Assembly: GCF_030930995.1 (NCBI RefSeq)
Contig: NZ_CP133217.1
Span: 2,470,001-2,534,000 of the forward strand
Direction of reading: 5' to 3'
DNA length: 64,000 bases
Source: Thiothrix subterranea
GTDB taxonomy: Bacteria; Pseudomonadota; Gammaproteobacteria; Thiotrichales; Thiotrichaceae
The position numbers and the translations under genes are program-made. This document shows positions 1 to 64,000 of this stretch, in pieces. Positions within the stretch are counted from its first letter, which is position 1. Every line of letters begins with the position of its first letter. The notes under the pieces are model-generated. The model did no database searches. It saw nothing but the letters and a program-made list of their open reading frames with translations, and was not told the origin of the DNA.

Positions 1-2
1 AC

Positions 3-1964
3 ACCACCTTTTCGATGAATATCGCCGAATACGCCGCCGCGCACAAAAAACTTCCAACAGCCGTATTCAGCATGGAAATGCCCGCCGAACAGCTCACTTT
101 GCGTTTGCTTTCTTCGATGGGGCGGGTGGATCAACACCGCATTCGGACGGGCAAACTCACCGACGAAGATTGGCCGCGCATTGCCACGGCGGTGAAAATT
201 TTTGCCGATGTACCCATGTTCATCGACGACAGCCCCGCACTTTCCCCAACCGAAGTTCGCGCCCGCGCCCGCCGCTTAATGCGTGAACACGGGCAACTCG
301 GCTTGATTGTGTTGGATTACTTGCAATTGATGCAAACCGGCACGAGCACCGACAATCGCACGGCGGAAATTTCCGAAATCTCACGCGGTTTGAAGTCGTT
401 GGCAAAGGAGCTCGCTGTTCCCGTGATTGCATTGTCACAGCTCAATCGCAGCTTGGAACAACGCCCCAATAAACGTCCAGTGATGTCGGATTTACGTGAA
501 TGCGTTACCGGCGATACCTTGGTTATGTTGGCAGATGGGCAGCGCGTACCTATCCGTGATTTGGTTGGGCAAACGCCTAGCGTTGTGTCGGTGAATGCTG
601 CTGGACAATTGGAAACTGCCGTTACGGATTTAGTGTGGTCAGTTGGTAAGAAAGAAACCGTGCGTGTTAGCTTTGCCAGTGGGCGAACGATTTGTTGTTC
701 CAAAGAACACCGTTTACGCGCCTTGTGGGATTGGCAATATGCTGGAGAATTGCAACCCGGCGACCGTATTGCATTGGCACATCATTTACCAGAACCAGCA
801 CAGCCGCAGCCATGGCCTGAGCATGAAATTATTTTACTGGCGCATTTGGTGGGTGATGGTAGCTACATTAAACACCAACCCTTACGCTATACCACCGCCT
901 GTGAAGCAAACAGCCAAGCCGTTACGCAAGCTGCCGAAGCACTGGGTTCTACCGTCACCCGTCATCCCGGCAAAGGTAACTGGCATCAGCTTGTGATTAG
1001 CGGAAATGGCAACCGTTGGCATCCGCAAGGCGTTGGCAAGTGGCTAAAAGATTTGGGAATATTCGGGCAACGTTCGCGTGAAAAGCATTTGCCAGCAGGG
1101 GTATTTCAATTACCCAATGCGCAATTGGCATTGTTTCTGCGTCATTTGTGGGCGACCGATGGCAGTATTCATGTGGGGAAAACTAAATGCCGTATTTATT
1201 TTGCCACTGCCAGCGAACTGCTGATTCGGGATGTAGCGGCTTTGTTGCTACGTTTTGGAATTGTGGCACGTATTAAGCATATTACTACCGCTGAAAGTAT
1301 CGAGGGTTGGTTTACTGCCGATGTTTCTGGTGTAACCCAGCAACGCCTCTTTATGCGTGAGATTGGGGCATTTGGGTCACGTGCGGATAATAGCGACGAA
1401 CTCATGCGCTTGCTGAACAGTACCGTTGATAATACCAATGTGGATACCTTGCCAGAAAGCGTGTTTGACTATGTTCGTGCGCAGATGCAGCAACAAGGGA
1501 TTACGCATCGCCGCATGGCAAGTTTGCGTGGCACGGCTTATGGTGGCAATGCGCATTTTAACTTTGCCCCGTCACGCGATACTTTGAGTAGTTATGCTGA
1601 GATTTTGAATGATGATGCCTTGCGCACATTGGTGAGTGACGGTTTATTTTGGGATAGAGTGGTCGCAGTTGAACCAGCGGGTGAAGCTGAAGTCTTTGAT
1701 TTAACTGTTCCGGGTAATGCCTGTTGGTTAGCGGATGGGATTGTGAGCCACAATTCGGGCGCGATTGAACAGGATGCCGACTTAATCATCTTTATCTATC
1801 GCGATGAAGTCTACAACCCCGAATCCCCCGACAAAGGCACGGCAGAAATTATCATTGCCAAGCAGCGTAACGGGCCGATTGGCAGTTTGCGGTTAACGTT
1901 CCTCGGTAAATACACCCGTTTTGAGAATTATACCCCTGACATTTATACCCCAGGATTTGAATAA
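3..1964 (+). CDS. dnaB: Replicative DNA helicase DnaB, C-terminal part, interrupted by an intein (5' end outside window)
   Basis: RecA-like motor of the hexameric helicase that unwinds DNA at the replication fork. The frame is open from base 3 and reads TTFSMNIAEYAA, so the Walker A lysine lies just outside the window. Visible motifs are the Walker B strand LIVLDYLQLM and the H3 stretch ALSQLNRSLEQRP...SDLRE. After a 418-aa insertion the protein resumes with SGAIEQDADLIIFIYRDE and then the H4 region AEIIIAKQRNGPIG. Without the intein this is a normal DnaB C-terminus. The intein must splice out for helicase function. alr follows after 26 bp on the same strand, an order I associate with dnaB-alr in gammaproteobacteria. 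Confidence 0.97.
   Translation, partial: TTFSMNIAEYAAAHKKLPTAVFSMEMPAEQLTLRLLSSMGRVDQHRIRTGKLTDEDWPRIATAVKIFADVPMFIDDSPALSPTEVRARARRLMREHGQLGLIVLDYLQLMQTGTSTDNRTAEISEISRGLKSLAKELAVPVIALSQLNRSLEQRPNKRPVMSDLRECVTGDTLVMLADGQRVPIRDLVGQTPSVVSVNAAGQLETAVTDLVWSVGKKETVRVSFASGRTICCSKEHRLRALWDWQYAGELQPGDRIALAHHLPEPAQPQPWPEHEIILLAHLVGDGSYIKHQPLRYTTACEANSQAVTQAAEALGSTVTRHPGKGNWHQLVISGNGNRWHPQGVGKWLKDLGIFGQRSREKHLPAGVFQLPNAQLALFLRHLWATDGSIHVGKTKCRIYFATASELLIRDVAALLLRFGIVARIKHITTAESIEGWFTADVSGVTQQRLFMREIGAFGSRADNSDELMRLLNSTVDNTNVDTLPESVFDYVRAQMQQQGITHRRMASLRGTAYGGNAHFNFAPSRDTLSSYAEILNDDALRTLVSDGLFWDRVVAVEPAGEAEVFDLTVPGNACWLADGIVSHNSGAIEQDADLIIFIYRDEVYNPESPDKGTAEIIIAKQRNGPIGSLRLTFLGKYTRFENYTPDIYTPGFE
501..1754 (+). 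other. DnaB intein with LAGLIDADG homing endonuclease domain
   Basis: In-frame 418-aa insertion between SDLRE and SGAIEQDAD of DnaB. Splicing blocks are present. Block A is CVTGDTLVMLADGQRV with Cys1. Block B is GRTICCSKEHRL with the histidine. Blocks F/G run through VFDLTVP to GIVSHN, with the terminal His-Asn followed by Ser+1 of the extein. The middle carries two dodecapeptide motifs of the LAGLIDADG (DOD) endonuclease, LLAHLVGDGSY and LFLRHLWATDGS, each with the acidic residue. All catalytic residues for splicing are intact, so an active intein is likely; endonuclease activity is only inferred. The site falls in the conserved DLRE-SGAIEQ segment, a known hot region for DnaB inteins. Confidence 0.95.
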
Positions 1965-1990
1965 TTGTTACAAACCGCTACACTGCCAGC

Positions 1991-3064
1991 ATGAAACGAT
2001 CTGCACGCGCCATTATTGATACTGCTGCCCTGCGGCACAACCTTGCACGCTGCCGCGAAGTCGCGCCGAATAGTTTGGCAATGGCGGTGATTAAAGCCAA
2101 TGCTTACGGACACAATATGCTCAAAGCTGCTGAAACCCTTAGCAATGCTAACGGTTTCGCTGTCTCATGTTTGTCGGAAGCGACAGAGTTGCGCCAAGCC
2201 CGCTTTATCCACCCGATTTTGGTGTTGCAAGGTTTCAATCATTTGCAAGGCATGAAAGCTGCTGCCGAACACCGTTTTCGCGTAGTGCTGCACGATCTTT
2301 CCCAACTGGAATTGCTCGATAATGCGCCCGCCTCGGTCAAAGTGGATGTTGCGCTGAAACTGGATACCGGAATGCACCGTCTGGGCTTTCCGGTAGAGCA
2401 AGCGCCGCACTTATTCGAGCGCTTAAGCAAGCACCCGAACGTCAAGCCCAACCCGTGGTTGATGACACACATGGCTTGTGCCGACGACTTGGATAGCGAC
2501 AAAACCCCGCAACAACTGGAGCGATTCGCCAAATACACGGCTGGTTTGCAAGCACCGCGTAGCATCGGCAATTCCGCCAGTATTTTGGGCTGGCCGCAAA
2601 CCCATGTGAATTGGGTACGCCCCGGCATTATGCTGTATGGCTCTTCCCCGTTTGTGAATGGCGACGCCAAGCGTGACGGTTTACAGCCGGTAATGAGCTT
2701 GGTTGCGCCGCTGATTTCGATTCACACCATTCCGCAAGGCGAAAGCATTGGCTACGGGGCAAGTTGGGTATGCCCAGAAGACACCCGTACCGGCATCGTG
2801 GCGATTGGTTATGCAGACGGCTACCCGCGTCATGCGCCAACCGGTACGCCAGTCTGGATCAACGGCAAGCAAACCCGTCTGCTAGGGCGCGTGTCGATGG
2901 ATATGATCGTAATCGACCTCACCGCCATTGAAGCACGGGTGGGTGATCAGGTGGAATTGTGGGGAAAACACCTGTCTGTTGACCGGGTTGCGCACGCCGC
3001 TGGGACGATTAGTTACGAAATCCTGTGCAATGCAGGTAATCTTTGCAAGCATGAATATCTTTGA
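1991..3064 (+). CDS. alr: Alanine racemase (PLP-dependent)
   Basis: Interconverts L- and D-alanine for peptidoglycan synthesis in the cytosol. The 357-aa length is normal. The N-terminal TIM barrel has the PLP lysine in MAVIKANAYGH (Lys35). The second catalytic base is the tyrosine in ESIGYGASW (about Tyr255) in the C-terminal beta domain. ARAIIDTAALRHNL at the start and GRVSMDMIVIDLT near the end are typical family motifs. It lies directly downstream of dnaB. The ATG at 1991 opens at the expected place for the family. No oddities seen. Confidence 0.97.
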   Translation: MKRSARAIIDTAALRHNLARCREVAPNSLAMAVIKANAYGHNMLKAAETLSNANGFAVSCLSEATELRQARFIHPILVLQGFNHLQGMKAAAEHRFRVVLHDLSQLELLDNAPASVKVDVALKLDTGMHRLGFPVEQAPHLFERLSKHPNVKPNPWLMTHMACADDLDSDKTPQQLERFAKYTAGLQAPRSIGNSASILGWPQTHVNWVRPGIMLYGSSPFVNGDAKRDGLQPVMSLVAPLISIHTIPQGESIGYGASWVCPEDTRTGIVAIGYADGYPRHAPTGTPVWINGKQTRLLGRVSMDMIVIDLTAIEARVGDQVELWGKHLSVDRVAHAAGTISYEILCNAGNLCKHEYL

Positions 3065-3140
3065 TTGAATAAATATTTTTTTATTGCTGATAATTAAATA
3101 AGAATTTGCTATCCTATTTTTTGAACACATTAATCAAATC

Positions 3141-3839
3141 ATGGATGGGCTTGGAATGGCAGCAACAATCTACACCGTAAAAAGTGGTCGCCGCGAACAA
3201 ATGAAGCGTGAACTGATTGGTCTAGTGATTGGTACTACGTTGTTGATGGCGGGTATGGCTTTCCTGTTTTCGCAAAGTATTGTCGCCAGCAGCACCAGCG
3301 AAACCTTGGCTAAAATTGCTGAGACGCCAAGCGTAGCCAAGGTTTCCGAGCCAGCCGTAACCGCAGCAGTGTTAGAACCGGTAGCTGCGCCCGTTCTTCC
3401 TGCGATTAGCCCAACAGCGGCAGTTATCGCTGATCAAGTGGCACCGGTGACAACCGCTGTGACGGTTCCAGCATTAGCCGCACTCACGGAAACACCACCG
3501 GAAACGCCAGAAAATACCCCTGCTGCTCCCGCAGAAGTATCAGAAAAAATAATTGAGCCACCCGCTGCTACGGGCTGGATTTATGCCGGACAATTTGCCA
3601 ATGGCACGTGGTCGGAACAAGGCTTGAAAATTGGCGCGGAATTGCCCGTCAGTGGCGCTAAATATGCATTAACGTGGGGTGCTACTGTGCGTGAAAATCC
3701 CCCCGGCAAGCGTAGCGAAGGTGGCGGTAAGTTGAGCAAGTCGCTTGGCAATGTAGCACCCGGTCGTGAAATTGAAGTGGTGCAAGTCAAGAAATCAGGC
3801 AGCAAAGGCCATATTTGGCTGGAAATTAAATACCAATAA
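3141..3839 (+). CDS. Membrane-anchored protein with Pro/Ala-rich linker and C-terminal SH3-like domain
   Basis: 232 aa, function not recognised. A short cytoplasmic N-terminus (about residues 1-21) is followed by one hydrophobic segment (IGLVIGTTLLMAGMAFLF, about 25-43). A low-complexity linker rich in Ala, Pro, Val and Thr runs to about residue 145. The globular C-terminus (YALTWGATVRENPP ... GREIEVVQVKKSG) looks like a bacterial SH3 fold, usually a cell-wall or ligand-binding module. It is therefore probably an inner-membrane protein with a periplasmic SH3-like head. Internal ATGs at 3156 and 3201 are alternative starts; no strong ribosome site separates them. It stands alone between alr and the sensor kinase. 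Confidence 0.7.
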   Translation: MDGLGMAATIYTVKSGRREQMKRELIGLVIGTTLLMAGMAFLFSQSIVASSTSETLAKIAETPSVAKVSEPAVTAAVLEPVAAPVLPAISPTAAVIADQVAPVTTAVTVPALAALTETPPETPENTPAAPAEVSEKIIEPPAATGWIYAGQFANGTWSEQGLKIGAELPVSGAKYALTWGATVRENPPGKRSEGGGKLSKSLGNVAPGREIEVVQVKKSGSKGHIWLEIKYQ

Positions 3840-3909
3840 TAACCAGCGCTGATACGTATGGTGCTAGACTTGCAACTATTCTTGAGTTGCCGTTGTCTCT
3901 ATTTGCATC

Positions 3910-5376
3910 ATGATATTAAGTATTCGCACCAAACTGTTTATGGCTATCTTCCTTGCCTGCCTGCTGATTGCGGGCGGGTTGGGTGGGATTTTGCAATACC
4001 GGCTCAATCGCAGCTTTCTGGATTATCTCAATGAACAGGAAAATCGTTCGCTAACGCAACTGGAAAGCCGTTTAGTGGACGTCTACGAAGCCCGTGGCAG
4101 TTGGGAAGAACTTGAACAAAATCCCCAACTCTGGACATCCATCCTCCTATCAGCGGTACGCAGCAGCTTTTTTCCGGTGAATGGCGACAAGTTTGGTGCT
4201 GAACCGCTACCCCCCCCCATGCGTGAACGTGACCATGAATCAGGCAGGATGCCCCCGCCACGGGTGCATATTGCGCAACGCATGGAGCGCTTTGTCGGGC
4301 GCATTGTGTTATTGGATGCCAAACGCGCCGTGGTGAAAGGCAGCAGCCGCTTGGGTGTGCCAGACAATTTGCTGGAGCTGAAGTCAGCGGGTAAAACCAT
4401 TGGCTATTTGGGAATGCACCGCCGCCAAAGTCTAACCGAAAAAGTGGACGTGGACTTTGCGGAGCGTTTGCAACGCACGGTGTGGTTGGTGGTGTTGCTA
4501 CTCGCACTGCCGATGGCGGGGCTGTTATCGTTTTTATTGGCGCGGCATTTGGGTAAGCCGATTCAAGCTTTGCGTAAGGGGACGCGCCAACTCACTGACG
4601 GCAATTACAGTTTGCGCATGACCCCGCAAGGGCGTGATGAATTGGGCTTGCTGACCCGCGATTTCAACCAATTAGCGGAACGTTTGCAGCAAAATGAGAC
4701 TTCGCGCAAGCAGTGGATTGCCGATATTGCGCATGAATTGCGTACCCCGCTGGCGATTTTGCGCGGCGAAATTGAAGCGTTGCAAGATGGCATTAATCAG
4801 CCGGATACCGCTACCCTGGCTTCGTTGCATCAGGAAGTGAGCCATTTACAGCGCTTGGTCAGTGACCTTTATGACCTTTCGATGTCAGACAGCGGGGCGC
4901 TCAGTTATCACAAGGAAACGCTTGATATTGTTTCATTATTGCGTGAAACCCTGACCTTGCACCATACCGTTTTGCAAGAACAGGGGCTACAGGTGCAAAC
5001 CCAAGGTTTGGCGCAGCAAGCCGTACTGGTGCAAGGCGATCCGCAACGTTTACAACAATTGTTCAAAAATTTGTTGGAAAACAGCCTGCGCTATACCGAT
5101 AAGCCGGGGCAATTACACATTAGCAGCCAGTTGCAGGCAGAATGGATGGATATTTTGTTTGAAGATTCCGCGCCGGGTGTGCCAAACGAAGCGCTGCCAC
5201 AATTGTTTGAACGTTTATTCCGTGTGGAAAGTTCGCGCAACCGTGCGACAGGCGGCGCTGGTTTGGGCTTGAGCATTTGCCGTAATATCGTTGAGGCGCA
5301 CGGTGGCACGATTAGCGCCGCTCATGCAACACTGGGTGGGCTGCAAATTCGTGTTCACTTGCCGCTGCACCGTTAA
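3910..5376 (+). CDS. Sensor histidine kinase, BaeS-like
   Basis: 488-aa inner-membrane kinase of an envelope-stress two-component system. It has an N-terminal TM (about 8-28), a periplasmic sensor with a Pro/Met/Arg-rich stretch around residues 100-125, and a second TM (about 190-210). A HAMP domain (GKPIQALRKGTRQLTDGNY...) follows. The H-box is WIADIAHELRTPLA with phospho-acceptor His275, then the ATPase domain with LLENSLRY (N-box) and GGAGLGLSICRNIVE (G-box). The response regulator follows with stop and start codons overlapping (TAATG), so the two are co-translated. The Spy-like proteins downstream fit a Bae/Cpx-type envelope stress response. Confidence 0.92.
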   Translation: MILSIRTKLFMAIFLACLLIAGGLGGILQYRLNRSFLDYLNEQENRSLTQLESRLVDVYEARGSWEELEQNPQLWTSILLSAVRSSFFPVNGDKFGAEPLPPPMRERDHESGRMPPPRVHIAQRMERFVGRIVLLDAKRAVVKGSSRLGVPDNLLELKSAGKTIGYLGMHRRQSLTEKVDVDFAERLQRTVWLVVLLLALPMAGLLSFLLARHLGKPIQALRKGTRQLTDGNYSLRMTPQGRDELGLLTRDFNQLAERLQQNETSRKQWIADIAHELRTPLAILRGEIEALQDGINQPDTATLASLHQEVSHLQRLVSDLYDLSMSDSGALSYHKETLDIVSLLRETLTLHHTVLQEQGLQVQTQGLAQQAVLVQGDPQRLQQLFKNLLENSLRYTDKPGQLHISSQLQAEWMDILFEDSAPGVPNEALPQLFERLFRVESSRNRATGGAGLGLSICRNIVEAHGGTISAAHATLGGLQIRVHLPLHR

Positions 5377-6092
5377 TGGATAAGGGCATGAAACCGATGG
5401 AACAGATTCTGATTGTCGAAGATGAACCCAAAATTGCCGATTTGCTGCAAAAATACCTGCAAAATGCCAATTATCGCACCCATTGGCTCAATAGTGGGCT
5501 GGGGGTGGGGGATTGGGCACGCCAAACGCCGCCCAGCCTCATTTTGCTGGATCTCATGTTACCCGGCAAGGATGGCTTGGAAGTGTGTAAGGAAATTCGC
5601 CAGTTTTCGCTGCTGCCGATCATTATGCTAACGGCACGGGTCGAGGAAATTGACCGTTTATTGGGCTTAGAACTCGGTGCAGATGACTATATTTGCAAGC
5701 CTTTTAGCCCGCGTGAAGTGGTGGCACGGGTCAAAGCGGTGCTACGACGCGGGCAGATTATGCCCAGCGATACCCCTAGCATGGCTATCCATTCCAGCCC
5801 TAAGACGGCTTTGCTGGCATTGGATCGCGACCGTTTATTGGTCAGGGCAGGGCAACAGGAAATCACCTTAACGCTGGTGGAATTTGAATTGCTGGCAACC
5901 TTGCAACAACAACCGGGCAGAATCTTCGGGCGTGATCAACTAATGAATAAGGTGTATACCGATAATCGCATTGTGTCTGATCGCACGATTGACAGCCATA
6001 TCAAAAAGTTACGTAAAAAACTGTCAGAAATATTGCCGGATCAAGAACTCATCCACTCGGTTTACTCGGTGGGTTACAAGTTCGAGGTGTGA
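5376..6092 (+). CDS. OmpR-family response regulator, BaeR-like
   Basis: 238 aa. The N-terminal receiver domain has the acidic pair VEDEPK, phospho-acceptor Asp in LILLDLMLP (Asp59 from the first ATG), the T of MLTARVEE and the Lys of DDYICKPFSP. The C-terminal winged helix (LTLVEFELLATLQQQPGRIFGRDQL ... RTIDSHIKKLRKK) binds DNA. ATGs at 5388 and 5397 are alternative starts; the first overlaps the kinase stop codon. It is presumably phosphorylated by the upstream kinase. A plausible target is the pair of Spy-like genes that starts 93 bp downstream, an inference from gene order only. Confidence 0.93.
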   Translation: MDKGMKPMEQILIVEDEPKIADLLQKYLQNANYRTHWLNSGLGVGDWARQTPPSLILLDLMLPGKDGLEVCKEIRQFSLLPIIMLTARVEEIDRLLGLELGADDYICKPFSPREVVARVKAVLRRGQIMPSDTPSMAIHSSPKTALLALDRDRLLVRAGQQEITLTLVEFELLATLQQQPGRIFGRDQLMNKVYTDNRIVSDRTIDSHIKKLRKKLSEILPDQELIHSVYSVGYKFEV

Positions 6093-6185
6093 CTTCCGCA
6101 TTGTTTGCACAATTGCAGCAAATTTGGTGCGCAATTCACCCGTACTATGTTCCTCATCAACCAAGTCACACAAAAGGGACATAAC

Positions 6186-6602
6186 ATGAAAAAAGTATTA
6201 ATGGCAGCAGCACTGATTGGCGCACTGGGCGTTTCCGTGGCATTTGCGGATCACGGTTTCGGCGGCGGTAAAGGCGCTTGTGGTGGCAAAGGCGGGCATG
6301 GCGGCTTCGGCGGGCGCGGCGCGATGATGGGCGAAATGCTCACTGAAAAGCTGAAGTTGGATGACGCTCAAAAAGCCCAGTTTGACACCATTAAGCAAGA
6401 GCAACGCGCCAAAATGGAAGCCATGCGCACCCAAATGCAAACGCAAATGCAGGCACTGCAAACGGAGAACGAAGCCAAGATTGCGGCAATTCTGACCCCG
6501 GAACAGGCAACAACGTTCAAGCAAATGCAAGAGGAACGTCAAAAACGCCAACAAGAGCGCTTGGAAGCAGTCAAAAAGCGTCTTGAAAGCAACACTTTCT
6601 AA
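6186..6602 (+). CDS. Spy/CpxP-like periplasmic LTXXQ-motif protein
   Basis: 138 aa starting at the ATG at 6186, which has an AAGGGA ribosome site and begins a classic Sec signal peptide (MKKVLMAAALIGALGVSVAFA). A longer frame from 6105 lacks both. The mature part has a Gly/His-rich start (GGGKGACGGKGGHGGFGGRG), then a helical region with Met/Gln-rich repeats (MRTQMQTQMQALQ) and LTPEQATTFKQMQEER, the LTXXQ motif of Spy/CpxP. Spy is an ATP-independent periplasmic chaperone controlled by Bae and Cpx. It lies just downstream of the BaeSR-like genes. The His/Gly stretch may bind metal. Confidence 0.88.
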   Translation: MKKVLMAAALIGALGVSVAFADHGFGGGKGACGGKGGHGGFGGRGAMMGEMLTEKLKLDDAQKAQFDTIKQEQRAKMEAMRTQMQTQMQALQTENEAKIAAILTPEQATTFKQMQEERQKRQQERLEAVKKRLESNTF

Positions 6603-6637
6603 ACAACTCAATACAACTACAATAGGAAACACTACTC

Positions 6638-6994
6638 ATGAAAAAAGCATTAATCATCACGTCTTTGGTTGCCTTGTTAGGCACATCCGTTGCAATGGCT
6701 GACTACGGTTTTGGCGGCGGCAAAGGCATGGATCGCATGAAAACATTCCTCGGTCTGAGCGACACCCAAGCGGCGCAAGTGGATAGCATTATGCAAGACC
6801 AGCAAGCCAGAATGCAGGCATTGCGCGATGAAACCAACCAGCGCATTCAGGCACTGTTGACGCCGGAACAAGCGGCTAAATTCCAAGAAATGGAACAGCA
6901 ACGCGGCGAACGCAAAGGCAATCGCATGGGCGGTTTTCAAGGCAATGCACCAGCACCAGCCGCACCTGCTGCGGGTAATTGGGGTGGTTTTTAA
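6638..6994 (+). CDS. Second Spy/CpxP-like periplasmic protein (paralogue)
   Basis: 118 aa with a signal peptide (MKKALIITSLVALLGTSVAMA) nearly matching that of the upstream gene, a shared DYGFGGGKG mature start, a helical Met/Gln-rich middle and the LTPEQAAKFQEMEQQ motif. It ends with an Ala/Pro/Gly-rich tail. It is clearly a tandem duplicate of the preceding gene that has lost the Gly/His block. The genes are 35 bp apart with a GGAAA ribosome site, and a strong terminator follows, so the pair forms the end of one operon. Role: periplasmic holdase-type chaperone by family analogy. Confidence 0.85.
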   Translation: MKKALIITSLVALLGTSVAMADYGFGGGKGMDRMKTFLGLSDTQAAQVDSIMQDQQARMQALRDETNQRIQALLTPEQAAKFQEMEQQRGERKGNRMGGFQGNAPAPAAPAAGNWGGF

Positions 6995-7047
6995 GTTGGT
7001 TTGATTTTTTCGCTGGTCTTATTTTGAGTCATATTTCACCTCGCTTC

Positions 7048-7075
7048 GGGCAGTCTATGGACTGCCCATTTTTTT
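7048..7075 (+). terminator. Rho-independent terminator after the Spy-like genes
   Basis: Perfect 8-bp stem GGGCAGTC / GACTGCCC with a TATG loop, followed at once by ATTTTTTT. Confidence 0.9.
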
Positions 7076-7258
7076 GTTGTCGAAAAAATTTATTTATTTT
7101 AAGGATTTATAAAATAAATTCAATAAAGCTAATTCACTAAAAATTTCCTTAATAAACACCTGTTGCTGATTAAAATAAGTTAAAAAAATCTGTCTATCTG
7201 AAAAAGTTGACTAGAATTAGCGTAACACATTTCAGAACAGTCAACAGGGAAGGTGAAT

Positions 7259-8134
7259 ATGTTGGACAGTACCGCAGATAATGATGACCTGACACCGCTG
7301 CAAGAATACGTGATTGCCGGTGTGGTTATCCTATTGTTTGGCTTGCTTTATTGGTTTTTGAATCATGGCCACAGTGAGGACTCGGCTTTGATGGCGGCTA
7401 ACACTTCAACGCCGCAAGTGGTCATGCTGGCAGCACCACAAACGCCTGTGGCAACAGCAACAGCGGAAGTTAATGACGCAAACGTAGCGCCGGACGCCAA
7501 AAAAACTGACAGTGGTAGCGCAACGTTAAGCGCTAAAACCGCGCCAGCACCGTTTCAAACCACACCATCCCCCTTGCCTGATATATCGGCAACACCTGCT
7601 GCTGCTACGCCTAAAGCAGCTACATTGGAAGCCGGGCCAGTTGGTTCTGCGAGCGCCAATGCCGCCGCTACGTCAAGCATTCCGGCAGCGGTGCAACCTA
7701 CCTTATATACACTTCCCAACGGCAGCCAGATCGACATGGCATCCAGCCGTTTTGGGCTGGCGTTTCGCGATGCCATTGCTAAGCGCGAAATCAATAAGCC
7801 GATTGTTTTCGACGAAATTAAATTTGATTCGGGTTCGAGTAAACCGAATAACCAATCCAGCACGCAGATTCAGCAAGTGGTGGCGTTGTTGCACGCGAAC
7901 CCCGGCATCAAATTATTAATTCGCGGGCATACCGATGAGGTTGGCACTGCCAAAGATAATACCGAGTTATCGCTGATTCGCGCTAATGAAGTCGGTGTTG
8001 CGTTGGTTCAAGCGGGTATTGACCGCAAACGTTTGCGCATTATGGGTATGGGAAGTTCAGAGCCGATCAGTATTGACAATACCGATGCAGCGCGTGAGCG
8101 TAACCGCCGCATTGATGCTTTAATTCTTAAATAA
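7259..8134 (+). CDS. Inner-membrane-anchored OmpA-domain (peptidoglycan-binding) protein
   Basis: 291 aa from the ATG at 7259. AGGGAAGG ends about six bases before it, whereas the in-frame GTG at 7253 touches that site, so the ATG is preferred. Topology: short N-terminus, one TM (YVIAGVVILLFGLLYWFL), a long Ala/Thr/Pro linker, then a C-terminal OmpA domain (IVFDEIKFDSGSS ... LLIRGHTDEVGTAKDN ... RANEVGVALVQAGI ... AARERNRRIDALI). The TDEVG and RERNRRI residues contact meso-DAP in this family. It probably ties the inner membrane to peptidoglycan. The next gene, 18 bp downstream, is a multi-pass membrane protein, so they likely act together. Confidence 0.87.
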   Translation: MLDSTADNDDLTPLQEYVIAGVVILLFGLLYWFLNHGHSEDSALMAANTSTPQVVMLAAPQTPVATATAEVNDANVAPDAKKTDSGSATLSAKTAPAPFQTTPSPLPDISATPAAATPKAATLEAGPVGSASANAAATSSIPAAVQPTLYTLPNGSQIDMASSRFGLAFRDAIAKREINKPIVFDEIKFDSGSSKPNNQSSTQIQQVVALLHANPGIKLLIRGHTDEVGTAKDNTELSLIRANEVGVALVQAGIDRKRLRIMGMGSSEPISIDNTDAARERNRRIDALILK

Positions 8135-8152
8135 TCGACAGGAGTAATCACT

Positions 8153-9313
8153 ATGGATGGAATGTCATCATCTCTCACCACGATGTTAGGGAGCTTAGCC
8201 TCTGGTAAATTGGGTCATGCCTTGATTGGTTTGGCAATTCTGATTGTAGGGCTGGTTATTGTCAGCTTTATTGCGGGCTTTATCAGACGTATGTTGGGTA
8301 AAGTGGGTTTCTTGCAGCGTTCTAATTTGGCTAAGCCACTGGCTTCTTTGATCAAAGCATTGCTAACCATTTTTGTATTGATGGCGGTGTTACAACATTT
8401 TGGATTAACCGATGTGTTAGCCCCGCTGAAAACCATGTTGAATAAATTCCTCGCAGCAGTTCCTAATATTATTGGGGCGGGTGTGATTGGTTACGCCGGT
8501 TGGGTAATCGCGAAAATCGTTTCAGAATTAACCGGTGTTGCGCTCGGTAAAGTTGACCGTCAATTGGCGCTTAAAATGGGCGATCAAGGTACACAAGGTG
8601 TGAAGTTGTCTAAAATTGGCAGTTCATTCATCTTTGCGGCTATTTTGATTCCGATTGCGGTTAGCGCCTTGGGGGTTTTGAATATTCCTTCAATTACAGA
8701 ACCAGCGTCTGAGATGTTGAATAAATTATTGGCGGCGATTCCGAATATTATTGGCGCAGGCATTATTTTGGCTGTCACCTATTTTGTGGCTAAGTTTGTG
8801 GTGTCGATGCTGACGAGTGTGTTGGATGGTGTCAATATCAATGGTATGCCGCAAAAGTTAGGGTTAACCGGTGTATTTAGCGACTCATTTACCCCGACTA
8901 AATTGATTGGCAATGTCATCATGTTTTTTGCGATGTTGACGGCAGCAACGGCAGCAGTCAATACGTTGGGTATTGAGATTATCTCCAATATCTTTGCTAA
9001 AGTGCTGGAGTTTGGCGGTGGTATTCTGGTAGGCGGCGTTATTCTTTTGGTGGGTTATTTCCTGAGTACCTTGGCTTATAACAAATTGAGTCAGTACGGT
9101 AGTGCGGGGATTGCCAGTATTGCGCGTTTCGCCATTTTAGGGTTGGTGTTAGCGATGGGGCTGCGGGCAATGGGACTGGCGGATAATATCGTGAATATGG
9201 CCTTTGGTTTTACGCTGGGTGCGGTGGCGATTGCAGCGGCATTGGCGTTTGGCTTAGGTGGGCGTGAAGCGGCTAAGCGCATTGCGAATAGCTGGGCGGA
9301 TAAAATCCAATAA
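8153..9313 (+). CDS. Mechanosensitive-channel-like multi-pass protein (conserved TM-helix family, CmpX-like)
   Basis: 386 aa, nearly all hydrophobic, with two internal repeats. 'MLNKFLAAVPNIIGAGVIGY' and 'MLNKLLAAIPNIIGAGIILA' are near-copies, each followed by a TM and a Gly-rich amphipathic stretch (ALGKVDRQ, LDGVNING). A final LAFGLGGREAAKRIA resembles the pore-lining end of MscS-related 'TM helix' proteins. Likely an inner-membrane small-conductance channel or scaffold. It forms an operon with the OmpA-domain gene just upstream and ends in a terminator. The exact function of this family is not established. Confidence 0.8.
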   Translation: MDGMSSSLTTMLGSLASGKLGHALIGLAILIVGLVIVSFIAGFIRRMLGKVGFLQRSNLAKPLASLIKALLTIFVLMAVLQHFGLTDVLAPLKTMLNKFLAAVPNIIGAGVIGYAGWVIAKIVSELTGVALGKVDRQLALKMGDQGTQGVKLSKIGSSFIFAAILIPIAVSALGVLNIPSITEPASEMLNKLLAAIPNIIGAGIILAVTYFVAKFVVSMLTSVLDGVNINGMPQKLGLTGVFSDSFTPTKLIGNVIMFFAMLTAATAAVNTLGIEIISNIFAKVLEFGGGILVGGVILLVGYFLSTLAYNKLSQYGSAGIASIARFAILGLVLAMGLRAMGLADNIVNMAFGFTLGAVAIAAALAFGLGGREAAKRIANSWADKIQ

Positions 9314-9336
9314 CAGCGTTTGATGTGTGAATAGTG

Positions 9337-9371
9337 AAAGGGGAGTATGCGTTATACTCCCCTTTTTTTAT
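9337..9371 (+). terminator. Rho-independent terminator
   Basis: Perfect 12-bp stem AAAGGGGAGTAT / ATACTCCCCTTT with loop GCGTT, running into a T tract. Confidence 0.92.
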
Positions 9372-9383
9372 TGGTAGTTTACG

Positions 9384-9737
9384 ATGACATTGCACCCTGT
9401 TTTAATCAGTATTCTGTTGCTATTGTGCAGTAATATTTTCATGACCTTTGCGTGGTATGCGCATCTAAAAGAACTCAATCACAAACCTTGGCTGATTGCT
9501 GCGTTGCTCAGTTGGGGAATTGCGCTCTTTGAATACCTATTGCAAGTGCCTGCGAATCGTATTGGCTATACTGTTTTGAGCGTCGGACAACTCAAGATTA
9601 TTCAGGAAGTGATCACGTTGACGGTGTTTGTGCCGTTTGCGGTATTGTATTTGAAAGAGCCGTTGAAGCTGGATTATTTGTGGGCAGGTTTGTGTTTGTT
9701 GGGCGCGGTGTATTTTATGTTTCGTGAAAAACTATAG
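9384..9737 (+). CDS. DMT-type small membrane protein, DUF486 family
   Basis: 117 aa with four predicted TM segments (ISILLLLCSNIFMTFAWYAHL; WLIAALLSWGIALFEYLLQ; IIQEVITLTVFVPFAVLYL; LDYLWAGLCLLGAVYFMF). The motifs TFAWYAHLK, ALFEYLLQVPANRIGY and QLKIIQEVITL are characteristic of DUF486, a half-size relative of drug/metabolite transporters. Substrate unknown. Its 3' end overlaps the convergent AAA-DUF4435 gene by 6 bp, marking the edge of the accessory region. Confidence 0.88.
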   Translation: MTLHPVLISILLLLCSNIFMTFAWYAHLKELNHKPWLIAALLSWGIALFEYLLQVPANRIGYTVLSVGQLKIIQEVITLTVFVPFAVLYLKEPLKLDYLWAGLCLLGAVYFMFREKL

Positions 9738-11378
9738 AGGATTTTCTAGTAATTTGGCAATCTTCCCCTTGAACCATTGAGTTCGAGCCAGTTCCAAAGG
9801 ATTGCGATTTGCCCGTTGTGGCAGTTGTTTTCCGTAATCCTTGGCAGGAAACACTTTGTAAAAGGTTTCAAAGTCATCGCTGTTGAGCAGTTCACGGATA
9901 CCTTGAGCATCATGGTGGTATTGCTTGCGCCTGTCACCCTGCAATTCCTTGTCGAACGGGTAACTTTCTCGCGCTTTTTGGATGCCGAATACCAAGTCTT
10001 CTTTGATGCGGTTTTTAGTGGCTGTTAACTGACTGATGTAAGCCGTTTTGTCAAAGGTTACACCATCCACTTCTGCTAAATTGTCAGGGTGATAAAGGTA
10101 ATTTTCGATGCTGTAATAGCGCAGGATGTGGATGAAGGGGAACAGTTTTTCAAACGCATCTACTTCCGCATCTGTCAGATAATCGCGATCAATAATGCCT
10201 TCTGCTTTGGTATCCCGTGCTCGTGCGAACACCTGAAACTTGTTATAGCGGTTGCTGGCAAACAAGACATTTGCCAACTGCAAGCTATTGTATTTGGCAG
10301 TGTCTTCACCTTCACAAAAGACAAAACGGCGTTCTGCCAGCAAACTTGCTAGGAATTCATGCGGTATGGCGATTTCCAGTACATCCAAGTTTTCCTTGGG
10401 TTCTGGTGTAAGCGTTTGGGGAATATCAAAATCCAGTGAATCAAAGTCAATAATGGCGGCATGGGGGGCTTGGCGGGCGTAGTCGATAAACCCCAAAGCG
10501 TGGGAGGCTGTCCACAATTGTGAAGTCGCAGGAATCCAGTTTTCGGTCACTTCTCTCAATAGATCAAATTGCAGGCGGGTATTCATGTGACCATCCATTT
10601 CGTCAATGTAGATGATCTTGTCTGCCAGATAGTCTTGCCGCACTAATAGGTTAAACAGGATGATCACCACCTGTTTTTCCCCGTGGCTGAGTAGCTCGAA
10701 AGGAATCTCGCTGTTGCCTTTTTTGAAGTAGGGTTCGACCGCAGTGCGTGGATTGGGCTGCTTGTAGACTGCAAACCGCAGTGTTGTCGCGGTGTCTTCG
10801 CCAAAAATATGGCTCAGGGCAGTGTTGACTTTGGATATGTATTTGTCACGGACTTTGGCGACTTCTTGCTCGTTAGCTTTGCCTTCCACCAAGAGGCGTT
10901 GCAAGGCTTGATTCAACAAATCGGCATGAGCGTGGACATCGGCGGCAAAGCGTTCATCCTGATCAATGAAATAGGATGGGGTATCGGCATTGATTCTGAG
11001 AATATCGGCAACATCCAATTCTTGGTCGGTCGGTTTTTTGATGCGGGGGGTAATGCGCAAACTGCTACGACCGTAGAACTTTCCGGCACTGTCTTTGGAA
11101 AAAGCATCCGCACTTCGCTCGTAGGTGGCGGTATCCGTGGTGATGGTTACGGCGGGTGTGGCGGCATTTTTGCTGAAATACGGGTCGTTATCTTGCAGGT
11201 GCAAGGGTTGGTAGCCGTGCGCAGGGGGAGATAACCAGTTAAACGCATCAAACACGCTGGATTTGCCGCAGCCGTTTGCACCAATCAGCAGCACGAGTTT
11301 GGCTTCGGCGGGGATGTTGCGAATGGTCAGGTCGGTAAAGCGTTTGAAGTTTTGTAGGCGTAATTCCCGAATCTGCAC
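9732..11378 (-). CDS. AAA ATPase-DUF4435 fusion protein, PARIS (AriA-AriB)-like
   Basis: 548 aa, GTG start. The N-terminal half is an SMC/RecF-like ABC ATPase: MQIRELRLQNFKRFTD, Walker A LIGANGCGKSS (about 31-41), signature LLSHGEKQVVIILFN, Walker B KIIYIDEMDGHMN. The C-terminal third is a Toprim-like DUF4435 domain with FVFCEGEDT (conserved Glu), GIIDRDYL (Asp-x-Asp type) and RYYSIENYLYHP. This pairing defines the PARIS anti-phage system, where the ATPase senses phage anti-restriction proteins and releases the DUF4435 nuclease. Here both parts are in one polypeptide, as known for fused PARIS variants. The same architecture occurs again as two genes at 26101-28193. Defence activity itself is inferred. 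Confidence 0.82.
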   Translation of the reverse strand: MQIRELRLQNFKRFTDLTIRNIPAEAKLVLLIGANGCGKSSVFDAFNWLSPPAHGYQPLHLQDNDPYFSKNAATPAVTITTDTATYERSADAFSKDSAGKFYGRSSLRITPRIKKPTDQELDVADILRINADTPSYFIDQDERFAADVHAHADLLNQALQRLLVEGKANEQEVAKVRDKYISKVNTALSHIFGEDTATTLRFAVYKQPNPRTAVEPYFKKGNSEIPFELLSHGEKQVVIILFNLLVRQDYLADKIIYIDEMDGHMNTRLQFDLLREVTENWIPATSQLWTASHALGFIDYARQAPHAAIIDFDSLDFDIPQTLTPEPKENLDVLEIAIPHEFLASLLAERRFVFCEGEDTAKYNSLQLANVLFASNRYNKFQVFARARDTKAEGIIDRDYLTDAEVDAFEKLFPFIHILRYYSIENYLYHPDNLAEVDGVTFDKTAYISQLTATKNRIKEDLVFGIQKARESYPFDKELQGDRRKQYHHDAQGIRELLNSDDFETFYKVFPAKDYGKQLPQRANRNPLELARTQWFKGKIAKLLENPL

Positions 11379-11495
11379 GGCGCGGCTCTCATGTGAAGGG
11401 TGTTCTGTGATTCTAGCTTAACCGTGTTGGCGGTGTTAGATAATCGCTTCAGGCATTTGCTACAATGCGCTGATAGTAGTTGAGGAGATATTCCA

Positions 11496-12038
11496 GTGGC
11501 ATTAGCAAGGCAAGCCGATTACCTGAGTGTTGAGGCGTATCTCGCGGGGGAGCGTGCGAGCGAAATCCGCCACGAATACGTGGATGGGGTTGCTTATGCG
11601 ATGGCGGGCACAAGCGTGAATCATAACCAGATTACGGCTAATGTCCTGACCGAATTGCGGATGCATTTCAAGCAAACGGGTGTGGATTGCCGCCCATTCA
11701 GCAGCGATTTGCTGGTGAGGACGGGCAAAGACCGCTACCGCTACCCCGATGTTGTGGTGGTGTGCGATGAACAATTTCTGGATGACTATTCGACCGAATC
11801 TCCGGTGCTGATTTTGGAAGTGCTATCCAAGGCTACTCGCCAGCGTGACCGGCAAGTTAAACGGCTGGAGTATTTGCAATTGCCCAGTTTGCAGGAATAC
11901 ATGCTGATTGAGCAGGATACAGTAGAGGTGGAAGTTTTCCGCCGTAGCGATAGCTGGCGACCTTCGTATTATTATTGGGGGGATATGGTGGTGCTGGAAT
12001 CGGTTGGGTTGAGTTTGAGTGTGGAAAGTATGATCTAG
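11496..12038 (+). CDS. Uma2-family (DUF820) putative endonuclease, 3' end replaced by IS sequence
   Basis: 180 aa, GTG start behind GAGGAGAT. Begins LSVEAYLAGERASEIRHEYVDG, the Uma2/DUF820 signature. The PD-(D/E)XK-like core is RYPDVVVVCDE followed by PVLILEVLSKATRQRDRQVK (Asp and Glu-x-Leu). These proteins multiply in cyanobacteria and some proteobacteria; function is uncertain. The last two codons and the TAG stop lie inside the left end of the adjacent IS3 element (starts 12031), so the native C-terminus was lost or altered. Homology appears nearly full length, so little is missing. Confidence 0.8.
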   Translation: MALARQADYLSVEAYLAGERASEIRHEYVDGVAYAMAGTSVNHNQITANVLTELRMHFKQTGVDCRPFSSDLLVRTGKDRYRYPDVVVVCDEQFLDDYSTESPVLILEVLSKATRQRDRQVKRLEYLQLPSLQEYMLIEQDTVEVEVFRRSDSWRPSYYYWGDMVVLESVGLSLSVESMI

Positions 12039-12281
12039 CCCATTAAACCCGGACACCTCAACTTGTGAGGAATTGTGCTTCAAAGTCCAGCGGGCTGAGA
12101 TAGCCCAAGGTACTGTGCAAGCGGTGACGGTTGTAATCGGTTTCGATGTACTCGAAAACGGTTTGTTTCATGGCATCCCGTGTGGCAAAGCGTTCACCGT
12201 GGATGCATTCTACTTTCATGGAATGGAAAAAGCTTTCGGCGCAGGCGTTGTCATAGCAATTGCCTTTGGCACTCATGCTGC

Positions 12282-13741
12282 CAGCAATTCTCATTTTACC
12301 ACCCACTGCTCAATCTCATCCGCATGATGCCGCCGCTCTAAGCCGACGAGCATAAAATCCAGCAGAGCCGTCCAACTTTTGAAGCACAAAAAGGTCGTGA
12401 GCGTATTGATGTCATCGAACAAACGTTCGCGTGACCCCACTTTCTGAAGTAAAGTTCGGAAACGCTCATCCATCAAGTCAATCACGGTATGGACGAGATA
12501 AGCCAATAACACTAATGCGGCCAACAAGTTGGCGAGGTGTTGCTGCCCATGCCCGAAGTTGTGTTCAAAGTGGTAGCCTTTGGTTTTCAGGGTATTGTTG
12601 TTTTCGTTCTCAATCTTCCAGCGACACCTCCCAGCCTTCACAAGATCGACGACCTTGCCGGTGGTGATAGGGTGAGAGGTGGCGAAATCGTTATGGTATA
12701 AGCAATTACCATCATCACGCACACTCGTGAGGCTGAACCAGTTGACACGCAGGGCATCGTCCCCATCACGTAAGGGCATCTGCGTCGCAAAACGGTAGGT
12801 ATCCGTGACAGAATGCTTTCCATCCGCCGCTGTACAAGATGGGTACGTATCGCGCCGATTTCTCTAGCCCTTCCAACTCTTCATATAAGGTCGTGTGGGA
12901 AGTGGGTTTGCAGTTGAAAATGAACTGTGCGCCAGCGTCCAGGACGGCTTGGCAAAAGGGCTGGTGACAATACAAATCATCCCCAGAAACGTGATGCCCA
13001 GCGGGATGTAATCCGCGCCCACTGAGCCAGCCAGCGTTTAGCGGCGTTGATTTCACAATCTTGCTTGGTTTGCCCATCTTGGCGGCTGATGAACTCTGGC
13101 GGTAACGGGATCACCTGCGGTTTATCGGGTGCGGTTAAAACCGGGGTCAGCACTTGGTGTGAGTAGGTGACTGTCCCGTTGTGATGCGTCTTCGTCAAAC
13201 ACTGCTCACAATGGATGTGGGATGACGCAAAATGCTGTGTCCCATCCAGTGCCAACAAATAACCGTAGTCATGCACCCGCCACGTATCCAAATAACCATT
13301 CTGTTGCAACCCATTGAAAAGATAACGGTAAGCAGGCGCAACGGCTGACGGCGGCACGCTATCCAGCAAATGGCGTATTTGATTGTCGCAGGAATGGCAT
13401 GAACACCGAACAACGTCTGTGCATTACTCCGCTCTTGGTTCTCCACCATGCGCCGCTGGTATTCCAGAAAGGACGCACACTGCATGAAAAACACCGAAAA
13501 GGCACTCAAACCCGCATCCTCCAAGGTATAGCGGGTATTATTGCCGGGTTTGCGGCAGTCGGGGAAGGCGCGGAATGTATCGCGCAATTGCTCCACGATA
13601 CCCGCAAACGTGAGCGGTGCGGTTAGCGCAGCAGCAGTAACGGTTGGGTAGCTCATTGACTTCACCTCCCGGAACAGATCTCAATGGGATAGGTCTAGTT
13701 TACGCCATTTTATTGGGTGAGGGGCAAAATGAGAATTGCTG
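12282..13741 (-). mobile_element. Insertion sequence nested inside IS3 copy A
   Basis: 1460-bp element with perfect 16-bp terminal inverted repeats (CAGCAATTCTCATTTT at 12282 and its complement ending at 13741). It is flanked by a 9-bp direct repeat TCATGCTGC (12273-12281 and 13742-13750). Comparison with intact copy B shows the IS3 orfB sequence continuous apart from this insert and one copy of the repeat. It carries one degraded DDE transposase. IS family not assigned with certainty. Confidence 0.92.
12291..13665 (-). pseudogene. Frameshifted DDE transposase of the nested IS
   Basis: The protein is spread over several frames. The start is MKSMSYPTVTAAALTAPLTF...FRAFPDCRKPGNNTRYTLEDAGLSAF (from 13665), shifting after GVHAIPA. 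The second frame holds LALDGTQHFASSHIHCEQC with the first Asp. The third holds HHVSGDDLYCHQPFCQAVL. The last, below 12779, holds RWKIENENNNTLKTKGYHFEHNFGHG with the Glu. At least three frameshifts make it inactive. The motifs resemble ISNCY-type or IS4-related transposases; the family name is tentative. The element must have been mobilised before decay, or by another copy. Confidence 0.8.
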
Positions 13742-14392
13742 TCATGCTGCCATGCAGTTGGTGCTGTTGTATCAGTTGTTGGTAAGCGTGGGAGCAATAT
13801 TGGCTGCCACGGTCGGAATGGACAATCACGCCCTTGGGATGTTTACGTTTCCAAAGTGCCATTTGCAGAGCATCACCAACCAAATCAGCGGTCATGCGTT
13901 GATCCATTGCCCAACCAATCACTTGGCGGGAGAATAGGTCAATGATAACCGCCAGATATAGCCAGCCTTCGTCTGTCCACAAGTAAGTGATGTCACCGAC
14001 CCATTTCTGGTTTGGGGCAGTCGCTGTAAAGTTCTGTTCCAGCAGATTGGGCGACACTGGCAACGAATGGCGGCTATGGGTGGTTGCCTTGAATTTCCGC
14101 GCTGCTTTGGCGACTAATCCCTGACGTTTCAAGCTGTTGGCAATGGTTTTGCGGTTGTAATGCAGTCCATCCTTTGCCGATAGTTTACATAAACGCCATG
14201 CGCCATAGCAGCCTTTCTTGGACTGGAAGGCGGTAGCAACCTGAGTATCGAGTAATGCTTGCCGTTGCTCACGTTGCCGATCGTTGGATTGTCGCTCCAG
14301 CCATTCATAGTAACTGCTGCGGGCAACACCCAATGCTTGGCACAGGCGGGGAATGCAGAATTCACGGCTATGTTGTTGAATAAAGGCGTACT

Positions 14393-14689
14393 TCACTTGA
14401 GCTGTCTCGCAAAGTACGCGCTGGCCTTTTTTAGGATAGCCACCTCTTCTTGGGCTATCAGCAGTTCCCGTTTGAGTTTGGCGATTTCAGCCGCTTTCTC
14501 TTGTTCGCGACTGCTAACCGTTTGCTGCTGCGTTTGTTTGGCACGCCAGCCGTAGAGTTGTGATTCATGTAAACCCAGTTGACGCGCTGCTTCCGCGTAA
14601 CCGATTCGATCGGCCAACCTCAGGGCTTCCTCTTTATAACTCGCGGAACGGCGTGTGTAGGGCTTGGTTGTTGGTTTGCTTGGTTTCAT
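14393..14689 (-). CDS. IS3 orfA (helix-turn-helix protein), copy A
   Basis: 98 aa, identical by eye to the copy B orfA at 23039-23335. It has an HTH region ([32 protein letters not shown]) and a C-terminal leucine-zipper-like coiled coil. It ends four bases into orfB and contains the A-AAA-AAG slippery heptamer near its end. Intact, but useless for transposition in cis because orfB is broken. Confidence 0.88.
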   Translation of the reverse strand: MKPSKPTTKPYTRRSASYKEEALRLADRIGYAEAARQLGLHESQLYGWRAKQTQQQTVSSREQEKAAEIAKLKRELLIAQEEVAILKKASAYFARQLK

Positions 14690-14757
14690 CTTTCACCTCA
14701 AGTGTCGAGTATAGTGTACTCACTTCTTGGGGTGTCCGGGTTTGCTGGGCTAGATCA

Positions 14758-15031
14758 TAGCGACAAGTCCAAGCCGCAGTACGCCAGCACTAACTGGAGC
14801 AATTGCAGCGGGCTTTTGATCTTGCGGGGACGGGCGAAGGCTTTGAAGGCATACGCTTGTTCGTGATAATCGGCTGGCAGCACTTGCAGGAATTGGGCAA
14901 AACGGGTATCTAATAATGGTGGCAACTTCATGGGAACTTTCACTTTGGTCGGTAAAAGTATCCTACATGGAGTTGCCATATCTTGTTTTCAAGAGGAAAC
15001 AAGGGGTTAGGGGCTTAAGTTGGCGCGTATA
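14758..15031 (-). mobile_element. IS231-like element, left-end fragment
   Basis: 274 bp matching the first part of the complete element at 21035-22474, in inverse orientation. It contains the outer repeat (ending GGCGCGTATA at 15031) and codons for MKLPPLLDTRFAQFLQVLPA through LAYCGLDLSL. It stops abruptly at TAGCGACAAG, exactly where the IS3 copy A end (TGATCA) begins. It therefore marks the site where IS3 entered an IS231-like copy whose remaining part has been deleted. Confidence 0.9.
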
Positions 15032-15210
15032 GGGGTTGCACTCTTGGCAATTTTGCCCGCTACTTTTAACAGGTCTTTATCGTCAAGATCGCACGGGTTA
15101 AACAGTTTTGCATAAGCGTCGAATACTTGCGCCTGAATATCCGCTTCAGTTTTTGCACCTGACTTTTTAACCGCATCGACTAACGCACGGATGGTGTCAG
15201 ATACAGACAT
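15032..15210 (-). pseudogene. Remnant of an unidentified gene between two IS231-like pieces
   Basis: An ATG at 15210 opens a frame MSVSDTIRALVDAVKKSGAKT...LFNPCDLDDKDLLKVAGKIA of about 60 codons that runs straight into the IS231-like fragment at 15031. Composition and amphipathic pattern look like real coding sequence, but I do not recognise the family. It could be the start of a gene whose remainder was lost in the IS rearrangements, possibly linked to the methyltransferase remnant on the other side of copy C. Confidence 0.4.
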
Positions 15211-15239
15211 ACGCTGAATTGGCGGGGTAGGGGATTCGT

Positions 15240-16677
15240 CATACGCGCCAACTTAAGCCCCTAACCCCTTGTTTCCTCTTGCAAACAAGATGTGGCAACC
15301 CCACACAGATGCTTTTACCGACCAAAGTGAAAGTTCCCATGAAGTTGCCACCGTTATTAGATACCCGTTTTGCCCAATTCCTGCAAGTGTTACCTGCCGA
15401 TTATCACGAACAAGCGTATGCCTTCAAAGCCTTCGCCCGTCCCCGCAAGATCAAAAGCCCGCTGCAATTGCTCCAGTTAGTGCTGGCGTACTGCGGCTTG
15501 GACTTGTCGCTACGCAGTTGCGCCGGGGAGGTTGCCCAGAGGCAGGGCTATCTCAGTGATACAGCCGTAAAAAAAGACTGGAGGCTTGTGTTCCGTGGGT
15601 AAAATCCCTGCTGGCAGGCGTATTTGGGCTAAGCGAGATTGTCGATAGCGGCAAACTACGTTTCATCGTCATTGATGGCTCGACCGTGCAAGAACCGGCA
15701 GCCACTGCCACGACGTACCGCCTGCATATCGCCATTGATTTGATCAACCTCAGCCTGCATCAAGTGGAAGTCACCACCGATAAAGAAGGTGAAAACCTCG
15801 ACCATTACACGCTGGCAGCAGGCGATGTGGTGCTGATTGACCGGGGTTATAACCAACCCAAAACGCTTGTCCCTTTTATCGACCGGGGCGGTGACGTGGT
15901 ATTACGCTACAACGCCCATAGCATGAATCTGTATGAGGATGACGAAGGGGATGATACCGGACGCCTAGTCAAAATCGACTGGTACACGCGCTTACGTAAG
16001 CTGGGTAAACGCCCCAGTTGTGTGCCGGTTTGGTTATGTCATGGCAACAAACGCATCCAGGGCTACCTTCATGCCATCCCCTTACCCGAAGAAAAGGCTG
16101 CTGAAGCCCGGCGCAAAGCCAAACAACGCGCCAAAGACAAGGACGCAACCCCAGCACGGAAGCCCTTTGCCTGAGCGAATGGGTACTGATTTTCACGTCA
16201 TTACCGCCTGAAGTGCTGTGTACCACCACCGCATCTGCACTCTATCGTGTCCGCTGGCAGGTTGAATTGGTGATCAAACGCCTCAAAAGTTTGCTGAATG
16301 TCGATGAACTACGAGCGCACAAAGGCTCAAAACTGGCTGATCTGTATCTACACGGCAAATTATTGTACGCCGCCGTGCTGGAAAAGATGACGCAAAGTCG
16401 CTTTGCCAATGCCAAGCGCAAACTCGACAATCCTCGCCAACTCACTGATTGGCGACTGTGGAAAACCGTCGCGGATGACCTCAACGCAGGCATCAAAGCC
16501 TGTTTTCCTGTCGATGCACGCTTTGCGGATGACAATATCAAGAGTTTGAGCGAACGCCCCAGAAAGCGGACGTTGCAATGTTTACCCAGCCCCATTCTTG
16601 CTCTGTTGAACCAATGCCGAGAAATGGCGTTGAGCCGTGTTTAATCAAGGGGATAGGGGCTTAAGTTGGCGCGTATG
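15240..16677 (+). mobile_element. IS231-like (IS4 family) element, complete copy C
   Basis: 1438 bp with terminal inverted repeats of about 30 bp (CATACGCGCCAACTTAAG at the left, its complement at the right). No 11-bp target duplication is seen (left flank GGGATTCGT, right flank GGGTGGACGC), unlike copy D. This suggests recombination between IS copies. Nearly identical to copy D, apart from a one-base deletion in the transposase. Confidence 0.92.
15279..16644 (+). pseudogene. IS231-like transposase with an inactivating deletion (copy C)
   Basis: Two frames are linked by the same A7 run as in copy D (15569-15575, minus-one shift). The second frame holds FIVIDGST and VVLIDRGYNQ, the first two Asp residues. 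One G is missing near 16140 (ACAAGGACG where copy D has ACAAGGGACG). The frame is therefore lost before the Y-(2)-R-(3)-E-(6)-K motif (YRVRWQVELVIKRLK), which continues in a third frame from 16213. Inactive in cis. Confidence 0.9.
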
Positions 16678-17025
16678 GGGGTGGACGCTTGCCCAGCCGA
16701 TTTCGGAGTTCCAGAACCAGAGGGTGGTTTGCGCGGTGGCGTGTTGGCTCCATGCCCGAATGTGCGGTTCGTACCATGCGGCGATGCCGAGGTGGTCGGA
16801 GGTGTCGCCTTCAAAGCCGAGGATGCCATACGCGCCGTCGGAAACGATGAAGGTTGGGGTATCCCATTGGGCGTAGTGGTTGAGGCTGTCGCCGAGGTGG
16901 AGGCTGACTTGCCCGTCTGTCCAATGCGTGTGGGTGGGAAGGCTGTCGAGAGTGACAGCTTTGCCGCGCCCGACCGTGCCGGGGGATGGGGTGTTCTTTG
17001 CCTTGAGTGCTACCGATGCGGACAT
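16678..17025 (-). pseudogene. Truncated DNA methyltransferase, N-terminal fragment
   Basis: About 116 codons from the ATG at 17025 before the frame enters IS231-like copy C. Visible stretches are SLHLGDSLNHYAQW, IVSDGAYGILGFEGDT (resembling methyltransferase motif IV region) and TTLWFWNSEIGWASVHP. These resemble a group of type II restriction-modification methyltransferases. The catalytic C-terminal part is missing, and what lies beyond the IS is unrelated, so an IS-associated deletion is likely. It starts 14 bp after the antitoxin stop codon. Family assignment is from memory and moderate. Confidence 0.5.
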
Positions 17026-17039
17026 AAATCCGTGCAGCC

Positions 17040-17216
17040 TTACGCGGCTTGTGGCTGGATGCGTGGTTTACGCGGCATACGGGTGACGGCTTTGCGGCCT
17101 GCCTGTGCTTGACGCTGGCGCATTTCTTCACAGATTTTGTGCAGGTCGTAGCCTAGCCGTTTGGCGTATTCTTCACGGATGCGGTGGATTTCTTCCACAA
17201 TTGGGTCTTGTAACAT
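17040..17216 (-). CDS. Small putative antitoxin (58 aa) partnered with the PIN toxin
   Basis: ATG at 17216, two bases after the toxin stop codon; TAA at 17040. The protein starts MLQDPIVEEIHRIREEYAKR and continues LGYDLHKICEEMRQRQAQAGRKAV, then a basic tail rich in Arg/Lys/Pro. This highly charged helical pattern (D-P-I-V-E-E-[IV]-...-R-E-E-[YH]-A) recurs in small proteins next to VapC/PIN genes in many bacteria. The tail probably binds DNA and the helix the toxin. The order toxin then antitoxin is the reverse of classic vapBC. Assignment by context and pattern. Confidence 0.65.
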   Translation of the reverse strand: MLQDPIVEEIHRIREEYAKRLGYDLHKICEEMRQRQAQAGRKAVTRMPRKPRIQPQAA

Positions 17217-17218
17217 GG

Positions 17219-17692
17219 TTAGTCCCTCATCAGTTCAAGTGGGGTGCAGATAACGGGCGGTTCGTAGCCTGCTGCCCGGCAAATCCATTCGATTTTCGGG
17301 CGAGTAATGGCATTGGCAATGTGTTTGCAGTTCCATGTCAACAGGTAGTCAATCCCGTGTATGGTGGCAACCGCAATGTGTAAGGCATCCAGTTTTGCCT
17401 TTTCGGGTAACGCCGCACCCGCCAATAGTCGTTGTGCCAAGGGTTCAACTTCGGTGGAAATGTCCAGTTCTGGCAGGTTCTGGATGGCGGCAAGCCTGCG
17501 TTCGGCTGCATCCGCGTTACCACTGGCGCATTCTGCCATGACGAATTCCGAAATGAACAGGTCATAGTCAAATCGTGCCGTATCCCACCAGTTGCGGGTT
17601 GCCTCTTGGTGGGCAGCCATCAGCAGGCTTGGATTGCGCCATGCTGTCAGGTAGCTGGGTATGGTTGTTTCGATGTAAACGCTTGGTTTCAT
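17219..17692 (-). CDS. PIN-domain putative toxin (VapC-like ribonuclease)
   Basis: 157 aa. Begins with KPSVYIETTIPSYLT (Glu at the usual first-acid position of this PIN subgroup), has SEFVMAECASG (Glu) in the middle and KLDALHIAVATIHGIDYLLTWNCKHIANA with the third acid Asp and the typical W-N-x-K-H ending. Such proteins cleave RNA when not bound by antitoxin. The 58-aa gene immediately downstream is the likely partner. Higher GC than the neighbouring TIR genes, similar to the host. Confidence 0.78.
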   Translation of the reverse strand: MKPSVYIETTIPSYLTAWRNPSLLMAAHQEATRNWWDTARFDYDLFISEFVMAECASGNADAAERRLAAIQNLPELDISTEVEPLAQRLLAGAALPEKAKLDALHIAVATIHGIDYLLTWNCKHIANAITRPKIEWICRAAGYEPPVICTPLELMRD

Positions 17693-17891
17693 GCGGAACA
17701 GTATACACCAGACGGGATTTGTCGGGATTATTTCAGTGCTTTATTTTTGGCTATAAATTGGGTTAAGCTGTCAGTCATGTTACTCAGGTTGTACGGGGAT
17801 AGTCACCGGTGCAAGAGTATGGGCTTTGTCGAAATCCGCTTGCCGGATGGTTTATTGATCTCGTTGATTTACGAAGTTAAGGATGATAAAT

Positions 17892-18314
17892 ATGAACTTC
17901 ATTGAGCAAAAAGTTAAACATTTGGAAATGATCCAAGATGTTGTTAAAAGAATGGCAAGTAATTCTTTTCAGTTAAAAACTTGGACAATTGGTATTATAT
18001 CCGCTGTTTTTGCTCTTATGGATAAGAGTCAAGTTTTTTATCTTATGCCTATTTTAATTGTTCCAGTTTTTCTATTTTGGGGACTTGATGCTTATTTTTT
18101 GCGTTTAGAAAGATTATATCGTCAACTTTATGAGGACGTGCGGCAGCGTCAAGAAGGGGTTGATAATATTGATTTCTCACTAGATTATAGATCATATGAG
18201 ATGCAAGAAAAAACTTGGTTTCAAGTAGTAAAATCACGCACATTATTAGTATTTTATGGAATGTTATCATTGGTTATTATTTGTCTTATTGTTGCGAAGA
18301 TATTCCCAGTTTGA
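17892..18314 (+). CDS. Small membrane protein paired with the TIR-STAND gene
   Basis: 140 aa from the ATG at 17892. TTAAGG lies about nine bases before it, whereas the in-frame ATG at 17883 touches that site. Starts NFIEQKVKHLEMIQDVVKRM, a conserved-looking amphipathic helix. Two adjacent TM segments follow (TWTIGIISAVFALM; FYLMPILIVPVFLFWGLDAYF), then a charged helical loop (RLERLYRQLYEDVRQRQ) and a third TM near the end (LLVFYGMLSLVIICLIVAKI). AT-rich like the next gene, which starts 49 bp downstream. I believe this small family often sits beside TIR genes, but that is memory only. Possible role: membrane effector or anchor of a two-gene defence system. Confidence 0.62.
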   Translation: MNFIEQKVKHLEMIQDVVKRMASNSFQLKTWTIGIISAVFALMDKSQVFYLMPILIVPVFLFWGLDAYFLRLERLYRQLYEDVRQRQEGVDNIDFSLDYRSYEMQEKTWFQVVKSRTLLVFYGMLSLVIICLIVAKIFPV

Positions 18315-18363
18315 TTATTTTTGGTTTCTGTTTTCTTTAATTATTCTCGTTTGGTGATTTTAA

Positions 18364-20898
18364 ATGAGTAAAAAAGTTTTTATTAGCTACTCCCATAAGG
18401 ATGAGGCATATAAAGATAGTTTAGAAGAGCATTTGTCGCTCTTGAAGAATAATAATATTATTTCTGTTTGGCATGATAGAAAAATATCCGCTGGAGATGA
18501 TTGGAAAGAACAGTTAGATGAAAATTTGGAATCTGCTGATATTGTAATTTTTTTAGTAAGTTCGAGTTTTTTAGCTTCAAAATATTGCACTGATATTGAA
18601 GTAAGAAAAGCTATAAAGAAGCATGAAGAAGGCTCGGCTATAATTTTTTCTATTATTGTTAGACCATGTGACTGGGAAGGTGGTAATTTTTCAAGATTTC
18701 AATCTCTTCCTAAAAACTTAAAGCCTATTTCAACGTGGAAGAACAAAGATAGTGGTTGGGTTGATGCTATTAATGGTTTAAAAGAATCTATTCAGAAATA
18801 CAATTTCCCCAGCGCAGTTATTAGTGAGCCTTCAAAGAAAAATTTTAAATTAACTGATGAGCAATTAAAGTGGCTTGTGGATACTGATGTCGATTTCTCT
18901 ACTAGAAAATACGGAAAGATAAATCTTGATGATATTTACGTGGTCCCTGATATTTATTTTAAAGATGAAGCAAATAAAGAAAGTGATGATATTGAGTGTC
19001 TGAATCTAATTCTTAATGAGAAAAACTATTTCCTTTTATCAGGAGAGGAACAACAAGGTAAAACATCTTCTTTGAAATATTTATTTAAAGAATTTCTGAA
19101 AAAAGGTTTATTACCTATATATGTTGACGCAAAAAATATAAGTAATTCTGATCCAAATTCTTTTGTTAATAAAGAACTAAGTAAGCAATACAGTAATCTT
19201 TCTTTCGATGAGTTTGATGTTTTTCTTGATAAAGTATTATTGCTTGATAATTTTAGTAGTATAGGTCTCAACGAAAAATTCCAAAATGTTTTTATTGAAT
19301 CAATAAGTAAAAAATATGATTGGGTTGTGGTAACTTGTGATAGTTCATTTAGTTATATTTCATCAGAACTTCCAGCCTTTTCAAAATATAGAGAAGCTAA
19401 AATTCTTGGATTTGGTAATTCAAAAAGAGAAATTTTAGTTAAAAAGTGGGTGTCTTTAGGTGTTGAGGAATCTATTAGTGATATTGATTTGTATTCAGAA
19501 ATAGATGGATTAAAAAATCAAATAAACATAGTAATAAAGAAGAATATTGTTCCTCCGAAGCCAATATATATATTAATAATGATGCAAATGCTCGATGCTA
19601 ACACACAGCGTAGTCTTGAGCTTACATCATATGGGCATTGTTACCAATATTTGATTTATCAAGCCTTTGAAAAAGCAAAAATTGATGCAAGAAATCAAGA
19701 GAAATACTTAAATGTACTGACGGAGTTGTCTTGGGCTATCTTTAAAAATAAAGGTGGTTTGAATGAATTTAAATTAAATTATTTCTTTAATGATTATGGT
19801 GGAAAATATTTATCAGTTGATAAAAATGACGTTATTGAAAAGCTCATTTGTAACTCTATTTTGACTAGAAACAATGGAGTTGTTGATTTTAAGTATCCAT
19901 ATATTTATTATTTTTTTATGGGTAAAAAGATTGCAGAGGGTTTTTTAGAGTGTGAGGATGTCAAATATGAAGTTGATTATCTTCTTGAAAATCTCTACAA
20001 AGAGGATTGTGCTAATATTCTGATTTTTATAACTCATCACACAAAAAATTCTTGGGTATTGACTAAAATAAATGAAGTTTTAATGAATCTTTTTCAAGAT
20101 CAGCCAAGAGCCGTATTAAGAAAAGATCAATTGCTTTTCATGGATAGTTTTGTTCGGCTTATTCCAGAGCTTGTCTTGGAAAAAAGAGAAATTCAAAAAG
20201 AAAGAGATAAACATAATAAAAGATTAGATGAAATTGAAAGAAAAAAAGAAAGCGTTCATGACTACTCTGTTGATTTATTATCAAATGTAACTAAAACATT
20301 TAGAGGAATGGAAATTGCAGGGCAAATAATCAGAAATCGTCATGCAACTATGACTAGAGAGTCTATTGCAAACCTTGCAGATAATGGTATTTCTGCAGGT
20401 TTAAGGTTTTTGGAATTTTTTATTAACATATCGGATTCTTCAAAGAAAGAAATTATTGACATAATTGAAAAGCATTTAGAAGAGCACCCAACGCTAAGTT
20501 CTAAAAAAATCATTGATTATGCCGAGAAAATATATCTTCATCTTACTTATGATGTTATTAGTGCTGTTGTAAGAAAAATTGCGTCGTCTGTTGGATCTAG
20601 GGAGGCAGTAGAAATATATAATGCACTTGAAGAGAAAGAAAAAACACCAGCTTTTATTCTTATAAATCAATCAATTGAATTTCAGTTTGAACGGATTCTT
20701 AATATTGACTCGGTTAGGTCTACTGCTGAGAAACTTAAAAATAATCCAGTGTGCCTGCGTATTTTGAAAGAGATGGTTATACAGCATATTTATATGTTTC
20801 CTGTTGAATATAAGAAAAAGCAACAATTATCTGAATTGCTTAAAATATCGGTTCAGGATCAAAGATTAATGGATCAAAAGAAGTTGGGAAAGGGTTGA
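18364..20898 (+). CDS. TIR-domain STAND-like NTPase, putative anti-phage defence protein
   Basis: 844 aa, AT-rich. N-terminal TIR domain (about 1-150): KKVFISYSHKDEAY, DRKISAGDDW and SSSFLASKYCTDIEV, where Glu79 sits at the NADase catalytic position. A P-loop follows at about 225-235 (LLSGEEQQGKTSSL), with Walker B-like KVLLLDNFSSI at about 290-300, typical of STAND/NLR-type ATPases. The C-terminal ~350 residues are helical with no recognised repeat and probably sense the trigger; a charged coiled-coil stretch lies around 600-630. By analogy with TIR-STAND (Avs-like) proteins, sensing would trigger NAD+ depletion and abortive infection. Preceded by a small TM-protein gene; followed at 20991 by an mfd tail. 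Confidence 0.8.
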   Translation: MSKKVFISYSHKDEAYKDSLEEHLSLLKNNNIISVWHDRKISAGDDWKEQLDENLESADIVIFLVSSSFLASKYCTDIEVRKAIKKHEEGSAIIFSIIVRPCDWEGGNFSRFQSLPKNLKPISTWKNKDSGWVDAINGLKESIQKYNFPSAVISEPSKKNFKLTDEQLKWLVDTDVDFSTRKYGKINLDDIYVVPDIYFKDEANKESDDIECLNLILNEKNYFLLSGEEQQGKTSSLKYLFKEFLKKGLLPIYVDAKNISNSDPNSFVNKELSKQYSNLSFDEFDVFLDKVLLLDNFSSIGLNEKFQNVFIESISKKYDWVVVTCDSSFSYISSELPAFSKYREAKILGFGNSKREILVKKWVSLGVEESISDIDLYSEIDGLKNQINIVIKKNIVPPKPIYILIMMQMLDANTQRSLELTSYGHCYQYLIYQAFEKAKIDARNQEKYLNVLTELSWAIFKNKGGLNEFKLNYFFNDYGGKYLSVDKNDVIEKLICNSILTRNNGVVDFKYPYIYYFFMGKKIAEGFLECEDVKYEVDYLLENLYKEDCANILIFITHHTKNSWVLTKINEVLMNLFQDQPRAVLRKDQLLFMDSFVRLIPELVLEKREIQKERDKHNKRLDEIERKKESVHDYSVDLLSNVTKTFRGMEIAGQIIRNRHATMTRESIANLADNGISAGLRFLEFFINISDSSKKEIIDIIEKHLEEHPTLSSKKIIDYAEKIYLHLTYDVISAVVRKIASSVGSREAVEIYNALEEKEKTPAFILINQSIEFQFERILNIDSVRSTAEKLKNNPVCLRILKEMVIQHIYMFPVEYKKKQQLSELLKISVQDQRLMDQKKLGKG

Positions 20899-21034
20899 TT
20901 CTTAATCCAGAAATCCTCAGGAATAATCTAAACAACCTAAATATATTTATATGTTGAGGTTGATTATCTACGGATTTTTAGATTTTCCTATTATCCAATC
21001 TCCCCCATCAACTTAACCACCCACTCCTCCCGCT

Positions 21035-22474
21035 TATACGCGCCAACTTAAGCCCCTAACCCCTTGTTTCCTCTTGAAAACAAGATATGGCAACTCCATG
21101 TAGGATACTTTTACCGACCAAAGTGAAAGTTCCCATGAAGTTGCCACCATTATTAGATACCCGTTTTGCCCAATTCCTGCAAGTGTTACCTGCCGATTAT
21201 CACGAACAAGCGTATGCCTTCAAAGCCTTCGCCCGTCCCCGCAAGATCAAAAGCCCGCTGCAATTGCTCCAGTTAGTGCTGGCGTACTGCGGCTTGGACT
21301 TGTCGCTACGCAGTTGCGCCGGGGAGGTTGCCCAGAGGCAGGGCTATCTCAGTGATACAGCCGTAAAAAAAGACTGGAGGCTTGTGTTCCGTGGGTAAAA
21401 TCCCTGCTGGCAGGCGTATTTGGGCTAAGCGAGATTGTCGATAGCGGCAAACTACGTTTCATCGCCATTGATGGCTCGACCGTGCAAGAACCGGCAGCCA
21501 CTGCCACGACGTACCGCCTGCATATCGCCATTGATTTGATCAACCTCAGCCTGCATCAAGTGGAAGTCACCACCGATAAAGAAGGCGAAAACCTCGACCA
21601 TTACACGCTGGCAGCAGGCGATGTGGTGCTGATTGACCGGGGTTATAACCAACCCAAAACGCTTGTCCCTTTTATCGACCGGGGCGGTGATGTGGTATTA
21701 CGCTACAACGCCCATAGCATGAATCTGTATGAGGATGACGAAGGAGATGATACCGGACGCCTAGTCAAAATCGACTGGTACACGCGCTTACGTAAGCTGG
21801 GTAAACGCCCCAGTTGTGTGCCGGTTTGGTTATGTCATGGCAACAAACGCATCCAGGGCTACCTTCACGCGATCCCCTTACCCGAAGAAAAAGCCGCACA
21901 AGCGCGGCGCAAAGCCAAACAACGCGCCAAAGACAAGGGACGCAACCCCAGCACGGAAGCCCTTTGCCTGAGCGAATGGGTACTGATTTTCACGTCATTA
22001 CCGCCTGAAGTCCTGTGTACCACCACCGCATCCGCACTCTACCGTGTCCGCTGGCAGGTTGAATTGGTGATCAAACGTCTCAAAAGTTTGCTGAATGTCG
22101 ATGAGCTACGGGCGCACAAAGGCTCAAAACTGGCTGAACTGTATCTACACGGCAAATTATTGTACGCCGCCGTGCTGGAAAAGATGACGCAAAGTCGCTT
22201 TGCCAATGCCAAACGTAAACTCGATAACCCCCGCCGACTCACCGATTGGCGACTTTGGAAAACCGTCGCGGATGACCTCAACGCGGGCATCAAAGCCTGT
22301 TTCCCTGTTGATGCCCGCTTTGAGGATGACAACATCAAGAGTTTGAGCGAACGCCCCAGAAAGCGGACGTTGCAATGTTTGCCTAGCCCCATTCTTGCTC
22401 TGTTGAACCAATGCCGAGAAATGGCGTTGAGCCGTGTTTAATCAAGGGGATAGGGGCTTAAGTTGGCGCGTATG
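21035..22474 (+). mobile_element. IS231-like (IS4 family) element, copy D, with 11-bp target duplication
   Basis: Its boundaries are set by the intact mfd sequence. CTCCTCCCGCT is present at 21024-21034 and again at 22475-22485 but once in mfd. The element is 1440 bp with ~30-bp terminal inverted repeats (ATACGCGCCAACTTAAGCCC...). An 11-bp duplication and the transposase motif place it near the IS231 group of IS4. This is the best-preserved of the three copies in the window. Confidence 0.94.
21087..22441 (+). CDS. IS231-like transposase, two frames joined at an A7 slippery heptamer
   Basis: Frame one (ATG 21087, or ATG 21135 giving MKLPPLLDTRF) reads to SDTAVKKDWRLVFRG and stops at 21398. 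A minus-one shift at A-AAA-AAA (21365-21371, in exact X-XXY-YYZ phase) instead gives AVKKRLEACVPWVKSLLAGV and continues through FIAIDGST, VVLIDRGYNQ and YRVRWQVELVIKRLK. The last is a perfect Y-(2)-R-(3)-E-(6)-K signature of IS4-family DDE enzymes. The shifted reading restores the family-like SD-x-A-x-x-K-R-L segment, so the full enzyme is the frameshift product. Whether shifting is programmed or a fixed mutation is not known. Confidence 0.85.
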
Positions 22475-22891
22475 CTCCTCCCGCTCCTCCACCGTCGGGA
22501 GTTCGATTTCAAACCGCAACTTATCCTGCCCATCCAGCTTAAACACCCACGGGCGTTTCTGGATCAGGGTAATCACCTTCATCGGGTCAATATTCGGTTT
22601 GTCGTCAAAGATAATTCGCCCGCCCTTGACGTGCATATCCAGCTTGCGGATGCCCAGTTCCTGCGCCAGCAGCTTGACCCGCGTGACGCTGAACAGCGTC
22701 TTGGTCGGTTCTGGCAGCAGCCCGAAGCGGTCGATCATTTCCACCCGCAATTCGTCCAGTGCCGCCTGCGATTCCGCGCTGGCAATGCGTTTGTAGAGGA
22801 TCAGCCGCGCATGGACATCCGGTAAATAATCGTCCGGGATCAGCGCAGGCGCACCCAATTCCACCGTGGTGCGGTTGTTGTGCCAGCGTAA

Positions 22892-22911
22892 GGGCGATTC
22901 ATGAATCGCCC
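22892..22911. repeat. 20-bp perfect palindrome within mfd tail copy 1
   Basis: GGGCGATTCATGAATCGCCC is its own reverse complement, set in AA...CCTAC context. It occupies a position where the other two mfd copies have ordinary coding sequence (KVPELSATS), and it keeps the reading frame (GAIHESPLRWHNN). It resembles the palindrome inside full-length mfd at 40963-41015. Confidence 0.85.
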
Positions 22912-23038
22912 CTACATCACCCGATTTCAACGCCTTCACCGCCCGTTCCAGCAAGTCGTTGTAGAGGTTGTGATCTAGCCCAGCAAACCCGGACACCCCA
23001 AGAAGTGAGTACACTATACTCGACACTTGAGGTGAAAG

Positions 23039-23335
23039 ATGAAACCAAGCAAACCAACAACCAAGCCCTACACACGCCGTTCCGCGAGTTATAAAGAGGA
23101 AGCCCTGAGGTTGGCCGATCGAATCGGTTACGCGGAAGCAGCGCGTCAACTGGGTTTACATGAATCACAACTCTACGGCTGGCGTGCCAAACAAACGCAG
23201 CAGCAAACGGTTAGCAGTCGCGAACAAGAGAAAGCGGCTGAAATCGCCAAACTCAAACGGGAACTGCTGATAGCCCAAGAAGAGGTGGCTATCCTAAAAA
23301 AGGCCAGCGCGTACTTTGCGAGACAGCTCAAGTGA
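23039..23335 (+). CDS. IS3 orfA, HTH/leucine-zipper transposase subunit (copy B)
   Basis: 98 aa. [23 protein letters not shown] then [13 protein letters not shown] coiled coil rich in heptad Leu follows ([25 protein letters not shown]). Near the end the sequence CTA-AAA-AAG contains the canonical A-AAA-AAG slippery heptamer. A minus-one shift there joins orfA to orfB to make the active OrfAB transposase, as in other IS3 members. The stop overlaps the orfB start by 4 bp (GTGA). Confidence 0.92.
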
Positions 23336-24201
23336 AGTACGCCTTTATTCAACAACATAGCCGTGAATTCTGCATTCCCCGCCTGTGCCAAGCATTGGGT
23401 GTTGCCCGCAGCAGTTACTATGAATGGCTGGAGCGACAATCCAACGATCGGCAACGTGAGCAACGGCAAGCATTACTCGATACTCAGGTTGCTACCGCCT
23501 TCCAGTCCAAGAAAGGCTGCTATGGCGCATGGCGTTTATGTAAACTATTGGCAAAGGATGGACTGCATTACAACCGCAAAACCATTGCCAACAGCTTGAA
23601 ACGTCAGGGATTAGTCGCCAAAGCAGCGCGGAAATTCAAGGCAACCACCCATAGCCGCCATTCGTTGCCAGTGTCGCCCAATCTGCTGGAACAGAACTTT
23701 ACAGCGACTGCCCCAAACCAGAAATGGGTCGGTGACATCACTTACTTGTGGACAGACGAAGGCTGGCTATATCTGGCGGTTATCATTGACCTATTCTCCC
23801 GCCAAGTGATTGGTTGGGCAATGGATCAACGCATGACCGCTGATTTGGTTGGTGATGCTCTGCAAATGGCACTTTGGAAACGTAAACATCCCAAGGGCGT
23901 GATTGTCCATTCCGACCGTGGCAGCCAATATTGCTCCCAAGCTTACCAACAACTGATACAACAGCACCAACTGCATGGCAGCATGAGTGCCAAAGGCAAT
24001 TGCTATGACAACGCCTGCGCCGAAAGCTTTTTCCATTCCATGAAAGTAGAATGCATCCACGGTGAACGCTTTGCCACACGGGATGCCATGAAACAAACCG
24101 TTTTCGAGTACATCGAAACCGATTACAACCGTCACCGCTTGCACAGTACCTTGGGCTATCTCAGCCCGCTGGACTTTGAAGCACAATTCCTCACAAGTTG
24201 A
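23332..24201 (+). CDS. IS3 orfB, DDE integrase-type transposase (copy B)
   Basis: 289 aa, GTG start overlapping the orfA stop. The N-terminal HTH_21-like region ([20 protein letters not shown]) is followed by an rve integrase core with all three acids: [19 protein letters not shown] and [14 protein letters not shown]. It ends [19 protein letters not shown], the usual IS3 tail. Intact and presumably functional as OrfAB. It is inserted in the mfd tail, reading opposite to mfd. Confidence 0.94.
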
Positions 24202-25156
24202 GGTGTCCGGGTTTAATGGGCTAGATCAGTTGAAACCGATTTCCTGAATTTGCCCGCTTTGCCCTTCGCCGAGCAATTCGCCCGCGCCGCGAATCTCCAG
24301 ATCGTGCGTCGCCAGCGTGAAGCCGACCCCCAGTTCTTCCAGCGATTCAATCGCTTCCAGCCGCTTGACCGCATCCGGCGTGAGTGCGGATTTCGGCGGC
24401 GCAATCAAATAGGCATAAGCGCGGTGGTGCGAACGCCCGACCCGCCCACGCAACTGGTGCAACTGCGCCAGCCCCAGCTTGTCGGCACGGTTGATCAAAA
24501 TCGTATTGGCGGTCGGCACGTCGATGCCGCTTTCAATGATGGTGGTGGCAATCAGAATCTGGAAACGCTGGTGGTAAAAATCGCTCATGATATTTTCCAA
24601 CTCATTCGCCCGCATCTGCCCGTGGGCATGGCGCACCGTCACACCGGGCAACATCGCGCTCAGTTCCTGCTCCACCTTGTCGATGGTTTTGACCTCATTG
24701 TGCAGCACGTACACCTGCCCGCCGCGTGACAATTCCCGCGCACACGCTTCCTGAATGATGGTCTTGTTCCACTCGCACACGAAAGTTTTGATCGCGTGGC
24801 GTTGCGTCGGCGGGGTGGCAATGATCGACAAATCGCGCAAGCCAGACAGCGACATATTCAGCGTGCGTGGAATCGGCGTGGCGGTCATGGTCAGCATATC
24901 GACATTGGCACGCAGCTTTTTCATCTGCTCCTTGTCGCGCACCCCGAAGCGGTGTTCTTCGTCGATAATCACCAGCCCCAGTTGCTTGAAATGCACATCG
25001 TCCTGCAACAGCTTGTGCGTACCGATCACAATGTCGATTTTGCCGGAGGCGAGTGCCTCCAGCGCCTTGCTGGTTTCTTTGCCTCCATGTCTTTTTGTTT
25101 TTATGTGGGTAGTGGGGTAAGCTGTGAAATATCGAAATAATTGACGGATACAAGTC

Positions 25157-25408
25157 ATGACCACATTTGCAGTTGAGTTACCAACGGAAATCTTTTCCGC
25201 GTTGAAGCGTTCGCCACCGGAATTCCTCAAACAAATGCGTCTTGCTGCGGCTATCCATTGGTATGCGGGGGGTAAGGTGTCGCAGGAAAAAGCCGCCTTG
25301 ATCGCAGGGCTTGACCGCGTGGATTTTCTGGCGGCATTGGCGGCGGAACAGGTGGAAGTGTTCGCCGTGGATATGGATAGCCTGAAGCGGGAACTGGAGC
25401 ATGGTTAA
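25157..25408 (+). CDS. UPF0175-family antitoxin
   Basis: 83 aa. FAVELPTEIFSAL...FLKQMRLAAAIHWYAGGKVSQEKAALIAGLDRVDFLAALA is the UPF0175 pattern, with an HTH-like segment (SQEKAALIAGLDRVDFL). These proteins pair with PIN-like DUF3368 genes. Its stop codon overlaps the next gene by 8 bp, so the pair is co-translated. It is the first gene after the 5' break of mfd tail copy 1, starting 73 bp from the breakpoint. Confidence 0.85.
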   Translation: MTTFAVELPTEIFSALKRSPPEFLKQMRLAAAIHWYAGGKVSQEKAALIAGLDRVDFLAALAAEQVEVFAVDMDSLKRELEHG

Positions 25409-25886
25409 ACAGGCGATAGTTAACAGTTCGCCGATCATTTTTCTGTCCAAAGCGGGTTTGATGAATTTGCTGAAACTGGCGGGCGATGAGGTTTTCGTGC
25501 CGGATGCAGTGGTGCAGGAAATCAACCAGCGCGGGGCAAACGATGTTTCCGTGCGGGCAATTGCTGCTGCTGAATGGCTGCAAGTCGTGGATGTGCCGAC
25601 ACCTGACCCGCTGATACAGGCATGGGATTTAGGCAAAGGCGAAACGGCGGTTTTGACTCATGCGTTGCATTATGCGGGGATGTTTGCGGTGATTGATGAT
25701 GGTTTAGGCAGAAAATGTGCTGAAACCTTCGAGATTCCGTTGTATGGCACGTTGGGCTTGGTGTTGAAGGCGAAGCGGTTGGGGATGATTGCAGAAGCCC
25801 GTCCTGTACTGCATCAGCTACGCAAATATGGTATGTACCTTAAAGATGCTACATTGGAACAGGCTCTTGCGCTGATTGGGGAATAA
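25401..25886 (+). CDS. DUF3368 PIN-like toxin
   Basis: 161 aa. IVNSSPIIFLSKAGLMNLL (first polar/acidic site of the DUF3368 PIN fold, here Asn-Ser-Ser), VVQEIN (Glu), DLGKGETAVLTHAL (Glu) and FAVIDDGLGRKCAE (Asp-Asp) follow the family order. Likely a ribonuclease toxin neutralised by the overlapping UPF0175 protein. GC content is near the host level, unlike the PARIS-like genes that follow. Confidence 0.83.
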   Translation: MVKQAIVNSSPIIFLSKAGLMNLLKLAGDEVFVPDAVVQEINQRGANDVSVRAIAAAEWLQVVDVPTPDPLIQAWDLGKGETAVLTHALHYAGMFAVIDDGLGRKCAETFEIPLYGTLGLVLKAKRLGMIAEARPVLHQLRKYGMYLKDATLEQALALIGE

Positions 25887-25996
25887 TGTTGTCTGGACAT
25901 ACATTCGCCATTTGCATCAAGAACGAAGATTACGAAGCGTCACTGGAACTGCGCAAGCTGTACGAAGTGCTGCCTGACCCGAAGATGAATAGTTGA
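25886..25996 (+). pseudogene. Remnant of a small conserved protein (36 codons)
   Basis: The ATG shares its first base with the last base of the toxin stop codon. Reads MLSGHTFAICIKNEDYEASL then ELRKLYEVLPDPKMNS and stops. FAICIKNEDYEASLELRKLYEVLPD resembles the front half of a ~75-aa conserved small protein often seen beside toxin-antitoxin genes. The usual continuation is absent, so it looks truncated where the AT-rich PARIS-like segment begins. Confidence 0.45.
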
Positions 25997-26100
25997 TGAC
26001 TGATAATAGTGGGAATGCAGATTTTTCTGGCAATGTGACTATGAAGTCAATCGAAATTGACACCATTGGTCTTTTTTTATTTTTTATCACTAGGTGATTT

Positions 26101-27363
26101 ATGTTTAAAATTAAGCATATAAAGATTATGGGATTTTGGGGGAAGCACATTCTTGATGTGGCTTTTTATAATGATGTAAATGTTATTATTGGAAAGAATG
26201 GCACAGGAAAAACAACATTCATGAGTATACTTCATGCTGTTTTGACTGTCGATGTGGAATGGCTATATGATTTTGAATTTGAATTTGTTGAGATTAAACT
26301 CGTTCTTGACAAGAAGATTAAAACTATAAAAGTAAAGAAGTCAATTCCAGATGACTATAAGTTTCCAATTGTTGAGTATTATGTTTCTCGAAAAAACTTT
26401 AAACTACGAGTTATTGGAACAGATGATGCTGTTCCGCTGCATTTTAGAAGGCGTATTGTTGAGGAGTCTGAAGAAATAAGAAAAGAACTTGGAGGTCTAG
26501 TTAATATTACTACTTTGTCAGTTTATAGAATAAAAAAAGATTATGAATATGATAGGCGAGAAAGAGCTGAAAGAAGAAATATTTCTCCTATTGATCTAAT
26601 TCTTCAAGATTTATTACAAAGACTTACTACATATCAGTTAGAATTATCTGATCAGGCTAGGCAGGTATCTTCAAAGCTCCAAAAGGAAGTGTTGTCATCA
26701 CTTTTATATATTGAAGAGCGTGAAAATAAACAAGGAATTAAGCTCGATTTTGATAAAAGAGAAGAAAAGAAAAAATTAATTACTGCATATAACCAACTTG
26801 GTGTTCTAGATTCAAAGATTCGTGGTTATATTGATCAGCACGTGGAAAAAGTATCTGAAAGCATTGAAAAAATGAAATTGGCAATTAAGTCTCCTGATGC
26901 TGAAAAAATGGTGGCTCTTGATTTTGGTCCATTAGAAAAAATTAGGTTGACAAATGATGTTGTTAAAATGTCATTAAAAGCTGAAGAAGAGGAAAAATCA
27001 ATATTTAGACAGCAAAGTTCATTTATAAAGATACTGCATGAATTTATTCTTGATAAGAAATTTAGCTTTAAAAATGGATTGCTTAAAGTGGAGAAAAATG
27101 GGGATGTTCCAATTCCTAAGTTATCTTCTGGTGAAAAGCAGTTAATTATTTTGTTTGCTGAAGCATTGCTCCAACGTGAACAATCTTTTATTTTTGTTGC
27201 TGATGAACCTGAGCTTTCTTTGCATATATCTTGGCAAAGAGAGATTCTTCCAGCAATTCGAACTCTTAATCCAAATGCTCAACTAATTGTTGCAACACAC
27301 TCTCCCGAAATAGCTGGAAAATACGTGGGTAAGATTCTTGATATGGAGGATGTTTTGCAATGA
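26101..27363 (+). CDS. AAA ATPase, AriA-like subunit of a PARIS-type system
   Basis: 420 aa, AT-rich. SMC/ABC-type ATPase: IKHIKIMGFWGKHILDV, Walker A VIIGKNGTGKTTFM (about 30-43), a central charged helical region (residues ~120-290), signature LSSGEKQLIILFAEALLQ and Walker B FIFVADEPELSLH (about residue 366) with IVATHSPEI as the switch histidine. The DUF4435 gene overlaps its stop by 4 bp (ATGA). AAA plus DUF4435 in this order is the PARIS layout, in which the ATPase forms the sensing complex that holds AriB. Role here is by analogy. Confidence 0.84.
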   Translation: MFKIKHIKIMGFWGKHILDVAFYNDVNVIIGKNGTGKTTFMSILHAVLTVDVEWLYDFEFEFVEIKLVLDKKIKTIKVKKSIPDDYKFPIVEYYVSRKNFKLRVIGTDDAVPLHFRRRIVEESEEIRKELGGLVNITTLSVYRIKKDYEYDRRERAERRNISPIDLILQDLLQRLTTYQLELSDQARQVSSKLQKEVLSSLLYIEERENKQGIKLDFDKREEKKKLITAYNQLGVLDSKIRGYIDQHVEKVSESIEKMKLAIKSPDAEKMVALDFGPLEKIRLTNDVVKMSLKAEEEEKSIFRQQSSFIKILHEFILDKKFSFKNGLLKVEKNGDVPIPKLSSGEKQLIILFAEALLQREQSFIFVADEPELSLHISWQREILPAIRTLNPNAQLIVATHSPEIAGKYVGKILDMEDVLQ

Positions 27364-28193
27364 GTAATATTGAGTACTCTTCAGATGCTATTAATGTTCT
27401 AAATAAATTTCATCGTTGCTCAATTCTTGTTTATGTTGAGGGTGAAGATGATGTTATGTTTTGGGATATTATTTTTCGATTTTTCGAGTTTGAAAATTAT
27501 AAAATTGAACCCAAAGACGGATGTGAGGAACTTGATAAGTATGCAAATAGAGTAATTAATGAAGACTTAAATATAATCATTGCTAGAGATGCCGACTATA
27601 GAGTTATTACTGACCGTCATTTGTCGCACAGAAATATAGTTACAACATATGGATACTCAATAGAAAATACTCTGTATTTTCCAAAATCACTTATTGAGGT
27701 GACGCAAATTTGGGTTAAAGATAGTGACTTTAATGGTATTGAGCTTTATAGATGGCTTGATAATTTAACTGTAAAATTAAGATCACTTATCGTGTTGGAT
27801 ATTGCTAATTTTGCATTTGATTTATATGAAAATATTTTAGGAGATAATTGTACAAAATATATGTCATCACAACACTCTATAGATGTAAATGATTCTAGAA
27901 TAAAACGCGCATATGATGAAAAAATCATGAATTTCACCCCTGAACAAATTGAACGCATTGAATCATTGATTGAACGTAATGATAGGGAATTACATGAGAT
28001 AATTAGAGGGCATTTTTTGCAGTCGGCAATATTAAAATTTATTTCAAAGGCAATGTCTGCCAAAGGAAGAAAAGGGAAAATATCTTATGATGCTTTGTAT
28101 GCACATGCAATTCAACAGTTTAAATATATATTTAATGAGCATCACCCTCATTATGAATATTATAAACAAGAGATTGCCGAGTTAAGAAAATAA
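27360..28193 (+). CDS. DUF4435 Toprim-like nuclease, AriB-like subunit
   Basis: 277 aa, AT-rich. The Toprim-type core is SILVYVEGEDDVMFW with Glu27, then IIARDADYRV with Asp77/Asp79, then TYGYSIENTLYFP, the DUF4435 hallmark. In characterised PARIS the matching glutamate is needed for toxicity, and the enzyme cuts host tRNA. The start overlaps the ATPase stop (ATGA). It is followed by a 98-bp spacer and then mfd tail copy 2. Size matches AriB of known systems. Confidence 0.84.
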   Translation: MSNIEYSSDAINVLNKFHRCSILVYVEGEDDVMFWDIIFRFFEFENYKIEPKDGCEELDKYANRVINEDLNIIIARDADYRVITDRHLSHRNIVTTYGYSIENTLYFPKSLIEVTQIWVKDSDFNGIELYRWLDNLTVKLRSLIVLDIANFAFDLYENILGDNCTKYMSSQHSIDVNDSRIKRAYDEKIMNFTPEQIERIESLIERNDRELHEIIRGHFLQSAILKFISKAMSAKGRKGKISYDALYAHAIQQFKYIFNEHHPHYEYYKQEIAELRK

Positions 28194-28291
28194 GGCTGAC
28201 TTTTTCTATTTGATAGGCTTAGTAGTTTTTCTACGCTACATACTAAATCAGGTGCGATCATCAATATGTCTTTTATATACCAAGCAAATAA

Positions 28292-29689
28292 TTAACTGCA
28301 AATCTCTCCCATCAACTTAACCACCCACTCCTCCCGCTCCTCCACCGTCGGGAGTTCGATTTCAAACCGCAACTTATCCTGTCCATCCAGCTTAAACACC
28401 CACGGGCGTTTCTGGATCAGGGTAATCACCTTCATCGGGTCAATATTCGGCTTGTCGTCAAAGATAATCCGCCCGCCCTTGATGTGCATATCCAGCTTGC
28501 GGATGCCCAGTTCCTGCGCCAGCAGCTTGACCCGCGTGACGCTGAACAGTGTCTTGGTCGGCTCTGGCAGCAGCCCGAAGCGGTCGATCATTTCCACCCG
28601 CAATTCGTCCAGTGCTGCCTGCGATTCCGCGCTGGCAATGCGTTTGTAGAGGATCAGCCGCGCATGGACATCCGGCAAATAATCATCCGGGATCAGCGCA
28701 GGCGCACCCAATTCCACCGTGGTACGGCGGCTGGTGGCGCTCAATTCCGGCACTTTGCCCGACTTCAACGCCTTCACCGCGCGTTCCAGCAAGTCGTTGT
28801 AGAGGTTGAAACCGATTTCCTGAATCTGCCCGCTTTGCCCTTCGCCGAGCAATTCGCCCGCGCCGCGAATCTCCAGATCGTGCGTCGCCAGCGTGAAACC
28901 GACCCCCAATTCTTCCAGCGATTCAATCGCCTCCAGCCGTTTGACCGCATCCGGCGTAAGCGCAGATTTCGGCGGCGCAATCAAATAGGCGTAAGCGCGG
29001 TGGTGCGAACGCCCGACCCGCCCGCGCAACTGGTGCAACTGCGCCAGCCCCAGCTTGTCGGCACGGTTGATCAGAATCGTGTTGGCGGTCGGCACGTCGA
29101 TGCCGCTTTCAATGATGGTGGTGGCAATCAGAATCTGGAAACGCTGGTGGTAAAAGTCGCTCATGATGCTTTCCAACTCATTCGCCCGCATCTGCCCGTG
29201 AGCATGGCGCACCGTCACACCGGGTAACATCGCGCTCAGTTCCGCCTCCACATTGGCAATGGTTTTGACCTCATTGTGCAGCACGTACACCTGCCCGCCG
29301 CGTGACAATTCGCGCGCACACGCTTCCTGAATGATGGTCTTGTTCCACTCGCACACGAAAGTCTTGATCGCGTGGCGTTGCGTCGGCGGGGTGGCAATGA
29401 TCGACAAATCGCGCAAACCCGACAGCGACATATTCAGCGTGCGCGGAATCGGCGTGGCGGTCATGGTCAACATATCGACATTGGCACGCAGCTTTTTCAT
29501 CTGCTCCTTGTCGCGCACCCCGAAGCGGTGTTCCTCGTCGATGATCACCAGCCCCAGTTGCTTGAAATGCACATCGTCCTGCAACAGCTTGTGCGTACCG
29601 ATCACGATGTCAATCTTACCGGAGGCGAGTGCCTCCAGTGCCTTGCTGGTTTCCTTGCCGGTCTTGAAGCGCGACAGCGATTTAATCAC
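28292..29689 (-). pseudogene. Truncated mfd tail copy 2
   Basis: 465 codons, uninterrupted, from KSLSRFKTGKETSKALEALA to VKLMGEICS and TAA. The first codons (GTG ATT AAA at 29689) overlap the end of the aminotransferase gene. Similarity to mfd starts at about 29682 and stops at the last codons, where full mfd has GEIGG-TGA. It lacks the UvrB-like, RID and Walker A parts, so it cannot be a working Mfd, though the frame is open and could be translated. Very close to the same part of full-length mfd by eye. Confidence 0.92.
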
Positions 29690-30858
29690 AAACAGTTAGT
29701 TGACAAAACTGCGCTTAAAATGGTTGTCATTTGCTTGATTTCTGTCTCTGTCACATTCAATGCAGGCATAAAGCGCAAAGTATGTGGCTGTGGTGTGTTG
29801 ATCAATAAGCCTTGTTCAAAGCAGGCTTGTACAATGGCAGCAGCATCTAATGTTCCTGTATCCAATGCTAACAACAAACCTCTGCCTCGTATTTCGCCTA
29901 AGCCAGATTGGAGGGAAAGCGAGGAGAGAGCATCACGCAATAGCTGGCTACGTTCGCGGACTGTTGATAAAAAATCAGGTTGGGTGATGGCTTGAATAAC
30001 ACTGTAAGCAACGGCTGTCATGAGCGGATTACCATTGTATGTGCCGCCTTGTTCGCCTGCGGTGAATACACAAGCGTGGTGTTTTGCCAGTAACGCGGAA
30101 ATCGGTACACCACCGCCCAACCCTTTGCCCAGTGTCATGATGTCAGGTTCAATGCCGTAGCCTTGGTAGGCAAACAAATCGCCTGTCCTGCCCATGCCTG
30201 TTTGGACTTCATCGCAAATCAGCAGCAGGTTATGTTCATCTGCAAGCTGACGTAAGGTGTGCAGGAATTCGGGTGTAGCGGGGATAACACCTGCTTCACC
30301 TTGAATCGGTTCAATCATGATGGCGACGGTTTCGGTATCAATGGCTTGCCGTACTGCTTCGGCTTCATTAAACGAGACTTTGGTAAACCCCGGCGTTTTG
30401 GGTTCAAACATCGGTGCGAATGCTGGTTTGCCGCTGGCTGCCATTGTGGTTAATGTTCTGCCGTGAAAACTGTTATCGAAAGTTATTATTTTCCATGCTC
30501 CATTTTTATGTACCTTTCCCCATTTACGCGCCAGTTTGATTGCACCTTCGTTGGCTTCTGCACCACTATTAGCAAAAAATACCTGATCGAAAACAGAGTG
30601 GTGTGTCAACTCTTCAGCACATTCTAACATTGGGCGATTATAAAATGCGGGGCTGGCATTAATTAGACGGCTGCTTTGTTGGTTAAGTGTATTGGTAATT
30701 ACAGCGGGGCAGTGCCCTAGTGTGTTCACAGCCCAACCCTGAACAAAATCAAGGTATTGTTTGCCATTATGATCGGTCAGCCAACTGCCACTACCTTGTT
30801 CAAAAATAAGCTCAGGTCGTGAAGCGGTTTGCATAATATTGCGAAAAATAGTTTGCAT
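29686..30858 (-). CDS. Class III aminotransferase, acetylornithine aminotransferase (ArgD)-like
   Basis: 390 aa, PLP-dependent fold type I. The motifs are YLDFVQGWAVNTLGH, FANSGAEANEGAIKLAR, FHGRTLTTMAASG, EPIQGEAGV, LLICDEVQTGMGRTG (Asp that binds the PLP ring N), and the Schiff-base lysine in IMTLGKGLGGGVPI. Usual ArgD substrates are N-acetylornithine or succinyl-diaminopimelate. Here it is the last gene of the N-oxygenase operon, one base after the exporter stop, so it may act on the pathway's amino acid rather than in arginine synthesis. Its stop codon lies at the mfd tail breakpoint. Confidence 0.88.
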   Translation of the reverse strand: MQTIFRNIMQTASRPELIFEQGSGSWLTDHNGKQYLDFVQGWAVNTLGHCPAVITNTLNQQSSRLINASPAFYNRPMLECAEELTHHSVFDQVFFANSGAEANEGAIKLARKWGKVHKNGAWKIITFDNSFHGRTLTTMAASGKPAFAPMFEPKTPGFTKVSFNEAEAVRQAIDTETVAIMIEPIQGEAGVIPATPEFLHTLRQLADEHNLLLICDEVQTGMGRTGDLFAYQGYGIEPDIMTLGKGLGGGVPISALLAKHHACVFTAGEQGGTYNGNPLMTAVAYSVIQAITQPDFLSTVRERSQLLRDALSSLSLQSGLGEIRGRGLLLALDTGTLDAAAIVQACFEQGLLINTPQPHTLRFMPALNVTETEIKQMTTILSAVLSTNCL

Positions 30859-30859
30859 A

Positions 30860-32092
30860 TTAATTCTTGTTTCCCGTAAAATTTATTGCATATGAAATGA
30901 TTAGTATTGCTAGGGGATATAGCAGAAAAACACCTCCAAAAATAATGATTATTGATATGATTAAGACAACGGTGATTGATATTATTTTAAATAATAGTTT
31001 TTTTGATAAGAAAAAAAGAGCACAACTTGCTACTCCATATAAAATAAGAAAGTTTTGTCCTGCTATGGATAGCATACTTTCAATGCTAAGGAGATTATAA
31101 TAGTCTAATGCCAAAACAAATAATAATGCTGTGTTCGTTAGAATAATGGCATAAATAGGTGTGCCTTGTTTATTCGTAAGACTAAAATACTTTGGTATAA
31201 TCTTGTCCCGACTGAGAGAGTATACTAATCTTGAAACTCCCCATATAGCACCAAATAAATTGGCAAACACAATAAGTGTTGCCAACAGTGATACAAGCAA
31301 TACAGCCTTATCACCCAGTGCCTTCTTCAATATTCCAATGAATGGAGTAAGAGGATCTGTTATGTTTTCTTCTTGTTGAACAAGAAAAGCTATAGTAAGA
31401 TAAAGTATAGTTGTAATCAAAAAAGAAAATAACATAGCTATTGGGAAATCACGTTTTGGGTTTTTGAACTCTTCAGCAGAATGAGCACCAATTTCCCATC
31501 CGGTGAATGCAAAAAATATAATCATAAAAGGAGAGAATAAATCAAATATATTATTATTGATATGTGGTAGCTTTATGGTTTCTATTCCTTGAGTATCTCT
31601 TATTGCAAAAAAAAGTAGAATTATAATAAAAACTATAACCGTAGAGCCAATAGTCGTGGTGATGGTGGAAATATGCTTTCCAGAAAAAAGATGTAATAGC
31701 GTTGGTAATAATATTAATAGTGCAGCGTAAAAATGATATTGAAAAGGGAGTATTGCTGACAAGTAATAAGCACCTGTTAGTGCAATTGACGGTAAACCGA
31801 ATGCCACAGCTCCTAGAAGTAACAATGTTGCAAAGTTTCTCCCGATATTTCCAAATGCCTTTTCTGCATAATAAGCAACTCCCCCAGAATTGGGAAAGTA
31901 TACTCCTAGGATGGTAAAAATAATTAGAATTGGAACTGATATGAGTGAAACCAATGCCCATGAAATAATCGCATTTTGACCAACTTGCTGATAAACAATT
32001 CCTGGTAATATCAATAATCCAGCGCCGATTACAATGTTGAGAAATAAAGCAGTTCCACTAAAAAAACCTAATGTCTTTTTCAGTTCATACAT
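30860..32092 (-). CDS. APC-superfamily amino acid permease/exporter
   Basis: 410 aa with about 12 TM segments. GTALFLNIVIGAGLLILPG in TM1 is the APC substrate-binding GxG-type motif. FAFTGWEIGAHSAEEFKNPKRDFPIA in the TM6-loop is conserved in YjeH-like amino acid exporters. AT-rich. It sits inside the operon between the heme protein and the aminotransferase, so export of the product or import of the precursor is plausible. Direction of transport cannot be told from sequence. Confidence 0.82.
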   Translation of the reverse strand: MYELKKTLGFFSGTALFLNIVIGAGLLILPGIVYQQVGQNAIISWALVSLISVPILIIFTILGVYFPNSGGVAYYAEKAFGNIGRNFATLLLLGAVAFGLPSIALTGAYYLSAILPFQYHFYAALLILLPTLLHLFSGKHISTITTTIGSTVIVFIIILLFFAIRDTQGIETIKLPHINNNIFDLFSPFMIIFFAFTGWEIGAHSAEEFKNPKRDFPIAMLFSFLITTILYLTIAFLVQQEENITDPLTPFIGILKKALGDKAVLLVSLLATLIVFANLFGAIWGVSRLVYSLSRDKIIPKYFSLTNKQGTPIYAIILTNTALLFVLALDYYNLLSIESMLSIAGQNFLILYGVASCALFFLSKKLLFKIISITVVLIISIIIIFGGVFLLYPLAILIISYAINFTGNKN

Positions 32093-32105
32093 AATAATAT
32101 CCTTG

Positions 32106-32873
32106 TTATTGATGTTTTACTAAATTAAAGTTTAGTGGACACTTGGTGGATGGAGAGTCATTATCATCTGGTATCATATACTGAGGCCATTCAAGATCGC
32201 CATCTTGATAATGTCCCAGATAAGGACTCCGAGAAATCAGATCATATTTGTCAATATTATTTCTAATTCTTTCCCTTATTTTATGGCCTTTTTTATTATT
32301 TCCCGCAAACTTATCAAATCGTTCTCGTGGGTTAATTACAAATACTAGTGTGTCGCATAAGTTCCTACTATTTCTATTTTTATGATTTGGGTGACTTACA
32401 TTGATGAATATTTGAACTCCTGAAAAGCACATCGTCCAGAATTCTTGATTTGGATTTTTAGGTAAACAACCATTCCATGCTATTTTGTCATGGTCTATAA
32501 GATATTGAAGCGAATCAAAAAATATTTTTTCGTAATGATGTGTGCTAAATATAAACTTAACAGGCTCAAATAAGACAATTAATGGTTCGATATTATTTAT
32601 ATTTTCATCTGATTGTTGAGTCTCTTCCAGAAAGGAAGATAGCTCATTTGCAAAACTTTTGAAGTCATAAGTGTGCTGATCTTTACACCAATTTATAGTG
32701 AGAAATCTAAAGTTTAGTAGGGAAAATACTCTTCTTGCGAAAATGCAAGGGAAATTATTTTCATGATTTAATGACGGATTAAGTTTTTTTGATATTTGAT
32801 CAATTAATGGATATGCCCATTGAAGAGTTTTAGGTAACTTTATACTTGGGAAATCTTGCTGACTAATTAACAT
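32106..32873 (-). CDS. YqcI/YcgG-family protein, GntA-like putative heme-dependent N-hydroxylase
   Basis: 255 aa, AT-rich. NFPCIFARRVFSLLNFRF near the start and FWTMCFSGVQIFINVSHPNHKNRNSRNL then LVFVINPRERFD are the YqcI/YcgG (PF08892) pattern. A member of this family, GntA, is the heme enzyme that N-hydroxylates an arginine-derived guanidine in guanitoxin synthesis. The conserved His of VSHPNH is a possible heme ligand. Its start overlaps the rubredoxin-reductase gene by 7 bp, pointing to direct electron supply. Substrate unknown. Confidence 0.7.
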   Translation of the reverse strand: MLISQQDFPSIKLPKTLQWAYPLIDQISKKLNPSLNHENNFPCIFARRVFSLLNFRFLTINWCKDQHTYDFKSFANELSSFLEETQQSDENINNIEPLIVLFEPVKFIFSTHHYEKIFFDSLQYLIDHDKIAWNGCLPKNPNQEFWTMCFSGVQIFINVSHPNHKNRNSRNLCDTLVFVINPRERFDKFAGNNKKGHKIRERIRNNIDKYDLISRSPYLGHYQDGDLEWPQYMIPDDNDSPSTKCPLNFNLVKHQ

Positions 32874-34234
32874 TGGAAATCCTCTTGGTGAATATTTGAA
32901 CTTTGAGCATTAGGTGTTATTGTTTTTGCAGTACACTTGTAAAAGCCAATTGGTTTGTTTTTGATGAAATAGTTTATGTGATAATAATCATTGTCATGAG
33001 ATAGAATCTCTTTCTTATAATCATGGTTTTTTATTCCTTTTGTTTTCATTTCTAAGGAACATGTTTTAGCTTTCATTGTTATCACGGAGTCTGGGTTTTT
33101 GTATTTTTTATCAAATTTCCCGCAAATTGTATTAGCTGCAATCTCTACTTGATGCATAATGTTATCAATAAAGAAGGCTGTTTCTCCAGAATGTTCAATG
33201 CAATCGCCAATTGCCCATATGTTTGGGTCAGATGTCATCATGTAGTCATCTACTTTTATACCAGAACCAGTAGCAATTTCGGTGTTAAGAGCTAAATGTA
33301 TGTTGGGTTTTAAACCTACGACAGAAATTATTATGTCGTAGGTTATTTTCTTTCCTGAACTAAAGTTAACAAGAAAACTATTTTTATTTTTTTCTATAGA
33401 TAAAATGCTGCAATTAAGAATAAACTTAACTCCAGCTTTACTAAACTTATTTTGAATGAAACTGGATACTTCTTCTGAAGCAATTTTAGATAAGATTCTA
33501 GGTGATATATCATGCAGCCATATTTTATGTCCAGCACGTGATAAATCATCTGATATTTCACAGCCGACTAATCCTGCGCCTACCACTAAGATACTTTTGT
33601 AGTTATTTAATAAATTATTAGCAAGTGCTTCATATTGATCAAGGTTATTCAAAAAGAAAATATATGGCTGAATATTTTTTGGAAATATTTTGATAGGGGA
33701 TGCTCCTACAGAAAGAACAAGTTTTTCATAACTGTATTTTCCTGATGATGTTATTAGTTGTTTTGAAGTTCTATTTATCCCTAAAACTTCTGTTTTTGAG
33801 TATAAGTTAACATTAAGAATACTAGCTCTATCATGTCCATAAGCGAGAACTAAATCGGTTTTAGTTTTTCTTTGGGATATGGACTCAGATATAGATGGCT
33901 TGTAATAATAATCACCATCATCTAACGTTATAATGGTGATTGTCATATTTGGATCATGAGACCTTAATCTTTCTGCAAGAGACCAACCTGCTATACCTGC
34001 CCCGACAATAACAGTATGCATTGTACTGTGATGTATTGAATCGTCTACTATATCTTCAACTTGGCTGCATTCGTATTCATCAAATAAGTCACGAGAATCA
34101 CCACATGTTGAACAAAACCAATTATTGGGTAAATCAGAAAATTTTGTTCTTGGAGGAATATTAAATATAGGGTCACCAATGAACTCATTATAAATGTGAC
34201 CGCATGTTTTGCACTTGTAACATTTGTATTCCAT
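32867..34234 (-). CDS. Rubredoxin-NAD(P)H:rubredoxin reductase fusion
   Basis: 455 aa. The N-terminal rubredoxin (1-55) has two Cys pairs, CKTCGHIY and WFCSTCGDS. A two-dinucleotide-fold FAD oxidoreductase follows: HTVIVGAGIAGWSLAERLR (FAD), SILVVGAGLVGCEISDDL (NAD(P)H) and NIWAIGDCIEH (second FAD motif). Fusing the iron carrier to its reductase gives a self-contained electron supply for iron-dependent oxygenases. It lies between the AurF-like diiron gene and the GntA-like heme gene, both of which need electrons. AT-rich. The C-terminal ~80 residues look like a rubredoxin-reductase cap domain. Confidence 0.88.
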   Translation of the reverse strand: MEYKCYKCKTCGHIYNEFIGDPIFNIPPRTKFSDLPNNWFCSTCGDSRDLFDEYECSQVEDIVDDSIHHSTMHTVIVGAGIAGWSLAERLRSHDPNMTITIITLDDGDYYYKPSISESISQRKTKTDLVLAYGHDRASILNVNLYSKTEVLGINRTSKQLITSSGKYSYEKLVLSVGASPIKIFPKNIQPYIFFLNNLDQYEALANNLLNNYKSILVVGAGLVGCEISDDLSRAGHKIWLHDISPRILSKIASEEVSSFIQNKFSKAGVKFILNCSILSIEKNKNSFLVNFSSGKKITYDIIISVVGLKPNIHLALNTEIATGSGIKVDDYMMTSDPNIWAIGDCIEHSGETAFFIDNIMHQVEIAANTICGKFDKKYKNPDSVITMKAKTCSLEMKTKGIKNHDYKKEILSHDNDYYHINYFIKNKPIGFYKCTAKTITPNAQSSNIHQEDFQC

Positions 34235-34356
34235 AAAATATACTCCTTAGATTATTTTAATGAGGCAGCTATAGTTAATAGCATACAGCAACTTTGGATC
34301 AGTTGTTTATTTGAGGGTCATGCCTGATTAAAAATTAAAGATCTTGCAGATATTTA

Positions 34357-34480
34357 GAGATACCCGTGGTAGAGTATCAAAGCATATGGTTTATAAAATA
34401 ATAGAAAGAATTTTAAGCTATTGATGGTTTAACTGTTATCAATAACATTTTTTGAAATGCATTGCTACCACGAATATCTC
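34357..34480. repeat. Long-range inverted repeat in the intergenic gap
   Basis: The arms GAGATACCCGTGGTAG (34357-34372) and CTACCACGAATATCTC (34465-34480) pair with two mismatches. A smaller nested hairpin (TATTGAT...ATCAATA) lies between them, followed by TTTTTT. It lies in the 277-bp gap between the AurF-like gene and the rubredoxin reductase gene. It could be a regulatory RNA structure or a miniature mobile element. Confidence 0.5.
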
Positions 34481-34511
34481 AAAGAACCACTTTATGTACT
34501 AGCATGAAAAT

Positions 34512-35492
34512 TTAAGATAATAACCCTTGGCGCTCAAAAGACTCTTTACCTTCTATCATGTCAAATACTCCTACTTCTGATGCGAGTTGGATTAATTCGG
34601 AATAGTCGATTCTATTTAAGTTTATTTCTGACTCTGCACGGCAATCACCAATCACTTCATTCGTATATTTAAAGTTTAATTGGTTAAGTATTGTCTCCCA
34701 TACAATAAATTCTTGACTTGCAAACCAATGAACAGGCAATGGTAATACTTGGCAAAAGAAAGTTTTTTCTTTGTAACTTAGGTGATGAAATATTTCTTTT
34801 GTGAGATTGCGAAAAATACTGCTATGAGCCAACTCATCTTTTCGATGATAATCTGTTGTAATTCTATTAACTGGTTGAACTTCATCAGCATTTGCTAATA
34901 AACTTAAGTAGTCACTAATGAAAACTTCTGACACAACACAGGCTGCTAGTCTCACTAGTTTTTTCTGCCAATCATGAGAGTATCTGCTAACTTCTTTCTC
35001 AATATTATTTACCAAGTCAAAACTTGGAAGTTTTAATTCAAGAAGTCCTCTCTGTTTTCTGCAAGTATAACAAGTATTTAATACCATCAATATATGATAT
35101 GCTTCATCAACTAATGTTTCTGCTGCTAACCATCTTATTATATGGTTATTTGTTCCGGGTAATTCAGAATAGATGAGTTGATTGCAAACGGGAGATATTA
35201 TTTTTGCTTCTATATCAATGGTTTTTTCATTATATGCAATCCACCCAGATGAGAGAATAAGCGTTCTTGTCTCGTCATCAATTTCTAGGTAACGTGGGTG
35301 TTCGTGAAAGGGTAAAAGTGAATCAATAAAGTCATCGTGATCAGGATTGTAAATTAAATCAACTTCAATTTCATCATTCTTGACTTGGGCGCGACTTGAC
35401 CATGATTTCCCCAGTTTGTCAAGAATTAAGATGCAATTATTATCCGATTGTTCAGTGTGGTTTTCTGGCAATTCCATGCTTTGACTAATCAT
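34512..35492 (-). CDS. AurF-like diiron N-oxygenase
   Basis: 326 aa. The diiron ligand pattern of AurF (p-aminobenzoate N-oxygenase, PF11583) is visible in order: AAETLVDEAYHILM (E-x-x-x-H), CVVSEVFISDYLS (Glu) and TDYHRKDELAHSSIF (H-x-x-x-E-x-x-H). The family oxidises amines to hydroxylamines, nitroso or nitro groups. AT-rich, transcribed toward the rubredoxin reductase. GGAG precedes the start at good spacing. It is presumably the first enzyme gene of the N-oxygenase operon. Substrate unknown; no NRPS or PKS is nearby, so a free amino acid or simple amine is likely. Confidence 0.8.
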   Translation of the reverse strand: MISQSMELPENHTEQSDNNCILILDKLGKSWSSRAQVKNDEIEVDLIYNPDHDDFIDSLLPFHEHPRYLEIDDETRTLILSSGWIAYNEKTIDIEAKIISPVCNQLIYSELPGTNNHIIRWLAAETLVDEAYHILMVLNTCYTCRKQRGLLELKLPSFDLVNNIEKEVSRYSHDWQKKLVRLAACVVSEVFISDYLSLLANADEVQPVNRITTDYHRKDELAHSSIFRNLTKEIFHHLSYKEKTFFCQVLPLPVHWFASQEFIVWETILNQLNFKYTNEVIGDCRAESEINLNRIDYSELIQLASEVGVFDMIEGKESFERQGLLS

Positions 35493-35589
35493 TTAATTAA
35501 CTCCATATCATGTTTTAGAAAATCATTTCTGCTCTATCAAATATTAGGTTCTCTTAAAAAATAAATTTAAATTTATCTGAAATTGGTTT

Positions 35590-35814
35590 TTAACAAAAAA
35601 TAGGCTCGCTCATCAATAAACGCGGACCTTGAGAAGTATACTCAACAATACGGTGTTCATCAGTTGCGACTAAAACCTCAATATGATAACCAGCATCAGA
35701 GGGGAAACGATTTTGTATATCCTCTAATGCCTCATCTGTCCACGGCACATTAATATCAATATGACACCATGCCCGTGCGTTATACGAAACTATCAGTCGA
35801 TAGTGTTTTACCAT
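35590..35814 (-). CDS. Small hypothetical protein (74 aa)
   Basis: Not recognised. Reads MVKHYRLIVSYNARAWCHID, then VPWTDEALEDIQNRFPSDAGYH, then IEVLVATDEHRIVEY and ends LLMSEPIFC. Predicted alternation of strand-helix-strand suggests a small alpha/beta domain. An AGGA ribosome site lies upstream. GC is near host level, unlike the AurF-like gene 97 bp downstream, and it starts 17 bp after the MOSC gene ends, so it may belong to the MOSC operon. The C-terminal cysteine is unusual. Confidence 0.55.
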   Translation of the reverse strand: MVKHYRLIVSYNARAWCHIDINVPWTDEALEDIQNRFPSDAGYHIEVLVATDEHRIVEYTSQGPRLLMSEPIFC

Positions 35815-35831
35815 TGTTTAGCTTTCCTACC

Positions 35832-36530
35832 TTATTGTTTTGGGCCATCTATACGGGAATCCCAATTTTCAATTTCACCACATTGCAGACGGTTTTCTAT
35901 TGTTCGCTTCCAAGACTTTACTAATGGCAAATGTAGCATTTGTTCAAGAGAGGGGTAATGCAACGGATTCTTGTAGAAAAACTCCATCAAACGGGCTAAT
36001 GTCCACTCTGGATAGGGACGATTTACCAGATCAATCGTATCACCTGCTTTGAGTATCCCTGCCTGTAACACGCGGCAATACCAACCCGTGCGTAAACTCG
36101 ACTGTAGTCGCCGTGCCATATCAGGTACGCCGAATCTGTCATTGAGCTTCCAGCAAGGTTGGCGCGCTTGCGAAACTTCCATTAATACACTGCCTACACA
36201 AAGCTGATCACCTAAACAAATAGTGGATTCAGTTATGCCCTTTGCCCTAATGTTTTCACCGAAAGCACCCGCCTTAATGAGTGCAGGAAGCATACCTAAT
36301 TCTTCAATCCACTTAGGGTAATGTTCAAGTGCGTAAAAGTGTACGGCCTTATCTGCACCTCCATGTACTCGCAAGTCACCTTGTTCATCACCTTCAAGTC
36401 CATTAGCATTTACTGAAACGGTTGAATAAACAGCTTGCTTATCAATCGCACTGTAAGTACCCGGTCGTGTGTAAGGTTTTGCTTTTCCCGTTAGCACTGA
36501 CTCAACAATACCCAATGCGTTTTGTTTCAC
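35832..36530 (-). CDS. MOSC-domain protein, YiiM-like
   Basis: 232 aa. GDEQGDLRVHGGADKAVHFYALEHYPKW is the MOSC signature, with GAFGENIRAKG and the conserved cysteine in QARQPCWKLNDRFG that coordinates molybdenum in this family. C-terminal RTGWYCRVLQAG and LARLMEFFY match YiiM. E. coli YiiM and YcbX are Moco-dependent and protect cells from N-hydroxylated base analogues by reducing them. Next to N-oxygenases this could serve as self-protection, which is inference. Its start overlaps the stop of the amidotransferase gene by 4 bp. Confidence 0.85.
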   Translation of the reverse strand: MKQNALGIVESVLTGKAKPYTRPGTYSAIDKQAVYSTVSVNANGLEGDEQGDLRVHGGADKAVHFYALEHYPKWIEELGMLPALIKAGAFGENIRAKGITESTICLGDQLCVGSVLMEVSQARQPCWKLNDRFGVPDMARRLQSSLRTGWYCRVLQAGILKAGDTIDLVNRPYPEWTLARLMEFFYKNPLHYPSLEQMLHLPLVKSWKRTIENRLQCGEIENWDSRIDGPKQ

Positions 36531-37231
36531 AACAACTCCAATCTATCCAGCCAACGCCCAAACACAGTTTCAGCGGCGTGTTGCAAGGTGGCTTTAAACT
36601 GATTGGATTGTGTGCGGATAGTGTTGGGATCAATACCAGCAAGGCTTAATTCAAGTGCATGGCCTATCAGCCATTGTTCGAGGCGTTTGGTATCAACCTC
36701 AAGGTGGAATTGTAAGCCAAGTGCATAATCGCCCAAAGCAAATGCTTGATGGGGACAAAGGTTAGTTGTTGCCAAACTTTCAGTACCTGCTGGCATATCA
36801 AATTGATCACCATGCCAATGCAAAACGTGTACATCGGGTGTGAGTTCAGCAAGGACTGACACTTTGCCCGCTTCGGTTAGTTGCAAAGGAGCAAAGCCGA
36901 TTTCTTTGTGACCCATACTAGCCACTGTAGCGCCTACTGCCCGTGCCATCAGTTGCGCCCCTAGACAAATACCGAGTATCGGTTTCTGTGCAGCTAGGCG
37001 GTGCTGGATGAGTTCCAGCTCCTGCTGCAAAAAGGGGTATGCCTTTTCATCATAAGCACCAATGGGCGCACCCAGCACCACCAGCAAATCAATGTTATCG
37101 GGATCAAGTGTCCATAATTCATGCACACCCATGTCGTAGTAGTAGATTTTGTAACCTTTACGAATCAATAGAGGCTCAAGTACACCCAAATCTTCAAAAG
37201 GTACGTGACGTAATGCAATAAGGGTTTTCAT
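36527..37231 (-). CDS. Class I glutamine amidotransferase-like protein
   Basis: 234 aa. Catalytic triad visible: nucleophile Cys in PILGICLGAQLMARAVG, then His and Glu in ALGLQFHLEVD. It resembles stand-alone GMP-synthase-type GATases (YfeJ-like), which hydrolyse gamma-glutamyl amides. ATG at 37231. It is divergent from the MocR gene with only 28 bp between starts, so a shared control region is likely. Whether it serves the N-oxygenase pathway is unknown. Confidence 0.85.
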   Translation of the reverse strand: MKTLIALRHVPFEDLGVLEPLLIRKGYKIYYYDMGVHELWTLDPDNIDLLVVLGAPIGAYDEKAYPFLQQELELIQHRLAAQKPILGICLGAQLMARAVGATVASMGHKEIGFAPLQLTEAGKVSVLAELTPDVHVLHWHGDQFDMPAGTESLATTNLCPHQAFALGDYALGLQFHLEVDTKRLEQWLIGHALELSLAGIDPNTIRTQSNQFKATLQHAAETVFGRWLDRLELL

Positions 37232-37253
37232 TTTTGTACCAATACAATATAAT
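37225..37253 (+). promoter_or_regulatory. Putative promoter of the MocR gene, predicting a leaderless mRNA
   Basis: TTTTCA (37225-37230), 17-bp spacer, perfect TATAAT (37248-37253). The MocR ATG begins seven bases after the -10 box, so the transcript would start at or next to the start codon. No ribosome site is seen before that ATG. The region also spans the divergent amidotransferase start, so a MocR operator probably lies here. Confidence 0.5.
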
Positions 37254-37259
37254 TAATGA

Positions 37260-38558
37260 ATGAATACATATTACATCAAGGCATCCAACGCTGTCGAGAT
37301 TATTGTCAGTTTGGAAGAACAAATTCGTTTAGGGGTGCTAAAGCCCGGTGAATCGCTGCCTGCCATCCGTGAGCTTGCGCAGCAGATTGGTGTTAGCCCG
37401 AATACAGTCGCTACAGCGTATGCCAAGTTACGGGATGCAGGTTTGGTTGTTTCTGACGGGCGACGGGGTACGACGGTAGCTTTACCACCGAGCCACGGCG
37501 ATATGCTGACGGAACTACCCGCAGGGTTGATTGATTTAGCCAGTGGTAATGTCGATGGTAATCTTCTGCCGCCACTCAATGCAGCGTGGTTGGCAAAGCA
37601 AGGGTCACTGACAGGTTATGATGCCAGCGGTGATGCTTCCTGTTTGCTGGATGTTGCTCGTCGTTGGTTGATAAAAGAACAGCTTCCATTTGCGGAGATG
37701 GGTGTATTTTCTGGAACATTGGAAGCTATTGCCATTGCACTACGATTGCGCGTAACACCAGGGGCGCGTGTATGGGTGGAAGACCCATGCTGGCCACCCT
37801 TGTTAGCATTATTGGCAAGTTTGCGTATCAAGCCTGTACCGTTGCCAATGGATGCACACGGCTGTCTTGTACCTGAACCTGACAAGCAGGTGATGGCAAT
37901 GATTTTGACACTTCGCGCCCATAATCCGACAGGGGCAACCTTGAGCGAGGAGCGGTTGAATGCAATGGCAGCCCTAATGCAACAACAACCCCATACGTTA
38001 TTTATTTTGGATGGCTATTGGGGGCCGATTGCAGATCAGCCTTTACCAAAGCTGAATTTGCCAGCCAACTGGCTTTATATTCTCTCCGTGAGCAAATTTT
38101 TAGGGCCTGATTTGCGGGTTGCTGTCGTGAGTGGTTCGGCGGCTATTGTAGCGGATATGAGGCGGCAACAATCGTTGGGGCCACGGTGGGTTAGCCTGCT
38201 GTTACAAAAGTTGGCGGCTCATTTATGGTTGGAAAGCGAGCAAAATAAAGTCCTAAGTTATGCCCAACAAAGCTATGCTGCGCGTCGGGCGGCACTGGTT
38301 CATAGCTTGGCTGATTTGGGGTTAGATATTCCCATTACAGGGGAAGGATTGCATGTTTGGCTACCTGTAGCCGATGAAGCATCGACGTTGCAGGCATTAG
38401 CAGCGAAGGGCTGGGGAGTGCAGGCCGGTCATCCCTTTCGGCTTCAATCGCCGCCTGCTATCCGTATTAGCCTTGGTAATTTGACGGTGGAAGAGGCTAG
38501 TGTGTTAGCTAGGGATATTGTCTCCAGTTTGCATCGCCCCAAACGTTCATGGATATAA
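37260..38558 (+). CDS. MocR-type (GntR/aminotransferase) transcriptional regulator
   Basis: 432 aa. N-terminal GntR winged helix: LEEQIRLGVLKPGESLPAIRELAQQIGVSPNTVATAYAKLRDAGLV. The C-terminal type I aminotransferase-like domain has the PLP lysine in LSVSKFLGPDLR and RAHNPTGAT with the substrate-binding Asn. MocR proteins sense PLP-linked amino acids and control nearby genes. It is divergent from the GATase-MOSC group, so it probably controls that operon and perhaps the N-oxygenase genes. Its stop lies two bases from the end of mfd (convergent), right at the module boundary. Confidence 0.9.
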   Translation: MNTYYIKASNAVEIIVSLEEQIRLGVLKPGESLPAIRELAQQIGVSPNTVATAYAKLRDAGLVVSDGRRGTTVALPPSHGDMLTELPAGLIDLASGNVDGNLLPPLNAAWLAKQGSLTGYDASGDASCLLDVARRWLIKEQLPFAEMGVFSGTLEAIAIALRLRVTPGARVWVEDPCWPPLLALLASLRIKPVPLPMDAHGCLVPEPDKQVMAMILTLRAHNPTGATLSEERLNAMAALMQQQPHTLFILDGYWGPIADQPLPKLNLPANWLYILSVSKFLGPDLRVAVVSGSAAIVADMRRQQSLGPRWVSLLLQKLAAHLWLESEQNKVLSYAQQSYAARRAALVHSLADLGLDIPITGEGLHVWLPVADEASTLQALAAKGWGVQAGHPFRLQSPPAIRISLGNLTVEEASVLARDIVSSLHRPKRSWI

Positions 38559-38559
38559 A

Positions 38560-41500
38560 TCACCCCCCAATCTCCCCCATCAACTTAACCACCCACTCCT
38601 CCCGCTCCTCCACAGTCGGGAGTTCAATCTCAAACCGCAATTTATCCTGCCCATCCAGCTTAAACACCCACGGGCGTTTCTGGATCAGGGTAATCACCTT
38701 CATCGGGTCAATATTTGGTTTGTCGTCAAAGATAATCCGCCCGCCCTTGACGTGCATATCCAGCTTGCGGATGCCCAGTTCCTGCGCCAGCAACTTGACA
38801 CGCGTGACGCTGAACAGCGTCTTGGTTGGCTCTGGCAGCAGCCCGAAGCGGTCGATCATTTCCACCCGCAATTCATCCAGTGCTGCCTGCGATTCCGCGC
38901 TGGCAATGCGTTTGTAGAGAATCAGCCGCGCATGGACATCCGGCAAATAAGCGTCCGGGATCAGCGCAGGCGCACCCAGTTCCACCGTGGTGCGGCGGCT
39001 GGTGGCGCTCAATTCCGGCACTTTGCCCGACTTCAACGCCTTCACCGCGCGTTCCAGCAAGTCGTTGTAGAGGTTGAAACCGATTTCCTGAATCTGCCCG
39101 CTTTGCCCTTCGCCGAGCAACTCGCCCGCGCCGCGAATCTCCAGATCGTGCGTCGCCAGCGTGAAACCGACCCCCAGTTCTTCCAGCGATTCAATCGCTT
39201 CCAGCCGCTTGACCGCATCCGGCGTGAGCGCGGATTTCGGCGGCGCAATCAAATAAGCGTAAGCGCGGTGGTGCGAACGCCCGACCCGCCCGCGCAACTG
39301 GTGCAACTGCGCCAGCCCCAGCTTGTCGGCACGGTTGATCAGAATCGTGTTGGCGGTCGGCACGTCGATGCCGCTTTCAATGATGGTGGTGGCAATCAGA
39401 ATCTGGAAACGCTGGTGGTAAAAGTCGCTCATGATGCTTTCCAACTCATTCGCCCGCATCTGCCCGTGAGCATGGCGCACCGTCACACCGGGTAACATCG
39501 CGCTCAGTTCCGCCTCCACATTGGCAATGGTTTTGACCTCATTGTGCAGCACGTACACCTGCCCGCCGCGTGACAATTCGCGCGCACACGCTTCCTGAAT
39601 GATGGTCTTGTTCCACTCGCACACGAAAGTCTTGATCGCGTGGCGTTGCGTCGGCGGGGTGGCAATGATCGACAAATCGCGCAAGCCCGACAGCGACATA
39701 TTCAGGGTGCGCGGAATCGGCGTGGCAGTCATGGTCAGCATATCGACATTGGCACGCAGCTTTTTCATCTGCTCCTTGTCGCGCACCCCGAAGCGGTGTT
39801 CCTCGTCGATAATCACCAGCCCCAGTTGCTTGAAATGCACATCGTCCTGCAACAGCTTGTGCGTGCCGATCACGATGTCGATCTTGCCGGACGCGAGCGC
39901 CGCCAGTGCCGTATTGGTTTCCTTGCCCGTCTTGAAGCGCGACAACGATTCGATATTGAATGGCCAGTCGGCAAAACGGTCGCGGAAATTGTTCAAATGC
40001 TGCTGCGTCAGCAAGGTCGTCGGCGCAATCATTGCCACCTGCTTGCCTGCATTCGCCGCCACGAATGCCGCCCGCATCGCTACTTCGGTCTTGCCGAAAC
40101 CCACGTCGCCGCACACCACCCGATCCATCGGCTGTGGCGCACGCATGTCCTTGATGACGTTTTCAATCGCCAGCGCCTGATCCGGCGTTTCTTCAAACGG
40201 GAACGCGCCCGCAAACAGGCGGTAATCGTTGTCGTCAAACGGGAAGCTATGCCCCTGCTGCGCGGCGCGGCGGGCGTGGATGTCGAGCAATTCCGCCGCC
40301 ACATCCCGCGCCTTTTCCGCTGCTTTTTGGCGTGCTTTGTCCCACTGCTCATTGCCGAGGCGGTGCAGCGGCGCGTGTTCCGGGTCAGCCCCGGTGTAAC
40401 GGCTGACCAGATGCAGCGCGGCAACGGGCACGTACAATTTGTCGTGGTTGGCGTATTCGATCAGCAAATATTCCGCCGTCACTCCGCCTGCCGTGACTGT
40501 TTCCAGCCCCAGATAACGCCCAACCCCGTGTTCCTCATGAACGACAGGTGCGCCTTCGTTGAGGTCGGTCAGGTTACGAATAATCGCATCGGCATCGCGG
40601 GTGGCTTTGCGGCGACGGCGTTGCTGCTGGATTTGCACCCCATGCAGCAGGTTTTCGGGAATGACCGCAATCTTCGCATCCGGCAGCCAGAAACCGTTTT
40701 CCAGCGGCGCGACTGTGACCGCCATTTCGGCTTTGCTGTTGAGGAAATCCTGCCAGGTTTCCAGCGTTTTGACCGCAATGCCGTTGTCTTTCAGCAGGGT
40801 GAGGAAGGCTTCGCGCCGCCCGGCGGATTCAGCGGTGAATAGCACGCGCCCTTTCAGGTCTTTGAGGAAGTTGAACAGCAGGAACAGGGGCTGTTCTTGG
40901 CGGGCGTGGATGAGGAGCGAGGGCAGGGCGGCGATGGGGTAATTAATGGTGTTGTCGGAAGAAGGGCGACCACCGGTCGCCCCTACGGGGTGTAGGGGCG
41001 ACCGGTGGTCGCCCTCTTTTCCCTTCTCAATTTCTTTAAACCGCTGCACCTCAATCCGAGGATAATCCCCCACCCAGCTTTGCAGCATCGCCGCTGTCAG
41101 AAACAACTTCTCCGGCGCAAGCAACGGTCTTTCCACATCATGCCGCCGCTGCTCATACCGATACTCTACCGTTTCCCAAAACGTCTTAACCGCCGCATCC
41201 ACGCCCTCAGCGAGTACCAGCAATGTTTTCTTCGGCAAGTAATCAAACAGCGTCGCCGTATGTTCAAAGAACAGCGGCAAGTAATACTCAATCCCCGCTG
41301 GCGGCTTGCCCTGACTCACGCCTTCGTAAATGCGGCTACGGGTCAAATCCCCCTCAACTTGCGCCCGATAATTTTGGCGAAAAGTACGAATCCCCGCTTC
41401 ATCCAGCGGAAATTCCCGCGCAGGCAGCAGTTCAATGCTGTTGACCACCTCTTCAGTACGCTGCGTTTCCGGGTTGAAGGTGCGGATCGAGTCGATTTCC

Positions 41501-42063
41501 TCGTCGAACAAATCAATCCGATACGGCGTATGGCTGCCCATCGGGAACAAATCGACCAGCGAACCACGGGTAGCATATTCGCCATGCGCCATCACCTGAC
41601 TGACATTGCGGTAGCCTGCTTCTTCCAGTTGCTTGCGCAGTTTGTCGATATTGAGCGGCGAACCCTTGCGTACCACGAAGGTATGTCCGTGCACGTAACT
41701 AGTGGGCGCAAGGCGGTGCAATAGCGTGGTGGCGGGCACGATCAGGATGCCGCGCTTGAAGTTTTGCAGCGTCGCCAGCGTTTTCAGGCGTTCGGAAATA
41801 ATGTCTTCGTGCGGCGAAAATACGTCGTAGGGCAGGGTTTCCCAATCGGGGAAAATGTGGCGCGGGATTTCCGGCGCGAAAAATTGCAACGCAGACTCCA
41901 TCTGGTAGGCGGTATGTACATCCGGCACTGCCAGCAGCAACAAGCCATCAAAGCCTTGGGCGGACTGGGCAATCAGCCAGTCGAGTGATGCTCCGTATAA
42001 CTGTCCCCAGCGGATGTGACCGTTGGGGTTTGCGGGGAATTGGGGCTTGAGCAATGCAGGCAT
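38560..42063 (-). CDS. mfd: Transcription-repair coupling factor Mfd, full length
   Basis: 1167 aa. Removes stalled RNA polymerase and recruits UvrA. The UvrB-like N-terminus (LYDVFSPHEDIISERL) is followed by the RNA-polymerase-interacting domain (GAPVVHEEHGVGRYLGLE), Walker A VVCGDVGFGKTEVAMRAAF, the DEEH box IIDEEHRFGVRD, motif VI region QLRGRVGRSHHRAYAYL and the C-terminal D7 domain. About 20 extra residues near position 360 (GDHRSPLHPVGATGGRPS) are encoded by a palindromic repeat. Two 3'-terminal copies lie downstream at 20991-25083 and 28292-29689. Confidence 0.97.
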   Translation of the reverse strand: MPALLKPQFPANPNGHIRWGQLYGASLDWLIAQSAQGFDGLLLLAVPDVHTAYQMESALQFFAPEIPRHIFPDWETLPYDVFSPHEDIISERLKTLATLQNFKRGILIVPATTLLHRLAPTSYVHGHTFVVRKGSPLNIDKLRKQLEEAGYRNVSQVMAHGEYATRGSLVDLFPMGSHTPYRIDLFDEEIDSIRTFNPETQRTEEVVNSIELLPAREFPLDEAGIRTFRQNYRAQVEGDLTRSRIYEGVSQGKPPAGIEYYLPLFFEHTATLFDYLPKKTLLVLAEGVDAAVKTFWETVEYRYEQRRHDVERPLLAPEKLFLTAAMLQSWVGDYPRIEVQRFKEIEKGKEGDHRSPLHPVGATGGRPSSDNTINYPIAALPSLLIHARQEQPLFLLFNFLKDLKGRVLFTAESAGRREAFLTLLKDNGIAVKTLETWQDFLNSKAEMAVTVAPLENGFWLPDAKIAVIPENLLHGVQIQQQRRRRKATRDADAIIRNLTDLNEGAPVVHEEHGVGRYLGLETVTAGGVTAEYLLIEYANHDKLYVPVAALHLVSRYTGADPEHAPLHRLGNEQWDKARQKAAEKARDVAAELLDIHARRAAQQGHSFPFDDNDYRLFAGAFPFEETPDQALAIENVIKDMRAPQPMDRVVCGDVGFGKTEVAMRAAFVAANAGKQVAMIAPTTLLTQQHLNNFRDRFADWPFNIESLSRFKTGKETNTALAALASGKIDIVIGTHKLLQDDVHFKQLGLVIIDEEHRFGVRDKEQMKKLRANVDMLTMTATPIPRTLNMSLSGLRDLSIIATPPTQRHAIKTFVCEWNKTIIQEACARELSRGGQVYVLHNEVKTIANVEAELSAMLPGVTVRHAHGQMRANELESIMSDFYHQRFQILIATTIIESGIDVPTANTILINRADKLGLAQLHQLRGRVGRSHHRAYAYLIAPPKSALTPDAVKRLEAIESLEELGVGFTLATHDLEIRGAGELLGEGQSGQIQEIGFNLYNDLLERAVKALKSGKVPELSATSRRTTVELGAPALIPDAYLPDVHARLILYKRIASAESQAALDELRVEMIDRFGLLPEPTKTLFSVTRVKLLAQELGIRKLDMHVKGGRIIFDDKPNIDPMKVITLIQKRPWVFKLDGQDKLRFEIELPTVEEREEWVVKLMGEIGG
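40963..41015. repeat. Palindromic repeat inserted in frame within mfd
   Basis: Perfect 24-bp inverted repeat, arms 40963-40986 and 40992-41015, loop GGGGT. Each arm contains CGACCACCGGTCG-type inner symmetry. The outer edge GTAGGGGCGA is shared in style with the palindrome at 22892. It lies inside the mfd reading frame and encodes RSPLHPVGATGGRPS-type residues without a stop. Confidence 0.92.
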
Positions 42064-42097
42064 GAATTCGGGCTTTTATTCTGGAAAGTCCCGGATT

Positions 42098-43405
42098 CTA
42101 GCGGATGGCGGCGTGTTTGTCCTGAACCTGTATAGCTTCTGTGGCAGTTTTGAGGCGATGGGCTAATTCGTCACGTTCCTGCTGAGTGAGGCGTTGCAAG
42201 ACATAATCGCGGTTAGCCATTGCACCGGCATGATCTTGGGCGGCGGCACGTGATAGCCAGAAAGCTGCCGTGGGAAGGTCTTTGGCAGTGCCAATGCCGT
42301 GCGCTGTGTACGTGCCTAAATTGAACTGGGCGTTGGCATTACCGGCTTCAGCGGCTTTATTAAACCATTGGTGTGCTTCGGCTAAGTCGGTTTTGACGCC
42401 TTGGCCGTTGGCAAACATAATCGCTAAGCCGAGTTGTGCATCGGTGTAGCCTTGCGCGGCGGCTTGGCGATACCAATGCAGCGCCATATCGGTGTCTTTG
42501 GGGAGGTCTGAACCTTGATCATGCATAAACCCTAGGGTGTATTGCGCTGCCGGATTGCCCCCATGGGCGGCTTTGCGTATCCAATCAATGCCGGTGTCAC
42601 GATTTTGAGCGATACCTTGTCCGGTCAAGTATTTGATGCCGAGGTTATATTGTGCACCTGCTTCACCTTGTGTTGCGGCTTTGCGATACCAGTGAATGGC
42701 ATCGCTGAGGCTCTGGGTTAAGCCTTTGCCTTCTTCGTACATTAGCCCCAGATTAAAAGCAGCGGCAGAATCACCTTGTTCGGCGGCTTTGCGAAACCAA
42801 TGTGCCGCTTGTGTAAAGTTTCGTGGTAACGCCGTGCCTTGCAGGTAACGTACCCCCAAATCGAATTGGGCATTGGTATGTTGATTTTGCGCGGCTTTTT
42901 GATACCAGAAAGTTGCCTCTGCTGGGTCAGCGTGTTTGCTTGTGGTGAAATCATGCAGCAAGGCGAGATTGTATTGCGCTTCGGCATCCTGTTGCTGGGC
43001 GGCACGTTCCAGCCAATCACGCGCTTTATTGATGTCTTTGAGCGTGCGTAAGTACAACAGCCCTAAATTGTATTGTGCGTCAACATGACCGAGTGTTGCC
43101 GCTTGTTCGTAAAAACTAACCGCTTTGGCGGTGTCTTGCTTTACATGGATGCCGTTTTCGTAGAAATTAGCAAGCTCGAAAAGCGCCGGTGAATAGCCCA
43201 AAGCCGCCGCACTTTCGAGTGATTTTAGACCATTAGCAACATCCGGTTGCTGGTTAGTGCTGGGTGCCAACAGCGTTGTAGCCTTGGCAAAGTGTTTCAC
43301 AGCCTCTGCGTATGTTGATGCGGCAATGGCAGAAATTGGCAACGCCAGTGCGATTAACATCGAGGCAGTAACACCTAGACGTCTAAAAACTGTACCCCTG
43401 TACAT
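42098..43405 (-). CDS. Sel1-repeat (TPR-like) secreted protein
   Basis: 435 aa. N-terminal signal peptide (SMLIALALPISAIAA). About nine Sel1 repeats follow, each with A-x-x-x-L-G-x-x-Y/M and W-(Y/F)-x-K-A-A cores (for example AQYNLGLLYLRT, AHWFRKAAEQGDSAAAFNLGLMYEEG). Sel1 solenoids bind other proteins, often in the envelope. It lies upstream of mfd on the same strand, 34 bp before its start. Partner unknown. Confidence 0.85.
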   Translation of the reverse strand: MYRGTVFRRLGVTASMLIALALPISAIAASTYAEAVKHFAKATTLLAPSTNQQPDVANGLKSLESAAALGYSPALFELANFYENGIHVKQDTAKAVSFYEQAATLGHVDAQYNLGLLYLRTLKDINKARDWLERAAQQQDAEAQYNLALLHDFTTSKHADPAEATFWYQKAAQNQHTNAQFDLGVRYLQGTALPRNFTQAAHWFRKAAEQGDSAAAFNLGLMYEEGKGLTQSLSDAIHWYRKAATQGEAGAQYNLGIKYLTGQGIAQNRDTGIDWIRKAAHGGNPAAQYTLGFMHDQGSDLPKDTDMALHWYRQAAAQGYTDAQLGLAIMFANGQGVKTDLAEAHQWFNKAAEAGNANAQFNLGTYTAHGIGTAKDLPTAAFWLSRAAAQDHAGAMANRDYVLQRLTQQERDELAHRLKTATEAIQVQDKHAAIR

Positions 43406-43592
43406 AATAATGAAGCCCCCACGGTAAGAAATCAGGAAAAATCTTTAATTTTGTTCTACATATACTTTAATTATAGGTTGATAAGTTTTTAGGATAAAAC
43501 ATTTTTATCAAAAACGGTGTGCACAATGTTGTACCTTGTGTCGGTTAAGGTTAGTGTCAGGTTCAAATGTTTTTTAGTCAGGAGTCAGGGTT

Positions 43593-44321
43593 GTGGCGGA
43601 AGAACCGGTTGAAATCAAGGGTGAAATGACGTTGCTGAGTGTGTTGCGGCTGGCATCCGTGGATCTGGCGCTGATTCAAGATGGCGTGAAAAGCAAGCAG
43701 AATAGCTTGCCGCAATTGTTTGATAATAGCCCGCTGTTGGTTGATTGCGGTCAATTGGGCGAAACCTGTGCTGAATTAGATTTTGCAGCATTGCGCCGTT
43801 TATTGGTGGAATTAGGCTTCATTCCTGTCGGGATTCGCAATATTGCCGAAGAATGCCGCGATTTGGCGATGCAGGCAGGGTGGGCGGTTTTGCGCTCTGG
43901 GCGAGCCACGGGAGCGCCGAGTCGTGGTGAACGTCCGGTTGAGGTTGTCACGGAAGAGGTGTTAACAGAGGATACGCCCTGCCACCCGTTGACGAGCGTG
44001 AAGGTGGTTAATCGTCCGTTGCGTTCTGGTCAGCAAGTGTATTTTCCTGAAGGTAATCTGGTCATTTTACAGCACACCAGCGCAGGCTCGGAAATTCTTG
44101 CCGGTGGGTCGGTGCACGTTTATGGCTCTTTGCGCGGGCGAGTACTAGCCGGTATAGGTGGTGATACCAGTGCACGCATTTTTTGCCAGAAGCTGGAAGC
44201 CGAATTGGTGTCGATTGCCGGGCATTACCGCTTGCTGGATGACATTGAGACCAATTTGAAGGGTTCTCCCGCAATGGTTTGGCTGGACGGTGAAAAGTTG
44301 AAAATCACCCCAATGTTCTGA
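43593..44321 (+). CDS. minC: Septum site-determining protein MinC
   Basis: 242 aa, GTG start behind GGAG. The N-terminal domain that inhibits FtsZ (about 1-105) is joined by a short linker to the C-terminal beta-helix that binds MinD and FtsZ: RPLRSGQQVYFPEGNLVILQH, SAGSEILAGGSVHVYGSLRGRVLAG and the typical ARIFCQKLEAELVSIAGHY. First gene of minCDE. Spacing to minD is 107 bp. Confidence 0.96.
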   Translation: MAEEPVEIKGEMTLLSVLRLASVDLALIQDGVKSKQNSLPQLFDNSPLLVDCGQLGETCAELDFAALRRLLVELGFIPVGIRNIAEECRDLAMQAGWAVLRSGRATGAPSRGERPVEVVTEEVLTEDTPCHPLTSVKVVNRPLRSGQQVYFPEGNLVILQHTSAGSEILAGGSVHVYGSLRGRVLAGIGGDTSARIFCQKLEAELVSIAGHYRLLDDIETNLKGSPAMVWLDGEKLKITPMF

Positions 44322-44428
44322 GAACTTCTCATTATTTATACTAAATAATAGCGGCTGTATCTGTTAATATCATTAAGGTGTTAGACCGGTGATACCCGTG
44401 ACACGATGTTAATAAAAAGGAGCATCTT

Positions 44429-45235
44429 TTGAGCAGAATAGTTGTCGTTACCTCAGGCAAAGGCGGGGTTGGCAAAACCACTACAAGCGCGGCATTTGCG
44501 ACGGGGCTTGCTATACACGGTTACAAAACCGCTGTGATTGATTTCGATGTCGGGTTGCGCAATCTTGACCTGATCATGGGATGCGAGCGGCGCGTGGTGT
44601 ACGATTTCGTGAATGTCATTAATGGCGAAGCGTCACTCAATCAAGCCTTGATTCGCGATAAACATGTACAAAATTTATATGTCTTGCCAGCGTCACAAAC
44701 CCGCGATAAGGACGCACTGACCCCTGAAGGCGTGGGCAAAGTGATGGACGAGTTGCACGCGCTCGGTTTTGATTTCATTGTGTGTGATTCCCCCGCCGGT
44801 ATTGAACGCGGTGCGCACATGGCGATGTATTACGCTGATGATGCGGTTGTCGTGACTAACCCTGAAGTTTCCTCGGTGCGCGATTCCGACCGCATTTTGG
44901 GTTTGCTGCAAAGTAAAACGCACCGGGCGGAACGCGGTGAAAGTGTGCGTGAACATTTGCTAATCACCCGTTATTCCCCAGCACGGGTGCAGGCGGGTGA
45001 AATGTTAGGCATGGAGGATATTCTGGAAATTCTTGCTGTGCCGTTGATCGGGGTGATTCCCGAATCACAAAGCGTGTTGCAAGCTTCCAACAGTGGTACA
45101 CCCGTTATTCTCGATAAAGCCAGCGATGCTGGTCAGGCATACGACGATTTTGTGCGCCGCTTTTTGGGTGAAATAGTCCCGCACCGCTTCTTGGAAGTGG
45201 AGAGAAAGGGTTTCTTTAAAAAGCTGTTTGGGTGA
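44429..45235 (+). CDS. minD: Septum site-determining ATPase MinD
   Basis: 268 aa. The TTG start is supported by an AAAGGAG site about seven bases upstream and by the family N-terminus SRIVVVTSGKGGVGKTT (deviant Walker A, Lys11-type). FDVGLRNLDLIMGCERRVVYDFVNV, DFIVCDSPAGIERG and a C-terminal amphipathic membrane-targeting helix (KGFFKKLFG) are all present. Recruits MinC to the membrane and is released by MinE. minE follows after three bases. Confidence 0.97.
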   Translation: MSRIVVVTSGKGGVGKTTTSAAFATGLAIHGYKTAVIDFDVGLRNLDLIMGCERRVVYDFVNVINGEASLNQALIRDKHVQNLYVLPASQTRDKDALTPEGVGKVMDELHALGFDFIVCDSPAGIERGAHMAMYYADDAVVVTNPEVSSVRDSDRILGLLQSKTHRAERGESVREHLLITRYSPARVQAGEMLGMEDILEILAVPLIGVIPESQSVLQASNSGTPVILDKASDAGQAYDDFVRRFLGEIVPHRFLEVERKGFFKKLFG

Positions 45236-45238
45236 TCT

Positions 45239-45499
45239 ATGGGATGGTTTAATTATTTTACGCAAACGAAACCAACCAGCGCCAAGGTTGCCAAAGAGCG
45301 TTTGCAAATCGTAATTGCGCATGAGCGTCTTGACCGCAATGGCCCGGAGTATCTGCCACAATTACGCCGCGATATTATGGAAGTGATTCGTAAATACGTA
45401 TTAATTACCGAGGATCAAGTCACCGTTCAATTTGAGAAAGGTGCTGATTTTGATGTGTTGGAATTAAATATCGCCTTGCCCGAACGCGATCATTCGTGA
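45239..45499 (+). CDS. minE: Cell division topological specificity factor MinE
   Basis: 86 aa, normal length. MGWFNYF at the N-terminus is the membrane-binding part. KERLQIVIAHERLD is the MinD-binding helix, and YLPQLRRDIMEVIRKYV begins the dimerisation domain. Stimulates MinD ATPase and drives oscillation. Last gene of the min operon. Confidence 0.96.
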   Translation: MGWFNYFTQTKPTSAKVAKERLQIVIAHERLDRNGPEYLPQLRRDIMEVIRKYVLITEDQVTVQFEKGADFDVLELNIALPERDHS

Positions 45500-45503
45500 A
45501 ATG

Positions 45504-45535
45504 CCGGTGGGGGATGCGCCATGCTTCCCCACCGG
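45504..45535. terminator. Stem-loop between convergent minE and thioredoxin-like gene
   Basis: 9-bp GC-rich stem CCGGTGGGG / CCCCACCGG with a 14-base loop. No clean T-run follows on either strand, so it may be a weak or bidirectional terminator. Confidence 0.45.
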
Positions 45536-45543
45536 TAAAATCT

Positions 45544-46056
45544 TTACGAAGCCGGTTGTGCTGATTTTTCTGCTGCCGATTGCTTTTGAATAAACGCACT
45601 TAAGTCCTCAGCAGTGACCATGCCCGGTTGTACGGCTAACAATTTACCTTGCGGGTTGTACACGATAAATGTCGGCGTGCCGATGAAACTTTCTTTGGCG
45701 GTGGTGTACAGGTATTTGTCGACTTCTGAAGGGTTGCTCAATAAATTGGTAAAGGTAAAGCCTTGTTCGTCAATGAATTTTTCGGCGTTGGCTTTGCCGC
45801 TGGTATCGTCTAGTGAAATACCAATCACATCGACTTCGGGGTTCGTCGCCTCAAAATCCACTGTGTGGTGCGCACTCGCACGGCAAGCGCGGCAATCGGA
45901 TGCCCATACTTCCATCACTGTCCATTTGCCTTTGCCGACGAGTTCTTCAAAGGTGACGGTTTTGCCGTCCAGCATACTTAAGGCGGATGCGGTCGTGGAA
46001 AATAGCACCCCGTGTGCCAATAGTGCAATAATCAGCGCCTGTTTGATTCGTGACAT
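45544..46056 (-). CDS. TlpA-family periplasmic thioredoxin-like protein
   Basis: 170 aa from the ATG at 46056. AGGAG lies six bases before it and touches the upstream in-frame ATG at 46062. The signal peptide (QALIIALLAHGVLFSTTASA) is followed by a thioredoxin fold with WASDCRACRAS (C-x-x-C active site), VIGISLDDTSG and the cis-proline IGTPTFIVYNPQG. Likely a membrane-facing periplasmic thiol reductase, for cytochrome c maturation or similar. Convergent with minE. Confidence 0.87.
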   Translation of the reverse strand: MSRIKQALIIALLAHGVLFSTTASALSMLDGKTVTFEELVGKGKWTVMEVWASDCRACRASAHHTVDFEATNPEVDVIGISLDDTSGKANAEKFIDEQGFTFTNLLSNPSEVDKYLYTTAKESFIGTPTFIVYNPQGKLLAVQPGMVTAEDLSAFIQKQSAAEKSAQPAS

Positions 46057-46087
46057 AATCATCTCCTAAAAAATACTGATTGTATGG

Positions 46088-46768
46088 ATGCATCTGATGC
46101 CGACAAGTTCTTTTTTACCGATAAAGTGTGTGTTATTTGATCTGGATGGCACGTTGCTGGATACCGCACCCGATTTGTTAGCCGCGTTAAACGCCGTGTT
46201 AGTTGCCGAAGGGCGCGAACATTTTACCCTCGCTCAAGCGCGTCACACCGTTTCCCACGGCAGCATTGGCATGTTGGAATTAGCGTTTGGCACCGAACAA
46301 AGTGCTGCCGATTTGCAGCGCCGCCGTGAGATTTTTCTCGATTATTATCAAGCGAATATCAGCCGCCATTCGTGCTTATTTGAGGCGATGCCAGCCGTGT
46401 TGGAAACCTTGGAATCGGGTGGAATTCCGTGGGGCATTGTGACCAATAAGCCGGAATACCTGACGTTTCCTTTGTTGACCGCTTTGGATTTGCACACGCG
46501 CCCGGCGTGCATTATTGGTGGCGATACTTTGCCCGTGGCGAAGCCGCACCCCGAACCCTTGTTGTTGGCTGCGCAACGTTGCGGTATTGCGCCCGCACAA
46601 TGTTTGTATGTGGGCGATGCGGAACGCGACATTGTGGCGGGGCGCAATGCCGGGATGCAAACGCTGATTGCCGAGTGGGGCTATTTGAATGCCAACAACG
46701 AGCATCATGGGTGGCCTGCGGATGGCAGCCTTACGCATCCGGCTGAATTGTTGGCGTGGTTGACTTGA
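46088..46768 (+). CDS. gph: Phosphoglycolate phosphatase-like HAD hydrolase
   Basis: 226 aa. HAD motif I is VLFDLDGTLLDTAPDL (nucleophile Asp). Motif II is IVTNKPEY, with the conserved Lys of VAKPHPEPLLLAA, and motif IV is YVGDAERDIVAG. The cap domain sits between motifs I and II, as in Gph. Dephosphorylates 2-phosphoglycolate by family. Its stop overlaps the rmuC start (TGATG). ATG at 46097 is an alternative start. Confidence 0.87.
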   Translation: MHLMPTSSFLPIKCVLFDLDGTLLDTAPDLLAALNAVLVAEGREHFTLAQARHTVSHGSIGMLELAFGTEQSAADLQRRREIFLDYYQANISRHSCLFEAMPAVLETLESGGIPWGIVTNKPEYLTFPLLTALDLHTRPACIIGGDTLPVAKPHPEPLLLAAQRCGIAPAQCLYVGDAERDIVAGRNAGMQTLIAEWGYLNANNEHHGWPADGSLTHPAELLAWLT

Positions 46769-48078
46769 TGGAGAGCGCTTCGTTTCAATTGGGCGGCTTC
46801 ATTGATGACAATATTGTGGTATTCACGGCGCTGATTATGTTTGCGTTAGGGGCGTTGTTAGCTCACTTTGTTTACAGCGCACCGTTGCGACAGGCACAGC
46901 GTGAATTAGAACGCCTGCAACTCTTACGGCAAACCGAAGAGCAAATCAATGAGGAACGCTTGCGAATGTTGGATGATGCGCAAGATCGCTTGCATCATAC
47001 CTTTGCTTCGTTATCGCAGCGGGCATTGCGCGACAATAACACCCAGTTTCTGCAATTGGCACATGAAACGCTGGGGCGGTTTCAGGTGGAATCGCGTACC
47101 GATTTGGAACAACGCCAGTTGTCGATTCAGCATTTGGTTGATCCGATCCGGGATGCGCTGGCAAAAACTGAGGCGCAAATTCAGCAGATTGAAAAAGATC
47201 GGCTGACCAGTTTCGGGGTTTTGAGTCAACAGATTCGCGGCATGATGCATGATCAAACCGCCTTGCGCGATGAAACCGGACGTTTGGCATCGGCATTGCG
47301 TACTCCTGGTATTCGTGGGCAATGGGGTGAATTGAGTTTACGGCGGATTGCCGAACTCTCTGGCATGATTGAACACTGCGATTTCGTCGAACAAACCCAG
47401 CGTAGCAATAGTGAGCGCACCATTCGCCCGGATATGGTGATCCGAATGCCGGATGCACGCGAAATGATCGTGGATGCGAAAGCGCCAATGGATGCCTACC
47501 TCGATGCCGTCAATGCCGACAATGAAGACAGCCGCAAACGGCATTTGCAACGCCATGCTCGCCATGTGCGCGATCATGTTAAAGTGTTGGCAGGCAAACG
47601 TTACTGGGAACAATTTGAGCAATCACCGGATTTCGTGGTGCTATTCATCCCCGGTGAGCAATTTCTGGGTGCGGCGTTGGAGCAGGACAAAACTTTGTTG
47701 CACGATTCCCTCAACGATAAGGTGATTCTCGCGACACCGAGTACGCTGGTGGCGTTATTGCGAGCGGTGGCGTTTGGTTGGAAACAAACGGTATTAGCTG
47801 AAAATGCCAGCAAGGTACGCGATTTGGGTGAAGAGTTGCACAAACGCCTTGCGGTTTTCCTTGACCATCTGGAGCGTTTGGGGCGTAATCTCGGCAGCAG
47901 CGTGGATACCTACAATAAAGCACTAGGTTCGCTGGAACGCAGTGTGTTGCCGGGGGTGCGCAAACTGTCGGAGTTGGGAATTTCATCGGGGCGGAACATT
48001 ACCGAACCCGTACCGGTCGAAACCATGCCACGCCATCCGTATGTCAAGGATACTGAAACTAATGCTGAAACCGATTAA
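46768..48078 (+). CDS. rmuC: DNA recombination protein RmuC
   Basis: 436 aa from the ATG at 46768, which overlaps the gph stop. An N-terminal TM (VVFTALIMFALGALLAHFV) precedes a long coiled coil (about 45-140). The nuclease-like RmuC core follows: GIRGQWGELSLRRIAELSGM, RPDMVIRMPDAREMIVDAKAPMDAYL (PD-(D/E)XK-like D...D-x-K) and FIPGEQFLGAALEQD. Limits inversions at short inverted repeats in E. coli. The next gene starts inside its last codons. Confidence 0.93.
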   Translation: MESASFQLGGFIDDNIVVFTALIMFALGALLAHFVYSAPLRQAQRELERLQLLRQTEEQINEERLRMLDDAQDRLHHTFASLSQRALRDNNTQFLQLAHETLGRFQVESRTDLEQRQLSIQHLVDPIRDALAKTEAQIQQIEKDRLTSFGVLSQQIRGMMHDQTALRDETGRLASALRTPGIRGQWGELSLRRIAELSGMIEHCDFVEQTQRSNSERTIRPDMVIRMPDAREMIVDAKAPMDAYLDAVNADNEDSRKRHLQRHARHVRDHVKVLAGKRYWEQFEQSPDFVVLFIPGEQFLGAALEQDKTLLHDSLNDKVILATPSTLVALLRAVAFGWKQTVLAENASKVRDLGEELHKRLAVFLDHLERLGRNLGSSVDTYNKALGSLERSVLPGVRKLSELGISSGRNITEPVPVETMPRHPYVKDTETNAETD

Positions 48079-49000
48079 AACGCGCTACTACCTGACGTTG
48101 CTACAGATGTTGGTCGTCTTATTCTTGTTGGGCGTCGTCGTGTTGTTCAACAAGGAACAAGTCGCACAATTTTTCTACTCGACGCAAGCAGGACAATTGG
48201 GGTTGGTGCTGAACGGGATTATTTTGCTGATTTTCCTCATCGGCTTGGTGCGCATGATTTTTATGTTCTTGGGTTTCACCCGTGAACAGGACGTATTGCA
48301 ACGCTTTTTGAAGCGCGTGGATGAAAATGCACCGAACCCCGCTTACGGTTTGCCGGAAGCTGCAATGATTGTGGATCGTTACCATGCGGTACAAACGATT
48401 GCTCGCCAACACGCGGCGGTGAATCAAGCGGCACTGGCGTCTACCTTAGCCGCCGGAATGTCAACGCAATTTACCTTGGTAAGATTCGTGCATAACATTC
48501 TGATTTTAGCCGGGGTGTTTGGTACAGTGGTGTCGCTCTCGATTGCGTTGATGGGGGCGGCAGGCTTGCTGGATTCGCCGGAAAACATGCAGCAAATGGG
48601 TACGATTATTGGCGGCATGTCGAATGCCTTGAGCACCACGATTACGGCGATTGTGTGTTATGTGTTCTTTGCGTATTTTCATTTGCGTCTGCAAGATGCG
48701 CGGACGCAATTGCTGGTAAATGTTGAAAACGTGACCACGTTATATATTATGCCGCGCTTTAAACACGCCGAAAATAGCTTGATGCACGATGTGGCGGTAT
48801 TAACGGCGGAATTGCGCAAAGCCGCCGAAGCTATTCACGTGATTCAGGATCGTTTCTTACACGCGGGTGAACGCCTGCAATTGGCAGCCGATGATTTGCA
48901 AGTGGCGGTGAGTCAGAGCGGGGACAATCTTCGGGTCATCCGCGATTCGGTGCGCGAAGGCTTCCGCCTTGACGCTAAAACCGATAACACCAAGGGGTAG
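48062..49000 (+). CDS. MotA/TolQ/ExbB-like proton-channel protein
   Basis: 312 aa from the ATG at 48062, which overlaps the rmuC end; the longer frame upstream is only a shadow of rmuC. TM segments are at LLQMLVVLFLLGVVVLFN, LGLVLNGIILLIFLIGLVRMIFMFLGF, FVHNILILAGVFGTVVSLSIALMGAAGLL and STTITAIVCYVFFAYFHL, the last two in the MotA_ExbB arrangement (GVFGTVVSLSIAL). A C-terminal amphipathic helix of ~80 residues follows. Not TolQ or MotA proper. With the next gene it forms a stator-like pair. Partner machine unknown. Confidence 0.78.
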   Translation: MLKPIKTRYYLTLLQMLVVLFLLGVVVLFNKEQVAQFFYSTQAGQLGLVLNGIILLIFLIGLVRMIFMFLGFTREQDVLQRFLKRVDENAPNPAYGLPEAAMIVDRYHAVQTIARQHAAVNQAALASTLAAGMSTQFTLVRFVHNILILAGVFGTVVSLSIALMGAAGLLDSPENMQQMGTIIGGMSNALSTTITAIVCYVFFAYFHLRLQDARTQLLVNVENVTTLYIMPRFKHAENSLMHDVAVLTAELRKAAEAIHVIQDRFLHAGERLQLAADDLQVAVSQSGDNLRVIRDSVREGFRLDAKTDNTKG

Positions 49001-49003
49001 GGC

Positions 49004-49909
49004 ATGAGTGACGGGCATTTTTCCTTCGCCTCGCTGATCAGCTCGCGGGATGAATACGAGGAAAGTTTCTGGCCATCTTTCACCGATATTATGATGGTCA
49101 TTACCATGATTTTCCTGATTGTCACGGTGGCGGTGGTATTGACCAATACGCGCTTGCTGGATAATTTGCGCAACAGTGTTTTGGCTGAACAGGCTGCCCA
49201 AGTCGACGCGCAAAAATCCGCACTTGAGGCTCAACGTGCCGCCCAAGAAGCGCAACGGGCGGCTTTTGAAGCGCAAAAAGCCACTCAACAAGCCGAATTC
49301 CAGCTTCAGGCTAACGCCACGTTGGAAGAGCAGCTCGATTATTTGCAACAACGTTCTGCCAGTTTGGAAATGGAATTATTACGCAGCCGTGCGGAAACTG
49401 AAGCAGCGCGTACTAGCAGCACGGACAAAGACGCAGATTTGACGCGCCTGCAAACCCTCAGCCGTGAACAAGCGGATACGCTAGGTTTACGCGACAAAGC
49501 AATCGTTGAGTTACAAACCAATTTAGACGAAAAAAGTTCACAAGTTATTGGTTTGCAGACGAAAGTGGATGAAAGCGAGAAGAAGTTGCTAAGCCTGCAA
49601 GGTGAATTCACCGAACTTGATCAGAAATACCAGAAATTGCTCAAACCCGCCCGTTCCGCCAAAGGCAAACAGGTGGTGGAAGTGGTGTACAGCAAAAACG
49701 GTTACAGCATTCGCAAGCCGGGGGAAGCGGCGGCGCGTGGCGTCAACCGTTCCGCATTGGATGGCGAGTTAAGTGCCTTGAAAACTCAGCATGGCACAGA
49801 TTTGTACGTGAAAGTCATTATTCCCGACAATAGCGGCTTGTCGTACAACGAAGCGTGGCGCTTTACCAGCGAAATGCTGAAAAAGTATGACTATTATTCT
49901 GAACCATGA
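49004..49909 (+). CDS. TolR/MotB-like stator partner with long coiled coil
   Basis: 301 aa. The N-terminal stretch EESFWPSFTDIMMVITMIFLIVTVAVVLTN is a single TM with an Asp at its cytoplasmic edge, the proton-carrying position of MotB/TolR/ExbD. A ~150-residue coiled coil very rich in Ala, Gln and Glu follows. The small C-terminal domain (KQVVEVVYSKNGYSIRKPGE ... DLYVKVIIPDNSGLSYNEAWRFTSEMLKKYDYY) resembles the periplasmic TolR/ExbD fold; no OmpA peptidoglycan-binding motif is seen. Three bases after the MotA-like gene. Confidence 0.75.
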   Translation: MSDGHFSFASLISSRDEYEESFWPSFTDIMMVITMIFLIVTVAVVLTNTRLLDNLRNSVLAEQAAQVDAQKSALEAQRAAQEAQRAAFEAQKATQQAEFQLQANATLEEQLDYLQQRSASLEMELLRSRAETEAARTSSTDKDADLTRLQTLSREQADTLGLRDKAIVELQTNLDEKSSQVIGLQTKVDESEKKLLSLQGEFTELDQKYQKLLKPARSAKGKQVVEVVYSKNGYSIRKPGEAAARGVNRSALDGELSALKTQHGTDLYVKVIIPDNSGLSYNEAWRFTSEMLKKYDYYSEP

Positions 49910-49910
49910 G

Positions 49911-50654
49911 TTACGATTTTTGCCGCTGACGTAAGGCTTCGTACAAGCATACGCCTGTGGCAACCGACACGTTCAAGCTCGACACTTGCCCCGCCATCGG
50001 GATTGAAATCAGGTAGTCGCACGATTCTTCCGTGAGGCGGCGAATACCCGCCCCTTCCGCACCCATCACCAGCGCCATCGGCCCTTTCAGATCGGCTTGA
50101 TACAAGGTTTGTTTGGCTTTGTCGCTCGTACCCGTCAGCCAAATACCGCGACTTTTCAGAGTTTCCAGTGTGCGGGCAAGGTTGGTCACGGGAATGAACG
50201 GGATGATTTCTGCCGCACCGGAGGCGACTTTTCGCACGGTCGGGGTAATGCTGGCAGCATTATCCTTGGGCGCAATGACGGCGTGTACGCCAGCACCTTC
50301 AGCGGTACGCAAGCACGCACCTAGGTTGTGCGGGTCAGTCACGCCATCCAATACCAGCAGAAACGGTGGTTCGCTCATGCCGTCGAGCATGTCGTAGAAG
50401 TCGTTTTCTGTCCATGCTTTGAGCTTGTAATACTCGGCAACAATGCCTTGGTGGCGGTTATTGCCTGCCATTTTGTCGAGTTTATCCTCGTCAATGAGAA
50501 AGACGCGCATTCCATTTTCTTCCGCCATCTTTTCCAGTTTTTTCAGGCGGTCGTTACGGCTACGTTTGTCCAGCCAGATTTGTCCGAGGTTTTCGGTATC
50601 GTTGCGCAAGGCGCTTTCAACGGCATGTACGCCGCAAATAATGGATTTTGACAT
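49911..50654 (-). CDS. rlmB: 23S rRNA (guanosine-2'-O-)-methyltransferase RlmB
   Basis: 247 aa SPOUT methyltransferase for G2251. The N-terminal substrate-binding domain starts IICGVHAVESAL. The knot motifs are LVLDGVTDPHNLGACLRTA, MALVMGAEGAGIRRLTEESCD and ISIPMAGQVSSLNVSVATGVCLYEA, all typical. The ATG overlaps the rnr stop by one base (TAATG), the common rnr-rlmB operon order. Convergent with the stator gene, one base apart. Confidence 0.96.
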   Translation of the reverse strand: MSKSIICGVHAVESALRNDTENLGQIWLDKRSRNDRLKKLEKMAEENGMRVFLIDEDKLDKMAGNNRHQGIVAEYYKLKAWTENDFYDMLDGMSEPPFLLVLDGVTDPHNLGACLRTAEGAGVHAVIAPKDNAASITPTVRKVASGAAEIIPFIPVTNLARTLETLKSRGIWLTGTSDKAKQTLYQADLKGPMALVMGAEGAGIRRLTEESCDYLISIPMAGQVSSLNVSVATGVCLYEALRQRQKS

Positions 50655-52990
50655 TAGGTGGTCGGTTTCTTCTTACGGGGTTTTCTGTTGGCCGGTTTTT
50701 TGGGACTGGCAGGTTTCTGGCTGGCGGTCGGGTCAGACTTTGGCTCACGTTCCGTTTTGCTGGTGGGTTTACGGCTGCGGCTGCTGGGCTTTTTGGTGCG
50801 CGTTGCTTCCGTTTCACCTTCGACTTTGGCGAGTACGAAGTCGATTTTGCGTTCGTCCAAATCGATTCGTGCTACGGTGACGTTGATGGCATCGCCAAGG
50901 CGGTAAATGCGCCCGGAGTTTTCACCCGTCAATTGGTGATGCGCGGCATCAAAGTGGTAGTAATCACTGGTCAGGGCGGTGATGTGAATCAAGCCTTCCA
51001 CGAAGATGTCTTTGAGTTCGACGAATAAGCCAAAGCCCATCACGCTGGTAATGACGCCGCTGAAGGTTTCGCCGATGTGTTCCTGCATGTATTCGCATTT
51101 GAGCCATGCGGTCACGTCACGGGTGGCATCGTCGGCACGGCGTTCGGTCATGGAGCAGTGTTCGCCGAGGGCTACCATGTCTTTGTGGGAATAGTGGTAG
51201 TCTTTGACTTTGCCGCCACGCACTAAATGGCGGATGGCACGGTGTACCAGCAAGTCGGGGTAGCGCCGGATCGGTGAGGTGAAATGCGCGTAAAACGGTT
51301 GTGCCAAGCCAAAATGCCCGTTGGAATCGGGGCTGTAGACCGCTTGTGACATGGAGCGCAGCAACACGGTTTGAATCATATTGCGGTCGGGGCGGTCGCC
51401 GAGGCTATTCAACAGCGCGGTGTAATCGTTCGGGGTGGGTTCGTCACCACCGCCCAAACTGAGTGAGAGGCTGGCGAGGAATTGGCGCAAATCCGCGAGT
51501 TTTTCCGGCGTGGGGCCTTTGTGGGCGCGGTGTAGTGCGGGGATTTTGTACTTGCTGAGGTAGGTCGCGGCGCAGACGTTGGCGAGGATCATGCACTCTT
51601 CGATCAGTTTGTGCGCGTCATTGCGTTCGGTCGGAACAATCGCTTCGATTTTGCGTTCGGCATCAAACACGATGCGGGTTTCGGCGGTTTCAAAGTCGAT
51701 AGCACCCCGGCGATCACGTGCTTTGCGCAAGACGTGGTAGAGCGAATATAAATCGTCGAGGTGTTCGCAGAGTTCTTGCGGGTGGTTGCGACGGGCATCC
51801 ATGTCACGGTCGACCACGATTTTCGCCATCTCGGTGTAAGTGAGGCGGGCGGCGGAGTGCATGATGCCTTCGACGAATTGGTAGCTGATTAATTTGCCGC
51901 GAGCGCCGATTTGGATGTCGCAAATCATGCACAGCCGGTCTACGTGCGGGTTGAGGGAGCACAAGCCGTTGGACAAAATTTCGGGCAACATCGGGATGAC
52001 TTTGCCAGGGAAATACACCGATGTGCCGCGTTCAGTGGCTTCGCGCCCAATCGCGGAATCGGCTTGCACGTAATGGGAGACGTCGGCAATTGCGACCAGT
52101 AAACGCCAGCCGTTGCCGTCACGTTCGCAGTACACGGCGTCGTCGAAGTCTTTGGCATCTTCGCCGTCGATGGTGACGAACGGGGTGTCGCGTAGGTCTT
52201 CGCGTCGCTCATCGGCTTTGTCCGCTTCGGGCACTTCGTAGCCGAATTTATCGGCTTCTTCGGTGATGTCGCTTGACCAGCCGTGTGGCAGTTGGTGACT
52301 GCGGATGGCGACGTCGATTTCCATGCCGGGAGCCATGTGGTCGCCGAGTACTTCGACGATTTTTCCGGTGGGCTGGGCGCGTTTGGAGGGTTGTTCGACA
52401 ATCGCGGCGACCACGATTTGACCGGGTTTGGCGTTGCCTGCGGCATCCGGCGGAATCATGATGTCTTGGCTGATACGCGAGTTGTCAGGGGTGACAAAGC
52501 CGATATTGCCTTCCATGAAATAGCGCCCGACGACTTGGGTGGTGCCGCGTTCTAGCACTTCGACGACTGCACCTTCGCGGCGACCTTTGGGGTCAAGACC
52601 GCGCACGCTGCACAGGGCGCGATCGCCGTGCATCAGGAGTTGCATTTGCTTGGCGTGCAGGAAGAGGTCGGGTGTGCCGTCATCCGGTTTCAAAAAGCCG
52701 AAGCCATCGGGATGCCCGATAACGCGCCCGGCAATCAGGTCGGTGCGTTCGATGGGGACGTATTGGCGGCGGCGGTTGTAGAGTAATTGCCCGTCGCGTT
52801 CCATCGCCCGCAGGCGTTTTTTCAGGGCATCGACATCTCGTTCGTCGTGCAGGTGCAACGCTTCGGTGAGGGTGGCAAAGTCTAGCGGCTGTCCGTTTTC
52901 CTCCAACAGTTGCAAGATGACCTCGCGGCTGGGGATGGGGTTTTCGTACTTTTCGGCTTCGCGCTGACTATGGGGGTCGTTAAACTTCAA
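50654..52990 (-). CDS. rnr: Exoribonuclease RNase R
   Basis: 778 aa from the TTG at 52990, preceded by AAGGAC and giving KFNDPHSQREAEKYENPIPSR, the usual RNase R start. The longer frame to 53107 runs into the tRNA promoter region. Order: HTH (SREVILQLLEENGQPL), two cold-shock domains, the RNB catalytic domain with TIDGEDAKDFDDAVYCE (metal-binding Asp residues), the S1 domain (GETFSGVITSVMGFGLFVEL) and a Lys/Arg/Pro-rich tail. Degrades structured RNA 3' to 5'. Operon with rlmB. Confidence 0.95.
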   Translation of the reverse strand: MKFNDPHSQREAEKYENPIPSREVILQLLEENGQPLDFATLTEALHLHDERDVDALKKRLRAMERDGQLLYNRRRQYVPIERTDLIAGRVIGHPDGFGFLKPDDGTPDLFLHAKQMQLLMHGDRALCSVRGLDPKGRREGAVVEVLERGTTQVVGRYFMEGNIGFVTPDNSRISQDIMIPPDAAGNAKPGQIVVAAIVEQPSKRAQPTGKIVEVLGDHMAPGMEIDVAIRSHQLPHGWSSDITEEADKFGYEVPEADKADERREDLRDTPFVTIDGEDAKDFDDAVYCERDGNGWRLLVAIADVSHYVQADSAIGREATERGTSVYFPGKVIPMLPEILSNGLCSLNPHVDRLCMICDIQIGARGKLISYQFVEGIMHSAARLTYTEMAKIVVDRDMDARRNHPQELCEHLDDLYSLYHVLRKARDRRGAIDFETAETRIVFDAERKIEAIVPTERNDAHKLIEECMILANVCAATYLSKYKIPALHRAHKGPTPEKLADLRQFLASLSLSLGGGDEPTPNDYTALLNSLGDRPDRNMIQTVLLRSMSQAVYSPDSNGHFGLAQPFYAHFTSPIRRYPDLLVHRAIRHLVRGGKVKDYHYSHKDMVALGEHCSMTERRADDATRDVTAWLKCEYMQEHIGETFSGVITSVMGFGLFVELKDIFVEGLIHITALTSDYYHFDAAHHQLTGENSGRIYRLGDAINVTVARIDLDERKIDFVLAKVEGETEATRTKKPSSRSRKPTSKTEREPKSDPTASQKPASPKKPANRKPRKKKPTT

Positions 52991-53067
52991 ATTGTGTCCT
53001 TGTGTGGTTTGTCTTTTCGTATGGGTGCAGTGTACCAAAAAAATGTAATAAAAACGCGGTTTGGTGT

Positions 53068-53096
53068 TTGACAAGATGCCGCAAGCTCTATATATT
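53068..53096 (+). promoter_or_regulatory. Sigma-70 promoter of the tRNA-Leu gene
   Basis: TTGACA (53068-53073), 17-bp spacer, TATATT (53091-53096), with transcription expected to start near 53103, about 28 bases before the tRNA. The discriminator CGCCTC is GC-rich, as in stringently controlled stable RNA genes. Confidence 0.85.
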
Positions 53097-53130
53097 TCGC
53101 CTCTCACAAGGCATTGCAGCTTTATGAATT

Positions 53131-53217
53131 GCCGAGATGGCGGAATTGGTAGACGCGCTAGTTTCAGGTATTAGTGGGGGCAACCCCGTGGAGGTTCGAG
53201 TCCTCTTCCCGGCACCA
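53131..53217 (+). tRNA. tRNA-Leu (anticodon CAG)
   Basis: 87 bases ending in encoded CCA. The D-arm GGCGGAATTGGTAGACGCG and the anticodon stem-loop CTAGT-TTCAGGT-ATTAG with CAG match leucine tRNAs. There is a long variable arm (GTGGGGGCAACCCCGT) as in class II tRNAs, and the T-loop is TTCGAGT. The acceptor stem GCCGAGA / TCCCGGC has one A-C mismatch at the fifth pair. Confidence 0.95.
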
Positions 53218-53222
53218 GGTTT

Positions 53223-53253
53223 AAAGGCTAGTTAGCAATAACTGGCCTTTTTT
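53223..53253 (+). terminator. Rho-independent terminator after tRNA-Leu
   Basis: 12-bp stem AAAGGCTAGTTA / TAACTGGCCTTT (one G-T pair), GCAA tetraloop, continuing into TTTTTT. Confidence 0.88.
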
Positions 53254-53275
53254 GCGTCTAGCATATAGGCTTTCT

Positions 53276-53932
53276 GTGATTGATTATACTCCTCCCACCC
53301 ATACCGGCTTGCGAATCCTCTATCTCGACAAATCTCTCATTGTGGTTGATAAACCCGCTGGTTTACTTTCAGTTCCCGGTCGTGGTGATGATAAGCAGGA
53401 TTGCATGATTGCTCGTGTGCAAGCCGAATTTCCTGATGCACTCATCGTTCATCGCCTCGATATGGGAACATCCGGCATTATGGTAATGGCGCGTGGCAAG
53501 GTGATGGAACGTGCCTTAAGCATCCTGTTTCAAACCCGCCAAGTGCATAAACGTTATGAAGCCGTGGTTGCGCGGCAAGTTTCGCCTACCCGTGGTGAAA
53601 TCAACTTGCCGCTGTTGACGGACTGGCCTAACCGTCCACGCCAGATGGTCAGCTTTGTGTTAGGCAAACTGTCGTGTACCCGTTATCAAGTGCTTGCTTA
53701 TGATACCGCAAGTGATACCAGCCGCGTTGCGCTTGAGCCGCTGACTGGGCGTACACACCAGTTGCGGGTACATTTGCAGGCGTTGGGGCATCCAATATTG
53801 GGCGACGAGTTATACGCGAGTCCAACCGTGTGCATACAGGCGCAGCGTTTGTTATTACACGCGGTATGGATCAGTTTCCCTCACCCACTCACCGGGGAGG
53901 TTTTGAGCATTAACAGCCCAATTCCTTTCTAA
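53276..53932 (+). CDS. rluA: RluA-family pseudouridine synthase
   Basis: 218 aa from the GTG at 53276; the frame upstream runs into the tRNA terminator. LRILYLDKSLIVVDKPAGLLSVPGRGDD is motif I. IVHRLDMGTSGIMVMARGK is motif II with the catalytic Asp of HRLD, and LEPLTGRTHQLRVHLQALGHPILGD is motif III. Length and the lack of an S4 domain match RluA (tRNA U32 and 23S U746) rather than RluC/D. Confidence 0.9.
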   Translation: MIDYTPPTHTGLRILYLDKSLIVVDKPAGLLSVPGRGDDKQDCMIARVQAEFPDALIVHRLDMGTSGIMVMARGKVMERALSILFQTRQVHKRYEAVVARQVSPTRGEINLPLLTDWPNRPRQMVSFVLGKLSCTRYQVLAYDTASDTSRVALEPLTGRTHQLRVHLQALGHPILGDELYASPTVCIQAQRLLLHAVWISFPHPLTGEVLSINSPIPF

Positions 53933-54048
53933 ACGCTGGTATCTGTCATGGGATTGCGTCAAAATCTAATCAATCGTCATTGGGAACTCTGTGGGCTAAC
54001 CGTGTTCTAACCCGTGACGGTATATTATAAATTATTGAGGTGTTTATT

Positions 54049-54693
54049 ATGAAAATTTCCATGCGTACCCTGTTGATTGGTGGTATTTCGGCGGCATTGA
54101 TGGCGGGTTGTAGCCCTACTGGTGAAATAACCCGTGCGCAACAGGGCGCTTTGATTGGGGCTATCGGTGGCGCAGTTGTTGGTAAAAATACCGGCGATAA
54201 AGACAGAGGCCATACCATTGCTGGCGCGGTTGTTGGTGGCTTAGCAGGTGCGGCTATCGGTAACTACATGGATCAGCAAGAAGCAGCGTTGCGTCAACAA
54301 ATGCAAGGCACGGGTGTAGAAGTGACTCGTCAGGACAATAATATCGTCCTCACCATGCCAGATGCGATTACGTTTGACTTCGGTCAAGCCGCCGTTAAGC
54401 CACAGTTTTATGGTGTGCTAAATAGTTTGGCGAATACCCTGAATCAATTCCCAGAAACCCGCGTGCAGATTGCTGGGCATACCGATAATATTGGCAGTGA
54501 CGCATCTAACCTGCAATTGTCACAGCAACGCGCTAACAGCGTGCGTACTTATATGGCGAGTACCGGCGTCAATGCGCAACGTATGCAGGCGGTCGGTTAC
54601 GGCGAAAGCCGCCCTATCGCGGATAACAGCAGTGATTATGGACGTGCGCAAAACCGCCGTGTTGAAATTACTTTGATCCCTGTCCAGCAGTAA
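54049..54693 (+). CDS. OmpA-family lipoprotein, YiaD-like
   Basis: 214 aa from the ATG at 54049, with GAGG eight bases upstream; the GTG at 54040 touches that site. Signal peptide with lipobox ALMAGC. A glycine-zipper segment (GALIGAIGGAVVGKNTGD ... IAGAVVGGLAGAAIGNYMD) is followed by a C-terminal OmpA domain (ITFDFGQAAVKPQF ... VQIAGHTDNIGSDASN ... AQNRRVEITLIP). Outer-membrane lipoprotein likely binding peptidoglycan. Followed by a clear terminator. Confidence 0.9.
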   Translation: MKISMRTLLIGGISAALMAGCSPTGEITRAQQGALIGAIGGAVVGKNTGDKDRGHTIAGAVVGGLAGAAIGNYMDQQEAALRQQMQGTGVEVTRQDNNIVLTMPDAITFDFGQAAVKPQFYGVLNSLANTLNQFPETRVQIAGHTDNIGSDASNLQLSQQRANSVRTYMASTGVNAQRMQAVGYGESRPIADNSSDYGRAQNRRVEITLIPVQQ

Positions 54694-54747
54694 TACGAAC
54701 ACAATAGTCGGAAAACCGGCACGTAGACTATAATTCGTTATATCATG

Positions 54748-54771
54748 AAGGCTCCTCAAGGAGCCTTCTTT
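54748..54771 (+). terminator. Rho-independent terminator
   Basis: 8-bp stem AAGGCTCC / GGAGCCTT with TCAA loop, followed by CTTTG. The T-run is short. Confidence 0.8.
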
Positions 54772-54791
54772 GTATAAAAAATGGATTTAAC

Positions 54792-55334
54792 GTGCGGGAA
54801 CAAATTCCAAATATTATTACAGTGATTCGTATCCTCTCTATTGCACCGATTTGTTGGTTGCTATGGAAGGGTTTTTACGGCTACGCCTTAGCATTGTTGG
54901 TGCTGGCGGGCTTGTCCGATGCGTTAGATGGATTTTTGGCGCGGCGCTACGGCTGGTTCACGCGCTTAGGGGCAATCCTTGACCCGGTGGCGGATAAGTT
55001 ATTTGTGGTGTCTGTGTTTATCGTGTTTGGCTTGAAAGGCAGTTTGCCTTGGTGGTTAATCGTTTTGGTTATCGGGCGTGACGTGGTGATTGTGTTAGGT
55101 GCTATTGTGTATCGCCTAATAATGGGTGAATTGGAGATGCGCCCGTTGATAATCAGCAAGCTTAACACCGGATTGCAGATTTTTTTGTTAGCAACCACGC
55201 TGTTGCACGTGGCAATTTACGCATTGCCGGGTTGGTTTAATCTGGGCTTGCAGTGGGCAGTAGCCGTAACAACGGTTATGAGTGGGCTGGCCTACGTATT
55301 GCTGTGGAGCCGCTATGCATGGAGGAAACAGTAA
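54792..55334 (+). CDS. pgsA: CDP-diacylglycerol-glycerol-3-phosphate 3-phosphatidyltransferase
   Basis: 180 aa, GTG start. First step of phosphatidylglycerol synthesis in the inner membrane. The CDP-alcohol phosphotransferase motif is complete: SDALDGFLARRYGW, then GAILDPVADKL (D-G-x2-A-R-x8-G-x3-D-x3-D). About five TM helices. IPNIITVIRILSIAP is the usual PgsA start. The next gene begins three bases after its stop. Confidence 0.93.
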   Translation: MREQIPNIITVIRILSIAPICWLLWKGFYGYALALLVLAGLSDALDGFLARRYGWFTRLGAILDPVADKLFVVSVFIVFGLKGSLPWWLIVLVIGRDVVIVLGAIVYRLIMGELEMRPLIISKLNTGLQIFLLATTLLHVAIYALPGWFNLGLQWAVAVTTVMSGLAYVLLWSRYAWRKQ

Positions 55335-55336
55335 AG

Positions 55337-56458
55337 ATGATACTCGATAGTGGACGCTGGTTTTGGTTGGCGACAGGCAGTATTGCGGTGGCTTTGCTGT
55401 ATGTGCTTGCACCGATTTTAACCCCTTTTTTGGCGGCGGCATTTCTGGCTTATTTGGGGGATCCGTTGGTTGATCGCCTTGAATCGTGGAAATTGTCACG
55501 CACATTGTCGGTAGTGGTGGTTTTTGTGACCATCTTCCTATTGTTATTGCTGTTTTTCCTCTTTTTGGTGCCGGTGCTGGAAACGCAAACCAAATTATTT
55601 ATCAATAAAGTCCCTAATTACTTGGATTGGGTAGTGAATGTTTTGGGGCCTTATCTGAACCAAAAATTCGGGGTTGATACCAGTGTTTTGGAAATCGAAC
55701 AGATTAAAAACGTGATTGCGACGCATTGGAAAGAGACAGGCGGGTTTATTCGGAATGCGATTCAAACCATTTCTAAATCAGGTTTTGTGGTGCTGGGTTG
55801 GGTGGCAAATCTGGCATTGATTCCGATTATTACGTTTTATTTGTTACGCGATTGGGATCGCATGGTGGCGTATATCGACGATTTATTGCCGCGTGCTATC
55901 GAGCCATTAATGGCTAAATTAGCACGTGAATCCGATGAGGTTTTGGGCGCATTTTTGCGTGGGCAATTGTTGGTGATGCTGGCATTGGCAGTGATTTATT
56001 CGATTGGTTTGTCACTGGTGGGGTTGGAATTCGCCTTGCTGATTGGTTTGATCGCGGGCGTGGTGAGTTTTGTTCCCTACCTTGGTTTGATTGTAGGGGT
56101 GGCGATTGCGGGTATTGCTATCTTATTCCAGACACAGGATGTATTTGATCTGTTTTGGGTATTTGCCGTTTTTGGGGTTGCCCAGATGATTGAAGGCACT
56201 ATCCTAACGCCGTTATTGGTGGGGGAGCGGATTGGTTTGCATCCCGTGACTGTGATTTTTGCGGTGCTGGCTGGTGGGCAATTGTTTGGCTTTTTTGGTG
56301 TATTATTGGCTTTGCCGGTGGCGGCGGTATTGGCGGTAATCATGCGGCACATTCATGATACTTACAAACAGAGTGACATTTACAGCATTGATAACCCTGA
56401 GCCATTGGGCGAGATTGACTTGGATGATGGCAGTAATGAGGTGAAAGAACAGGCATGA
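55337..56458 (+). CDS. AI-2E family transporter (PerM-like)
   Basis: 373 aa from the ATG at 55337, which has GGAGGAAA eight bases upstream, rather than the longer frame overlapping pgsA. About eight TM segments. LAPILTPFLAAAFLAYLGDPLVDRLE, VPYLGLIVGVAIAGI and GERIGLHPVTVIFAVLAGGQLFGFFGVLLALPVAAV are the family motifs. Members export autoinducer-2-like molecules or exchange sodium for protons. The gene before hda is often of this type in gammaproteobacteria. Its stop overlaps hda (ATGA). Confidence 0.9.
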   Translation: MILDSGRWFWLATGSIAVALLYVLAPILTPFLAAAFLAYLGDPLVDRLESWKLSRTLSVVVVFVTIFLLLLLFFLFLVPVLETQTKLFINKVPNYLDWVVNVLGPYLNQKFGVDTSVLEIEQIKNVIATHWKETGGFIRNAIQTISKSGFVVLGWVANLALIPIITFYLLRDWDRMVAYIDDLLPRAIEPLMAKLARESDEVLGAFLRGQLLVMLALAVIYSIGLSLVGLEFALLIGLIAGVVSFVPYLGLIVGVAIAGIAILFQTQDVFDLFWVFAVFGVAQMIEGTILTPLLVGERIGLHPVTVIFAVLAGGQLFGFFGVLLALPVAAVLAVIMRHIHDTYKQSDIYSIDNPEPLGEIDLDDGSNEVKEQA

Positions 56459-57171
56459 CGCAACAACTGACGTTGAACGTGGGAATGCGCGAAGGTCATC
56501 GTTTCAGTTCGTTTTTTGTAACACCTGAAAATGCTGAATTACTGGGTATTTTGAAAAACGGTTTTGAGCGCGAATTCCCGCAAATATTTTTGTGGGGCGA
56601 TACCGAGGCTGGCAAATCACATTTACTGCAAGCCTATTGTGAGCGCTATTATCAGCGCGGTTTGATGGCGGCTTATTTACCGCTAGGCAGTTGCGCCCAA
56701 TACGGCACTCGTGTGTTAGCCGGTGTCGAAGGCAAGCATTTGGTCGCGGTGGATGAACTCGATGCCGTGATTGGGCAGCGTGATTGGGAAGTGGCGTTGA
56801 TGAATTTGATCAATATGTGCCGGACAAATCATCAGCCGCTGATTATGGCATCCCGCCTTAATCCGCGTGAAATGGTTTGTGTGTTACCCGATTTTTCGTC
56901 ACGTTTGTTGTGGAGCGCGGATTATCGGGTGCATCCAGTGCAAGGCGGGCAATGCCTGCAAGCCATGGCATGGCGTGCACACCAGCGGGGTTTTGAATTA
57001 TCTGAACACGTCATGAAATATATTGAGCGGCATTATCCACAAAATATGACTACCCTTATGGCACTCTTGGATCAGTTGGACAGCGCCAGCTTGACCAGAG
57101 GGCGTAAAATTACGCGCGAATTTATCCGTGAAGTCATGCAAAAGAATGCTAATACATCATTGTTAAAATAA
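56455..57171 (+). CDS. hda: DnaA regulatory inactivator Hda
   Basis: 238 aa AAA+ protein homologous to DnaA domain III. TQQLTLNVGMREGHRFSSF contains the N-terminal clamp-binding motif region (QLTLNV). Walker A-like IFLWGDTEAGKSHLLQA and LVAVDELDAVIG (Walker B) follow, with RLLWSADYRVHPV as sensor/box VIII. Promotes ATP hydrolysis by DnaA with the sliding clamp. Translationally coupled to the transporter. Confidence 0.93.
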   Translation: MTQQLTLNVGMREGHRFSSFFVTPENAELLGILKNGFEREFPQIFLWGDTEAGKSHLLQAYCERYYQRGLMAAYLPLGSCAQYGTRVLAGVEGKHLVAVDELDAVIGQRDWEVALMNLINMCRTNHQPLIMASRLNPREMVCVLPDFSSRLLWSADYRVHPVQGGQCLQAMAWRAHQRGFELSEHVMKYIERHYPQNMTTLMALLDQLDSASLTRGRKITREFIREVMQKNANTSLLK

Positions 57172-57181
57172 GGAGATTGAG

Positions 57182-57850
57182 ATGGATACCAAAAATTTCT
57201 TAGATCAAATGCTGCAATCCGGCAAAGAATTGGCGCAAAAAGGCCAAAGCATCGCCGAACAAAAACTCGGTGTTCCGGCGGAGGGTGAGCAGCGTGAGCA
57301 AATGTTATCCGGCATGAAAACGGGAGCTGCCGCTGCCGGTGTGCTTGCTTTATTGCTGGGAACTAGCGCCGGGCGACGGGTAACGGGAGCCGCCGTTAAA
57401 GTCGGTAGCTTGGCGGCATTGGGCGGTTTGGCTTACCAAATGTATCGTCAGTGGGAAGTTAATGTGGGTAGCACTGGCAGTGCTCCGGCAAATGACCCCG
57501 CGTTATTGGAAGCGCCTGCGCCTAAAGCAACGGCTGAAATTCTGTTGAAAGCCATGATTGCGGCGGCTAAAGCCGATGGGCATGTCGATTCTGCTGAATT
57601 AGCCAGTATTCGTCAGCAGTTAGCGGGTCTCAAAGCGGAGGATGATCTCAATGACATGATTCTGCATGAATTGGCACAGCCTTTGGATGCTAAGCAAATT
57701 GCAGCACTGGCCAATAATGATTTAGCCGTGGCAACAGAGATTTATCTGGTCTCGGCAGCGATTATTGACGGCGCGAATGAAGCAGAACAAGCTTATTTAG
57801 AAGATTTGCGCAGTGCCTTGCAATTGCCTGAGGCGGTTTCTGCACCTTAA
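57182..57850 (+). CDS. DUF533 (YebE-like) protein with TerB-like domain
   Basis: 222 aa. NFLDQMLQSGKELAQKGQ at the start and MKTGAAAAGVLALLLGTSAGRRV then KVGSLAALGGLAYQMYRQW are DUF533 hallmarks. The C-terminal half (ILLKAMIAAAKADGHVDSAELASIRQQL ... AAIIDGANEAEQAYLEDL) is TerB-like with acidic helices. Inner-membrane associated, function unknown; YebE is induced by envelope stress. Ends convergent with the next small gene, overlapping by 4 bp. Confidence 0.87.
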   Translation: MDTKNFLDQMLQSGKELAQKGQSIAEQKLGVPAEGEQREQMLSGMKTGAAAAGVLALLLGTSAGRRVTGAAVKVGSLAALGGLAYQMYRQWEVNVGSTGSAPANDPALLEAPAPKATAEILLKAMIAAAKADGHVDSAELASIRQQLAGLKAEDDLNDMILHELAQPLDAKQIAALANNDLAVATEIYLVSAAIIDGANEAEQAYLEDLRSALQLPEAVSAP

Positions 57851-58023
57851 TCTTCAAATACATCTTTTAGACGGCGTTCGAGTGCTTTGCGCTCTAGGTA
57901 GTCTTCGAGATTGCGCCGTACCACGTGTGGTTTAGTTTTTTTACCATCTGTGTGTACGGCTGCTTTTTCTAACTGGAAGATTTCGTCTTCTTGTTCCGTG
58001 TAATAGTCTTTGTTATCACGCAT
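57847..58023 (-). CDS. PA3496-family small protein (58 aa)
   Basis: ATG at 58023, TAA at 57847. The charged protein MRDNKDYYTEQEDEIFQLEK continues KKTKPHVVRRNLEDYLERKALERRLKDVFED. The V-R-R-x-[LI]-E-x-Y-L-E-x-[RK]-x-L-x-[RK]-x-[LI]-x-[DE] pattern matches the PA3496 family, called putative envelope integrity proteins. Convergent with the DUF533 gene. A terminator was not found. Role unknown. Confidence 0.72.
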   Translation of the reverse strand: MRDNKDYYTEQEDEIFQLEKAAVHTDGKKTKPHVVRRNLEDYLERKALERRLKDVFED

Positions 58024-58112
58024 GAAATAACTCCTGTTGTCGTTATTTGTTTGATTTTCATCAGTTTTATATGTGTGACGATTGTATGCAGTATTAACTT
58101 AACTCATGCTGA

Positions 58113-60401
58113 TTACTTTGCCGCTTGTTGCATGAAGGACATCGCTTGTAAGCGTAGTTGCTCCGGTGTGACATCACCAACCAGACGTAATGCCCGTAAT
58201 TCTTCCCCGGCATTACTGAAAAACACCAGAGCAGGCGGCGCTATGACATCGAAGCGCTTTTGCAATGCTAAGTCATTTTCAGTCTGGTCAGTAACATCCA
58301 CTTGTAAGAAGAGTGTATTTCCCAACGTTTTAATAGACGCTGGGTCTTTGAACGTGGTTTTTTCCATGGTGTGACAATAACTGCACCAATCCGCATAGAA
58401 ATCTAGCATGACGGGGCGTTGTTGTGATTTGGCTTGTTTTAGCGCGGTTTCTAGCGCGTCAATACTTTGAATCCGTTGAAAAGTGATAGCTGCTTCAGTG
58501 GTTTGACCAGGGGCGGTGCTGACAGAAAAAATACCTTTCAGCGGTTGCAATAAATTGGTGCTGCCAGCGGATAAACCGAGCAGGATCAATGCCCCATAGA
58601 ATAATTGCAGCATACCGGTACTTTTCCAGAAGCGACCCCAGCCCCCGGCATCTTCTTCAATTTTCTCCAATGCGCCCATGTAAACACCGGATGAAACCAA
58701 CAGAATACCGGTAAGCGCCATGGTAATTTCAATGGAAACAATGCGACTGAGCATGTAAATCGCCACACCCAGCATAATAATGCCGAAGAGTGCTTTGACG
58801 GTATCCATCCAAATACCCGCGCGTGGTAACAGATGACCGGCGGATGCACCGATGAGAATTAACGGTACGCCAATGCCCATACCGAGTGAGAATAAAGCCG
58901 CTGCCCCTAACCACGCATTATTGCTTTGGGTAATAAACGTTAAAATACCGGCAATAGCAGGGCCAGCACAGGGGCCAACAATCAAGGTCGACAAAAAGCC
59001 CATAATGGCAGCGCCAACAAAGCTACCGCTTTCTTGTTTATTGCTGATTTCATTTAAACGGCTTTGTAGGCTATTAGGTAACTGTAAATCGTAAAAGCCA
59101 AACATTGAGAAGGCAAGCGCCACAAAGAGGGCGCTCATTAAGCCGATGGCTATCGGATGTTGCAGTACCGCTTGGAGGTTTTGCCCAAAATAACCAAAGA
59201 CAAACCCAATAATCGCATAAGCAATAGCGCCCGAAATAACATAAGTAACGGAAAGCCATAGTGCTTTACGCGAAGATGTGTTGCCATACCCAGCAATTAT
59301 CCCTGAAAGAATGGGAACCATCGGGAAAATACACGGGGTGAAAGCCAGTAATAAGCCTAAACCAAAAGTAATTGCAATGATCTGTAATAATGAGCTGTCT
59401 TCAAGGCGTTGTGTCAAAGCATCTTGTTGATTTAGAGGGGCTTTGACCACAGCATTGGTTTCACCCTCAGCAAGTGGTTTGGCATCGGGCAAACCCGTTA
59501 AAATTAGCTCCTGACTTTGTTTGACGGGGGGGTAGCAAACACCGGTGCTATCAGCGCAACCTTGATATTCGGTTTCTACGACCAGCTTTTTCAGCCCAGT
59601 TGATTGCAGTATGGGAATTTTGACATCAATATCTTCACCGTATACTTCGATCTTACCAAAGTATTCGTCATCAACTATTTTACCCGTCGGAAAGATAGGT
59701 GCGCCGAGCGTGACACCTTGTGGTTCTTTAACGGTAAATTGGATTTTAGGGCGGTATAAATGATGTTCTGGCTGGATAATCCAATGCGCATTTAACATGC
59801 CTTTATCGATGGCGCTTAGCTCGAATACAAAGGCTTGATCGACAGGCATTGCGCCGCCTGCACCGGGTTTTTGCGCCTGCTTAATAATGTTGGTCAGTGT
59901 GGCGTCGGCAGCAGGCGGTGCTGTTTTGGCGGCAGGTGGTGCCGTTTTATCGGTAGTGTTATCCAGTGCCGCTAATTGTAATTTAGCTGTTTTTTTCTGG
60001 GGGGCATAACACACACCGGCATCGGCACACCCCTGATATTTGACTTTGAGTGCCAATTCCAGTGCTTGTGAACGGGTTTGACCGCGTTCAATCGGAATCT
60101 CAATCACGACCTGATTATGGTAAACCTCAGTTTGACCAAAAGTAGGGTCGTTTTTGCTTTCGCCGGTTGGGAACGTAGCGGGAGCAAAGCTTAAATTTGG
60201 AGTTTCTGGTTCAAATGTAAAGCGTTGACGATAAAGGTAATAACCTTCGGCAATGTCCCAAGTGGCTTTGATTTTATCGGGTGCAATGACTTCAGCCTTG
60301 AATTTGAAGGCTTGGTCTGGTGGCAGCATGTCTTCTTGCTTGAGTGCATGAGCTTGTATGGAAGCCATAAGCAACAGCAGGAAGCAGAGTAATTTTCTCA
60401 T
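58113..60401 (-). CDS. dsbD: Thiol:disulfide interchange protein DsbD with duplicated N-terminal domain
   Basis: 762 aa from the ATG at 60401, which begins a signal peptide (KLLCFLLLLMASIQAHA). Two DsbD-alpha domains are visible. The first holds EGYYLYRQRFTF and YQGCADAGVCYAPQ, the second PEHHLYRPKIQF and YQGCADSTGVCYPP. Eight TM helices of DsbD-beta follow (FTPCIFPMVPILSG and GPCAGPAIAGILTF carry the Cys pair). The C-terminal thioredoxin domain has FYADWCSYCHTMEK. It moves electrons from cytosolic thioredoxin to the periplasm. E. coli DsbD has one alpha domain and 565 residues. Confidence 0.93.
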   Translation of the reverse strand: MRKLLCFLLLLMASIQAHALKQEDMLPPDQAFKFKAEVIAPDKIKATWDIAEGYYLYRQRFTFEPETPNLSFAPATFPTGESKNDPTFGQTEVYHNQVVIEIPIERGQTRSQALELALKVKYQGCADAGVCYAPQKKTAKLQLAALDNTTDKTAPPAAKTAPPAADATLTNIIKQAQKPGAGGAMPVDQAFVFELSAIDKGMLNAHWIIQPEHHLYRPKIQFTVKEPQGVTLGAPIFPTGKIVDDEYFGKIEVYGEDIDVKIPILQSTGLKKLVVETEYQGCADSTGVCYPPVKQSQELILTGLPDAKPLAEGETNAVVKAPLNQQDALTQRLEDSSLLQIIAITFGLGLLLAFTPCIFPMVPILSGIIAGYGNTSSRKALWLSVTYVISGAIAYAIIGFVFGYFGQNLQAVLQHPIAIGLMSALFVALAFSMFGFYDLQLPNSLQSRLNEISNKQESGSFVGAAIMGFLSTLIVGPCAGPAIAGILTFITQSNNAWLGAAALFSLGMGIGVPLILIGASAGHLLPRAGIWMDTVKALFGIIMLGVAIYMLSRIVSIEITMALTGILLVSSGVYMGALEKIEEDAGGWGRFWKSTGMLQLFYGALILLGLSAGSTNLLQPLKGIFSVSTAPGQTTEAAITFQRIQSIDALETALKQAKSQQRPVMLDFYADWCSYCHTMEKTTFKDPASIKTLGNTLFLQVDVTDQTENDLALQKRFDVIAPPALVFFSNAGEELRALRLVGDVTPEQLRLQAMSFMQQAAK

Positions 60402-60680
60402 TGTTGGGCGCTCTCTAACCTGCACACGGGGGAGGGGCCAGTAGCCTGCTCCGGCAGGAGTGTCATTACAAGTAGACAATCCGTCATCTTTATAGCGTGG
60501 TGTAATTGAATTCGGGTAATAGTAGAGTAAATGTCTGGGATCGGCAAAATATCTTCGCACCATTTTGCATCATATCGCATGTTTTTGTTTGTTGGGATGG
60601 AGCAAGTCAAGCACGCAACATGAAGTTGTGCTTTGTGCAACAAGCTGTGGTTTGAATACAACATATTCTTTGTGGATAAA

Positions 60681-60711
60681 AACAAAAGCCTGAGATTCTC
60701 AGGCTTTTGTT
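60681..60711 (-). terminator. Rho-independent terminator of the H-NS-like gene
   Basis: Perfect 14-bp stem AACAAAAGCCTGAG / CTCAGGCTTTTGTT with ATT loop. On the minus strand it continues into TTTTATCC. The stem itself is symmetric enough to work in both directions. Confidence 0.88.
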
Positions 60712-60731
60712 AAGGTATGCTGTAACAGCAA

Positions 60732-61061
60732 TTATTCAGGAATCAAGCAATCATTTAAGTCATGACCGGTAGAAATCCATTCTTCAACCCAACCTGGCTT
60801 TCTACCGCGACCGCTCCACGTTTGTTCAGGGTTATTAGGGTTGCTGTATTTTGCTTTAACAATACGTTTTTTAGCAGGACGTGCTTGCATGACTTCTATC
60901 ACTTCTTCAAGTGTAAAGCCTGAGCGATCAACCATGTCTTCAATCGCTTCGCGTAAACTTAACAATTCACCGTCACGGCGATTGGCAATCGCACTATCAA
61001 TACTGCCTTTGAGTTTTTCAAGTTCCGCAACACTGAGATTGGAAATATCAACATTAGACAT
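60732..61061 (-). CDS. H-NS-family nucleoid protein
   Basis: 109 aa from the ATG at 61061, with AAAGGTG upstream. The N-terminal coiled coil for oligomerisation (NLSVAELEKLKGSIDSAI...) is followed by a C-terminal DNA-binding part with KYSNPNNPEQTWSGRGRKPGWV, the H-NS/StpA/BpH3 signature (TWSGRGRKP). Such proteins silence AT-rich foreign DNA, so it could silence the AT-rich cargo at 18-35 kb. The minus-strand upstream region has TTGACA (61130-61135) but no well-spaced -10. Confidence 0.92.
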   Translation of the reverse strand: MSNVDISNLSVAELEKLKGSIDSAIANRRDGELLSLREAIEDMVDRSGFTLEEVIEVMQARPAKKRIVKAKYSNPNNPEQTWSGRGRKPGWVEEWISTGHDLNDCLIPE

Positions 61062-61332
61062 GAATAACACCTTTCCTTTTGCATTATGTTTAAAAAATAA
61101 TGTTATATACTCTCGTTATTCAATGAGTTTGTCAAGCATGGTTTTTATAAAAACAGGTGTTAGTTATTTAAAATAACCTTACTCGGTTTGTGGCGCTGTT
61201 GAAATTGAGGGTGATTAGCATGGTTATTTTTTATCAGACGGGCGGCGTGGCAATTGTCAAGTAAATTGGCTATAATTAAGTCCATTATTTAATCATAACT
61301 ATTATAGAAAGACCTGTTGTTAGGGGGATTTG

Positions 61333-63312
61333 ATGCGATTTGTCGTTCCAATCCTGTCATTGGTTGCGTTGGCAGTTGTTTTTGTCTGGGTAGTGTCCAG
61401 CGGCCAGCTAAACAAGACTTCGATGGCAGATAAGTTGACTGTTTTACCTAATCTTGTGCCTTATTTACTGTTGGGCATGTTTGTTGCGCAAGTAGCTGCC
61501 GTTTATCTGTTAGTGCGTTTTGGTAAACGCCCGCCTGTTCCCATGGCACGAGTAGCAAATGATGGGGAAGAGACTGCTAAATCCTCACCAGAGCAGGTGA
61601 ATACCGAATGGGTGTTGGATGCTTTGGCAGGGGGAGTGATTGTTGCTAATCAACAAGGTATTATTACTTATATGAACACCAGTGCAGAAAAATTGACACT
61701 GTGGCAACGTGATAAAGTATTGGGTGAACATGTTAGTAGTGTCTTGAAGTTAGAAGATTTGCAAGGTAATGCTCTGGGTGAAAAAGCTTTTGAAACCAAT
61801 ATATTTCATCCTAATTATCCGCTGCAATTTGGGCAAGTGAAGCTGTATCCGCGTGTTGGTGAAGAGCGTTTCGTCGAATTAAACACAACTTGCATACTCG
61901 ACAATTGTAAAGCGATTGTGTTTATCTTTCGTGATGTTACCGCTGACCGCAAAGTCATTAACCGTTTGTACCGCCAAGCATCGCGTGATGCATTAACCGA
62001 TTTGATGAATCGCACCAGTTTTGAGCAGTATGTGGAACAACTGGCGCACGATACCTCCGCCCTGACACGTAGCCATGTATTAGCCAGTGTGGATTTGGAT
62101 AATTTCAAAATTATCAATGATACCTGCGGGCATTTAGCCGGGGATGAATTGCTTAAGCAGGTTGCGCAAATCTTCCGGCGTTCGGTACGCATTTCCGATA
62201 AAGTGGCACGTATTGGTGGGGATGAATTCGCTGTATTTTTAGAGGGTTGCGGCTTGGAAAAAGGCCGTAGCATTATGGAGTCTATCTTAACCGAATTGCG
62301 TAATTTCCGCTTTAGTTGGGAGGGCAAGGTCTTTTCCATTGGTGCAAGTGTGGGCTTAATCGAATTTATGCCATCTTCCAATTTGCAGATTAAGCAGTTG
62401 TTTTCTGATGCTGATAAGGCGTGTTACACCGCTAAAGCCTTGGGACGTAACCAAGTATTTGTTCACGAAGAAGAGAAGCGTGAACAAATGTCTAACCAAC
62501 GGGTGCATGATTGGAGCAAGCTGTTAAAAGATGCGTTGCGCGAAGACCGCTTCATTCTGTTTGCGCAGCCGGTGATGCCGTTGCATTCCGAGCGTAATCA
62601 AAGTTTTCGCCAATACGAAATTTTGTTGCGTCTGCCATTTCGCCAAGCCTTATTGAATCCGGGTAGCTTTTTGCCGGTTGCTGATCGTTTGGATTTAATG
62701 ACCAGTATCGACCGTTGGATTATCCGTAAATCATTGGAAATGTTAGCAGGTTGCCGCAGTGATAACGCTCACGGTTCTCCCTGTATGGAAACGCGCTTGA
62801 TGATCAATTTATCCGGTCAGTCGGTGCAAGATGCGCGTTTGTTTCCGTATGTGGAACAACAGATCAAACAGTTTGGAATTGACCCCGGTATGATTTGCTT
62901 TGAAATTTCCGAATCTGTCGCTATCAGTAACTTTGTCCACGCCAAACGGGTGATGAACGCCTTGCACAGTTTGGGTTGCCATTTGGTGCTCGATGATTTC
63001 GGCAGCGGTTTCTCGTCACTCAGTTATTTACGCGAATTGCCACTCAGTTACCTGAAAATCGACGGTAATTTTGTCCACAATTTGGTATCCAGCCCCGTCG
63101 ATGCGGCGATGGTGAAAGCGGTGCACGAAGTGGGGCAGGTGATGAACTTATTAACCATTGCGGAACTGGTGGAAGATGGCGAAACCTTGGTGCGTTTGCG
63201 TCAAATCGGCGTCGACTTCGCGCAAGGCTATTACTGTGGACGCCCGATTCCCTTAGTGCAATTGCGTGAACGCATTCACAGTGAGCAAGCGCTCAACGCG
63301 AAAGCTGCCTGA
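61333..63312 (+). CDS. PAS-GGDEF-EAL c-di-GMP signalling protein
   Basis: 659 aa from the ATG at 61333 behind AGGGGGA. Two N-terminal TM helices (FVVPILSLVALAVVFVWVV; LVPYLLLGMFVAQVAAVYLLV) are followed by PAS (WVLDALAGGVIVANQQGIITYM). The GGDEF domain contains DLDNFKIINDTCGH and RIGGDEFAVF (intact). In the EAL domain the motif reads YEILLRL (E-I-L), with FEISES, DDFGSGFSSLSYL and LKIDG intact. Both cyclase and phosphodiesterase residues look usable. The sensed signal is unknown. No operon partner. Confidence 0.93.
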   Translation: MRFVVPILSLVALAVVFVWVVSSGQLNKTSMADKLTVLPNLVPYLLLGMFVAQVAAVYLLVRFGKRPPVPMARVANDGEETAKSSPEQVNTEWVLDALAGGVIVANQQGIITYMNTSAEKLTLWQRDKVLGEHVSSVLKLEDLQGNALGEKAFETNIFHPNYPLQFGQVKLYPRVGEERFVELNTTCILDNCKAIVFIFRDVTADRKVINRLYRQASRDALTDLMNRTSFEQYVEQLAHDTSALTRSHVLASVDLDNFKIINDTCGHLAGDELLKQVAQIFRRSVRISDKVARIGGDEFAVFLEGCGLEKGRSIMESILTELRNFRFSWEGKVFSIGASVGLIEFMPSSNLQIKQLFSDADKACYTAKALGRNQVFVHEEEKREQMSNQRVHDWSKLLKDALREDRFILFAQPVMPLHSERNQSFRQYEILLRLPFRQALLNPGSFLPVADRLDLMTSIDRWIIRKSLEMLAGCRSDNAHGSPCMETRLMINLSGQSVQDARLFPYVEQQIKQFGIDPGMICFEISESVAISNFVHAKRVMNALHSLGCHLVLDDFGSGFSSLSYLRELPLSYLKIDGNFVHNLVSSPVDAAMVKAVHEVGQVMNLLTIAELVEDGETLVRLRQIGVDFAQGYYCGRPIPLVQLRERIHSEQALNAKAA

Positions 63313-63389
63313 TTTGGTGGGGTTGCCTTGAAAATACCCTGTTCAGACCGATATAGTTGAAATTATTAGTTTGAATGGAATCTTGTGTC

Positions 63390-63863
63390 ATGCGTCGCTT
63401 CCCCGTGTTTTCTGTGCTGTTTTTGGTGATTCCATTCATTGAGCTGTGGTTGCTCATCAAAGTCGGCAGTGCGATTGGCGCATTGGCGACGATTCTACTG
63501 TTAATCCTCTCCGGCTTCTTGGGAATGTATTTATTGCGTCACCAAGGCTTAGCTACGCTGGCAAAATTCCAACGTGATATGCAGGCAGGGCAACGCCCAG
63601 CAAAGTCCTTGCTGGAAGGCATGATGATGTTGTTGGGTGGTTTGTTGTTCATTATCCCCGGCTTTTTCACCGATTTAGTCGGGTTAATCTTATTGTTGCC
63701 ACCCACGCGCTATCTACTGGTGAAATTCATGCTCAAGAACGGTGTGGTGTCAGTTGGTGGTGGCTATCAACACACGTCTGCACCCCGTTCTTCCGGCACT
63801 GACATTGAAGGCGAAGTCATTCGCCGCGTTGACGATACAAAAAATTCACTCGACCGCCCTTGA
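63390..63863 (+). CDS. fxsA: FxsA-family membrane protein
   Basis: 157 aa from the ATG at 63390 (MRRFPVFSVLFLVIPFIELW), which matches the family start better than the ATG at 63375. TM helices are at the N-terminus, IGALATILLLILSGFLGMYLL and MMMLLGGLLFIIPGFFTDLVGLILLLPPTR; the segments PFIELW and LLFIIPGFFTDLVGLILLLP are FxsA hallmarks. E. coli FxsA over-expression relieves F-plasmid exclusion of phage T7. It lies upstream of groES, the same neighbourhood as in E. coli. Confidence 0.9.
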   Translation: MRRFPVFSVLFLVIPFIELWLLIKVGSAIGALATILLLILSGFLGMYLLRHQGLATLAKFQRDMQAGQRPAKSLLEGMMMLLGGLLFIIPGFFTDLVGLILLLPPTRYLLVKFMLKNGVVSVGGGYQHTSAPRSSGTDIEGEVIRRVDDTKNSLDRP

Positions 63864-63887
63864 CTTTGCCCTAGTCATCCCTATTAT
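63860..63887 (+). promoter_or_regulatory. Sigma-70 promoter of groES
   Basis: TTGACT (63860-63865), 16-bp spacer, TATTAT (63882-63887). The CIRCE operator begins at the last base of the -10 box, so HrcA bound there would block initiation. Confidence 0.8.
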
Positions 63888-63913
63888 TAGCACTCACTAG
63901 CCTTGAGTGCTAA
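63887..63913 (+). promoter_or_regulatory. CIRCE operator (HrcA binding site)
   Basis: TTAGCACTC, nine bases (ACTAGCCTT), GAGTGCTAA: an exact match to the CIRCE consensus with perfect arms. It sits 48 bp upstream of groES and overlaps the expected transcription start. It predicts HrcA repression of groESL. Confidence 0.96.
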
Positions 63914-63961
63914 CAACAACCCTAATGTCCTAATCCGATTGGTTTGAGGAGAATACTGACC

Positions 63962-64000
63962 ATGAATATCCGTCCATTGCATGACCGCGTTGTAGTACGC
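63962..64000 (+). CDS. groES: Co-chaperonin GroES, 5' end only (runs off the window)
   Basis: The first 13 codons read MNIRPLHDRVVVR, the invariant GroES start. A GAGGAG ribosome site precedes the ATG. GroES caps the GroEL chamber. Controlled by the CIRCE operator just upstream. Confidence 0.96.
   Translation, partial: MNIRPLHDRVVVR

Follow-up and report, generated by a model that had tools for sequence, protein, structure and literature searches.

In 7 of 16 Thiothrix genomes, the intact mfd gene is followed by arrays of unrelated cargo genes, in which blocks are closed by truncated copies of the mfd 3' part (hereafter, tails). We conclude that these arrays were probably built by repeated homologous, Campbell-like insertion at mfd of cargo joined to an mfd 3' arm, with the older cargo shunted downstream. 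Genome comparison attests to the arrays themselves, to horizontal movement of cargo, to mosaic tails, and to stop codons that are displaced but intact. Below, the window is the whole 64,000-nucleotide stretch analysed, from the Thiothrix subterranea genome denoted G000; the other G labels denote the Thiothrix genomes compared with it.

Organization of the mfd locus

The full mfd gene is followed by the AurF N-oxygenase operon, tail A, a toxin-antitoxin and PARIS block, tail B, and a TIR-STAND gene (Table 1), and every mfd copy in the window has the same orientation as the full gene. Tail A aligns without gaps to mfd positions 38569-39950 (97.0% identity over 1382 nt in self-BLAST of the window), and a 1.38-kb repeat at 97% identity is, as sequence similarity goes, far beyond chance. 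Tail B spans 20995-25083 and is discontinuous, with matches to mfd of 855 nt (95.7%), 496 nt (90.7%), and 40 nt (100%) in the same self-BLAST, the interruptions being two insertion sequences. Both tails stop a few codons short of the mfd stop, and their 5' ends are only 23 bp apart (mfd nt 2114 vs 2137). Insertion sequences are abundant near the locus, at 12031-16677 as well as within tail B.

Table 1. Features of the mfd locus in the window
Feature	Position	Strand	Evidence or remark
Full-length mfd (1167 aa), anchor	38560..42063	-	ORF list; 97-98% identical full copies in G001 and G003
MocR-like GntR/aminotransferase regulator, cargo 1	37260..38558	+	Pfam GntR + Aminotran_1_2
Class I glutamine amidotransferase, cargo 1	36527..37231	-	Pfam GATase
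MOSC domain protein (YiiM-like), cargo 1	35832..36530	-	Pfam MOSC, YiiM_3-alpha
AurF-type N-oxygenase, cargo 1	34512..35492	-	Pfam AurF 1.4e-45
Rubredoxin-FAD/NAD reductase fusion, cargo 1	32867..34234	-	Pfam Rubredoxin + Pyr_redox_2
YqcI/YcgG family protein, cargo 1	32106..32873	-	Pfam YqcI_YcgG
Amino acid permease, cargo 1	30860..32092	-	Pfam AA_permease_2
Class III aminotransferase, cargo 1	29686..30858	-	Pfam Aminotran_3
mfd tail A (mfd nt 2114-3495)	28301..29682	-	Open frame; in-frame stop 2 codons past shared end
AriB (PARIS), cargo 2	27360..28193	+	Pfam DUF4435; PADLOC AriB 1.7e-19
AriA (PARIS) ATPase, cargo 2	26101..27363	+	Pfam AAA_15; PADLOC AriA 1.6e-36
DUF3368 protein, presumably a PIN-like toxin, cargo 2	25401..25886	+	Pfam DUF3368
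UPF0175 protein, presumed antitoxin, cargo 2	25157..25408	+	Pfam UPF0175
mfd tail B, 5' piece (mfd nt 2137-2991)	24229..25083	-	Self-BLAST
Insertion sequence within tail B, presumably IS3-like from its gene layout	22971..24228	+	Second copy at 13742-14757 and 12031-12283
mfd tail B, middle piece (mfd nt 2988-3468)	22475..22970	-	Self-BLAST
Second insertion sequence within tail B	21036..22474	+	97% copy at 15241-16677
mfd tail B, 3' piece (mfd nt 3458-3497)	20995..21034	-	Self-BLAST
TIR-STAND protein, older flank	18364..20898	+	Pfam TIR_2, nSTAND_NTPase4; PADLOC PDC-S60 6e-81, ThsB
Small protein, older flank	17883..18314	+	PADLOC candidate PDC-M50A 1.7e-44; no Pfam match

At one end of the first cargo block, the MocR-like regulator is convergent with mfd, the two stop codons lying 1 nt apart; at the other end, the stop codon of the class III aminotransferase is 3 nt away from the tail A joint. 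In the second block, AriA is also matched by the PtuA models of PADLOC. A sequence-only reading of this DNA had described three stacked cargo modules separated by two mfd tails. The mfd copies, their orientation, and the order of the elements are as it stated; it mentioned neither the two insertion sequences that interrupt tail B nor the sharpness of the joints. Two of the blocks are each closed by a tail; no tail lies behind the TIR-STAND gene in the window, which is therefore treated here as the older flank, its status as a third module being unproven.

Tail sequences and their joints

The differences between a tail and the mfd gene of the same genome are mainly synonymous (36 to 5 for tail A of G000), as are those between the functional mfd genes of G000 and G001 (55 to 10). 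Judged by these substitutions, the tails resemble functional mfd genes of different species and are former gene ends. Several tails carry traces of exchange. In G013, the initial ~55 nt of the tail are of the donor type and the remainder of the genome's own type, and the G006 tail differs from its resident mfd at 2 of 1380 nt. Identical runs extend over 428 nt in tail A of G000 and over 392 nt in G004 tail 1 and in G013, a length reached in none of 5000 shuffles; in 7 of the 11 tails, no identical run exceeds those of the shuffles (P above 0.05).

The 5' joints between cargo and tail differ by cassette type, falling at mfd nt ~2034, 2114, 2137, 2155, 2182, and 2221, with at most short shared letters, such as the GGCAA that by-eye comparison found at the tail B joint of G000 and in the tail-less antitoxin region of G003. 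Joints of this kind would be produced by homology-facilitated illegitimate recombination, whereby linear foreign DNA pairs via its mfd end while the other end joins by chance, no resident genes are lost, and each member of the array arises separately, a route already proposed for the immunity arrays of the Vibrio cholerae type VI secretion system (T6SS; PMC5361080). However, the six distinct 5' breakpoints (BLAST ends) are clustered in 187 nt of a 3.5-kb gene (P about 3e-6 under a uniform distribution along the gene), and the N-oxygenase joint is identical in four genomes and is shared by G013 apart from an insert of ~163 bp, so that this cassette did not spread via fresh chance joints. We therefore regard illegitimate recombination as a rather unlikely source of the arrays; it may have given birth to new cassettes, even if these later spread by homologous recombination. 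Plain homologous recombination, which we favor for array growth, does not account for the first formation of the sharp 3' joints or for the fusion of cargo to tail.

The 3' joints are sharp. Across 27 mfd ends with 16-17 unrelated downstream sequences, all joints lie within ~10 nt of the same codon, directly after that of I1165. Variation past the shared MGEI is limited to 2-3 end codons, with G013 reading 11 further. Ten of 11 ends (10 tails and a remnant in G009; G004 tail 1, whose own end is missing, was left out) stop in frame after 0-3 codons, these final codons and the stop being supplied by the downstream side. Such sharpness, and the downstream origin of the terminal codons, would fit a site-specific recombinase aimed at the mfd 3' end, with elements that carry a long, restoring mfd copy and an enzyme that acts in trans or has been lost. 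Nevertheless, this alternative appears improbable. The G000 module set comprised 16 ORFs with a length of 70 aa or more from mfd to position 17883, with transposases and tails excluded, and the 14 of these that were scanned yielded no match to an integrase family, be it an integron integrase or a tyrosine or serine recombinase. The same was true of the part of the ORFs scanned in G001, G003, G004, G006, and G015, where transposases, in G004, were the sole recombinase-type matches. The masked regions downstream of mfd contained no second short core, and the distal border of the inserts showed no att-like direct repeat of the gene end, beyond the G009 remnant and matches with 7/24 mismatches outside mfd copies. 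Furthermore, a core-only site would not need a kilobase tail, the 5' breakpoints vary among cassettes, and the crossover traces fall inside mfd and the tail.

Horizontal movement of the N-oxygenase block

The N-oxygenase block is present in 5 of the 16 Thiothrix genomes. All matches to it at 95% identity or more adjoin mfd; the four other matches (69-77%) are confined to 1.1 kb or less of the 5.8-kb query. In pairs among the five genomes, mfd nt 1-900 are 75.8-91.1% identical, compared with 90.9-100% for the cargo genes; the cargo is thus closer between species than its anchor gene, except for the mfd 3' part in the G000-G003 pair (100%). In this pair, identity is 80-91% over mfd nt 1-1500 and then 100% from nt 1501 through 2.5 kb of cargo. 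The residents behind the N-oxygenase cassette differ among genomes, namely, PARIS in G000, C39/CAAX blocks in G001, and Mokosh-like genes in G006. Displacement is seen in the sequence that follows tail 1 of G001, which in G004 comes immediately after the full mfd (93.6% identity over 1570 nt across the joint). The identity values show horizontal movement of the N-oxygenase cargo. Within the genus, neither PARIS DNA nor TIR-STAND DNA was found outside G000, except that each had a short weak match in one other genome, so that the evidence of movement pertains to the N-oxygenase block and not to these two.

These observations also bear on the possibility that the tails are tandem duplications within one genome, with cargo carried between the copies by insertion sequences, which the many such elements close by (12031-16677 and inside tail B) might suggest. 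We consider this very unlikely: the cargo joints of G000 are free of insertion sequences, the tail differences are synonymous changes of the interspecies type, and the N-oxygenase cargo occurs in five species at an identity above that of mfd nt 1-900.

Distribution of mfd tails

Extra mfd 3' copies were found in 7 of the 16 Thiothrix genomes, with 11 tails mapped. A protein search blind to fragments under ~150 aa was complemented by a DNA profile for decayed tails downstream of mfd, which detected only one, a remnant of 110 nt that follows a Phd-PIN block in G009 (E 1e-18); a match in G011 behind the same block (E 1.5) is no more than suggestive. A full-length open mfd is present in all 16 genomes. 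The nine genomes with no tail include the closed G005 (and G009, with its remnant only), and even there the cargo varies at the same point. The left flank of the cargo, mfd itself, is conserved across the 16 genomes, whereas no right flank is common to them within the ~15 kb or more that was read (1.3 kb in G007 and 4.7 kb in G008, the readable sequence behind mfd in these two). For three control genes of the window, no extra adjacent 3' copy was found in 16 genomes each.

Outside the genus, 41 genomes (mostly drafts) were searched; mfd was matched in 37 of them, none of which has an extra C-terminal copy. A wider survey of the class covered 184 genomes, some of them already included in these searches, of which 178 had an mfd match. 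With at most three candidates per genome scored among the matches listed, exactly one match was obtained in at least 167 of the 177 genomes other than G000, and two or three in 10; in the seven of these 10 for which the best match is listed, it starts at residue 370-524, as expected for one gene split into two alignments. This survey is weakly negative for extra mfd copies outside Thiothrix. Use of mfd as a cassette site is not described in the titles and opening lines of abstracts retrieved by a literature search, and the main text of a comparative study of Thiothrix genomes (PMC8570282) does not mention mfd.

Tails occur in 7 of the 9 genomes assembled in four contigs or fewer and in none of the 7 with eight or more, and assembly quality therefore affects detection. 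That the repeated region is an assembly artefact is scarcely credible despite this correlation, because the bias favors missing tails in drafts, and seven separate assemblies of 1-4 contigs contain different arrays of diverged copies with unique cargo in between, which makes an error in a single genome unlikely.

Model of array growth

In the proposed homologous route, a cassette would consist of a foreign gene block followed by an mfd 3' copy (1.2-1.46 kb where not eroded) and would probably enter the cell by natural transformation, in a circular or a doubly mfd-flanked linear donor form; linear DNA with mfd at both ends would give the same product as a circle. The mfd part of the cassette would then recombine with the resident gene through RecA-type homologous recombination, yielding, in this order, an intact mfd, the new cargo, a truncated mfd tail, and the former downstream DNA. 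The tail would then be either a gene end displaced from an mfd that had been functional or a hybrid of donor and resident sequence. With the site rebuilt at each insertion, the next cassette would enter at the same place and push the older cargo downstream, and the tails could afterwards act as homology arms for exchange, conversion, or loss. The ComEC and DprA families are represented in all 16 Thiothrix genomes and also in 10 and 11, respectively, of 14 control genomes, Escherichia coli included, so that their presence is no proof of competence. No usable 9- or 10-mer uptake signal emerged, the top words coming from simple repeats, mfd copies, and another repeated stretch.

The sequence-only reading had likened the locus to the product of serial Campbell insertion of circular DNAs that left mfd whole, and had seen no integrase or tRNA site. 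Neither came to light: there was no integrase among the 14 ORFs scanned, and the only tRNA detected is tRNA-Leu at 53131, 11 kb upstream of mfd. Serial homologous insertion fits the comparisons well. Partial mfd copies beside the full gene are not unique to this genome, one cassette is backed by different residents in five genomes, and the crossover scar in G013, the near-identity of tail and resident gene in G006, and the G001 flank found behind the full mfd in G004 all agree with it. The circular DNAs, in contrast, were not found, and the expected plasmids carrying a 3' mfd fragment failed to appear. No record in the plasmid and phage collections exceeds 80% identity to the tail; the closest matches (61.6% among the best 20 of 161 for plasmids and 62.1% among the best 20 of 51 for phages) are distant mfd genes only, and viral contigs gave a single mfd-tail match, at 57% identity.

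A broader proposition, which we advance tentatively and with somewhat less than even confidence, is that Thiothrix mfd works as a dedicated cassette platform without an integrase, its last third being the shared arm of circulating defense, toxin-antitoxin, and metabolic cassettes that are stacked newest-first, with the gene and the site always rebuilt. Under this proposition, the sharp joint at the extremely G-rich end, like the clustering of the 5' breakpoints, would be the mark of a specific breakage or joining step in cassette making.

Implications and comparison with known systems

The findings address the open question of how defense genes gather in islands that have no evident integrase. 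A homology arm copied from part of a core gene would suffice for interspecies mobility and stacking of cargo, leaving the host gene unharmed. A simple search rule follows: the DNA downstream of an intact core gene can be screened for truncated copies of that gene's 3' part; given that drafts may hide tails, such arrays may be under-counted elsewhere.

In integron arrays, the newest cargo lies beside a self-renewing site and older cargo is displaced. The mfd arrays share this order but have no integrase among the scanned proteins, and long homology arms take the place of short sites. The minimal mobile elements of Neisseria are strain-variable cargo at one place, exchanged via flanking conserved DNA without an integrase. 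The Thiothrix cassettes likewise vary at a single site and would be exchanged by recombination with no integrase, but both of their arms come from one gene, there is no second conserved flanking gene within the sequence read, and the cargo is stacked in tandem rather than replaced.

The T6SS effector-immunity arrays of V. cholerae, for which no integrase is known and which their authors liken to integrons, also grow by successive additions at one point, with older genes pushed back and mosaicism generated by frequent homologous recombination (Kirchberger et al. 2017, PMC5361080). There, however, the resident effector gives way to the new one, and it is mainly immunity genes that persist, whereas in Thiothrix the older cargo is retained, beyond a kilobase tail of the anchor gene. 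In pneumococcus, merodiploids arise when cells are transformed with partly repeated DNA (Johnston et al. 2013, PMC3784515); these are tandem duplications of about 100-900 kb rather than cargo insertions at a gene end.

The Rhs loci offer a further parallel. There, an intact gene precedes fragments of itself, each fused to older variable DNA, and homologous recombination with circular intermediates that carry part of the gene is proposed to shunt the old tip downstream (Jackson et al. 2009, PMC2935791). The Thiothrix arrays resemble such Rhs/CDI-type arrays in that the partial mfd copies have the orientation of the intact gene and end at the same position in it, each with different downstream DNA. 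Part of the mechanism has thus already been put forward. The variable part of Rhs is the protein's own tip, a toxin with its immunity gene, whereas in Thiothrix it consists of independent genes (defense, toxin-antitoxin, metabolism), and a housekeeping repair gene, kept at full length, serves as the anchor. Arrays with a housekeeping anchor and independent cargo would extend that mechanism beyond toxin tips and would make the circular-intermediate model testable.

Organization of the mfd locus

The 4.4-Mb genome of T. subterranea (G000; two contigs) carries, on contig 2 (2470001-2534000), a full-length mfd followed by cargo genes and two extra truncated 3' copies of mfd (tails A and B). The gene order proposed in the sequence-only reading (mfd, N-oxygenase genes, tail, toxin-antitoxin and PARIS, tail, TIR-STAND) is right, except that tail B is interrupted.

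Features of the mfd array in G000, in the direction of mfd (window coordinates)
Feature	Position	Strand	Description
Full mfd	38560-42063	minus	
First cargo (N-oxygenase block)			MocR-like regulator, GATase, MOSC, AurF N-oxygenase, rubredoxin-FAD reductase, YqcI/YcgG, permease, class III aminotransferase
Tail A	28301-29682		1382 nt, 97.0% identity to mfd 38569-39950; after N-oxygenase block
Second cargo			PARIS (AriB, AriA), then UPF0175/DUF3368 pair; after tail A
Tail B	20995-25083		three pieces, split by two insertion sequences; after UPF0175/DUF3368 pair
TIR-STAND			after tail B

Nested insertion sequences (IS) occupy 12031-16677: the IS at 22971-24228 recurs there, split by other transposase-like ORFs, and next to it the IS at 21036-22474 occurs a second time. 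A palindrome inserted in frame within mfd at 40963-41015 (GGGCGACC...GGTCGCCC; self-inverted match of 53 nt) is absent from G004 and G011, fails to align in several other congeners, and is similar to the in-frame palindromic elements known from other bacteria. Tail B contains another palindrome (GGGCGATTCATGAATCGCCC, about 22890-22915), and tail 1 of G001 carries an insert at the corresponding position.

Recurrence of mfd tails in Thiothrix

The arrangement is recurrent within the genus: a protein search of 57 genomes (16 Thiothrix, 41 others), counting C-terminal copies at E at most 1e-75, detected extra mfd copies in 7/16 Thiothrix genomes. No separate extra copy was found in the 37 genomes with an mfd match among the 41 searched outside the genus, a weak negative because most of these are drafts; second matches there were either 42%-identity matches elsewhere, which we take to be RecG-like, or a single gene split into two alignments. 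DNA mapping yielded 11 tails: three in G001, two each in G000 and G004, and one each in G003, G006, G013 and G015. Tails are present in 7/9 genomes with at most four contigs vs 0/7 with at least eight, so that draft assemblies may conceal them. In addition, G009 retains, immediately behind a Phd-PIN toxin-antitoxin block, a 110-nt remnant that matches the mfd end of the same genome at 81% identity. The mfd gene of Thiothrix fructosivorans (L060) lies on a 446-kb contig entitled plasmid pTfr446 in its record.

The tails of G004 are located about 420 kb from the full mfd; stretches of 99-100% identity, some with transposase genes, occur at both places, which makes a rearrangement likely. The same genome has a long, possibly phase-variable, run of 4-bp repeats between mfd and the first cargo gene (L043, about 4590-4750).

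For three control genes from the window, those for RNase R, a GGDEF/EAL protein and DsbD, no adjacent extra 3' copy was found in 16 genomes each, the remaining matches being interrupted genes or distant paralogues. The GGDEF/EAL gene (61330-63312) is split in G006, G008 and G013 by inserts of about 1-1.5 kb whose positions differ; in G002 and G014 it shows up as pieces at the ends of contigs.

Tails as displaced ends of mfd genes

Compared with the full mfd of the same genome, the tails differ, by codon counts, mostly at synonymous positions (synonymous/nonsynonymous: 36/5 in G000 tail A, 50/7 in G003, 42/8 in G001 tail 3), much as functional mfd genes of different species do (55/10 for G000 vs G001). 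Less clean are the tails of G013 (28/17), G000 tail B (46/16, one stop) and G001 tail 1 (42/12, one stop). An in-frame stop follows the last shared codon within 0-3 codons in 10 of the 11 ends assessed (those of ten tails plus the G009 remnant, the truncated G004 tail 1 being left out), as expected if every tail once ended a working mfd; in random sequence, such stops at nine independent ends would have P ~1.5e-7. The eleventh end, the old G009 remnant, runs 13 codons before an in-frame stop. The DNA behind G001 tail 1 corresponds to that directly behind the full mfd in G004 (93.6% over 1570 nt, joint included), the predicted state before arrival of the N-oxygenase block. The tails thus represent displaced ends of mfd genes. 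In the mfd of G013 (L055), one extra G in a 3' G run abolishes the usual stop, and the frame continues 11 codons into cargo DNA.

Movement of the N-oxygenase block between species

The N-oxygenase block (5.8-kb query) is present in 5/16 Thiothrix genomes. All matches of at least 95% lie at mfd, and four others (69-77%) cover at most 1.1 kb. G000, G001, G003 and G006 share the block-to-tail joint, located near mfd nt 2114. G013 agrees with them in the 6 nt that immediately precede the tail, but there about 163 bp of other sequence intervenes. Behind block and tail follow PARIS in G000, two blocks encoding a C39-like peptidase and a CAAX protease in G001, and Mokosh-like genes in G006. Among the five genomes, pairwise identity is 75.8-91.1% for mfd nt 1-900, 86.8-100% for the 3' 1380 nt of mfd, 90.9-100% for cargo genes and 86.0-96.8% for tails; thus, in most comparisons, the cargo is more alike than both flanking arms. 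One exception is the mfd 3' part of G000 and G003 (100%): identity between these genomes is 80-91% across mfd nt 1-1500 but rises to 100% at nt 1501 and stays there until about 2.5 kb into the cargo, a footprint of recent exchange that had one of its ends within mfd. These comparisons indicate that the N-oxygenase cargo transfers between species. The evidence concerns this block: for the PARIS and TIR-STAND blocks, a search of the genus found no second genome, apart from brief, weak matches.

Recombination scars and other cargo

By eye, the first ~55 nt of the G013 tail are of the mfd type of the other species and the stretch that follows is of its own type. In G006, tail and full mfd differ at 2/1380 aligned nt, despite which its cargo genes diverge by 0.3-2.5% from those of G000. 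Identical tail/full runs of 428 nt (G000 tail A) and 392 nt (G004 tail 1 and G013) were matched in 0/5000 shuffles; 7 of the 11 tails have no identical run with P below 0.05 in this test. The same 85-nt deletion is found in tail 2 of G001 and in tail 1 of G004, though their cargo joints differ. The two tandem C39 blocks of G001 (L038/L039) have ends 92-93% alike and largely unrelated middles, with CAAX proteins 43% identical, which implies that the blocks themselves recombine.

Between mfd and tail, G015 carries a three-gene block (L057, 4516-7801) without a PADLOC match, whose only Pfam matches are of alpha/beta hydrolase type and fall in one gene; it is a possible new defence system. Immediately behind the last tail of G001 (L039, 5182-8136) is a gene for a 984-aa Schlafen/AlbA_2 plus ATPase-like protein, also without a PADLOC match.

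Proposed mechanism

Most likely, cargo linked to an mfd 3' arm would recombine with the resident mfd, either as a putative circle through one crossover or as a linear molecule flanked by mfd sequence, giving mfd-cargo-tail-old flank. As mfd would be kept whole and the site rebuilt, the following arrival could enter at the same place. Of the Campbell-like insertion suggested earlier, stacking by homologous recombination is largely borne out by the comparisons and scars; the circular intermediate is putative. Uptake by natural transformation is possible, given that ComEC and DprA genes occur in 16/16 Thiothrix genomes; of 14 control genomes, however, 10 and 11 also have matches to these families, E. 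coli included.

Homologous insertion leaves the sharp 3' joints, clustered 5' breakpoints and tight cargo-tail spacing unexplained. All 27 mfd ends meet their downstream DNA no more than about 10 nt past the I1165 codon, and the following sequences form 16 groups without detectable similarity (17 would be equally fair, as one group rests on a single 29-nt match between two ends). Six distinct tail 5' breakpoints (BLAST ends) fall between mfd nt 2034 and 2221 (P ~3e-6 under uniform sampling of the gene, 3e-4 when sampling starts at nt 2034). In the N-oxygenase and C39 cassette types, 1-7 nt separate the stop of the final cargo gene from the tail. Among possible causes, all tails may derive from a single ancestral tail with a trimmed 5' end, or breakage may occur at the very G-rich mfd end (the final 60 nt in G000 contain 33 G, a content reached by <1 in 10,000 window-sampled 60-mers); selection for the shortest viable joint would be another. 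A recombinase, although none was seen, is a further possibility.

Jackson and colleagues proposed the same insertion model for Rhs loci, in which repeated core fragments recombine with each other to yield the circular intermediates (PMC2935791). Like Rhs and T6SS immunity loci, the mfd array is a displacement array; unlike them, it is anchored on a housekeeping gene that remains full length, and its cargo consists of independent defence and metabolic genes.
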